Below are positions 1 through 45,818 of a stretch of 45,818 nt of DNA, in pieces. How positions within the stretch are numbered: position 1 is the stretch's first letter; each line of letters starts with the position of its first letter. Origin of the DNA: Kiritimatiellia bacterium. GTDB taxonomy: Bacteria; Verrucomicrobiota; Kiritimatiellia; JAQICX01. Position numbers and translations under genes: made by a program. Below the pieces are notes generated by a model. That model was not told the DNA's origin, searched no databases, and saw only the letters and a list, made by a program, of their open reading frames with translations. Where the stretch lies: positions 1 to 45,818 of the forward strand of contig JAQICX010000018.1 of the NCBI GenBank assembly GCA_027858345.1, read 5' to 3'.

Positions 1-126
1 GGACGACGTTGGGCTTAAAAAAAAATCAAGTAATAGCAGGCCTATTGCGTATTTTTTTGAAAGATTCAACGGAAGCCGCAGGACAAAGATTTACTGCGTT
101 TCATTAGTGAAATGCTCTAGGTTACA

Positions 127-187
127 GAATACCCCTCCCACCTCGCACGCGAGGTGACCTCCCCTAAAAGCGGGAGGAGTTTTGGCG
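127..187 (+). repeat. Dispersed palindromic repeat CACCTCGCACGCGAGGTG, copy 1
   Basis: GAATACCCCTCCCACCTCGCACGCGAGGTGACCTCCCCTAAAAGCGGGAGGAGTTTTGG; inverted near-identical copy at 45523-45580. Confidence 0.85.
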
Positions 188-377
188 TACAGACTCAGAT
201 GTTTATTATATAGAAGAACGTCCAACATCCAACTTTCAACATCCAATTTTGAATAAAGAAGAAAAAGAGCTGCCATTGCCAACAGTAATAAGTGTTACGG
301 ATAAGTTTCTCGCGGAATAATTCCTAACCTCGCAGATAAAAAACTATTCACTGTGTACCGTATACTGTGTACTTTTT

Positions 378-1151
378 TTACAGCTCGATTTGAAGTCCAT
401 CGTATGATGGGAAAATATTGTCAGGCAGGTTCTTTTCAAGATAATCATTGGAAAGCTCATGACAAATATGTGTAACATAAGAAGTTTTTGCATTAATCTT
501 CTGAAGCAACTCAACAGAGTTCTCAATTGTAAGATGTGTTGGATGAGGAGTATGACGCAGACCATCTAAAACCATAACATCCACATTTTTAACCCTATCA
601 AAAGTCTCCTGTGGCATTGAAGCACAGTCAGGAACATAAGCAAATTCTTTGCCATCCTCTGAAATGATATAACCTTGAGTATATTTGTTGCCATGCTCAA
701 CAACAATTGGTTCAATCATCGCAGAGCCAATCTGCATTGGAGAGTCAATTGGTTTGAACTCTATCAAAGGTCGATAAACACCAGAAACTTTCTGAGGCAT
801 AACATAGTCAAAGATTCGTTCAAGATCAACAAGTGTTTCGGGTGCAGCATAAGCATTTATGCATTGATGATTCTGAATGGTGTTATAACGTCTGATATCA
901 TCAAAACCAAAAATATGGTCAGCATGGGAATGGGTAAAAAAAACAGCATCAATATGAAGAATATTATAAGCTAAAACCTGTTCACGAAAATCAGGACTTG
1001 TATCAATAACAAAACACTGACCACCTGCTTCAACATACAAACCTGTTCTGGTTCTACGATCCTTAGGATTCTCAGATAAACATACATCACAGCGGCAACC
1101 AATCATTGGCACCCCTACCGATGTCCCTGTCCCCATAAATAAAACTTTCAC
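378..1151 (-). CDS. MBL-fold metal-dependent hydrolase (PhnP-like)
   Basis: 257 aa; MGTGTSVGVPMIGCRCDVC start and THSHADHIFGFDD metallo-beta-lactamase motif. Confidence 0.9.
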   Translation of the reverse strand: MKVLFMGTGTSVGVPMIGCRCDVCLSENPKDRRTRTGLYVEAGGQCFVIDTSPDFREQVLAYNILHIDAVFFTHSHADHIFGFDDIRRYNTIQNHQCINAYAAPETLVDLERIFDYVMPQKVSGVYRPLIEFKPIDSPMQIGSAMIEPIVVEHGNKYTQGYIISEDGKEFAYVPDCASMPQETFDRVKNVDVMVLDGLRHTPHPTHLTIENSVELLQKINAKTSYVTHICHELSNDYLEKNLPDNIFPSYDGLQIEL

Positions 1152-1537
1152 CTAAATCATCCCTCTATCTTTTTTTAATTCGATGTTAACTCTGAAATCC
1201 GCGTGGCAACGGCTCGTCTCCGTCGGTCAACGCCCGACGCTACAGCAGCTAACCGTGCAATCGCACCAGAAACCAAATTCCCGAGCCCATGGGACTCGGC
1301 TACAGACGTTGTTCTTTAAATCTACGTCAACTCTACAATCCACGCTGTAGCCGCATCGCATCGGTGCGGAATAAACACAACATGGGCGAACTTGCCGCCG
1401 TAGTCCCAACGGTGAAGGCTGAAGTCTGGTACAGCGAAGGTGGACGAGAAACGTCCTACTCACCACGTATCTCTTTGCACCGCTGGCTTCGCCAGCTCTT
1501 AATCTCAACCTTTATCTTAATCTCAATTTTTAATTGA

Positions 1538-2038
1538 TCAATGCACATCCTTATGCTCAGGGAAACTCAATCCCATGGCAATTTCAGGACAGGTAAGCGG
1601 AGACTCATAACGAGTACAATTTATGCAGCCAGTATAAATCTTGTGAATAAGCGATGCCTTGTCAACCTCAACAAAACCAAGCTTTTTAAAAAATCCTTTG
1701 GCAAATGTCAAAGCAATAATTTGTGTTGGTTTGAAGTCCTTAATATTATCAATTGCACTTGTAACCAATGCACTGCCAATACCCTTTTTCTGATACGACG
1801 AATGAACTGCAAGAGACTTTATTTCCAAAGTTGGCGCCTTGGGTTTGCCTATCTCCGGCAATATAGCCCATGAAACACAACCAAGAATTTGGCCTTTTTC
1901 TTCATACACAAAGAAGCGATCAATATTCTGAGAAATATTGGAAATTGATAATGATATTAACTTGTCAGTATGTTCCTGTATTAATTCAAAAATGCCATAG
2001 GCATCTGAAAACTTCGCTTTGCGAACATGGCTTTCCAT
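1538..2038 (-). CDS. GNAT N-acetyltransferase, possible single-domain N-acetylglutamate synthase
   Basis: 166 aa; GNAT core LAVHSSYQKKGIGSALV; C-terminal KIYTGCINCTRYESPLTCPEIAM resembles the Cys-rich tail of short ArgA-type enzymes. Confidence 0.8.
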   Translation of the reverse strand: MESHVRKAKFSDAYGIFELIQEHTDKLISLSISNISQNIDRFFVYEEKGQILGCVSWAILPEIGKPKAPTLEIKSLAVHSSYQKKGIGSALVTSAIDNIKDFKPTQIIALTFAKGFFKKLGFVEVDKASLIHKIYTGCINCTRYESPLTCPEIAMGLSFPEHKDVH

Positions 2039-2068
2039 AAATTTTCCTTGCTTGTTTATGGGTTATTT

Positions 2069-2352
2069 AGGGCTTCCTGTTCAATTTATAAAATGCACCT
2101 TATTAATGTTTTATACAAAAACACCAACGCTTATCTGCAAGTTTTTTAGCCATTCTAGTCCAAAAAGTGTGCAGACAACTTAATGTTATCATTCTATTCA
2201 TTTTATGAATTTGTAATGCAATATCACGCAACCTTTTACCTTGCAGCATGTTATCCCGCAAAGCGGGATCCCGGTCTGCGGGACCGCGGGCTAAAGGCGA
2301 AAAATGCTTTAAGGCAAAACTTTACGCAATCTTGCATTAAACAGTAACCCCT
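2069..2352. mobile_element. 284-bp MITE-like element, copy 1
   Basis: Imperfect TIRs AGGGCTTCCTGTTCAAT / ATTAAACAGTAACCCCT; flanking ATTT on both sides (2065-2068, 2353-2356); same length and internal blocks as 37863-38146. Confidence 0.65.
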
Positions 2353-2367
2353 ATTTAAAACAAAAAA

Positions 2368-2459
2368 TGGCGGAAGAAGAGGGATTCGAACCCCCGGTGG
2401 CTATGAAACCACACATGATTTCGAGTCATGCACATTCAACCGGACTCTGACATTCTTCC
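2368..2459 (-). tRNA. tRNA-Ser(CGA)
   Basis: Reverse complement GGAAGAA...TTCTTCCGCCA; anticodon stem-loop CATGA-CTCGAAA-TCATG, long variable arm, GGTTCGAATCC T-arm, encoded CCA. Confidence 0.95.
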
Positions 2460-2535
2460 TAAAACGCTGGCATTATATGAATTATTACAATAAATGTCCA
2501 ATAAAAACAATAGCTAAACATTTTTATAGCCTAAA

Positions 2536-2838
2536 TTTTTCGGTTGAGTCATTGCATGACGGTATATCCGTCGGTCATCGACCGACGCTACAGCCATTAA
2601 TTTTGCAATCGACGGTTAAACTGCAATTTTCATACTGTAGCCGCGTCGCCCCGGCGCGGAAAACTGCAATTTTCACACTGTAGCCGCGTCGCCCCGGGCG
2701 GAAAACTGCAACGAAGATCGTTGCTTTACCTTCCCGAGCCCACGGGACTCGGCTACAGGGGTATTCAACAATCGATGGTTAAACTGCACATTTTATACTG
2801 TAGCGGCGGTCGCTGACCGACGAAAAATATTTTTCCAG
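2536..2838. repeat. REP-like hairpin cluster with five GTAG-footed hairpins
   Basis: CGTCGGTCATCGACCGACG-CTAC, GTAG-CCGCGTCGCCCCGGCGCGG, GTAG-CCGCGTCGCCCCGGGCGG, CCGAGCCCACGGGACTCGG-CTAC, GTAG-CGGCGGTCGCTGACCGACG. Confidence 0.8.
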
Positions 2839-3054
2839 TTTGTCAGCAAAAAAAAGGATTTAAAAAAAATCAACAGCTTATTTTATTGACTTAAAAGTAT
2901 GCTTTTATCTCTCAACCAAAAAATTAAGGACGTTAGCCTTTGGATTGTTGGTCGTTAATCGCCTTGCATTAATTCACAAAATCCGACAGATCTATCGGAT
3001 CAGACATATCTGTCCGCTGGCTTTTCCAGCACTTCCCACAGCTGGCGGAGCCAG

Positions 3055-4494
3055 CTAAACCATATCAAAGATTTTGCCGGGATTCATAATATTGTTTGGG
3101 TCAAATGTTTTCTTGATTCCCTTTAGGAGAGCAAGATATTCTGGAGAAACAACTTGGTCCATATACTTTTTACGTTTATGCCCAATACCATGTTCACCAG
3201 AAAGCATACCACCAGTTCTTCTTAACATTGCATAAATTTCGCCAAGAATCAATGGAACGCTATCGTGCCATTTTTCGTCTGACCAATCCTCAGGACATGT
3301 CACCCTAGCATGAATATTGCCATCACCTGCATGACCAAAACATGGAATGATTATGCCATATTTTTTGGATATCTGTTCCAAAAACATAATTGCTTCAGGA
3401 ATTTGAGCAGGCGGCACAACAATATCTTCATTGCACTGACGTTTTGATATCAGATTAAATGCCTCAGCAATGTTACGTCGAACACTCCAGATTCTTTCAG
3501 AAGTTGAAGAATTGTCAGCAACATATACTTCTGTTGCTCCCCCCTCTTTACAGAATTTGCCAATTGTAATATATTGCTCTTCAAGCTCCTCTGCATCGTT
3601 GCCATCAACAGAAATCAACAGCATTGCACCACAATTCTGATAAGGAAGACTCTCGTTTAGATATTCACATCCAGCTTGTACTGAAAGCTTATCCATAAAC
3701 TCAACAGATGTTGGAATGATTCCACCTTCTGTAATAATCTTTGGAACCATTGAGATTGCTTCATCACTTGAATTAAAAAGACATAATAAATCTGCCTGCA
3801 AGGTTGGTCTTGGAATTAGTTTCAAAATTATTTTTGTAAAGATACCCAAAGTACCCTCTGAACCAACCATAAGCTGCACAAGATTATATCCAGTAACATT
3901 CTTAACCAGTTTTCCACCAAGTTCAATAATATCACCTGTCGGAGTTACAACTTCCAGCCCAAGAACATATCGCGCTGTCACACCATACTTAATGGCTTTT
4001 CCGCCACCAGCATTTTCCGCAACATTACCGGCAATATAGCAAGTTTCGACACTCATTGGATAGCCGGCATAAAAAAGTCCAGTACCTTCAAGGTGCTCAT
4101 TGATGTCATTGGCAACAACGCCTGGTTCAACAACAATCATCATATTTTCTCTGTCAATCTCAATGATTTTGTTCATTCTATCAATAGAAATAACAATTCC
4201 CTTGCAACATGGAACACATCCTCCGGAAAGGCCGCTGCCTGCACCTCTAGGTGTTAGAGGAACATTTTCTCTGTTGGCAAGCTTAACAATCTCCGCAATC
4301 TCTTCCTTATTTGAAGGACGTACAACAGCCTCAGGCATTGTTCGATATGCCGGATCAGGAACTTCATCTTTAGAATATTGCTCCAAGCTCTCCACATCAT
4401 CAAAGATTACATATTTTTCACCAACAATTGCTTCAAGTTGTTTTACAATTTCTGGTGTCACAGGATTAAAATTATATAGTTCAAATTCGTTCAT
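3055..4494 (-). CDS. glcD: FAD-binding oxidase, GlcD/D-lactate dehydrogenase family
   Basis: 479 aa; FAD-binding PRGAGSGLSGGCVP and C-terminal GEHGIGHKRKKYM; overlaps etfA. Confidence 0.92.
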   Translation of the reverse strand: MNEFELYNFNPVTPEIVKQLEAIVGEKYVIFDDVESLEQYSKDEVPDPAYRTMPEAVVRPSNKEEIAEIVKLANRENVPLTPRGAGSGLSGGCVPCCKGIVISIDRMNKIIEIDRENMMIVVEPGVVANDINEHLEGTGLFYAGYPMSVETCYIAGNVAENAGGGKAIKYGVTARYVLGLEVVTPTGDIIELGGKLVKNVTGYNLVQLMVGSEGTLGIFTKIILKLIPRPTLQADLLCLFNSSDEAISMVPKIITEGGIIPTSVEFMDKLSVQAGCEYLNESLPYQNCGAMLLISVDGNDAEELEEQYITIGKFCKEGGATEVYVADNSSTSERIWSVRRNIAEAFNLISKRQCNEDIVVPPAQIPEAIMFLEQISKKYGIIIPCFGHAGDGNIHARVTCPEDWSDEKWHDSVPLILGEIYAMLRRTGGMLSGEHGIGHKRKKYMDQVVSPEYLALLKGIKKTFDPNNIMNPGKIFDMV

Positions 4495-5489
4495 TATAGA
4501 GACTCCCCATTTTTAAGCTTTGCAATTAAAACAGGAACAATTTCAAAAAGATCCCCTACCATACCAATATCAGCAACCTTAAAAATCTGAGCTTCAGGAT
4601 CCTTATTTATTGCTATAATGTTTTCAGCCGTCTGCATTCCAGCCAATTGCTGGATTGCACCAGAAACACCAATAGAAACACAAAGCTTTGGATTTATTGT
4701 TTTCCCACTCAAACCAACTTGATGTGGATAACTGAGCCAACCTCTATCAACAACATCGCGAGTTGCACCGAGTGCTGCACCAAGCAGATCACATAGTTCA
4801 CGAATCAATTTAATATTTTCAGCACGCTTAATACCACGACCAACAATAACAACCTTATCAGCTTCCTGCAGTTGAAGTTCCTCGCTTGACAGCACAAGCT
4901 CTTTACGTTTGATATTTGATGACAAATCAAAGTCATTACCATCAACACGAACAATCTCGCCTACTCTACCTTCAACAGGTGCTGCAGGCTTTGAAGAGTG
5001 TGGACGAACAGTTGCCATCTGCGGCATGAATCCTTGGGTTCTAATGGTTGCCATTATGTTACCACCAATTGCCGGACGAGTCTGAAGCAGTTTGCCCTCT
5101 TCGTCAATATCAAGCACCGTGCAGTCAGCTGTCAAACCAGTATGAGCAGTCATTGCAACATATGGCATAAGTGTTCTACCAGTACTTGTGGCAGCAGCAA
5201 TAATAATTTCAGGCTCATACTTATCAATCATTCCAAGCATACATCTCGAGTATGCTTCATTGTCAAAATGTTTTAATTCAGGGGCTTCAATAGCAAGCAC
5301 AAAATCTGCACCTCTATCAATCAGCTTCTGCAACTCAGCATCTCCAAGGTTGGCACCAAAAATAACAGCAGCAACCTGACAATTTTTCTTTTTGCTTAAA
5401 TCTTTTGCACGTCCAAGCAACTCATAAGAAACCTTTAAAATCTCCCCTTCAAACTGCTCTGCGAGTATCCATAGTTTTGCATTGTTCAT
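4494..5489 (-). CDS. etfA: Electron transfer flavoprotein alpha subunit
   Basis: 331 aa; C-terminal FAD domain with SGAIQQLAGMQTAENIIAINKDPEAQIFKVADIGMVGD. Confidence 0.95.
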   Translation of the reverse strand: MNNAKLWILAEQFEGEILKVSYELLGRAKDLSKKKNCQVAAVIFGANLGDAELQKLIDRGADFVLAIEAPELKHFDNEAYSRCMLGMIDKYEPEIIIAAATSTGRTLMPYVAMTAHTGLTADCTVLDIDEEGKLLQTRPAIGGNIMATIRTQGFMPQMATVRPHSSKPAAPVEGRVGEIVRVDGNDFDLSSNIKRKELVLSSEELQLQEADKVVIVGRGIKRAENIKLIRELCDLLGAALGATRDVVDRGWLSYPHQVGLSGKTINPKLCVSIGVSGAIQQLAGMQTAENIIAINKDPEAQIFKVADIGMVGDLFEIVPVLIAKLKNGESL

Positions 5490-6286
5490 TATAGAGCCTC
5501 CTTTGAATCAAGAAATGCATATAGTTTATCTACACCTGCATGAATTGTTGCATCATCTTTGGCAAACAACAGCTCACACTCCCTGGTAACCTTTGGTCTG
5601 AAAATCTTAGCAACTCTTGTAGGAGAACCCTTCAATCCAATATAGTCAGGATTCAATTTCAACATATCAGCTGTGATAAGCTGAATATCTGCCGCTTTTG
5701 CTCTAATCTTTCCATCAAGAGTTGGCAGTCTTGGTGTTGCAACTTCTTTAACAACAGTCAACAAACATGGCAAAGCAACATCAAGCATTTCATCACCTTG
5801 TTCGACCTGTCTTGAAAGAGAAACAGAATTGTTATTAAAAGATTCAATTGCGTTGATATAACTTGCAACCGGCAGAGACAAATGAGCAGCAACCTCTGGT
5901 CCGACTTGACCTGTATCGCCATCTGTGGCTCTTTCACCACAAATTATCATATCAACATCGCCCAAAAGTTTAATAGTCTCACCAAGAATATATGAAGTTG
6001 CCCAAGTATCTGATCCGGCAAAAGCTCTATCGCTCACAAGAACTCCTTTATCAATCCCCATTGACAAAGCCTCTTTAATACAGATGTCAGCCTTTGGTGG
6101 TCCCATACTTACAGCAACAGTTTCACCACCATATTGATCCTTCAAACTTATTGCAGCTTCAATTGCATACAAGTCCAGTGGATTGACAATCGACTCAACT
6201 CCTTCTCGAATAACGGTCCCCGTCTCCTCATCCATCTTCACAGATTTTGTTTCAGGAACCTGTTTAATTAACACAACTATTCTCAT
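5489..6286 (-). CDS. etfB: Electron transfer flavoprotein beta subunit
   Basis: 265 aa; MRIVVLIKQVPET start, GERATDGDTGQVGPEVAAHL. Confidence 0.95.
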   Translation of the reverse strand: MRIVVLIKQVPETKSVKMDEETGTVIREGVESIVNPLDLYAIEAAISLKDQYGGETVAVSMGPPKADICIKEALSMGIDKGVLVSDRAFAGSDTWATSYILGETIKLLGDVDMIICGERATDGDTGQVGPEVAAHLSLPVASYINAIESFNNNSVSLSRQVEQGDEMLDVALPCLLTVVKEVATPRLPTLDGKIRAKAADIQLITADMLKLNPDYIGLKGSPTRVAKIFRPKVTRECELLFAKDDATIHAGVDKLYAFLDSKEAL

Positions 6287-6540
6287 AATATTCCTTTAAA
6301 TTTTCTAAAAATAATAAATTCGTTCGCAATTCTACACAAAAACAGATAATAAATCAAACCACTAAATGCGGAAATCTAAATTATTATTATCTGACGGATC
6401 GGACGTATCAAATGAATTCACCAGATCCGACATCTTGGTCAGATCTGACCGATCAAAAAGTTGTTTTATCAGAAACCACTTGAAACAACAAGAGCGATGT
6501 TGTATTATGATATTCAAAACCAACCGACAGAAAGAGAGAC

Positions 6541-7851
6541 ATGAAAAAAAACATCCTGCTTATAACAACGGATCAGCAAAGTGCGACAATGCTAAGTTGC
6601 TCTGGAAACAGAGATTTACAAACCCCTAACATGGATTCTTTGGCAAAGGATGGAGTTCGTTTTGAAAAGGCATACCCCGCCCAACCACTATGCATTCCTC
6701 AACGTTGTTCTTGGTATACAGGGCTCATGCCTCACCAACATGGCGTCACTTTCAACGTTAATGAAAGACCAATGACATCGGAATATATGATGGGGCAAAT
6801 CTTCAGAGATGCGGGCTATGCAACCGGATACTCGGGGAAATGGCATATTAACACACCACCAGAGAACAAGAAACGCCATGGATTTGAGTGGACGAACAAT
6901 ATCCGTTGCAATGGTGCTGATGCAGGAATCGTACCTGATTTCAAAACATTTCTTGACCAGACAGAAGAAAAACCTTTCCTTTTTTCTGCATCTTTCAACA
7001 ATCCCCACAACATATGTGAAGCATCTCGTGGATATCTGCTTCCTGATGGCAATCCAGGCATGATTGAAAATCTTGAACAATTACCACAACTGCCAGACAA
7101 CTTCTCTATTCCAGAAAATGAACCATCAATCATACGACAAGTTCAACAAAAGTACAAATATCCAACCCTTAAATGGGATGAGTTTCGCTGGCGTATGCAT
7201 CGTTGGTACTACTGCAGACTAACAGAGTTGGTGGATAGCCATATTGGAGAACTTCTGCAGGTCTTGAAAGAAAGTGGGCATTGGGATGACACTCTGATAG
7301 TGTTCTCAAGTGACCACGGGGACGGCAACGGTCATCACCATTGGACTTACAAACAGGTGCTGTACGATGAATCGGCAAGAGTACCATTTATAGTGACCCA
7401 ACCAAACAGCGGGCTAAACCTTGTGGATGAAAAACAACTGATTAATACAGGAATAGATATGATTCCAACACTTTGTGGACTTGCACAAATAGACTGTCCA
7501 GATCATCTTAAAGGACTTGATTGGTCAGACACATTGTCTGGCGACGAACTCCCAATGAAACGCGACCATGTCATTACAGAAACAGAGTTTGGAAAATTCG
7601 GACACCCATCAGGCTATCTTGGTCGTACGGTGCGGACTCAACATTACAAGTACATGGTTTATAGCGAGGGAGATAACCATGAGTTTTTTGTCGACATGGC
7701 AAATGATCCAGGTGAGACAATTAACCTAGTCGGTAACCCAAACCATCAAGATGAATTGGATCGCCATCGAATCTTGCTGCGGAACTACATTAAAGAGACA
7801 GATGACATATTCCCAATGGAAATGGTGCAGCTGGCTTCGCCAGCAGATTAA
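6541..7851 (+). CDS. Sulfatase, type I Cys
   Basis: 436 aa; PLCIPQRCSWYTGLMPHQHG (C-x-P-x-R), VFSSDHGDGNGHH metal site. Confidence 0.94.
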   Translation: MKKNILLITTDQQSATMLSCSGNRDLQTPNMDSLAKDGVRFEKAYPAQPLCIPQRCSWYTGLMPHQHGVTFNVNERPMTSEYMMGQIFRDAGYATGYSGKWHINTPPENKKRHGFEWTNNIRCNGADAGIVPDFKTFLDQTEEKPFLFSASFNNPHNICEASRGYLLPDGNPGMIENLEQLPQLPDNFSIPENEPSIIRQVQQKYKYPTLKWDEFRWRMHRWYYCRLTELVDSHIGELLQVLKESGHWDDTLIVFSSDHGDGNGHHHWTYKQVLYDESARVPFIVTQPNSGLNLVDEKQLINTGIDMIPTLCGLAQIDCPDHLKGLDWSDTLSGDELPMKRDHVITETEFGKFGHPSGYLGRTVRTQHYKYMVYSEGDNHEFFVDMANDPGETINLVGNPNHQDELDRHRILLRNYIKETDDIFPMEMVQLASPAD

Positions 7852-7967
7852 GATAAAGGTTAAGGTCAAGATTAAGAAGCTCGCTGCGTTCGCCAAAATA
7901 AGAGTTACGAGTTAAGAGATAATTTTATTCAAGCTTCGCACGTTGGTCTTAAGTGGATGACAAATTG

Positions 7968-8100
7968 GAAAAATATTTTCAGGCGGTCAACGACCGCCAC
8001 TACAGTATGAAATTTGCAGTTTAACGGTTAATTGCAAAATTAATGGCTGTAGCGTCGGTCGATGACCGACGAATATGCCGTCATGCTATGACTCTCAACC
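7968..8100 (-). repeat. Compact REP-like pair, inverted copy
   Basis: GGAAAAATATTTTCAGGCGGTCAACGACCGCC...GTAG-CGTCGGTCGATGACCGACG...GCCGTCATGCTATGACTCTCAACC; reverse complement of the 31008-31151 unit. Confidence 0.75.
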
Positions 8101-8471
8101 TTTGTTTAGACCAACAAAATCAGCAAATGAGAGCTAATTTTTTTGTGGTTTCATTCTTCGCTTTGCAAACTTCGCAGGACACAGTTGGGTGATAAAGTTG
8201 AAAATTATATTTAAAAAGGCGGGGTGAAGCACCCCGACCCTACAAAACACCTGCGAATCAACCTTTTAGCTTTGGTTGCAGCATCCGCAACTTTCTTGTC
8301 ACGCCGTAGTCTGGAACAGCGAAGGAGGAAGGATCGGGGTCCGTGACCCCGCCAAAAAGTGTGTTCAACCGGAAAAATCGTGGAAACAAACTATTAATCC
8401 AAAAAAGGATTGATATTTTTGTTGGAAGATAATATCATTACCTATATATTTTAATTAACAAAAGGGAAATA

Positions 8472-9287
8472 ATGAATTGTATAAACAGTGAGATAATGGA
8501 GGAAATCACAAATCCTTTTCCAGGAGAAGAAATCGTTTGTGCAACAGTGCTTGGTTCTGGTTGGGGTGAAGCAATTGAAAACTTTAATATTATTCAAAAG
8601 ATTGATTATTCAGACATTCCCCTACTTGGTCAGACAACTGTCATAGGTCATGCCGGCAGCCTGCTGCTGATTGAGCATGAAGGACGCAAATTTATTGTAT
8701 TCCAAGGGCGTCGTCACTTTTATGAAAACAAGGGCTGGTTACCAGTACTTGTCCCGGTCCTTATGTGCATCAAAATGGGCATTAAAAATATACTTTTAAC
8801 AAATGCTGGTGGTGGATTATCAGAAAATATGTCGCCAAGCGATGTAATGGTTATATCTGACCATATAAACATGATGGGCTGCAATCCTTTGATGATGATT
8901 GATTTGCCAGACATTTTTCCAATGTTTTCCGATCAAAGCTATATATATTGCAAAGAGCTTCAAAATAAACTTTTTGTTTCGGCAGTTAAAGCTGATTTAC
9001 AAGTTCATAAAGGTGTTTATCTTGCTGTAACAGGTCCGACATTTGAAACACCAGCAGAAATTCGAGCATACAAAACAATGGGTGCAAGTGCAGTGGGCAT
9101 GTCGACAGTTCCAACAGCAATGGTGGCAAATGCAGCGGGATTGAAAGTTGCCGGGATGACATGTATATCAAATCTTGGAGCAGGACTATCTCCAAACGCT
9201 CTGACTCATGAAGAAGTTTCAGAAAATGTGGGGGCAGTCATCCCAAAGATGGCTAAGATGCTCGGGAACTTCTGGGCGGGGGTTTAG
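8472..9287 (+). CDS. Purine nucleoside phosphorylase
   Basis: 271 aa; LGSGWG, GRRHFYE, NAGGGLSE, GPTFETPAEIRAYKTMGASAVGMSTVPTAMVAN. Confidence 0.95.
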   Translation: MNCINSEIMEEITNPFPGEEIVCATVLGSGWGEAIENFNIIQKIDYSDIPLLGQTTVIGHAGSLLLIEHEGRKFIVFQGRRHFYENKGWLPVLVPVLMCIKMGIKNILLTNAGGGLSENMSPSDVMVISDHINMMGCNPLMMIDLPDIFPMFSDQSYIYCKELQNKLFVSAVKADLQVHKGVYLAVTGPTFETPAEIRAYKTMGASAVGMSTVPTAMVANAAGLKVAGMTCISNLGAGLSPNALTHEEVSENVGAVIPKMAKMLGNFWAGV

Positions 9288-9591
9288 CATTCGCAGAGCG
9301 AATGCTTAGATTAAGGTAAAGATTAAGATGCTGAGAACGTCCAACATCGAACATTCAACATCCAATATTGAATGAACAAAAAGATCAGACGGATCGGTCC
9401 GTTCAGACAGATGTTTTTCCGAGCCGGGGCGACTCGGCTTCCGCCTTCGCCGTTCCGGACTGCGGCGCGACAGGTGCGAGGTGACCTCCTCCCGCAGTAC
9501 GGGACTATCCCGCAAGGCGTGGATAGCCGGGGAGGAGTTTTGGCGAACTAAGTAGTTTGTTTGTAAAGAACAATTTCATTAGGAAAACAAA

Positions 9592-10842
9592 GTGGATATA
9601 AAATTTGACATTTTAAGATTTGAGGGAGGCGATGCGGCACAGGGTGTAATAGAAATTCTTCAATCACATGGATATATTGCATACCTAGCCGGTGGATGTG
9701 TCCGAGATATGCTTCTAAACAAAATTCCAAAGGATTTTGATATTGCCACAAATTGTCTGCCAAGTGAATCAGCAAAAATCTTTGAACATGCCAAAGAAGT
9801 AGGAAAATCGTTTGGTGTCATGCTCATCAAAAACATGGGACATTACTTTGAATTGGCCACTTTCCGAGAAGACTTTGACTATAAAGATGGCAGACGACCT
9901 GAAAAGGTCTCGTTTTCAGATCCTCTTCATGACTCTCAGCGTAGAGATTTCACAATAAACTCAATGTTCTATGATCCAATTGCTTCTGAATTGTTTGACT
10001 ACAACAATGGCATTGATGATTTAAAACTTAAGTTGGTTAGGTTCGTCGGCAATGCTGAAAAAAGAATTACTGAAGATCATCTTCGAATGCTGCGAGCAAT
10101 AAGATTTGAAAGCATTCTAAATTTTACCCTTGAAGAACAAACTGAAAAAGCTATCAAAAAAAACTGTGAATTAATTCAAAAACTTAGTCCTGAGAGAATA
10201 AGGGATGAATTTTCAAGAATAATGTGCGAATCGGTCCACCCCGGCGATGCACTCAAAAGATTGAACAACTTGGGCTTGCTTGAAAACATCTTGCCTTTTT
10301 TCTCTGAGTTTGACACAGATACAATGAACATGATTTATGACATGATGAATTATGTCGGCAGCGATTTATGTTTTGAACTTGCAATGGCAATCATTTTACA
10401 GTTTGCCATTAAGGATAACAACATTTCAACAAAGAAATTGAAGCATTTGAAGCTATCCACCATCCAGAAAGATACAATTCGCAATGTTTTGACAAATATT
10501 CATAAGTTTGACAATTTTTATAATTTACCTACATATCAAAAAAAGCTATTATTTAGCAGTGATTTTTTTGGTAAATCGTTCAAACTTTTAGAACTGCGTT
10601 TTCAATTTGATTTGGCAGAACAAATAAACTTTGATGAACTTCAAGCATATCACAAACTAAACAAAGGTTTTGAGCTACCTGCCCCACTGATTACAGGAAA
10701 AGATCTGATATCAAAAGGAATAAATCCATGTAAAAGATTTGGTGAACTTTTAGACAAGGTATATAAGGCACAGCTGAATGAACAGATACACACAAGATAT
10801 GATGCACTTAAATTATTGGATCGGATGTTAAATGACGAATAA
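9592..10842 (+). CDS. cca: CCA tRNA nucleotidyltransferase / poly(A) polymerase family (GTG start)
   Basis: 416 aa; YLAGGCVRDMLLNKIPKDFDIATN, RRDFTINSMFYDP, EDHLRMLRAIRF. Confidence 0.92.
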   Translation: MDIKFDILRFEGGDAAQGVIEILQSHGYIAYLAGGCVRDMLLNKIPKDFDIATNCLPSESAKIFEHAKEVGKSFGVMLIKNMGHYFELATFREDFDYKDGRRPEKVSFSDPLHDSQRRDFTINSMFYDPIASELFDYNNGIDDLKLKLVRFVGNAEKRITEDHLRMLRAIRFESILNFTLEEQTEKAIKKNCELIQKLSPERIRDEFSRIMCESVHPGDALKRLNNLGLLENILPFFSEFDTDTMNMIYDMMNYVGSDLCFELAMAIILQFAIKDNNISTKKLKHLKLSTIQKDTIRNVLTNIHKFDNFYNLPTYQKKLLFSSDFFGKSFKLLELRFQFDLAEQINFDELQAYHKLNKGFELPAPLITGKDLISKGINPCKRFGELLDKVYKAQLNEQIHTRYDALKLLDRMLNDE

Positions 10843-12445
10843 GAGAATTGATATAGACAACCTAAAAGATATTCTAAATAAGAATGCAGAACAATTTCAA
10901 GTGCATACAGACATATCCGAAACGGGGATTGTTGCCGAAGCAGGTGACGGAATTGCCCACATTACAGGCTTAACAAATGTGATGTCGGAAGAGATGTTGA
11001 TTTTCAATGATGACATATATGGACTAGCCATGAACCTTGAACGCAACAGCGTTGGAGCAATCATCATCGGAGACTATACAAAAGTTCAACAGGGTGACAT
11101 AGTAAGAAGAACCTCAAAGGTTATACAAGTTCCCGTTGGAAAAGAGTTACTTGGCCGCGTAGTCAACTCCCTTGGCGAGCCAATTGATGGACGTGGACCA
11201 ATCAACGCAAAAGAATTTCGTAAAATTGAAATGCCTGCGCCTGGCATCGTTGATAGACAACCAGTTTGCGAACCAATGCAGACTGGACTAAAAAGTATTG
11301 ATGCAATGACCCCTATTGGACGTGGACAAAGGGAACTGATTGTTGGCGATAGACAAACCGGCAAAACATCAGTAGCAATTGATGCAATCATAAATCAGAA
11401 AGCAGGCGATGTATATTGTGTCTATGTTGCCATTTCTCAAAAAATGTCAACTGTCCGAAATCTAATAACGCTGCTTGAACAAAAAAAGGTTTTGCATAAC
11501 TGCATAATAGTTGCTGCAACCGCAAGTGATCCAGCCCCTTCAAGATATATTGCACCATTTTCTGCCTGCACAATGGCTGAACACTTTAGAAACAACGGCG
11601 AGCACGCACTTATAGTGTATGATGATTTATACAAGCATGCGGTTGCATATCGAGAAATATCACTTTTGCTTAAAAGACCTCCGGGACGTGAAGCATTTCC
11701 TGGCGACATTTTTTATCTTCATAGCAGATTGCTTGAACGGGCCTGCAAGCTTTCAAAGGAAAATGGTGGTGGTTCATTAACAGCACTGCCAATTGTTGAA
11801 ACACAGCAAGGCGATTACTCTGCATATGTGCCAACAAATCTTGTGTCCATCACAGATGGTCAGATTTATCTTGATACCGACCTTTTCCATCAAGGTTTCA
11901 GACCAGCTGTGAATGTTGGTTTGAGTGTATCCCGTGTTGGTGGCAAAGCCCAGCTGTCTGCAATGAAAAAGGTTGCTTTGAAGTTGCGTATGGATCTTGC
12001 ACAATATCGAGAAATGGCATCATTTGCACAGCTGACAACCGATCTGGACGCAGCAACTACCCAACAGTTGCATCGAGGAGAAAGATTGGTTGAAATTCTT
12101 AAACAACCACAGAATAATCCCCTGCCAGTTGAAACTGAAATTTTCACAATCTGGTTGGCAATTAATGGTCATCTTGATGATATTCCGCTGTGCGATGTGT
12201 CCAGGTTTACTGAAGAGTGGATGAAACTTCTGCTTAGTGGATTTGCACAAATACCCAAAAATGTTATTAAGAGTGGTGAATTGAGCGAGGATGATGTAAA
12301 AGTGCTTAATGAATGCGTTGAACAGGCTAAACAAATTTTTATTCCAAGTGGCGAAGTTGAAAGCATCGCTCCTGAGAGAATTGTTCCTGCAGATGAGACA
12401 AGCAGTGCAAACATGCCAAAAACTGCCCTCACGGCAGCGAAATAA
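10832..12445 (+). CDS. atpA: F-type ATP synthase alpha subunit
   Basis: 537 aa; Walker A GDRQTGKT, GLSVSRVGG, GRGQRELIVGDRQTGKTSVAIDAIINQK; overlaps cca end by 11 nt. Confidence 0.96.
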   Translation: MTNKRIDIDNLKDILNKNAEQFQVHTDISETGIVAEAGDGIAHITGLTNVMSEEMLIFNDDIYGLAMNLERNSVGAIIIGDYTKVQQGDIVRRTSKVIQVPVGKELLGRVVNSLGEPIDGRGPINAKEFRKIEMPAPGIVDRQPVCEPMQTGLKSIDAMTPIGRGQRELIVGDRQTGKTSVAIDAIINQKAGDVYCVYVAISQKMSTVRNLITLLEQKKVLHNCIIVAATASDPAPSRYIAPFSACTMAEHFRNNGEHALIVYDDLYKHAVAYREISLLLKRPPGREAFPGDIFYLHSRLLERACKLSKENGGGSLTALPIVETQQGDYSAYVPTNLVSITDGQIYLDTDLFHQGFRPAVNVGLSVSRVGGKAQLSAMKKVALKLRMDLAQYREMASFAQLTTDLDAATTQQLHRGERLVEILKQPQNNPLPVETEIFTIWLAINGHLDDIPLCDVSRFTEEWMKLLLSGFAQIPKNVIKSGELSEDDVKVLNECVEQAKQIFIPSGEVESIAPERIVPADETSSANMPKTALTAAK

Positions 12446-12569
12446 TTCAATTAAAAAATAAGAATTAAGAATTAAGAATTGAAAAATAGGACAGATTGGA
12501 CTGATCCGACAGATGTTTTTTCTGAACTAACTAATAATCCAACTAACCAACAATCTAACGAACTAAAAC

Positions 12570-14801
12570 ATGACCGATGAGAATGAACAAGAATTTGATA
12601 CTAACCTTGGCGAACAAGACAACTCAATAACGGGTGTTATTGAAAGAATAGTCTATCACTCTGAAGATACTGGATATTCAATATGTCTGGTTGATACAGG
12701 GCGAAAAAGCACCCCAATTGCCACTGTTGTCGGATATTGTCCTGATGTACAAAATGGAGAAACAATAAAAGCTTCAGGTGTCTGGACAAGACACCCACGT
12801 CACGGAAAACAGTTCAAAGCTGACGTTTTTGCATGCGTGCTTCCATCATCAAAAGAGGGTATCAGAAGATTTCTTTCAAACAAAATTATGGAAGGAATTG
12901 GCGAAAAGACAATTGATAAAGTCTTAGACAAGTTTGGTCTTAGTGCTCTAAACATACTCAATGAAGAACCAAACAGATATCTTGAGATTGAAGGAATTGG
13001 CAAATCAAGGCTTACAAGGATTATTGAGTCATGGGATAACAACAAACAATCCAGAGATGCCCTGCTCTTTATTAGCAACTACGGCATTGGAGCTACACTT
13101 GCCTCAAAGATTTACAAACAATACGGGGTAGACACTGTAGAAGTGATATCAAAGAACCCATACAGACTTTATGATGACATAAAGGGTATTGGTTTTCGAA
13201 AGGCTGATGAGATTGCTCTTCATATGGGATTCGAACGCACCTCGTTAAAACGAATAACTGCCGGCATTATATACGTTATAAAAGAAACGGCTGCTGACGG
13301 CAATTGCTATATCGATGAAAATGACCTTATCATGTCTGCAAATGATGTTCTGGGAATTTCGTCCACAAACACAAAGGAAGCACTTGAAGATCTTCTTGCT
13401 GCAAGACAAATCATTGCCGATGGTCAGAAGATATATATTGCTCATCTATTTTATACCGAGAAACATGTTGCAGCAAAACTCAATGGACTACTCAATGCAG
13501 AATCATCATTCACAATAGATAATTTAGAAGAAATTGTTAAAGATGCTGAAGAGACGAGTAAAATTCAACTGGCTGACATGCAGATTCAGGCAATTGAAAT
13601 GGCTCTCAAATCTAAAGTATCAATAATCACCGGTGGTCCAGGCGTGGGGAAAACAACAATCATCAAAACTCTAGTTCAGACCTTTTTGAAGCACGATCTA
13701 AAAGTTCTGCTTGCTGCCCCCACCGGCAGAGCTGCCAAACGTATGGAAGAATCCACAAGGCATAAGGCAAAGACTTTGCATAGGTTGCTTATCTATGATC
13801 CAAAGACCAACACGTTTCAAAAAAACAAGTATGATCCATTGGAATGCAACGTCCTTATTGTTGATGAAGCCTCAATGATTGATATCAATATGATGAACTC
13901 AATTCTTGATGCAATTGAGACGGATACAACACTGCTGCTTGTAGGTGACATAGATCAGCTACCAAGTATTGGTCCAGGCAATGTGTTAAGAGATATTATC
14001 TTTTCAGGCAAAATACCATATACTGCTTTAGATGTAATTTTCAGACAGGGCAAAGGAAGTAACATTGTTGAAAATGCTCATCACATCAATAATGGTGAAA
14101 AACTGTCAATCAACAACAGTGATGAATTTAGCGATTTCTTCTTCTTTCGCGAAAAGAATACAGACAAATTAATTGACCTAATGGTTGAATTAGTTTCTAA
14201 ACGTGTGCCAAACTTCTTCAAATTTGATAAGATGAAGGATATACAGATTTTATCTCCTATGCGAAAAAACCGCCTCGGAGCTGACAACCTTAACCAAGTT
14301 GTGCAGGAAGTCTTGAATCCCAGTGATCCAGATAAACCAGCTGTGAAACATATGGGTAGAGAGTTTAGGATGGATGATCGGGTAATGCAGCTTACGAACA
14401 ATTATGACAAAGATGTGTTTAATGGTGACATTGGATTTATTATAGACATAGTAAAACAAAAGATATGTGTGAACTTTGATGGACGCGACGTGTGGTATGA
14501 GCGAGAAGAGCTTGATGACTTAACTCATGCATATGTTTCATCAATACATAAATCACAGGGTTCAGAATATCCGGCAGTAATAATACTTCTGCACAAAGCA
14601 CACTACCGAATGCTTCAACGCAATCTCATTTATACTGCCGTAACCCGTGGTAGGCAATTGGTGATCATCATTGGCGACCCAAGTGCGGTTAATATGGCAA
14701 TCTCAAACAATCAGATTCAAGATAGAAAAACCACTCTTCAAAAACGAATCTTCGAGTTTGAGGACACCTCCCCAGAAGCCTGCAAATGGCTTTCCTTCTA
14801 A
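12570..14801 (+). CDS. RecD2-like ATP-dependent DNA helicase
   Basis: 743 aa; N-terminal HhH region, Walker A GGPGVGKTTIIKTL, DEASMID, SIHKSQGSEYPAVI, YTAVTRGR. Confidence 0.93.
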   Translation: MTDENEQEFDTNLGEQDNSITGVIERIVYHSEDTGYSICLVDTGRKSTPIATVVGYCPDVQNGETIKASGVWTRHPRHGKQFKADVFACVLPSSKEGIRRFLSNKIMEGIGEKTIDKVLDKFGLSALNILNEEPNRYLEIEGIGKSRLTRIIESWDNNKQSRDALLFISNYGIGATLASKIYKQYGVDTVEVISKNPYRLYDDIKGIGFRKADEIALHMGFERTSLKRITAGIIYVIKETAADGNCYIDENDLIMSANDVLGISSTNTKEALEDLLAARQIIADGQKIYIAHLFYTEKHVAAKLNGLLNAESSFTIDNLEEIVKDAEETSKIQLADMQIQAIEMALKSKVSIITGGPGVGKTTIIKTLVQTFLKHDLKVLLAAPTGRAAKRMEESTRHKAKTLHRLLIYDPKTNTFQKNKYDPLECNVLIVDEASMIDINMMNSILDAIETDTTLLLVGDIDQLPSIGPGNVLRDIIFSGKIPYTALDVIFRQGKGSNIVENAHHINNGEKLSINNSDEFSDFFFFREKNTDKLIDLMVELVSKRVPNFFKFDKMKDIQILSPMRKNRLGADNLNQVVQEVLNPSDPDKPAVKHMGREFRMDDRVMQLTNNYDKDVFNGDIGFIIDIVKQKICVNFDGRDVWYEREELDDLTHAYVSSIHKSQGSEYPAVIILLHKAHYRMLQRNLIYTAVTRGRQLVIIIGDPSAVNMAISNNQIQDRKTTLQKRIFEFEDTSPEACKWLSF

Positions 14802-14938
14802 AGCCCAGGAAAGAGTTTCTAGCCACGGATGAACCTAGGGCGGGCTAGCCGCCTGTCTGCGTGAGTACACGAACAGGCAACCAAAGCTGGCGGAGCCAGC
14901 AGATTAAGGTTAAGATAAAGAGCAGACTGTCGTCAGCT

Positions 14939-15025
14939 GAATTAAGGAATGGCAGAGCCATTGTTTATTTCGTAGGGCGTTGTTGCCAATCATGGCTCCA
15001 CGGGGGCAAGCCCCGAGGTGACCTC
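14939..15025 (+). repeat. Dispersed intergenic repeat, copy 1 of about 85 bp
   Basis: GAATTAAGGAATGGCAGAGCCATTG...GGGGGCAAGCCCCGAGGTGACCTC; near-identical inverted copy at 45729-45817. Confidence 0.85.
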
Positions 15026-15233
15026 AACAAGAGAGAATATCGACCGTGTCCTGCATAGCTTAAAAAGCGAAGCGGGATGGTTCCAAACTCTTTTTTCTTC
15101 ATCCGTGTTTATCAGTGTTAATCTGTGGCTAAAAACTCTTCTTTTTTGCTGGAAAAATATAGGGCTTGAAAATTGGCTGGGCTTAATATATAATAACAAA
15201 ATAATATAAAATTTCAGAAAATAGGAGTTTAGG

Positions 15234-16196
15234 ATGCAAACAATAGTCACCGGTGGTGCAGGATTTATAGGCAGGAACTTAGTGGCCAGACTAAATGAAA
15301 AAGGTAATGACAACATTATTATTGTCGACAACCTTGGTAGTTCCGAAAAGTGGAAGAACCTTGTTGGACTAAAATTTGATGACTACATTGACAAAAAAGA
15401 TTTTATCGAGCTAGTTGACAAAGGAGCTTTTGGAGACATTGACGCGGTTTTTCATCTTGGAGCATGCAGTGCCACAACAGAACGAGATGCCAATTATCTA
15501 ATGTCAAATAATTTTCACTATACAAGAACACTTTGTAATTGGGCATTGTGGAACGATATCAAATTCATATACGCATCAAGTGCAGCAACATACGGCGATG
15601 GAAACCAGGGATACGATGATGATATGGCAAAAATGCAAGAGCTGATTCCTCTGAATATGTATGGCTACTCAAAGCACCTGTTTGATTTAACTGCAATGAA
15701 AAATGGCTGGTTTGACAAAATTGCAGGATTAAAATATTTTAATGTTTATGGACCACACGAAAGTCATAAAGGCGATATGCGCTCTCTGATTAACAAATCA
15801 TATCCAATTATCAAAGAAACCAGAAAGGTTAAACTTTTCAAGTCGCACCACCCTGATTATGCTGACGGCGAACAACTGCGTGATTTTGTTTATGTTAAAG
15901 ATGCAGTTGAAGAAACAATCAACTTTTATGAGAACATGGATGTTTCAGGTTTGTTTAACTGTGGAACCGGCACTGCAAGAAGCTGGAACGACCTTATTAA
16001 AGCACTCTTCAGTGCAATGAATATTGACCCTGATATCGAATATGTTGATATGCCAGAGGCTCTTAAAGGCAAGTATCAGTACTTCACGGAGGCCAATATG
16101 TCAAAAATACGAGCAACTGGTTTTAACCACAAATTTATGTCAATAGAAGATGGCGTAAAAGATTACGTAAACACATATCTTAGCAAAGAATATTGA
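15234..16196 (+). CDS. hldD: ADP-L-glycero-D-manno-heptose 6-epimerase
   Basis: 320 aa; NAD-binding TGGAGFIGRNLV, YASSAATYGDG, YGYSKHLFD, LKYFNVYGPHE, KGDMRS. Confidence 0.93.
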   Translation: MQTIVTGGAGFIGRNLVARLNEKGNDNIIIVDNLGSSEKWKNLVGLKFDDYIDKKDFIELVDKGAFGDIDAVFHLGACSATTERDANYLMSNNFHYTRTLCNWALWNDIKFIYASSAATYGDGNQGYDDDMAKMQELIPLNMYGYSKHLFDLTAMKNGWFDKIAGLKYFNVYGPHESHKGDMRSLINKSYPIIKETRKVKLFKSHHPDYADGEQLRDFVYVKDAVEETINFYENMDVSGLFNCGTGTARSWNDLIKALFSAMNIDPDIEYVDMPEALKGKYQYFTEANMSKIRATGFNHKFMSIEDGVKDYVNTYLSKEY

Positions 16197-16198
16197 TT

Positions 16199-17236
16199 AT
16201 GAAAGTTTTTGCAATTGAAAGTTCATGCGATGAGACATCGGCAGCAATTGTTGATTCAACAGGCAAAGTATATGCCAATGTTGTTAATTCGCAAATAGAT
16301 ATACATCGACCATATGGTGGTGTTGTGCCTGAAATTGCATCGCGAGCGCATGTTAGGAACATTCAGCCTGTGATTATTAAGACTCTTGAAGCTGCAGATT
16401 CATCATTTGATGCTATTGATGCTATTGCGGTCACCTATGGTCCGGGTTTAGCATCGTCACTTCTCATTGGTCTATCGGCAGCAAAATCACTTGCAATGAG
16501 TTTAGACAAACCACTTATAGGGATAAATCATCTCAAGGCACATATTTACTCGGTATTTTTGGATAATGATTTAAGTTTTGAACAGATGTGTCCATTCTTA
16601 GCTCTTGTTGTATCAGGAGGACACACAAGCATTGTGGAAGTTGAAAGTCTAACGTCGTACAAACTTTTGGGTCAGACCATTGATGATGCAGCTGGAGAAG
16701 CTTTTGATAAGGCAGCAAACTTACTTGATTTGGGGTACCCCGGCGGACCAACAATAGATAAACTTGCAAGAAGTGGTAATAGTAAATATGTGAAATTTCC
16801 AAAATGCAGGCCATCTGAAACCAGCATGAATCTTAATGGGTTAGATCCTAAACTATGTTTTAGTTTCAGTGGTTTGAAGACAGCACTGATGTATTACTTG
16901 AAGAAGAATCCTCTTAATGGAACCGAGCAAGAGGTTTGTGATATTGCAGCAAGTTACCAGGAAGCAATTGTCAGTGCACTTGAAAGCAGATGCGAAATTG
17001 CTTTAAAAGCAAAGACGTATAAAGCCTTTGCAATTGGTGGCGGGGTCTCATTAAACAGTGCACTTAGAGAACAAATGACAAAAATGGCAGAACGCAACAG
17101 CAAGCCAATTCTACTTGCACAACCAAAATACTGTGGCGATAATGCTGCAATGATTGCCGGACTGGCAGCAGCTGGTGCAGGAATAGTTACCGATGAAAAC
17201 ACAACAATTGATGCCACACCATCACTGGCAATATAA
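16199..17236 (+). CDS. tsaD: tRNA N6-adenosine threonylcarbamoyltransferase
   Basis: FAIESSCDETSAAIVD, NHLKAHIYS, SGGHTSIVEV; ATG at 16199 preferred over the track's TTG at 16193. Confidence 0.96.
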   Translation: MKVFAIESSCDETSAAIVDSTGKVYANVVNSQIDIHRPYGGVVPEIASRAHVRNIQPVIIKTLEAADSSFDAIDAIAVTYGPGLASSLLIGLSAAKSLAMSLDKPLIGINHLKAHIYSVFLDNDLSFEQMCPFLALVVSGGHTSIVEVESLTSYKLLGQTIDDAAGEAFDKAANLLDLGYPGGPTIDKLARSGNSKYVKFPKCRPSETSMNLNGLDPKLCFSFSGLKTALMYYLKKNPLNGTEQEVCDIAASYQEAIVSALESRCEIALKAKTYKAFAIGGGVSLNSALREQMTKMAERNSKPILLAQPKYCGDNAAMIAGLAAAGAGIVTDENTTIDATPSLAI

Positions 17237-17245
17237 AGGACAAAT

Positions 17246-18619
17246 ATGCCTATTGAAGAAACAACATATGATTTTTTGCAAGATCTCATTGAAAAGCAGA
17301 AATGGGATAAGGTTGCCGAGCTCTTATCAGAGTTGCATACAGCCGATATTGCTGAAATAATTAACACATCTCCCAGCAATATTCACAAAACTCTATTTAA
17401 CATCTTGCCGCAAGAAGCTAAACCAGATGTATTAGCAGAACTTGAACATATTGCAGAAGCTGATATTATCGAATCACTGACAAATGGTGAACTTAGTGAT
17501 ATTGTTGAAGAGATGTCTCCTGATGATGCGGCTGATATTATTGCCGAACTTACAGACAAACGTTCTGAAGAAATTCTGAATCTTATGGAGCATGAAGAAT
17601 CTAAAGAAGTTCGAAGACTTTTGACATACAAAGATGATACAGCTGGTGGTATCATGACTACTGATGTGGTTGCCATGCAGGAAAATCAAACAGTTCAGGA
17701 AGCCATTAATGAACTTGCATATATTGATGAAGAAGAACCATTTTTCTTTGCATATATCGTCGACAAACAACACAAGCTTATTGGCTACCTGGATATATGG
17801 GAACTTATAAGAACTAAAGATAGACAACAAAAACTTATTAACGTTGCTCACACAGATATCACATCTGTTGATGTAGACACTGACCAGGAGGAAGTTGCTA
17901 GACAGTTTTCAAAATATGATTTAAAGACAATCCCGGTTGTTGATAAAGACAACCATCTTGTTGGACGTATTACAGCTGATGATGTTATGGATGTTATTGA
18001 AGAAGAAGCATCTGAAGATATTTTCATGTTGGCTGGTTCTCATGATGATGAGATTGAGTCAGTATCACCATTCACTAGTTGTCGTTTACGTCTTCCATGG
18101 CTTTTTTTGACACTAGCAGGAGGATTCGTAACAAGTTTTTTGCTAAACAAATTTAATATTCTGGTGACCGGTTCAGCCATGGCTCTAGTTGCATTTGTAC
18201 CAATAATACTTGGAATGGGTGGCAACACAGGCTTGCAGGCATCAACGCTTGTAGTTAGAAGTATTGCTCTTGGAAGATTTAAAAACAAAAATATATATAA
18301 GCATATCCAAAAAGAAATTCTAACCGGCATAATGATGGGGCTTATCTGCGGACTCATTATTGCGGCATGGGCATATTTCATTATTGGAAATTCTCCTGCA
18401 GCTATAAACACATACAAACTGGCTGGAGTTGTTGGCATTGCACTGTGTTCCGCAATGATATTTGCTACACTATTTGGTTCAATAGTGCCAATAGTTCTTG
18501 ACAAATTCAATATTGACCCAGCTATTGCTTCCGGACCATTTATATCATCAGCAAATGATATATCAGCACTGCTTATATATTTTGGTGTTACCGCATCACT
18601 TTTGAGAATGATACTTTAA
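17246..18619 (+). CDS. mgtE: Magnesium transporter MgtE
   Basis: 457 aa; N-domain MSPDDAADIIAEL, two CBS domains, GMGGNTGLQASTLVVRSIALG. Confidence 0.95.
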   Translation: MPIEETTYDFLQDLIEKQKWDKVAELLSELHTADIAEIINTSPSNIHKTLFNILPQEAKPDVLAELEHIAEADIIESLTNGELSDIVEEMSPDDAADIIAELTDKRSEEILNLMEHEESKEVRRLLTYKDDTAGGIMTTDVVAMQENQTVQEAINELAYIDEEEPFFFAYIVDKQHKLIGYLDIWELIRTKDRQQKLINVAHTDITSVDVDTDQEEVARQFSKYDLKTIPVVDKDNHLVGRITADDVMDVIEEEASEDIFMLAGSHDDEIESVSPFTSCRLRLPWLFLTLAGGFVTSFLLNKFNILVTGSAMALVAFVPIILGMGGNTGLQASTLVVRSIALGRFKNKNIYKHIQKEILTGIMMGLICGLIIAAWAYFIIGNSPAAINTYKLAGVVGIALCSAMIFATLFGSIVPIVLDKFNIDPAIASGPFISSANDISALLIYFGVTASLLRMIL

Positions 18620-18701
18620 AAAGATAGTAAATGGTTAAGGGTAAATAGTAAATGGTCAATAAAAACACTTAAAAGATCAGACGGATCAGATGGATTTTTT
18701 T

Positions 18702-18843
18702 CCGCGCCGAGGCGACGCGGCTACAGTGTGAAGATTGCAGTTTAACCGTCGATTGTTGAATACCCCCTGTAGCCGAGTCCCATGGGCTCGGGAAGGTAAC
18801 GCAACGATCTTCGTTGCAGTTTTCCGCGCCGAGGCGACGCTAC
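18702..18843. repeat. REP-like hairpin cluster with three GTAG-footed hairpins
   Basis: CCGCGCCGAGGCGACGCGG-CTAC, GTAG-CCGAGTCCCATGGGCTCGG, GCAACGATCTTCGTTGC, CCGCGCCGAGGCGACG-CTAC. Confidence 0.75.
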
Positions 18844-18903
18844 AGTCGTGAAACGTGTAGATTGACAAGACGATGGAAGACCAACGTGGAACAACAAACA
18901 ATT

Positions 18904-18973
18904 ACTTGTCACGTAGTACTTAGCACTTATTACGTATTCCTGTGTACTTTACACTATGCACTGTGAACTTTTA
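18904..18973 (+). repeat. Ten-unit degenerate heptamer tract
   Basis: ACTTGTC ACGTAGT ACTTAGC ACTTATT ACGTATT CCTGTGT ACTTTAC ACTATGC ACTGTGA ACTTTTA, contiguous with no indel. Confidence 0.8.
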
Positions 18974-18995
18974 TAGAAAACCATCCAACTAACAA

Positions 18996-19766
18996 ATGAT
19001 AACAAAAACAAATGCAATAATATTAAGAATTGTTGATTTCAGCAACACATCGCAGATAATTACATGCTTAACAAAAGAATATGGCAAGATAACTCTTTCA
19101 GCAAAAGGTGTCCACCGATATAAAACATTCAACAATGGACAATATGACCTTTTCAATGAAACAGAAGTTCTATACTATAATAAATCGCAGAATAGCATTC
19201 ACATTCTTAAAGAAATTACTCCTTTAAAATTAAGAGCTGAGCTGAAAAAGAATTGGCGTGCGGCAGCACTAGCTTCATATTTTACAGATCTAATATCCAA
19301 AGTATCTCTACCATATCATCATCAGGAAGAAGTATATGAAATACTGGATGACAGCTTGGAAGCATTAAATACAAAAGATAAGCCAAATATAAAATCATTG
19401 TTTATGTTTGAACTAGCACTAATGAAAGCATTAGGATTTGCACCCGGACTTGACTCATGTCTATCTTGTGGAAAAGACCTTCAGAAACAGCAGGCATCCA
19501 ACTATTTCTCGGCTCGTAACGGTGGAATAATATGCAAAAATTGTTATACAAAGCAGATGCAGAACCCCAACGACCTATATATGAGAAAAGATGTTGAAAA
19601 CATAATGCGATTCATGCAAAAGACCAGCAATAGTAATCTAAAACTTTCAACAAATCAGGAAGATGAGGTGCAAAGATTCATGCACAACTTCATCCATCAT
19701 CACATCGAACTATATGAATATATTAAAAGCCGGGAAATTGCCATCCAGCTCCTGAAGTCGCTATAA
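18996..19766 (+). CDS. recO: DNA repair protein RecO
   Basis: 256 aa; TNAIILRIVDFSNTSQIITCLTKEYGKITLSAKG; CLSCGK...CKNC zinc motif. Confidence 0.92.
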   Translation: MITKTNAIILRIVDFSNTSQIITCLTKEYGKITLSAKGVHRYKTFNNGQYDLFNETEVLYYNKSQNSIHILKEITPLKLRAELKKNWRAAALASYFTDLISKVSLPYHHQEEVYEILDDSLEALNTKDKPNIKSLFMFELALMKALGFAPGLDSCLSCGKDLQKQQASNYFSARNGGIICKNCYTKQMQNPNDLYMRKDVENIMRFMQKTSNSNLKLSTNQEDEVQRFMHNFIHHHIELYEYIKSREIAIQLLKSL

Positions 19767-19811
19767 CGCACTAGAGTTGTTAAAACATTGACCTATGGTA
19801 GACAACCTTCT

Positions 19812-19935
19812 GGTTTGTTGCAACGAAGATCGTTGCTTTACCTTCCCGAGCCCACGGGACTCGGCTACAGGGTTTATTCAACAATCGACGGTTAAACTGC
19901 AATTTTCACACTGTAGCCGCGTCGCCCCGGCGCGG
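19812..19935. repeat. REP-like hairpin cluster
   Basis: GCAACGAAGATCGTTGC, CCGAGCCCACGGGACTCGG-CTAC, GTAG-CCGCGTCGCCCCGGCGCGG. Confidence 0.75.
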
Positions 19936-19986
19936 AAAACATCTGACAAATCTGACAGATCTTTCAAATGTTAATTGACAGTTGAT

Positions 19987-22900
19987 TTACTCTTTAACAT
20001 TCGATTTGAAATATCTCCAGACACCATTTGTCGATAATGTCATGGAACCATTTTTGACGTCGTTAGAAATTGTTATATATGGGCTAATAAGATTTGTAGT
20101 TCCATCCAGTGAATATGTTCTTAAGTTATCATCAAATGGTGACCAACTGACAACAACTCCGTTTGATGAGATTGTAACTAATGTTTGGAACAGAGACTCT
20201 TCATTTGTAGGAATAGTTAAGGCCACATATTCCTGCCAGGAGACTAGTCCATCGCCATCGGTATCCATATTTGCCAAGGCTTCATAATCAGTCTCACCAG
20301 GATAGAACTGTGCAAGCCATAATTGAGGCATACCATTGGTCACTATTATTTCATCAAAAGTTGCAACAATAGTTCCATCATCTAATATTAACCATTCAAA
20401 GTTTGTTTCAGTTCCCGCAACAAGATAACTATTGGTTGCGAAGGAAACAAGTTTATAGTGTTCGTCTGGTGTAGCGACAAACAGCATATTAGTTCCCTGT
20501 GGCACATCGAATGTTCCTTGAGGATCAATATCGCCTGGACCTACACTACTTGAAACAATTGTATACCATGGCAATTCATATGCCCCCATATCAACAGTTC
20601 CATGAGCAATACGAGTGTTACCAAGCAAATCAAGTGCTGAAGTCACATATGCATTTAGTCCGGCATCGATACATGGTGAGCTGGCTGATAATTCATAGCT
20701 CATATTTGTACTGAACAGAGGATCAATTGATATATTTCCTTGATTTGGAGGAACAACCCCTACCCCAATATTTGAATAGTAAGCATCTGAACCACCTACA
20801 AAATCAGTCCCTGTATTACCATATACAATGGAGTTAATAATATCAGCATTGAACACTCCGCCACAATTATCTAATCCATGCCAGTTCTCCGTAACAGTGC
20901 TATTAACAAATGTTGTTTTAGAAACAATATATGGATTTTGATAGAATCCTCCACCTTCATAATCTGCACCATTGCTATGCAACAGACAGTTTATAATAGT
21001 TGACGATTTACTATCGCCAAATATAGCCCCACCATAACTGGCCGTATTATTATATAATATGGACGATGATATATCAGAATCGGTAGCACCTCCACCAAAT
21101 GTTGAGGTGTTTGAGTAAATTTCACTGTTTGCTACAATTGAGTTTGCCACACCTCCACCATACTCTGCATCACAGAGTGCAACTTCCACATTTGTTTCAG
21201 CATTTGCATGACCTAAGCCGCCACCATAAAGAGCTGAACAATCTTCAATAACAGAATCTCTGACGGTTGCTCCAAAGATACCACCACCATAATATCCAGC
21301 ATAGCAGTAGATTATGTTACCCCCCTTAACAACGGCGGCATGACTCTGAGCCCAAATACCACCACCATTGTTTTCAATATAATAATTAGCTCCATCTTTT
21401 GTCTTACCATTTATCAACCAAAAGCCATCTAAAACAGTACCATCAATCATTAAAACTGGTCGATACATATCAGCACCGTTAATAATTGGGTTAGTAATGC
21501 CTCGCAAGACAATGTTTTTATTGATAACAACAACATTGGTCACAGAGGCTGTAGGATGAGAAAGAGGGCGACTTGCAGGCGATTTTGTATAAATTGCACT
21601 GGCAACTTGAACCAACGCCCACTCTTCTGCTTCATCAATTGCTTCCTGAATTGTCTTAGATGCATTCTCCCAGGTGTTAAATCCATTGGTTGCAAGACCG
21701 GATGGGCTAACATAAACATATTCTGAATAATATGCAAAAAGGTTTGTTACTGTAAACTCACCTGCTCTTGCCTGATAAACAACATCAAGCAGATTGGTTG
21801 AATTAATTTCATCAAAGACAAACTCAATAGTTTCCCCCATTGGCGATTTAACAATATCTTTTACAGCTAAACCACCAATTGTTGCAGACGTAACCTCTCC
21901 AACATCAAGACTGTTGGTTATCAACAGATGGTCACCATACTGATCTCTCCAACGGCTATAACCTGTAGTAATATCATCAGATGTGATTGCTGTACCTGTA
22001 ACATCAATACTGACATTTGTTTTGTTCAATGCTTCAAACGAGATAAACAGTTCAGACTCATAGTAATCCAAAACATTTGGATTAAAATCAATTGGTATCG
22101 CATATGTTTCACCAGGGTTAATCGTTATTGGCAAAAGGCTCTGATAACTGTTTTGTTTTTCAAAAGAATTTACATTGACATTGTATATCATGTTATACCA
22201 CAAATCTTTAATTCCTGATGCAACATCAAATTCCGCATCAATAAATCCTTTATACACAGTGTTTTCCATGTATAAAATGGAATAATCAGATTCAATTGAG
22301 AAGGTTGCAATAGGCATTGCAAATTCATCGGGGTTCAAAGTTGCAGAACACCCATAATAGTCAAAGTATGCATATGAATATGTAATAGGATTAGGCACGC
22401 TCTTAGGTTGTTCAAAAAACATTTCAGAGTCATCTAAGCCTACAATATTCACAGGCTCGTCAATCATGGCATCACCTTCCACCTCGCCACCTAGAGTTCT
22501 CCACAAATCACTTCCCCAATAAGCTGCACACCAAGAGCCAGCAATCAACGGTTTACCACTTTTTGTGAAATCAATCAAAGCATTTTCCAATGCCGTTACG
22601 CTATTATAATTAGGCAGAAAATAGTATTCAGAAGAGAAAATAACCATATCCCATTGCTGTGACACAAGAGCATTGTGAAACAGAGCAACTTCACCATAAC
22701 CATAGACTGTAACATTCGCCCCCATTGATGTAAGTACCTGATATGGATATGATAAGGTCTTAGGATTCAAATAATCATCGGCATATAACAGCACTGTCTT
22801 ATTTGTCATAGTGAAATTCATATCCACTGGAACAGATTTCTTATTCAACCTAATATTTTCAATTGTCACTGGATATTGAGAATCTATATTTTTAACATAA

Positions 22901-25900
22901 ATGCTTTCTGTACGAGATATATCAAGTTGTTGATTTCCAAACGGCATAACAGTTTCGTTGATTGTTGGCAGGCTTCCGCTGATTTCAACCTGTCCAATAC
23001 CTGTTGATACATCAAGCAATACAGGAACCTGTTGTTGAGTACTACTGTCAAAATTGGCAAACTCAATATAATTTGTATATTTGCCAAAAACAAAAGAATT
23101 TACAACATGATCAACCGTACCCGTCACAATTATACTTTCACCTGCAGGAATAGAACCAAATGCAGGTAATACAGCAATCCAGTTTTCACTTGCAGCCGCT
23201 GTCCAATGAAGTGTGCTTTCTGATATATTATGAACAGTAAACTCATATATATATTCATTAATATCAATATTCTCGCGCGTATGAATAACATATCCCTCTT
23301 CAGGAGTTACACTCAAGGCATCATATGGGTACTGAGCATATGCAAACATATCACTTTCAACAAAACCCGAAGGAGTTCCACTTCCTTTAGAGAGCCCGGC
23401 AATCGAATTACCAAGAGCATCAACATCGCCATATGTTAGACGAACATTTCCATTAAAGAAAAATTCAATTTGGAAACTGCTTCGATTTTCAGTATCAAAT
23501 TCAGGAACATTAATATAGCTGATCACAAAACGGTCAACAAACTCATTATAGAAAACTTCACCCTCCTGAGGAGATAAGTCTGTGAAAAGTGGTGCAACCG
23601 ATGGTAATGCAAAGTGATCTGCAACAGTTGGATTATATTCACTGCTACCCTCTGTAAAAGTAACTCGCCCATTACCATTAATAAATAGATTTGAGTAACT
23701 AGTACCATAGAAACTTATACCGCCAGGAGCATTAACCTGAATATTGGCAATTCCATCATCTGTCAATTCAACTGGTATACCTGAAGGTTCAACAAATAAC
23801 TGTTCAATATCGTTACAGTAGGCTACATAATAGTTTGTATTCCCTGCATCAGGAACAAACAACAATGATTTGTTTGACAAATTTTGTGCATCTCCCATGA
23901 AAACTTGCGTAAAATAATCTGGTATATTGCGAACCATAAAATTCTGACTATTACCAACAGAAGATAGTGTATTAGATATAACCAGCGTTTCCTGATAAAT
24001 TGAGTTCAAATCTATGACACCAGATTTGACTGTTGCATCAAGAACCGTTCCTTCGTATGCGGCAAGAGTACCCGACATAGAACTAAAATCAATGTATTCA
24101 TTAGCTTGAGTTCTATAAGCCTCCCAGTTCAAAGCCGTTGAAGCACGATTTGTAAGTATCAGCTCATATTTTTCCGGAGCATAGTTCAAAGCATTTGCCT
24201 TCGTAAACAAAAAAGTCGACTGATCAGGAAGAATCTTTAGAGGGTCTTCATATGACAAAGCTATATCAAATATCTCACTTATTGAATTCTCTTGAGAATA
24301 CAAAGCAATAGTTCCTGAGTAGACATCCCCTACTTGAAGTCCACCAACTCCGTAATCAGCAGTAAAGGCAATATTAGTACTTATCCCCGATTCCAATGTG
24401 CCGGAATTTCCTCCAACAGCAGATAGCCAGTTGTTAGAACTTGAAACATCTAACTGCCAATGTATTGCTTCGTCGCCAGTATTAAGCAGCTCAAACCAGA
24501 GTTCTGAAGGAGTAACCTCACCTTGCTCAACACCAACAAAGGTCAAATCATCTGGCGGGGTAATCTGCATATTATAATTTAACTCTTGATAAGATGAAAA
24601 GTCTGATTCCTGAAAGTTTGCAGGAATTCCATTGCCTTCAGATAGACCTGTTATAAATATTCTTGTTATATCAATTTTTTCATATGTTATTCTGACAGTT
24701 CCATCGAAGAAACATTCAATCTGATAACTGCTTGTTGTTGTCTCATTATACCCCGGTACATTTACAAACGTAACAATTGCTCTGTCAGAAAGTTCTTCAA
24801 TGTAGACCTTGCCATTTTGCGGAGATAAATCAGCAAACATTGCAGAAATTGCAGGTAAGGCAAAATAATTTGCAAGTGATATTAGATATTGAGTTGATCC
24901 CTGTCCTAAAGTAATTCTACCATTTGAAGATATGTATAGAGAAGAGTAAGCACTACTAAAAAACGGGAATGTATTGCCATTTGACAGCACAAAATTATAA
25001 ATGGTATCGTCCCCCATTGATATTTGGGTTGCATTATCCAGATTTATATAAAATTCACTTACAGAGTTTATATAGGTATCGTAACTTGTTCCATTTTCAA
25101 TAAATACAATTGATTGATAACTTAGGTCATTCACTCCACCAACAAATTCTTCGGTGTAAAAATCATGAGCTCGAACATCAAGATTCAAAACCCTATTTAT
25201 AGTTGTTCCCGAATACAAGTTGGTGAAAGCAAGAATATCACTATAGATTCCAGGGGAGTACATATTGCTATAGACAGAAACAACGACATCCTGACTTGTA
25301 TGTCCGGCAAGAACTCCACTAGCTGGCTGAACATCAAAAACATTTGTACCTAAATAACTATTCCAAGCAATACTCACATCGCCTGTATTACCTAATGTAT
25401 ATGTATTATTTTCAGGATAAATGTTTGACTGCTCATTGAACAACAAAAAGTTTGCCGGCAAAGATGGTGTAACTGTTAATTCACCACTCTCTTTTTCATG
25501 AAGATTTGCATTGTATGTGACTAAAGCGAAGTCCTGGTCAAGTGGATATTCATTTACAGGAACCCCATCACCAGCAATATTTACAGAAATGACCTTAACT
25601 TCAACAGTACCGCTAATACCAGCTGGCAAAAAAACACTTTCCACATTGTTTATTCTGTCTCCAGAACCACCTTGTACCGAAGTGTCATGTGAAAATACAT
25701 TTCCATAATATGGGACATTGTTGACCAGAACAATAAGGTCAAGATCATTGACATAGGCTGCACCGGTTGTTGACCCGAGGGCATCTGTCCATGCAAGTGT
25801 AACCCTAAAAACTTTTTGTGTGTCAGTAATCTCGCCAACAAAACTAAATTCCTGCCCTGAATCTGTAAACAAATTATTTGTGTTCTGATCGACAAATGAT

Positions 25901-27888
25901 CTGTCGGTATCATCAAGCATAGTCTCAAGACTGGTTGTGCCCATACCTTGGCTGTTTGACGGCAAATCGTCGTCGGCATATTCGCCAGTCAAGTAGCGTG
26001 CTGAATTCATGATCCAGGCCTTATTCATTGCAGGACTCGGAGGAAGATTACCATTATTAATAAACCACTGTCTAAGCAATGCAGAAGCAGCAGCTACTGC
26101 CGGGCATGAATGACTGGTTCCTGAAGATTCTGCATATTTCGTTTGCCCAATTGGATTATATTTATCACTTACCCCATCACCAACATATCCAGCATATTGA
26201 GATGCGGCTCCGTGAATATGTGTTGCAGGTGCAACAATATCAGGTTTAATACGACCATCCTTTGTTGGACCTCTACTGGAAAACGATATAATATCATTCA
26301 CATTGTTTGCTCCCGATGGTCCAACATTGCTGCCATCAGTATAGTTTAGGTCAGCATCATAAGTTTTTGATCCACCAACAGTAAAAACATTTTTTGCAGT
26401 TCCAGGACTGCCCATTGAAGAAGCATTTGGTCCAACATTACCTGCGGAGAAAACAAAAACCATCTCCTGATTTCCAGGAAGAGATGTTGAAGCATCACGA
26501 GTCAAATAGTCAAAAGTTTGTGCATCGACAGTGTACAGTGGTGTATTAGCACCCCAACTGTCCGAATGAATTCTTGCACCATTGGAATATTGACGATTAA
26601 CCATCTGACTATAATTAGGATTCCCCCATGCCCCGCTGTCTGCAAAAATTTTAGTACTTCCAAGCATTGCAAATGGAACAATTCCTAAACCGTAATGGTA
26701 ATCTTGAGGGTCAACATTAGTTGGCGTTCCTGTTCCATTATTAAAACCACCAATAATGCTCAAATTGAGATTACCATGCCCCGCTGCACCTGCCGGATTA
26801 GAAATGCCACTAGTTCCCTGACCAATCTCTGCATAAGCAACTCTACTGCTTGCCGCTGGATTATTTGAAACACAAAACTCACTATTTCCGGGCGTAACAG
26901 CATTACCATTATCAAAACCATCATCTGTTACATCAACAATGAACCCCGAATCAATAAACTGCTGCTGTGTAAATCCCTTAGATAAAAACCACTGCAGATA
27001 TGAATCTGTTCTAGGCAACGGCAATGTGCCATCAGGCAAAAACTTATCTGCCATTATAAGAGCCTGTCTTTCACCATGAAGTTTCATATCATGATGCAAA
27101 TTGATTGATATAACATCTGGCTGCTTAGACAATTCAACAACCTGCGCACCTGAAAGTTCTACCACACAGTTAACAACCTTAAGCTTATCAATCTTATAGT
27201 TTTTAAATTTTCCCGAATATTTTTCAAGAAGTGCAAATGTATCGATATTCTTTTGCTCATCCAAAAACAGCTGAACATCGTAAGTGCTAATATTCTCGGG
27301 GGCTGCAACAGCAAGCAATTGTTTTGCATCAGGTTGAATTCTCATATTATTACTGTATTCCCCTATCCAATGAACATATGGCAAGTTTAGGTTTTCCAAA
27401 GAATTAAACTGATCTTGAGTCCCAGAAACTAAATACGCATTATTAGGAATATAACAAACAAATTTGAGGTCTGTTCTCTCGGTGACATCATTTATCCATT
27501 CAGTTTTTACAGGTCCAATAAACTGCATAAGCATCATACCTGAAGAACTTGCAGACTGAGTTGTTGATGCAACTGAAAAAGTTTTAAGAGTTTCATCTTT
27601 ATCTGTTGTTTTTATCATACCACTGTTAAGATTAATCTCACGCATATATGATACATCTTCTAAGTCTTGCAAAGCAATAGGAGCAGAAGAAGAATTAACA
27701 GTAAAAGCAGAGGATTTGCTTTCAGGCATTGAAACAATAGTGAATGCTGCATACTCGGCAACAATAGAAGCTCCTGAATTCAACAAATCTTTTTTTTGGG
27801 AAGAGTCGTTATCAACTCGATACAGGATTTCAGAATGTAGGCTAAGTGCAAAAGAAAATAGTAATATATATTTCAGTAAAAATTTCAT
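19987..27888 (-). CDS. Giant secreted S8 (subtilisin-like) protease with duplicated beta-rich modules and a right-handed beta-helix region
   Basis: 2633 aa; signal peptide MKFLLKYILLFSFALSLHS; triad candidates DVTDDGFD, AGHGNLN, GTSHSCP; beta-helix with repeated YGGG/FGGG motifs; C-terminal DTDGDGLVSWQEY. Confidence 0.9.
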   Translation of the reverse strand: MKFLLKYILLFSFALSLHSEILYRVDNDSSQKKDLLNSGASIVAEYAAFTIVSMPESKSSAFTVNSSSAPIALQDLEDVSYMREINLNSGMIKTTDKDETLKTFSVASTTQSASSSGMMLMQFIGPVKTEWINDVTERTDLKFVCYIPNNAYLVSGTQDQFNSLENLNLPYVHWIGEYSNNMRIQPDAKQLLAVAAPENISTYDVQLFLDEQKNIDTFALLEKYSGKFKNYKIDKLKVVNCVVELSGAQVVELSKQPDVISINLHHDMKLHGERQALIMADKFLPDGTLPLPRTDSYLQWFLSKGFTQQQFIDSGFIVDVTDDGFDNGNAVTPGNSEFCVSNNPAASSRVAYAEIGQGTSGISNPAGAAGHGNLNLSIIGGFNNGTGTPTNVDPQDYHYGLGIVPFAMLGSTKIFADSGAWGNPNYSQMVNRQYSNGARIHSDSWGANTPLYTVDAQTFDYLTRDASTSLPGNQEMVFVFSAGNVGPNASSMGSPGTAKNVFTVGGSKTYDADLNYTDGSNVGPSGANNVNDIISFSSRGPTKDGRIKPDIVAPATHIHGAASQYAGYVGDGVSDKYNPIGQTKYAESSGTSHSCPAVAAASALLRQWFINNGNLPPSPAMNKAWIMNSARYLTGEYADDDLPSNSQGMGTTSLETMLDDTDRSFVDQNTNNLFTDSGQEFSFVGEITDTQKVFRVTLAWTDALGSTTGAAYVNDLDLIVLVNNVPYYGNVFSHDTSVQGGSGDRINNVESVFLPAGISGTVEVKVISVNIAGDGVPVNEYPLDQDFALVTYNANLHEKESGELTVTPSLPANFLLFNEQSNIYPENNTYTLGNTGDVSIAWNSYLGTNVFDVQPASGVLAGHTSQDVVVSVYSNMYSPGIYSDILAFTNLYSGTTINRVLNLDVRAHDFYTEEFVGGVNDLSYQSIVFIENGTSYDTYINSVSEFYINLDNATQISMGDDTIYNFVLSNGNTFPFFSSAYSSLYISSNGRITLGQGSTQYLISLANYFALPAISAMFADLSPQNGKVYIEELSDRAIVTFVNVPGYNETTTSSYQIECFFDGTVRITYEKIDITRIFITGLSEGNGIPANFQESDFSSYQELNYNMQITPPDDLTFVGVEQGEVTPSELWFELLNTGDEAIHWQLDVSSSNNWLSAVGGNSGTLESGISTNIAFTADYGVGGLQVGDVYSGTIALYSQENSISEIFDIALSYEDPLKILPDQSTFLFTKANALNYAPEKYELILTNRASTALNWEAYRTQANEYIDFSSMSGTLAAYEGTVLDATVKSGVIDLNSIYQETLVISNTLSSVGNSQNFMVRNIPDYFTQVFMGDAQNLSNKSLLFVPDAGNTNYYVAYCNDIEQLFVEPSGIPVELTDDGIANIQVNAPGGISFYGTSYSNLFINGNGRVTFTEGSSEYNPTVADHFALPSVAPLFTDLSPQEGEVFYNEFVDRFVISYINVPEFDTENRSSFQIEFFFNGNVRLTYGDVDALGNSIAGLSKGSGTPSGFVESDMFAYAQYPYDALSVTPEEGYVIHTRENIDINEYIYEFTVHNISESTLHWTAAASENWIAVLPAFGSIPAGESIIVTGTVDHVVNSFVFGKYTNYIEFANFDSSTQQQVPVLLDVSTGIGQVEISGSLPTINETVMPFGNQQLDISRTESIYVKNIDSQYPVTIENIRLNKKSVPVDMNFTMTNKTVLLYADDYLNPKTLSYPYQVLTSMGANVTVYGYGEVALFHNALVSQQWDMVIFSSEYYFLPNYNSVTALENALIDFTKSGKPLIAGSWCAAYWGSDLWRTLGGEVEGDAMIDEPVNIVGLDDSEMFFEQPKSVPNPITYSYAYFDYYGCSATLNPDEFAMPIATFSIESDYSILYMENTVYKGFIDAEFDVASGIKDLWYNMIYNVNVNSFEKQNSYQSLLPITINPGETYAIPIDFNPNVLDYYESELFISFEALNKTNVSIDVTGTAITSDDITTGYSRWRDQYGDHLLITNSLDVGEVTSATIGGLAVKDIVKSPMGETIEFVFDEINSTNLLDVVYQARAGEFTVTNLFAYYSEYVYVSPSGLATNGFNTWENASKTIQEAIDEAEEWALVQVASAIYTKSPASRPLSHPTASVTNVVVINKNIVLRGITNPIINGADMYRPVLMIDGTVLDGFWLINGKTKDGANYYIENNGGGIWAQSHAAVVKGGNIIYCYAGYYGGGIFGATVRDSVIEDCSALYGGGLGHANAETNVEVALCDAEYGGGVANSIVANSEIYSNTSTFGGGATDSDISSSILYNNTASYGGAIFGDSKSSTIINCLLHSNGADYEGGGFYQNPYIVSKTTFVNSTVTENWHGLDNCGGVFNADIINSIVYGNTGTDFVGGSDAYYSNIGVGVVPPNQGNISIDPLFSTNMSYELSASSPCIDAGLNAYVTSALDLLGNTRIAHGTVDMGAYELPWYTIVSSSVGPGDIDPQGTFDVPQGTNMLFVATPDEHYKLVSFATNSYLVAGTETNFEWLILDDGTIVATFDEIIVTNGMPQLWLAQFYPGETDYEALANMDTDGDGLVSWQEYVALTIPTNEESLFQTLVTISSNGVVVSWSPFDDNLRTYSLDGTTNLISPYITISNDVKNGSMTLSTNGVWRYFKSNVKE

Positions 27889-28140
27889 AAAATCCCTTAT
27901 ATAATGTATTAAATTTAACGTATGTGAATTGTAGTCTATTATATAGCAAAAAACAACATTTTTTTGAGTCCACTTTTATTTACCCTCAATTTTTCGGTTG
28001 AGTCATTGCATGACAGCATATCCATCGGTCAACGACCGACGCTACAGGTGTGGAGTCTGCCGATCAGCCTTAGTCCGCTAAAGCTCCTCCCCGGCTAGCT
28101 TGCTAGTCCCGCAAAGCGGGAGGAGGTGGCGATTCCGCTA

Positions 28141-28168
28141 CCACTTTGCTTTTTTTAAAGCAAAGTGG
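28141..28168. repeat. Perfect 12-bp inverted repeat
   Basis: CCACTTTGCTTT-TTTT-AAAGCAAAGTGG. Confidence 0.7.
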
Positions 28169-28899
28169 CGGGAGAGACGGAGGGGTGTTCATTCAAAATG
28201 ACCACTTTCTCCCGCTCTGCGGGATCGTTGCTTTAGACGAGCTAAAGCTGTTCTCCCGTTGGTCGAATGGATGTTCCATGCGTCGCTTCGCTATGCAGGA
28301 CGCAGTCGGTGTTCTCACCTATAATAAATACCTGCGGCTGTGTCGGGCCTAAGCCTCTTTGTGGCTAAAATTCTTCTCTTTCTTAATCCTTTTAATCTGC
28401 GAAATCTGCGGATAAATATCATTGGTTGCCTGCCTATTCGTGTACTCACGCAGACAGGCGGCTCGACCGCTCTAAGTTCATCCGCCGTGCCGGTGCGTAG
28501 CCTAAAAGGTGAAGACTGGTGGCTAAGAGAAAAAAAAATGAATCAACCTAAAAATTGAGGATTCTAATCCTTAGTTTTTCGGTTGGACAAGAAAACATCT
28601 GTTTGAACCTACAAAATCAAGCATTAAAATTCCAACTTTTACTTTTTTGGGTGATAAAGTGAAAACTATTATTTTATGGCAATGAGGACATTGCCGCTCC
28701 CAATGCTTCGCCCGTTGGGCTACGCAGGACAAGCTCGTTTTTCCAAAACAACGGTTATTTGCATGCCGGGAGCGACAACGTCCTCGTTGTCATAACTACC
28801 TCCAACCTAAAAATTGAGGATTCTAATATGAACCTCAAAATTTTGTTGATTTAAAACATTGGGCTTGGTACAATGCAAACTTAAATAAAGGGAAATATT

Positions 28900-29892
28900 A
28901 TGAGCGAAATAAATTTATATGGTAAGAGTTTTTTAACATTATCAGATTTTACAACTGAAGAAATCTTATATTTAGTCAATTTAGCTGCCGAGCTGAAAGA
29001 AAAGAAAAAACAAGGCATACGAGGCAATCTTTTAGAGGGACTCAATATTGCAATGATTTTTGAGAAGCAATCCACTCGTACAAGATGTGCAACAAGCGTT
29101 GCAGCTTGGGATGAAGGTGCAAGAACTGAGTATTTAGGTGGTTCAGAAATACACTTTGGAGCAAAGGAGTCTGTAAAAGACTCTGCTCGTGTTCTTGGCA
29201 GAATGTTTGATGGCATCATGTATCGTGGCTTTGAGCAGGAAATAGTAGAAATATTGGCGGAACATTCCAGTATTCCAGTATGGAATGGGCTGACCGATGA
29301 AACCCACCCTACCCAAGCTATTGCTGACCTGCTGACAATTAAAGAAAACTTCGGGAAACTGCAAGGGCTAAAAGTTGTCTACATTGGTGATGGAAGAAAC
29401 AATGTTGCTAACTCACTAATGCTTGCCTCTGCAATGGTTGGCATAAACTTTATTAACTGCACTCCTAAAGAACTTGAACCATGTGAAAAGATGTTAGGAG
29501 CTGCAAAAGCTGTTGCAAAAGAAAATGGTGGTTCGGTTGAAGTGATTAACGAACCAATGGATGCTGTAGAAGGTGCAAATGTTGTATATACAGATGTCTG
29601 GGTATCTATGGGCGAAGAGGCTGAGAAAGAGCATCGCATTGAACTTCTTAAACCATACCAGGTAAACATGCCTTTAATGGAAGCTACAGGAAACATTGCA
29701 AGTAAGGATGTGATTTTCATGCACTGCCTTCCTGCATTTCATGATCACAAAACAAAAGTTTCAAAGGAATGCGGTGCTTTAGAAGTCACAGATGATGTGT
29801 TTGAAGCAGAGTTTTCTAAGGTGTTTGATGAAGCCGAAAACAGAATGCATACTATTAAAGCAGTTCAGGTTGCTACACTAACAAATCCATAG
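28900..29892 (+). CDS. argF: Ornithine carbamoyltransferase
   Basis: 330 aa; EKQSTRTRCA, DETHPTQAIADLLT, MHCLPAFHD. Confidence 0.93.
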   Translation: MSEINLYGKSFLTLSDFTTEEILYLVNLAAELKEKKKQGIRGNLLEGLNIAMIFEKQSTRTRCATSVAAWDEGARTEYLGGSEIHFGAKESVKDSARVLGRMFDGIMYRGFEQEIVEILAEHSSIPVWNGLTDETHPTQAIADLLTIKENFGKLQGLKVVYIGDGRNNVANSLMLASAMVGINFINCTPKELEPCEKMLGAAKAVAKENGGSVEVINEPMDAVEGANVVYTDVWVSMGEEAEKEHRIELLKPYQVNMPLMEATGNIASKDVIFMHCLPAFHDHKTKVSKECGALEVTDDVFEAEFSKVFDEAENRMHTIKAVQVATLTNP

Positions 29893-29903
29893 GAGAATTT
29901 AAT

Positions 29904-30986
29904 ATGATAAATAATCTGGTAAGACTAGGTAAAATGTCATGGGAGGAATTTACAAAGCTTTCCACAAAAAATAGAGCCCCATACCTTTCTGATGACAGTG
30001 ATCGTTTTGTTCATCTAATTTATGCTCAACAATTTAATAGAGACAACCTTGAGTATATAGGACAACTGGCTACAAAAATCAGAATGATGGCAAAAAGCAA
30101 AGAAGGTTCAGATTTCTTAAGCACACTACTTTCTGACAAACGAGCCATGCTTTATTTCACTCAGCCAAGTACAAGAACATTTTTATCATTTATGGCGGCT
30201 TGCCAGATTCTTGGCATGAAGGTTGCAGAAGTACGTGATGCAACAACATCCAGTGAATACAAAGGTGAAAGTGCAGAAGACTCTGTAAGGGTATTCAGTT
30301 CTTATTCAGACCTGATTGTTATGAGAACAAAGCTTAAAGGATTGGCAGAGCGAATGGCTTGGCTGCTTTCCAATTCGAAACGCCTTGTGCCAATCATAAA
30401 TGCTGGCTCTGGAAAAGATCAGCATCCCACACAAGCTCTTCTCGACATATACACTCTGCAAAGAAGTTTTGAAGACATTAACGGCATTGATGGAAAACAC
30501 ATTGTATTTGTCGGAGACCTATTACGAGGCAGAACTGTGCGTTCTCTAGCTTTCCTACTTGGCAACTATAATGATGTTAAGATGACATTTGTTGCTCCTG
30601 ATGCATTTCAGATTGGTAGTGACATTCTAGAGTACCTTGACAAAAAAGGCATTCAATATGATTTGTCACAAAATTTCAAGTCTGTTATACCTACAGCTGA
30701 TGCAATATACATGACAAGAGTACAGGATGAGTGGGATAACGAAGAAGGCGAAAGTGCAAAAGTTGACATATCAAACTTCTGGTTTGGTGACGAAGAGCTT
30801 AAACTACTTCAAAAACATGCTGTAATAATGCATCCTCTGCCACGTAGAGAAGAAATATCAACATCTGTTGATCAAGATAAACGTGCTGTATATTGGCGAC
30901 AAATGCGTAATGGCATGTGGGTAAGAGCTGCCCTAATTGCAAATATTTTTGCAGTAGACACTGAGATCCTAAACTTCTCAGAATAG
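29904..30986 (+). CDS. pyrB: Aspartate carbamoyltransferase family protein
   Basis: 360 aa; FTQPSTRTFLSF, KDQHPTQALLDIYT, MHPLPRREEI. Confidence 0.85.
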   Translation: MINNLVRLGKMSWEEFTKLSTKNRAPYLSDDSDRFVHLIYAQQFNRDNLEYIGQLATKIRMMAKSKEGSDFLSTLLSDKRAMLYFTQPSTRTFLSFMAACQILGMKVAEVRDATTSSEYKGESAEDSVRVFSSYSDLIVMRTKLKGLAERMAWLLSNSKRLVPIINAGSGKDQHPTQALLDIYTLQRSFEDINGIDGKHIVFVGDLLRGRTVRSLAFLLGNYNDVKMTFVAPDAFQIGSDILEYLDKKGIQYDLSQNFKSVIPTADAIYMTRVQDEWDNEEGESAKVDISNFWFGDEELKLLQKHAVIMHPLPRREEISTSVDQDKRAVYWRQMRNGMWVRAALIANIFAVDTEILNFSE

Positions 30987-31007
30987 ATAATAACTTGAAG
31001 TTTTGGG

Positions 31008-31151
31008 TACCTCAATTTTCGGTTGAGACATTGCATGACGGCATATCCGTCGGTCACCGACCGACGCTACAACCATTAATTTTGCAATTAACCGTTAAAC
31101 TGTACATTCATGCTGTAGCGGCGGTCGCTGACCGCCGAAAAATATTTTTCG
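31008..31151. repeat. Compact REP-like pair (about 140 bp)
   Basis: CGGTTGAG...CGTCGGTCACCGACCGACG-CTAC...GTAG-CGGCGGTCGCTGACCGCCGAAAAATATTTTTC; inverted copy at 7968-8100. Confidence 0.8.
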
Positions 31152-31378
31152 TTTTACCCACCTCTGTCTCCTGCATAGCTCGCAGAGTGGTGCATGGACG
31201 GGCGAAGCATTGGGAGCGACGATGTCCTCATCGTCATAATAATTTATGTTTGAAATTTATCCACCTCTGTATCCTGCATAGCCGCAGAGGAGTAACGCAA
31301 CGTTCTTCGTTGCAAGTGTCAAAGTATGCAATGCGGGATGCTATAACCAAGCCATACAACACCCTTGCCAACTCTAAC

Positions 31379-32965
31379 TCATTCATCAATAACTTCCCAA
31401 CTTCCTTTTTTTCGTCCACCGATACGAACTAGCAATCCGCTGTTTCTTAACTTTTGTATATTTCTCTCAACAGATCTTGTTGATATGCCAATAATTTCTG
31501 AAAGTTCTACAATGGTAATTGAACTGTTTCCCTTACATATTGTCAAAATCTTTTTAGATGTTTTACTCAGTTTTTTTCGACGTTCTTTTGTTTCATTGTC
31601 GACAGTTTCTAAAGGTTGGTAGAGTTCTTGTGTAACATCTTTATTCCCTGCATACATCTCTTTTTGTGTTTCATTGTTTTTATCAACATTTCTATCCCTG
31701 TACCCAGCGGAATCTTCTGCTATTTTTATATCTTTTGATTTTGTTTTAGCAACAATAGATTTAACATAGTCATCAGTCGCTTCAAATACAGGTGTTGTTC
31801 CATTTTGCTTTAACGATGGAATAACTTTAGTTCTAACCCCCATTCCCCGAGCATCAACATAACCATAATCTCGTAAAACTTCGACAATGATATTATTCCT
31901 AGAAGAACGTTGTCCTGCCAGCATCTTTTCAATAGTCATAGAATTTGGCAATGATCCAGGACTCGTAATTTCCAATCTGTCTATGTAGCCAGACATTTCA
32001 ACATCCACAAAGCTTGACCATTCTCTGTGAACTAAAGCATTAATTAACAACTCACGAATCGCCTCATAAGGATATAGCCACAACTTCTCACGCCTAAAGT
32101 TGTCATCAATTTCATTTGGTTCAATAGTGACGAATGGTTCAATAAGATCCAATGTTTTTTCAATCAATCCGCCGTCAATCAATGTTTTGCCTGCTTTTCC
32201 AACTTTAAAACGCCCGAGCATTGGAGCATCAATAACTTTATCTAACTTGGCTTGATACTCTTTGTCATACGAGTCAAAGAACATAAGGCGCATTCCAGCC
32301 TGTTTCAGAACTTGTCGAGGATTTATTCCAAAAAGTACCAAACCTGCAATAGTGCAGACAGCTTGGCCATCTACACCATCCGTCATAAATCCTAAGGCTT
32401 TAAGTCGCGTTATCCATTCTTCATCTGAATAAGGTACATCAGGATCCTTTAAGATGTCTTGAATGTAATTTCTCAATCTGACCATATCAAGAGAGTCAAA
32501 GCCAGTCCTATAAACCGGCATTATTTCAGTGTGTACAAGTCCACTGCTGGCTCCGAGTCTAAGCAATTGTTCACGTGTTGCAAGTCGAGAGACTGAACCA
32601 ATTCGCACATAGGCAGATTCTGTGTCATTGTGGCGAACAACGTATGGCTTACAGCCCTCCTTACCAATAGTAATAACAGTAACCCGCTTCCCATCATCCA
32701 TCACAACATCTTCAAAATAAGGCAGAATTGTTGGATGAACGTAACGACCAAAAACAGTGTCACCAATCCATTCATTTAGATTTGAACGTGTGACACCGAC
32801 AACTGTTCCATCATCGTCAACCCCAAGAAAAATGTACCCACCCTGCAAATTAGCGAGCGCTACAACTTCCTTGGCCAATTTTTCAGGACGTATATTGTCT
32901 CGCTTAAACTCAACTCCTGAGTTTTCTCCGTTGGCAATAAGATTTTTAAGTGTTTCTTTATTCAT
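31379..32965 (-). CDS. AlbA_2/Schlafen-like putative DNA-binding ATPase-family regulator with C-terminal winged HTH
   Basis: 528 aa; GENSGVEFKRDNIRPEKLAKEVVALANLQGGYIFLGVDDDGTVVGV; C-terminal ITIVELSEIIGISTRSVERNIQKLRNSGLLVRIGGRKKGSWEV. Confidence 0.88.
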   Translation of the reverse strand: MNKETLKNLIANGENSGVEFKRDNIRPEKLAKEVVALANLQGGYIFLGVDDDGTVVGVTRSNLNEWIGDTVFGRYVHPTILPYFEDVVMDDGKRVTVITIGKEGCKPYVVRHNDTESAYVRIGSVSRLATREQLLRLGASSGLVHTEIMPVYRTGFDSLDMVRLRNYIQDILKDPDVPYSDEEWITRLKALGFMTDGVDGQAVCTIAGLVLFGINPRQVLKQAGMRLMFFDSYDKEYQAKLDKVIDAPMLGRFKVGKAGKTLIDGGLIEKTLDLIEPFVTIEPNEIDDNFRREKLWLYPYEAIRELLINALVHREWSSFVDVEMSGYIDRLEITSPGSLPNSMTIEKMLAGQRSSRNNIIVEVLRDYGYVDARGMGVRTKVIPSLKQNGTTPVFEATDDYVKSIVAKTKSKDIKIAEDSAGYRDRNVDKNNETQKEMYAGNKDVTQELYQPLETVDNETKERRKKLSKTSKKILTICKGNSSITIVELSEIIGISTRSVERNIQKLRNSGLLVRIGGRKKGSWEVIDE

Positions 32966-32966
32966 G

Positions 32967-33079
32967 TTTACCGACCTCTTTTATATCTTTACCGACGTTA
33001 TACTCCTTTTTACCGACTTTTTCAAGTGTTAATTTCACTTTTTTATGTTTTTATTGGCGGTTAAACATCTTTTACCGAC
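32967..33079 (-). promoter_or_regulatory. Phased TTTACCGAC (GTCGGTAAA on the coding strand) repeat array
   Basis: Perfect 9-mers at 32967, 32988, 33009 (spacing 21, 21) and 33071; degenerate TTTATTGGC at 33050. Confidence 0.7.
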
Positions 33080-33199
33080 GTTTAAAATGCTTTGGTCATC
33101 AAATTTCTCAAATAGGCCACTTGCGATGCTCTTTGCTGTCGCAGGCTCCAGCCTCGGCTCGTTTGGTTTCTAATCCACTTCGGTTTGATGAGTAAAAAT

Positions 33200-33463
33200 C
33201 TAACAAGCAACGTAGCCTTCTGGGCTCTTGGCGGATACGCCGTTGGTTTTATGCGGGTTAAACCTGTGGCTTACTTTATTCATGATGTCTCTTTTAATAA
33301 GAACTACTCGGTTAGCGTTAACAATTAGTACATACTTTAAAAAAATCAAACCCAATACAACATGTTTATAATTTGCTGCATCAAGATTAGAACGAAGCTT
33401 ATCCGCAGCCTTCCAGAGTTTTGCATCGAGTTCGCTTAAAAATTTTTGTTCAATATCAATCAT
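33200..33463 (-). pseudogene. Type I restriction-modification methyltransferase (HsdM) N-terminal remnant
   Basis: [36 protein letters not shown] matches the HsdM N-terminus, then diverges and stops at 87 aa; no downstream methyltransferase domain. Confidence 0.75.
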
Positions 33464-34046
33464 TATTATTCGCCTTGTATTTAGGTGTGTCTGTCATGTA
33501 AATTCTATAAAAAGTTCAGTCAGCTGTTTAGTGTAGTTTCCTGCGAATTACAGCAATATTAAGTAAGCCCTACATATTATATGAACTGAAAAACATGTTC
33601 AAATTCTAAAGCTTACAAACGGAAAAAGCAAACAAAAACTCAAAAAACAATCAGGTTTTCAATATATTGCATTTAAACATGTAATATACTAAAATTACAA
33701 GTCTTGAAATACCGTCTAAAACTAGCTGAATGACAAATATCGGTAGCTGAATTTAGGTTAAATCCTTTTATGGCGGGGAGATCACTCTTCGCCCAGCTAT
33801 TAACAATATAATAAATCTTGTTAGTAGCTGGGTCGTATTGTTTTATTATCACCAACCCCGTATTGCATACGGGCATAAATATTAAGCATTACATAACTAC
33901 TACAAACCTTGTCCTGCGTAGCCTGCAGACGAAGCATGGACCGGCGAAGGAGGAAGCTATTCCAACATTTACAATTTTTTAGCACTTATCACTGCGAACA
34001 ACGTGAGCCTACTTATCACTTCCCACCTAGCACTTATCACAGCTGG

Positions 34047-36038
34047 CTACGCCAGCTTCAGCACAACACTGCCATGAGGCACAATGTCGATATCCCCAGT
34101 ACCTTTAACAGAATTGTAGATGTCCGACCACTCGCCTTCAAAACCAACTGTCTGCTCTTCTCCACTATGGTTTACCAGAAATACAAGTTTTATGCCATCA
34201 CCAACCTGACTACAAATCTCTACTCTGTTTGAGAAATTAAAAAATGGTATAGTGATATCAACATTATTAAAAATTTCTTTTAGCAAATCAGTATAAAAGT
34301 CAATGTCCATAAAACTTGTTATATAAAAAGCATGACCTTTACCAACGTTTCGCTTAGCAACAATTGGGTTATCACTATAAAACACATCTTTATATGACCC
34401 TATAGATATTAAATCATCGGCTTGTATATCAATAATATCAGAGAACATCTTTGCATCATATTCACAACCATTAAAAAGACACTTAACCGGGGTGTTGGAG
34501 CTTATTGTTGCATAGTTGTCTGCACGCAAACCAAATAGCTCCTGCAATGTTGAGTGCAATCGACCTGTATGAATTCTTGCGTATTCATCCTTAACACCAG
34601 AGAATGGATGCCAGACAACTGTGCCTCCATTTTCAACAAATGTCTTAATCTTTTCAGCCTGTACATCATTGATACAAGCAAGAGCTGGAACAATTAATAC
34701 TTTGTAACATTCAAAGTTGCCATCCAAAGATACTGAATCACAATCAATTCCCATTTGAGTAACGGCTTTATAAATTATCTGAGCCTGATCTGGATATAAC
34801 TTATTTGGTCCATTCCAGGTAACACCAGTTTCCATAACCCAACGCGTTTTGAAATCATAAAGAATTGCAACATCACTTTTGACTTTTGTCTTATCAAGCA
34901 CATCGCCGTACTCTTTAAGCCAACTTCCAAGCTTTGCAACTTCATCATAGACTGCCAAACGCTCGCCATCATAACCTGTAATGGTTCCATGATGCTGCTC
35001 GCAGCCAAATGGACAACCTCTCCACCTAAAGAAATATAAGCCCTTTGCACCATTTGCAATACAATGCATTGCCAACCTTGCAACCTCACCGGGTTCCGGT
35101 GTATTACCAGCTGCCCCCGCAATTGCATGAGGACCATTTCTCAATTCATGAACCTGAAATTGACCCGTTCCCTGCTTGTAAGAACGAACTGTTGCTAATC
35201 CAAAAGCAATGTTTCTTGAATTTTCGCCATACTGCGGGTAATAATTTGTTCCCGTAATATCAAGATTCTCTGCCATATTATAATAGTCTGTTCTATTATT
35301 CCACATTGCTTGATTGTTAGTAGTCACAAATTGCTGTAGCTGAATATTATCCCGAACAGCTTTAGCCTGCATGGCAACTGCTTCAACTGTGCATGCACTT
35401 CTAAATCTCCGCCAATCAAGACTGTGTCCAGGACTGTGAAATGCTTTGGTAAAACGCGGGGTTGGAATCTGCGAAAAACTCTGAAAGTTAAGTCCCCAGA
35501 ATCTAAGTCCCCAAGCTTCATTAAGAGCATCAATAGTTTTGTGTTTTTCTTCGCACCATTGTTGAAAATTTTTGCGGCAGATTGGGCAATGACAGTCGGG
35601 TTCATCACCATGTTCATTATCAAGATGCCATCCAGCAATATCAGAATCATTGCCGTAGTGTTCAGCCATAGCAACCGCAAGAGCTTTACCCTTTTGTAAT
35701 AACAAAGGATGATTTATGCAAAAACTATAACGACTGCCAAACTCCAGAATATGCCCGCGGTCATCTTCAATAAGCAATCCCCTATCCTGTTCAACCAACC
35801 AGGCTGGCAGAGTTCGAAGAGGAGGACATAAAAGTAGTTGAATTCCATGAGCTGATGCCATGTTTTTGAATTTATCAAGCCATGAGAAATCGTAAGTGCC
35901 GTCTGAAGGTTCAAGAAGTACCCAAGCAAATTCGGCAACTCTCAAGCAGTTAACACCCGCATCAGACATATTCTGTAAATCATATTCCCAGCGTTCAGGT
36001 TCTCTGTGCTCAGGATAGTAAGCCGCACCATAATACAT
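34047..36038 (-). CDS. Beta-galactosidase, GH42 family
   Basis: 663 aa; MYYGAAYYPEHREPERWEYDLQNMSDAGVNCLRVAEFAW, GWHLDNEHGDEPDCHCPICRKNF. Confidence 0.94.
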   Translation of the reverse strand: MYYGAAYYPEHREPERWEYDLQNMSDAGVNCLRVAEFAWVLLEPSDGTYDFSWLDKFKNMASAHGIQLLLCPPLRTLPAWLVEQDRGLLIEDDRGHILEFGSRYSFCINHPLLLQKGKALAVAMAEHYGNDSDIAGWHLDNEHGDEPDCHCPICRKNFQQWCEEKHKTIDALNEAWGLRFWGLNFQSFSQIPTPRFTKAFHSPGHSLDWRRFRSACTVEAVAMQAKAVRDNIQLQQFVTTNNQAMWNNRTDYYNMAENLDITGTNYYPQYGENSRNIAFGLATVRSYKQGTGQFQVHELRNGPHAIAGAAGNTPEPGEVARLAMHCIANGAKGLYFFRWRGCPFGCEQHHGTITGYDGERLAVYDEVAKLGSWLKEYGDVLDKTKVKSDVAILYDFKTRWVMETGVTWNGPNKLYPDQAQIIYKAVTQMGIDCDSVSLDGNFECYKVLIVPALACINDVQAEKIKTFVENGGTVVWHPFSGVKDEYARIHTGRLHSTLQELFGLRADNYATISSNTPVKCLFNGCEYDAKMFSDIIDIQADDLISIGSYKDVFYSDNPIVAKRNVGKGHAFYITSFMDIDFYTDLLKEIFNNVDITIPFFNFSNRVEICSQVGDGIKLVFLVNHSGEEQTVGFEGEWSDIYNSVKGTGDIDIVPHGSVVLKLA

Positions 36039-36272
36039 AATTATTTTTCCCTTATAAGTTTAGATTGTGAGATAGTTGGTTCATTGTATAGTTGGCTGGA
36101 ACATCGAGGAAGCAAAGCTGGTTTCGCACAATCCTAGGCGACGTTGTCGCCACATCCGTCCCGTAAGTCTCATCAGTCTCATTTTCTTCGTTTATTCCAC
36201 CTTGTCCCAAACTGGGAGAGACACTCGAGCCTGCGAGAGAGCTTAAACCACTCAAAAGAAAACAATAGGATG

Positions 36273-36328
36273 AAGCATTTACGAACTTACGAACTTGTGC
36301 ATTTACGAACTTACGAACTTACGATCTT
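36273..36328 (+). repeat. Seven-unit octamer tract
   Basis: AAGCATTT ACGAACTT ACGAACTT GTGCATTT ACGAACTT ACGAACTT ACGATCTT. Confidence 0.85.
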
Positions 36329-36333
36329 AAAAT

Positions 36334-37746
36334 TTACTGTTGTTTCCTGCGCTCTTCAATTGGTATATATTCCCTATCAAGATCGCCAGTATATATTGCC
36401 CTAGGTCTAAAGATTCTATTTGTTGCAAGATATTCAACAACTCTGGCAGTCCAACCACTACATCTGGCTACAGCAAATGTAGGTGTAAACATTTCAGATG
36501 GTATGCCGAGTGCCTTATAAACAATACCTGAATAAAAGTCAACATTTGGATATATTCCCTTTGATTTTCCTAATGTACTAACAACTTCATTTTCAAGATT
36601 TTTTGCAATCTGCAATGTCTTCTTTGCATCAGGACCTGCATAATCTGTCATAAAGTGAGCCAGTGGACCTAAAATCTTCGCACGAGGATCATATGTTTTA
36701 TATACACGATGACCAAATCCCATGATTTTCTCTTTCTTGCGGGTAGCATTCTTATACCACTCGGCAACAGCTTCAGGACTTTCAATTCCATCAAGCATAT
36801 TTAAAACCTGTTCGTTTGCACCACCGTGTAATGGTCCCTTTAAGGCTGAGATACCTGCACCAATGGATGCATATAAATCTGAAAGTGTTGACGCAACAAC
36901 GATAGATGCAAATGTACTAGCGTTCATACCATGATCAGCATGTAGAATAAGAGAAACATCCATGATCTTTTCTTCAACGGCTGTTGGTCTCTTACCTGTC
37001 ATCATGTAAAGATAGTTAGCTGCAAAACTCAAATTCTTGTCTGGGTCAAGCGGCATAAGCCCTTGTCTTATCCTGCTGATAGCAGCGGCACATGTGGCAA
37101 GTCCGGAAATCAAATGACAGCAAGCTGAAAAAGTCTCTTTTTCCTTATCTTCATCGACCTTTCTCTTTTTCTTTTTAGCGTCAAACTCGTACACAGCTTT
37201 CTGCTCACCAAATGGAAGAGTCTCCATCCCCATAGAATCTTCATCTGTTCCAATAAAATCATCTGAATTGTTTTTCTGAGCCTTTTTTTGATCCATAATA
37301 CTGTCATCAAAATACTGCTTCATAACAGTTGTGGCCAAGTTCAAAGATGCCATAGGACTCATTTTTTCAACATCAAAACCAATTAGACTTCTTATGACTT
37401 TTGGCATAAAAAGATTTTCTGTCAATTTTCTTGAAAAATTAGTCAACTGCTTTGGTGTTGGCAATTTGCCTTTTAACAGCAAGTAAGCAACTTGCTCATA
37501 ATTTGCATAAGCACATAAATCATATATGCGATACCCACGATAGTATAACGCACCCTGAGTACCATTTACATATCCAATTTCAGTCTCACAAGCAATAGCC
37601 CCTTCCAGACCTGGACCAACTGTACATTCTGCCGGCCAATCAACTCTGCCAACAAAGGCTGGAGAAATAGCTCCATGACGATCCTTCTGAGCCTGGATCG
37701 AAGCCCCTATTATCAAATCTTGAATTTGCTTTAATTCTTTATCCAT
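36334..37746 (-). CDS. Citrate synthase with internal charged insertion
   Basis: 470 aa; YRGYRIYDL, HADHGMNASTFA, GPLHGGANEQVLNML, GFGHRVYKTYDPRAKI. Confidence 0.94.
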   Translation of the reverse strand: MDKELKQIQDLIIGASIQAQKDRHGAISPAFVGRVDWPAECTVGPGLEGAIACETEIGYVNGTQGALYYRGYRIYDLCAYANYEQVAYLLLKGKLPTPKQLTNFSRKLTENLFMPKVIRSLIGFDVEKMSPMASLNLATTVMKQYFDDSIMDQKKAQKNNSDDFIGTDEDSMGMETLPFGEQKAVYEFDAKKKKRKVDEDKEKETFSACCHLISGLATCAAAISRIRQGLMPLDPDKNLSFAANYLYMMTGKRPTAVEEKIMDVSLILHADHGMNASTFASIVVASTLSDLYASIGAGISALKGPLHGGANEQVLNMLDGIESPEAVAEWYKNATRKKEKIMGFGHRVYKTYDPRAKILGPLAHFMTDYAGPDAKKTLQIAKNLENEVVSTLGKSKGIYPNVDFYSGIVYKALGIPSEMFTPTFAVARCSGWTARVVEYLATNRIFRPRAIYTGDLDREYIPIEERRKQQ

Positions 37747-37862
37747 TACAATACTCCCTTTCTTCCCAAAAATGCAACCAATACGTTTTCACTAGACCAC
37801 TTCATTCTGACAAGAGTTCTTTAAACTCGTTTAAAAACTCCATTTTGTTGCACCTATAAACT

Positions 37863-38146
37863 AGGGCATCCTGTTCAATTCATAAACTGCTTATTAGTAA
37901 AGTGTTAAACCATAGCAATCATGCTAAAAGTACAAGTTTAATACCAACTATCAGCTTTAGTAGCTGGATAATATTAAAATTCTATTCATTTTATGAACCT
38001 GTAATGCGATAACACGCAATCCCGCTTTGCGGGACTAGCGGAGCTAGCCACTGCAATGAGTTATCCCGCAAGGCGGGACCGCTGGCTAAAGGCGAAAGTG
38101 TCTTATAGCAAAATTTCAGGCATTCTCACATTAAACAGTAAGCCCT
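37863..38146. mobile_element. 284-bp MITE-like element, copy 2
   Basis: TIRs AGGGCATCCTGTTCAAT / ATTAAACAGTAAGCCCT; 5-bp flanking duplication AAACT (37858-37862, 38147-38151). Confidence 0.7.
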
Positions 38147-38677
38147 AAACTATTCTTTTCAACTGTTTCAAAATATTCTTCCACACACTTTGTGCTTTCA
38201 TAAATCCATTATTTAATCAAGCGAGCACTATATCAACAAACAAAATATATTATCTAGCCATTAAGTATATAAAACTAGACACCTTAATGTCAAGTTCTAA
38301 AATATATTCACAACCGTTTTCCTTGATTTTTAGGTTGATTATAGAATATGACAACGAAGACGTTGTCAACCTGTCGCGCCGTAGACAAGGATTGCGAAGG
38401 AGGATCCCAGCATGCATACCAACTTTGTCTTGGAAAAATGGGCTTGTCCTGCGTAGCCCAAAAGGCGAAGCATTGGGAGCGACGATGTCCTCATCGTCAT
38501 AATAAATTATTTTGTGGATTTATCACTCACTGTGTTCGCCAAGATAAGAGTTAGAGAAGAGTTGGCTTCCGCCGACGAGAAGACTTGAAAAACAATTGAA
38601 AGCTAGCTTTGCTTGCAAAGCACATAAGTCCCATTGGTCTCATGCGTCCCATCGAACAGATAAGTCAGAATTGTAAA

Positions 38678-39715
38678 CTATAAAATCAACATACAATCAC
38701 CATAGCTAAAGAATCGATACCTCTCTTCAACAGCCTTCTTATAGGCCTCAAGAGTAAATTCTTTGCCGGCAAATGCAGCAACCATCATGATTAGTGTCGA
38801 CTTTGGAAGATGAAAATTTGTAATCATTGCATCAACAGCCTTAAATTCGTATCCAGGATATATAAAGATTGAGCTACGACCTTCATCCGGCTGAATTTTT
38901 CCGTACTTTTGGGCGACAGTTTCGAGGGTTCTTACAGAAGTGCTGCCAACGGCAATAACTCTTGCGTCAGCATTCCTAGCCTTGCAGATCGCATCTGATG
39001 CATTTTTTGTAATCTCATAACGCTCTTCGTGCATCACATGATCTTCAACTTTATCAACCTTAACAGGGGCAAAAGTGCCAGGTCCTACATGAAGAGTTAA
39101 CTCTGTCTTAAATACACCAAGGTCAAAAAGTTTTTGAAAATGTTCATCTGTGAAATGTAGCCCGGCGGTTGGAGCTGCCACGGCTCCTTTTTCTTTTGCA
39201 AAAACAGTCTGATAACGCTGCTTATCCATCTCAACTCTTGTGTCATCCATCTCTCTTTTAATATATGGAGGAACAGGAGGAACACCTTTTTCTTCTAAAA
39301 TGTCAAACAAATCACCAGCATAGCTAAGTTTAATAATCACTCGTCCCTCTGTGCGTTTTTCGACAATCTCACCTTTAATAAGCCCATCAGCAAGAATAAC
39401 TTTAATTCCTGGTCTAGCCTTACCTCTATAATAACTCTCCCACAAATTCTCACTGACTGCTTCAATAAGCAATAGCTCAACTTTGCCACCTGTATCTTCT
39501 CGCTCACCAAAAATTCTTGCAGGCACAACCTTAGTATTGTTAACAACAAGTAAATCATTGGGAACTAGATATTTAGACAAATCAGAGAATTTGCGATGTT
39601 CAATTTTTCCTGATGAACGATGTAGAACCATCATTCTTGCATCTTCTCTTTTTTCAGGCGGACACTGTGCTATCAACTCTTCCGGCAAATAATAATTAAA
39701 ATTTTTTGTTCTCAT
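38678..39715 (-). CDS. queA: S-adenosylmethionine:tRNA ribosyltransferase-isomerase
   Basis: 345 aa; YYLPEELIAQCPPEKREDARMMVLHR, APTAGLHFT, LHVGPGTFAPV. Confidence 0.96.
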   Translation of the reverse strand: MRTKNFNYYLPEELIAQCPPEKREDARMMVLHRSSGKIEHRKFSDLSKYLVPNDLLVVNNTKVVPARIFGEREDTGGKVELLLIEAVSENLWESYYRGKARPGIKVILADGLIKGEIVEKRTEGRVIIKLSYAGDLFDILEEKGVPPVPPYIKREMDDTRVEMDKQRYQTVFAKEKGAVAAPTAGLHFTDEHFQKLFDLGVFKTELTLHVGPGTFAPVKVDKVEDHVMHEERYEITKNASDAICKARNADARVIAVGSTSVRTLETVAQKYGKIQPDEGRSSIFIYPGYEFKAVDAMITNFHLPKSTLIMMVAAFAGKEFTLEAYKKAVEERYRFFSYGDCMLIL

Positions 39716-41686
39716 TTATCCGTCAAATTGAACATCACAAAGGCTGTGATATTTTCCACCCATTTTATATAATTCGTCATGCGTTCCACGTTCGGCAACA
39801 ACACCATTATCAAGAAGTAATATCTGATTTGAATGCTTAATAGTACTTAATCTATGTGCAATTGAAAAAACAGTTCTATTCTCCATAAGCTTTATAATTG
39901 CCTCTTGAACAAGACGTTCTGTAACTGTATCCAAAGCGCTGGTAGCCTCATCTAAAATTAATATTGGTGGATTTTTCAAAATTGCTCTAGCCAAAGCAAC
40001 CCTCTGGCGCTCCCCTCCACTGAGAAGAAATCCCTTTTCTCCAACAACCTTATCGTATCCATCTTGATCCTTAATAATAAATTCATGGGCATTTGCCTTT
40101 TTGGCGGCCTCAATGATTTCTTCTTGAGTCGCATTTTCCATTCCATATGAAATGTTTTCAGCAATGGTTGTATTAAACAGAAGTGTCTCCTGGGAGACAA
40201 CTCCAATCATCTTTCGAAGCGATTTCAGTTCGATGTCCTTAAAGTCAACTCCATCCATCGTAATTGTTCCTGCTATTGGATCATAAAACCGTGCCAGTAA
40301 ATTTGAAAGCGTACTTTTTCCTGAACCTGTTTCGCCAACAACTGCAATTGTTGTACCCTTACCTAAGCTGAAACTTACATCCGAAATTATATTCTTTCCA
40401 TTCTCTTCATACTTAAAATCAACATGGTTAAACTCAATACCTTTTTCAAAAGATTTGATTATTATTGGATTATCTGCCTCAACAATTGATGTGTCCTCAT
40501 CAATCAAATTAAATATCCTAGCAAGTGCTGCAGCTCCTTTTTGAATATTTGCATTCATGCGAGCTATTCTCTTCAATGGTTGATATATAATAACTGCTGC
40601 AATTACAATAGGTATAATTTTCGAAAACTGGATTTCTTGTGCATAGCAAATAACAATAAATGCCATTCCAAGAAGCATGCCAATACCTTCCATCAATGGA
40701 CCCATAAGAAGTTCCGCTCGTAAAGCCTTTATAATTGTTCTAAAATATTTAGTGTTTATATAATTAAACTTTTCCCGTTCCATATCCTCTGTATTATATG
40801 CCTTGACAACCTTTACACACGTAATTGTCTCATGCATTCTGCCGACAACATCAGAAATATGACCGAGAGCTTTTCTAGTATATCTTTTAACAACATTTCC
40901 AAGTATAACTATTGGTAATATTATCAGCGGGAAAAAGATAAGTATACCAAAAATAAAACCACCTAATTTGTTGCTCACTATGGAAACAATTACGAATATA
41001 AGACAGGCAAGAACATCTATCGGCGCCCTTGCCAAATCGGCAATTGTTACGGAAATAATATTTTCAACAACCGCTGCATCATTGGTTGCGCGACTTATTA
41101 ACTCGCCAACATCGGCCTTGCCGAAAAAGGATAAAGACTGACTCTGAAGAGAATCAAACATCTGTGCACGCAAATCACGAATCACTCGGCTTCCAACCCA
41201 ACGAAGACTATAACGATTCAAATATTCGGCTAACACCCTTAAACAAACAATAATAGGAAAAAATATCAATAGAAGCACCAAAAACTGCCATGTCATACGC
41301 CCACTGGAATCTTTAATATCAACACCAAGCTTTTTTGCATATCGAGCAAGCTTTTCCTCGCCTGACTCAACTTTCTTATTTAAGCCGTCAAGCTTTGGCT
41401 CACGAGGCTTGTCAGAAGTTGCCAATGCAACATTGTTACTTACAACTTGTGTATCAGCAGGAGATTTATCTCCTTGTTCAAAAACGGAAAGAGCTGGTTG
41501 AAGGGAACTAAGAATACCAAATGTGGAACCACCGCAAACTATACCTGCAATAACACCGATAATAACATGTCCCTTGCATTTCAGAAAATATTTACCTAAA
41601 CGCTTATATATGCTCAGTGAAGAATCTTCTGGATTTTTCTTTTTTCTACTCATGAATCCTCTATCTTGACCCTTTTGCAAAGCCAT
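39716..41686 (-). CDS. ABC transporter ATP-binding/permease protein (MsbA-like)
   Basis: 656 aa; TM domain plus GETGSGKSTLSNLLARFYDP, LSGGERQRVALARAILKNPPILILDEATSALD. Confidence 0.93.
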   Translation of the reverse strand: MALQKGQDRGFMSRKKKNPEDSSLSIYKRLGKYFLKCKGHVIIGVIAGIVCGGSTFGILSSLQPALSVFEQGDKSPADTQVVSNNVALATSDKPREPKLDGLNKKVESGEEKLARYAKKLGVDIKDSSGRMTWQFLVLLLIFFPIIVCLRVLAEYLNRYSLRWVGSRVIRDLRAQMFDSLQSQSLSFFGKADVGELISRATNDAAVVENIISVTIADLARAPIDVLACLIFVIVSIVSNKLGGFIFGILIFFPLIILPIVILGNVVKRYTRKALGHISDVVGRMHETITCVKVVKAYNTEDMEREKFNYINTKYFRTIIKALRAELLMGPLMEGIGMLLGMAFIVICYAQEIQFSKIIPIVIAAVIIYQPLKRIARMNANIQKGAAALARIFNLIDEDTSIVEADNPIIIKSFEKGIEFNHVDFKYEENGKNIISDVSFSLGKGTTIAVVGETGSGKSTLSNLLARFYDPIAGTITMDGVDFKDIELKSLRKMIGVVSQETLLFNTTIAENISYGMENATQEEIIEAAKKANAHEFIIKDQDGYDKVVGEKGFLLSGGERQRVALARAILKNPPILILDEATSALDTVTERLVQEAIIKLMENRTVFSIAHRLSTIKHSNQILLLDNGVVAERGTHDELYKMGGKYHSLCDVQFDG

Positions 41687-41728
41687 GAAACATTTAAATT
41701 ATTCACAATCAACTGAAAGTTGATTACT

Positions 41729-42004
41729 TTAGTCTTCATCAAACTTTCGAATATGAAGCAATTCTTCAAGTTCGTCAAGAATCTGCTCTGCATTTTCAAC
41801 AGAGTCATCAATTGTAAAAGTTAATACCGTACCAACAGAAGCCTCAAGAGTGATTAGTCCCATTATACTTTTAGCAGAAATAGCATCGTCATCGTTTTTA
41901 ACAACCCAAACTTCACCATCACACCTTGAAGCAATTCCAACAATAAGGGCTGCTGGTCTGGCATGAATACCATATTGGTTTTTTATTTCAAGTTTCTTTT
42001 CCAT
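41729..42004 (-). CDS. ptsH: HPr-family phosphocarrier protein
   Basis: 91 aa; NQYGIHARPAALIV (His site) and SAKSIMGLITLEA (regulatory Ser site). Confidence 0.94.
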   Translation of the reverse strand: MEKKLEIKNQYGIHARPAALIVGIASRCDGEVWVVKNDDDAISAKSIMGLITLEASVGTVLTFTIDDSVENAEQILDELEELLHIRKFDED

Positions 42005-42007
42005 AAT

Positions 42008-42970
42008 CTAATCGTTCCCATCTAGGCTTCCACCTGTCATTAGCTTAATAACTCTCTCATCAAGTTCTTTAACCGCATCGTGTCCAAGACCTTTTAACTT
42101 AAAGTCTAATGCAGCGGTCTCTAAAATATTAACAACATCTCTTCCTGGTGCAACAGGAATATAAACTCTTCTTACCTCAACACCTAAAAGTTCTTTGGTA
42201 TATCTTAAGGTTCCACATCGATTTTCCTCATCTTTCTCTCCTTGAGGACGTAATGTGGCAACCAGATCAACTTTCTTCTCTCCTCTAATTGAGCAAACAC
42301 CAAAAATACTTGGAACATGAATAATTCCTAAACCACGAATCTCCATGTGGTATCTGGTAATATCAACCGGTGCCGCAATGATCTTACCAGAACTATCCCG
42401 GCGCAACCTTGTAGTATCGTCCGAAACCAAAGCATGACCCTTTTTGATTAGTCCCAAAGCTGCCTCACTTTTACCAACCCCAGGTGTACCCTCAATCAAA
42501 ACCCCAACACCATGAATTTCAACCATTGTTCCATGAACCTTCCGATGAGGAGCCATTAGGTTTTCTAAAATAATCGTTGTCTTGTTAATAAAAAGCTTCG
42601 TCTCCATATCTGTAATCAAAACCGGTATCGACTGTTCCTCTGCCAATCTTATTACCTCTGGATAAACTTTATGACCCCGAGTAAAAACCAGGCATGGAAT
42701 ATCCTGTGCAAACAATTGACTCAAACTATTCAATTGTTCTGAATCACTTAATGATGATAAATATGAAAACTCAGCCAAGCCAATCAACTGCACTCGCTTT
42801 GGAGCAAAATCTGTATAAAACCCCGTTAATCCCAAACCAGGTCTATTGATCGTTGCCTCTAAAATCATTTTATTCAATCTACTTGAACCCGCAACTACTT
42901 CAAGATCAAGCAGTTCCTTGCCGTGCGACAGCAGACTTTTAACAGATATAGCAATTAAATTTTCACTCAT
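42008..42970 (-). CDS. hprK: HPr kinase/phosphorylase
   Basis: 320 aa; GTPGVGKSEAALGLIKKGHALVSDDTT, EIRGLGIIHVPSIFG. Confidence 0.96.
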   Translation of the reverse strand: MSENLIAISVKSLLSHGKELLDLEVVAGSSRLNKMILEATINRPGLGLTGFYTDFAPKRVQLIGLAEFSYLSSLSDSEQLNSLSQLFAQDIPCLVFTRGHKVYPEVIRLAEEQSIPVLITDMETKLFINKTTIILENLMAPHRKVHGTMVEIHGVGVLIEGTPGVGKSEAALGLIKKGHALVSDDTTRLRRDSSGKIIAAPVDITRYHMEIRGLGIIHVPSIFGVCSIRGEKKVDLVATLRPQGEKDEENRCGTLRYTKELLGVEVRRVYIPVAPGRDVVNILETAALDFKLKGLGHDAVKELDERVIKLMTGGSLDGND

Positions 42971-43127
42971 TATTCAATTCTTTCTAATCATAAATCACTC
43001 AAGTATATCAACATTGACATACAAAATCCCTAATGGAAAAATCTCATCATTGTGGAAAGACTATAAATCTTCCGAACACAAAAGGGAACGCACATTACCA
43101 AACTAGACAGCATTTTTCAAGCATTAT

Positions 43128-43727
43128 TTAGGTTTGACGCTTAGAAAATTCACATCCGCAATACTTCTGACGATAAAAATCATTTATTTCCGATAACACT
43201 AGGCTTCTCTTAAAACCATCCTGCTTTTTAAAATCAATATCTAAAAATGCTGGATACATCTTCCCCTCTTCAAATATTATTTTTGAAATTTTATGTGGAC
43301 TGATAGTTAAAGTAGTCGTAAACAAATCGTAGTTTTCTGTTTCAGCCAACTTTGCAGTTCTAGCAAGATTGTATCTAAAACATAATCTACATCTCTCACC
43401 CTTCTCGGGTTCATCTTCAAATCCCTTTACAAAGTTTAGCCAATCCTGATGATCATAATCTTCAGTCCAGACAGGAACATTAATTTTCTCAGCATATTTT
43501 TGCATATCTACGCATCGCTTTTCAAATTCATCTATTGGATATATATTTGAGTTACAGAAATACACACCAACTTCATAGCTAAGCTCCTGCAATCTCTCAA
43601 TTGATGCTGCCGCACAATTCACACAGCATGTATGCAAAAGAACTCTTTTGTTGTAGCACAAGCTTCCAGCTTGTAGCGTTTGCAACGAAGATCGTTGCAC
43701 TACCTTAACCGCAGACATATTCACCAT
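43128..43727 (-). CDS. queH: Epoxyqueuosine reductase QueH; start uncertain
   Basis: 199 aa; VLLHTCCVNCAAASIERL, YFCNSNIYP, GERCRLCFRYNLARTA, TLTISPHKIS, FKKQDGFKRS. Confidence 0.9.
   Translation of the reverse strand: MVNMSAVKVVQRSSLQTLQAGSLCYNKRVLLHTCCVNCAAASIERLQELSYEVGVYFCNSNIYPIDEFEKRCVDMQKYAEKINVPVWTEDYDHQDWLNFVKGFEDEPEKGERCRLCFRYNLARTAKLAETENYDLFTTTLTISPHKISKIIFEEGKMYPAFLDIDFKKQDGFKRSLVLSEINDFYRQKYCGCEFSKRQT
43653..43703. repeat. REP-like double hairpin inside the queH 5' region
   Basis: GTAG-CACAAGCTTCCAGCTTG-TAG and GTAG-CGTTTGCAACGAAGATCGTTGCA-CTAC. Confidence 0.7.
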
Positions 43728-44538
43728 CCATATATTTCACAATTGACGCTTCAACTTCATCATAACACTCAAACAACCAGAATGCTTCTCTATCTAAAAA
43801 GGTTGTTCCCCCTGCACCATAACACTTTAATTTGCCTAGCTCATACTTGTATGTATAGTGAATGTGCCCATGAAGAAAAAACATATCTCTATCGCTAACA
43901 ACATCCTCAAGCTCTTTTTGATTCACAATGCCATGAGTATATGAATCAATTGAGCCATCAGGCTTTCTCAAACCATAATGTGAGCATACAAAAACTTTAT
44001 TATCACCCTTCAACAGTTCATCAATCAACTTCTTTAATGAATCAATCTGGCTTGTTGAAACTTTTCCGGAAGAAACTGGTGTAATAGGATTTGGCTTAAC
44101 ACTGTTTAGTATAATAACATAAACGTTATCAGAAAATTTAACAACATCACATAAGTCATTTTTTATAAAATTATCTGAGTTTGTCATGTCCCCAAAAACT
44201 GAGTTATAGATGCTCTTGTTTATATAATAGTCATGATTACCAGGTATTAATGCCGTATATTTAACTCTCTTAAAGAGTCTCTCAATAAATGCTTTAGCCC
44301 GCTCGAACTCACCACGACTTCCAAGACATGTCAAGTCTCCTGAAAAAACTACTCCATCAACATTATTGGCAACCACAAACTCTTCAATCATGTTTAGCTT
44401 ATCAATTGAATCAACAAACTTACACTTTCTTCGAAAAATATAATTGAGCCATCCAACAAATCTTTTTGGATACAAAAGATCAACAAAAGTATACCCCTTT
44501 GTGTATAAATGCAAATCGCTGATATGAATAAATTTCAT
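43705..44538 (-). CDS. Metallophosphoesterase
   Basis: 277 aa; HISDLHLY, FSGDLTCLGS, IPGNHDYY, LHGHIHYTY. Confidence 0.93.
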   Translation of the reverse strand: MKFIHISDLHLYTKGYTFVDLLYPKRFVGWLNYIFRRKCKFVDSIDKLNMIEEFVVANNVDGVVFSGDLTCLGSRGEFERAKAFIERLFKRVKYTALIPGNHDYYINKSIYNSVFGDMTNSDNFIKNDLCDVVKFSDNVYVIILNSVKPNPITPVSSGKVSTSQIDSLKKLIDELLKGDNKVFVCSHYGLRKPDGSIDSYTHGIVNQKELEDVVSDRDMFFLHGHIHYTYKYELGKLKCYGAGGTTFLDREAFWLFECYDEVEASIVKYMDGEYVCG

Positions 44539-45413
44539 TATATGTCCCCCACCTGAGCTCGAACAATTCTATCCCTACCGGTCAAGTCTTTAATAACCTC
44601 AACATTACAATAGCCAAAACCATTAAGCAATTCAATCACCCTCTGACCTTGTGCAATACCAATCTCAAGGAAAAGTACCCCTTGCGGCTTCAAAGCTGCA
44701 AAAGCTTCTTCAACAATAATTTCAATAGTATCCATTCCGTCAGAACCAGCCTCAAGTGCCGTTTTAGGTTCAAAATTCTTTACATGAGCAGGAAGATTTT
44801 CATATTCATCAGTGGTGACATATGGAAGATTTGCAACAACAAGATCTAAAGACATGGGCTCAATAACATCTGAAAGCTCAGCATTGGTCAGCAGAACAAT
44901 ATTTTCAAGTTCATGAAGCGCAACATTTTCTTTTGCCAGACTAAGAGCATCATCGCTGATGTCAACACCAAGAAAACGCCCTTTTTTGTTCAGCTCAAGC
45001 ACAAGAGTAATGATTATGCATCCTGAACCAGTACCAATATCCACAACAGCAGGTAGCTCTTCACTCTTAAGAATTTCCTCTTTGAGTATTGTTTCAACAA
45101 GAAGTTCTGTTTCCGGTCTTGGAATCAAAGCACGCTTATCAGTCTTAAACTTTCGACCATAAAAATCCCAGTGCCCAACAATATACTGAACAGGTTCGCC
45201 ATCAGCAAGACGCTTAATTCCACGACGCATAGCTTCCAAAAACTTCTCATTCAGAACCTGATCGTGCTTCAACTGCAAGTCAAGCCTCTTACATTTCAAC
45301 AGACAAGACATAAGATATTCACAAGCAATCTCCGCCTCAAAAACATTATGTTTCAAACAATACTGCTTTGAACTACTAAGAATATTTTCTACCGTTTTCA
45401 TAAATTTAGTCAT
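44538..45413 (-). CDS. prmC: Release factor glutamine N5-methyltransferase
   Basis: 291 aa; VQYIVGHWDFYGRKFKTDKRALIPRPETELLVE, VVDIGTGSGCI, VVANLPYV. Confidence 0.93.
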   Translation of the reverse strand: MTKFMKTVENILSSSKQYCLKHNVFEAEIACEYLMSCLLKCKRLDLQLKHDQVLNEKFLEAMRRGIKRLADGEPVQYIVGHWDFYGRKFKTDKRALIPRPETELLVETILKEEILKSEELPAVVDIGTGSGCIIITLVLELNKKGRFLGVDISDDALSLAKENVALHELENIVLLTNAELSDVIEPMSLDLVVANLPYVTTDEYENLPAHVKNFEPKTALEAGSDGMDTIEIIVEEAFAALKPQGVLFLEIGIAQGQRVIELLNGFGYCNVEVIKDLTGRDRIVRAQVGDI

Positions 45414-45522
45414 TAGCTCTCAGTTATTAGTTTTTAGTCAAGCAAAGCTAGGTTCCCAAAATCCTAGGCGACGCAGTCGCCACATTCGTCCCATCTTCTT
45501 CATTGTAAAATTGCAGACTCAC

Positions 45523-45580
45523 CCAAACTCCTCCCGCTTTTAGGGGAGGTCACCTCGCGTGCGAGGTGGGAGGGGTATTC
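45523..45580 (-). repeat. Dispersed palindromic repeat, copy 2
   Basis: Reverse complement of 127-187, essentially identical. Confidence 0.85.
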
Positions 45581-45728
45581 CTTCAAAATTCGATATTGAA
45601 CTTTCGACGTTCTCCCCTCCCTGGGAACGCCGAGCATTACTCGGCTCTTCTGTAGCCGAACAAAACATGAGCGTAGTAAAAGCTCCTCCCAGGCTAATCC
45701 CGCAAGGCGAGATCTCGCTCTGCCGGAG

Positions 45729-45817
45729 GAGGTCACCTCGGGGCTTGCCCCCGTGGAGCCATGATTGGCGGCAACGCCCTAGAAAATAAACAATGGCTCT
45801 GCCATTCTTTAATTCCG
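45729..45817 (-). repeat. Dispersed intergenic repeat, copy 2 of about 85 bp
   Basis: Reverse complement of 14939-15025 with few mismatches. Confidence 0.85.
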
Positions 45818-45818
45818 C

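Follow-up and report, generated by a model that had tools for sequence, protein, structure and literature searches.

Short-period intergenic tracts with constant cores and variable linkers in a Kiritimatiellia genome and in other bacterial phyla

The stretch of DNA analysed here (the window, 45,818 nt, from a Kiritimatiellia bacterium) carries short arrays of fixed-period units in its intergenic spacers. At its left end lies a period 7 tract of family F7a (unit AACRTCS; 217..266, +), a family that also occurs in other phyla, followed by an F7e tract (period 7, ACTGTNN/ACAGTNN; 343..377, -) abutting the stop codon of the gene at 378-1151(-). The F6 family (period 6, GRTTAA) lies directly 3′ of the stop of a GNAT gene (1538-2038(-); tract 1497..1535, -), where a GCTGGCG/GCCAGC stem-loop comes after it, and again at 7845..7877 (+), where the tract contains the stop codon of a sulfatase gene (7851); the lag scan places a period 7 TAAGAGT tract nearby (7899..7922, +). 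A second F7a tract (period 7, AACRTCS; 9336..9373, +), preceded by an F6 tract, is downstream of a phosphorylase gene. Three tracts share the spacer region between an ATP synthase alpha/beta-family gene and recD2: F7b (period 7, AATTAAG; 12449..12487, +), which begins 3 bp past the stop of the former, F9b (period 9, GATCNGACN; 12481..12514, +; lag scan), and F8a (period 8, GTTAGNCN; 12525..12566, -), which ends a few bp ahead of the recD2 start codon.

Further along, three F10 units (period 10, CACRGATNNA; 15096..15127, -) were found by both the lag scan and the family search. Immediately after an mgtE-like gene there is an F7c tract (period 7, TTTACTA; 18622..18660, -), with F9b (period 9, GATCNGACN; 18657..18695, +; lag scan) beside it, and upstream of recO F7d and F7e are fused into one period 7 tract (CACTTNN then ACTGTNN; 18911..18973, +). 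An F9b-type tract (period 9, ATCTGACAN; 19937..19972, +) adjoins the stop of the gene for a 2633-aa S8 protease. F9a (period 9, ATGRGACNN) is present twice, at 36148..36182 (-; lag scan) and at 38617..38652 (-), the latter 25 bp past the stop of a queuosine gene (38678-39715(-)) and followed by the stem-loop GCTTTGCAAGCAAAGC, and F8b (period 8, AAGTKCGN; 36271..36333, -) lies 3′ of the stop of citrate synthase (36334-37746(-)). An Rfam covariance-model search of the window matched only tRNA.

Segments were detected by ungapped self-match at each lag, with a score threshold of at least 14, and only long open reading frames were counted as genes. The 7.9 kb of window spacers contain 19 lag-periodic segments; dinucleotide shuffles average 1.12 (none of 100 reached 19), and at the same threshold the 37.9 kb of coding DNA in the window, nearly five times the spacer length, yields seven. 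The shuffles are clearly weaker than the real spacers, therefore the period is real; the comparison with shuffled spacers that an earlier note on this DNA had proposed bears out its claim of tracts at periods 6, 7, 8, 9, and 10, every named example of which was located. A wider sample of the same genome (590 kb including the window, 129 kb of it intergenic, being 15 % of 4.03 Mb) shows the same periods, with observed and shuffled counts of 45 and 4.2 for period 6, 83 and 3.2 for period 7, 26 and 2.4 for period 8, 47 and 3.0 for period 9, and 21 and 2.4 for period 10. There is also excess at multiples of these periods, and little at periods 5 (8 against 4.6), 11 (6 against 2.2), and 13 (6 against 2.2). 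The tracts of the window genome sort into about 14 word families over the five periods.

In 12 out of 12 families tested, mismatches between adjacent units are distributed non-uniformly across the unit columns (chi-square p 3.2e-4 to 3.2e-28). For this test tracts were found by lag alone and then phased to a family; the assignment requires a 72 % core match, which leans towards a core and linker result, and dispersed copies are not independent. In F9a (ATGGGACNN) the mismatch between adjacent units is 0.00-0.16 in most core columns, 0.53 in column 4, and 0.56-0.69 in the linker, and in F10 (CACGGATNNA) it is 0.00 in six core columns, 0.38 in column 4, and 0.45-0.67 in the last three. In other genomes the linker is again the most variable part of both families, as is column 4 of F10. 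As the changes are confined to certain columns, each tract unit consists of a constant 4-7 nt core and 1-3 variable linker positions, and the suggestion that the letters drift freely while the spacing is kept is wrong as a general statement. We infer constraint on the cores from this pattern; the same pattern could arise if copies were spread from a founder array whose linkers varied from the outset.

The words are not confined to one lineage. A search of genome contigs for three F9a units (pattern ATGGGACNNATGGGACNNATGGGACNNAT) found ATGGGACNN in triplicate in at least 120 stretches, where about 0.007 would be expected by chance, as estimated from 23 fixed bases, 257 Gb, two strands, and the base count. 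A few of these resemble coding coincidences (L071, L092, L113, L136, and L148), and a reversed-pattern control gave near zero. Among the matches listed are Planctomycetota, Verrucomicrobiota, Lentisphaerae, Acidobacteria, Hydrogenedentota, Armatimonadota, Bacteroidota, Chlorobi, Proteobacteria, and others. Likewise, F10 has 72 matches in the window genome, 41 in Armatimonadota, and 25 in Verrucomicrobia (reversed control 0), and F7a (AACRTCS, or more loosely AACRTYS) has 128 in the window genome and 549, 131, 34, and 30 elsewhere (reversed control near zero). For F7d, the reversed CACTTNN is unfit as a neutral control, TTCACNN being itself an abundant family. The order of F10 units is also shared: column 4 is G in the last unit of 36 of 41 Armatimonadota and 24 of 25 Verrucomicrobia tracts, and in the first unit of 12 of 41 and 10 of 25, respectively.

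Within the class, F9a is nearly private to the window genome, with 73 matches there and 0-4 in 115 relatives. Tract excess per kb of intergenic DNA is 1.70 in the window genome and 0.37 across 20 class relatives, and it reaches 1.7-3.6 in scattered genomes (G042, G046, G047, G048, G074, and G076), the genomes from other groups having been picked for carrying F9a.

Plain replication slippage followed by neutral decay, in which chance duplications grow, substitutions erode them, and rarer indels leave the period standing, would account for some of this. Long simple sequence repeats are known to favour periods of 5-11 nt, with heptamers foremost (Mrazek 2007, as summarised in PMC4679880), tract-rich genomes bear many families together, and orthologous arrays in Schlesneria, described below, change by whole units. 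It also predicts mismatches in all columns and words private to a genome, both of which fail, and would not lead one to expect the bias in orientation and towards stop codons. Neutral decay is therefore disfavoured by the column-confined mismatches and the words common to several phyla, and overall this explanation seems improbable; slippage during copying is by itself insufficient to account for word sharing between unrelated phyla.

The tracts might instead be parts of dispersed small mobile repeats, MITE-like or REP-like, carried about within genomes and from one genome to another by a trans-acting transposase, with the period and the words descending from a few source elements. A dispersed element holds F10 tracts in inverted orientation at a distance of about 200-220 bp, and a pair of its copies is 97 % identical over 264 bp; near-identical F7c copies have common flanks, and a composite of F6, spacer, and F7a recurs. 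The patchy distribution and the ordered F10 unit variants common to Armatimonadota and Verrucomicrobia also fit. However, the sequence flanking tracts is not more repetitive than that at random intergenic positions (240 of 430 against 312 of 591), Y1 transposases (Y1_Tnp) occur in 99 of 116 class genomes independently of the tracts, only 31 (F9a triple) and 40 (F10 triple) IMG/VR stretches carry tracts, and an autonomous element was not found. Mobile spread contributes in places, as in the F10 element, and as the general origin it is unlikely while keeping some weight. Phage carriage is an unlikely general source, since IMG/VR carries few tracts.

Arrays might also be made by telomerase-like reverse transcription of the DRT10 type, with templated A-B-A′ repeat addition, and then enter the genome. 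DRT10 yields exact short-period DNA, of 9 nt in one case, in which A is constrained and B free (excerpt of PMC12632851); the same excerpt describes the products as single-stranded and reports no genomic integration. An RVT_1 match is absent from the tract-rich genomes G074, G076, G042, and G071, and a single partial one occurs in the window genome. Unless the assemblies miss it, its absence from tract-rich genomes effectively refutes reverse transcription as the general source, and we regard this origin as highly improbable. Association of tracts with reverse transcriptase or Y1 transposase was tested across genomes and none was found.

Placement points to gene ends. In the window genome, facing stops have 54 tracts within 30 bp (25.8 expected), and facing starts have 21 (18.5 expected). 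Tract density is 2.79 per kb in convergent and 1.30 per kb in divergent spacers, a 2.1 times difference (p 0.002). In same-strand spacers, orientation relative to the upstream gene is 20:2 for F6, 7:0 for F7a, and 8:2 for F7b. For families with TAA or TAG within the unit (F6, F7b, and F8a), nearness to stops is partly a mechanical effect, which the orientation bias is not. Stem-loops occur beside 20 of 45 F6 tracts, compared with 14 % at random, and enrichment beside tracts of the window genome overall is not significant (p 0.09). Tracts of the window genome are mostly single, inverted pairs are few, and no ATGGGAC...GTCCCAT hairpin of the F9a layout is present in it.

In Planctomycetota and Acidobacteria, ATGGGACNN arms are often arranged in opposed pairs that form hairpins. 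Among 28 intergenic F9a hairpins, 12 are convergent and two divergent, against a background of 118:131 (p 0.006), and the median distance to a facing stop is 16 bp, compared with 99 bp for a facing start. Their fold z of -7 to -14 in these other phyla agrees with the stable hairpin after a stop that is looked for in intrinsic terminators. They are mostly without a U-tract (TTTT in four of 39 tails, and at least four T in 8 nt in nine of 39) and are therefore not canonical intrinsic terminators, but terminator-like at most. Linkers agree between the two arms at 0.60, compared with 0.46 for shuffled partners, and are thus loosely matched, so that the arms are not wholly independent.

Orthologous spacers were compared in Schlesneria, which stands in for the window genome. 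In four species (L195-L198) the hairpin is retained behind the same gene with a fold z of -7 to -12; the paired cores are kept, while linkers and unit numbers differ. It is absent from more distant orthologues (78-80 % protein identity). The changes in length are mostly of whole units, with one 1-base insertion. The description of the tracts as almost indel-free thus holds inside tracts, partly by way of their detection, and fails for the orthologous hairpins, which vary in length. The idea of hypervariable linkers in Schlesneria, first raised by a conserved loop element, was dropped, since the copies have conserved 5′-arm linkers (TT, GA, and CT in most) and flanks that are partly paralogous.

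Each family could alternatively be, as the earlier note also suggested, an array of spaced sites bound by a protein or RNA, with the phyla sharing a putative reader and not DNA. Constant cores, free linkers, shared words, and sense orientation after stops are all compatible with this, and S1, Csp, or Csr has been proposed for the TAACTGA repeats (MacGregor 2015, PMC4679880). To serve five periods and some 14 unrelated words, a single genome would have to possess many readers, none is known, and hairpin pairing accounts for the F9a cores without one. We consider binding-site arrays quite improbable as the general explanation.

The explanation that we tentatively put forward, at a little under even confidence, is that the tracts are short-period core and linker arrays that grow by whole units, are constrained in their cores, and are kept mainly at the 3′ ends of transcription units. 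Array length would change in whole units, presumably by slippage or by unequal recombination; constraint would hold the core and leave the linkers free; and tracts would be retained mainly at the 3′ end of transcription units, where a role at the transcript end may be supposed. In F9a of Planctomycetota and Acidobacteria, the family resolved best, two inverted arms form a long hairpin in which the 7-bp cores pair and the 2-nt linkers are often unpaired, and beside stops this hairpin most likely serves to end or protect transcripts reaching it from one side or from both. The F9a cores would be constrained because they pair, an account that does not cover the single tracts of the window genome. 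This proposal draws on the period, the core and linker structure, the cross-phylum words, the patchy blooms, the position and orientation at 3′ ends, and the hairpin pairing conserved in four orthologues.

The earlier note had offered selection on spacing, for instance at transcript 3′ ends, or an indel-averse, error-prone generator. Selection gains support, with tracts clustered after stops, some families in one orientation, and ATGGGACNN hairpins with conserved cores at gene ends. Such a generator is not needed, since whole-unit slippage and substitutions already keep the period and the changes are restricted to linker columns. A further reading, rather unlikely in our view, is of a small vocabulary of fixed-spacing core words, read or written by one putative machinery at 3′ ends across phyla, that is passed on or arises anew as multi-family blooms within individual lineages. 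Its signature would be cross-phylum word identity, column-specific variation, and F10 unit order.

A literature search, by words or general terms and with most subscription journals outside its coverage, found no description of this set of tracts. For many uncultured bacteria, the DNA between genes is regarded as unalignable and usually left aside. If one set of short-period words recurs across unrelated phyla at transcript ends, it would give a handle on what shapes 3′ ends beyond model species and on how repeat families arise repeatedly in the same form. It would also be a warning that false matches between phyla and breaks in assemblies can stem from such spacers.

The STRR of heterocystous cyanobacteria (units CCCCAGT and CCCCAAT) are intergenic tandem heptamers with copies genome-wide, of one period and in one clade; the tracts described here are more degenerate and have several periods in many phyla, and there are no CCCCAGT or CCCCAAT doublets in the 590 kb. 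REP and REPIN sequences are dispersed extragenic palindromes proposed to act in termination or mRNA stability (PMC3733652). REPs are single palindromes of 20-40 bp tagged GTAG or CGTC, whereas the arms of F9a hairpins consist of 9-bp units with mismatched linkers. Long prokaryotic simple sequence repeats of 5-11 nt are near-perfect and scattered, with heptamers most abundant (Mrazek 2007, as cited in PMC4679880). The unit lengths, the prevalence of heptamers, and the scattered distribution are the same here; the perfection is not, the 590 kb containing four perfect heptamer triplets, no perfect 9-mer triplets, and more than 200 degenerate tracts. TAACTGA repeats are intergenic direct repeats scattered in Beggiatoaceae, Cyanobacteria, and Bacteroidetes, with 7-nt length steps and no known mechanism (PMC4679880), and in BOGUAY they are mostly just upstream of start codons (MacGregor 2015, PMC4679880). 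The tracts resemble them as short-period intergenic direct repeats of scattered phylogenetic distribution with whole-unit length steps. They differ in having about 14 words, five periods, degenerate linkers, and many more phyla, in place of one exact 7-nt word (no TAACTGA doublets occur in the 590 kb of the window genome), and in lying mainly after stops (54 against 25.8, with 21 against 18.5 at starts). We read them as a bloom-prone variant of the intergenic short tandem repeats that STRR and TAACTGA represent.

The period-7 word TTCACNN, which served as the reversed control for the period-7 family CACTTNN, is itself very abundant in the tract-rich genomes G047, G046, G048, G074 and G076, with a maximum of 507 hits in G047; it is a separate family.

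Many spacers in the window contain dispersed GC-rich hairpin modules (CTGTAGCCGCGTCGCCCCGGCGCGG, GTCGGTCGACGACCGACGCTACAG), located at 2560-2850, 7972-8090, 18690-18860, 19800-19940 and 28009-28060. A 43 bp tandem duplication of such a module is present at 2618-2711 (96 % matches), near tRNA-Ser(CGA) at 2368-2459. Across the 590 kb sampled from this genome, for more than half of random intergenic points the flank is present in a second copy. In addition, one sampled stretch (L009) carries a dispersed element that contains inverted tracts of the period-10 family, F10, and outer inverted motifs of the CAACCGAAAAATCAAGG type; two copies (12426-12689 and 16720-16983) are 97 % identical. The window also holds, at 19987-27888, an ORF of 2633 aa that combines an S8 peptidase domain with Ig domains of the HYDIN/CFAP65-like type.

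A single 13 kb IMG/VR contig (L313) contains three triples (runs of three consecutive units) of the period-9 family, F9a, and two of F10. The contig could come from a host genome, or it could be a provirus rich in tracts.

In Schlesneria (Planctomycetota), the hairpins formed by inverted, facing F9a arms in L234, L238 and L241-L244 have a conserved asymmetric loop. These loci share a promoter-like TTGACA/TATATT region downstream of the hairpin and many of the hairpins lie near contig ends, which together suggests a large paralogous gene family.
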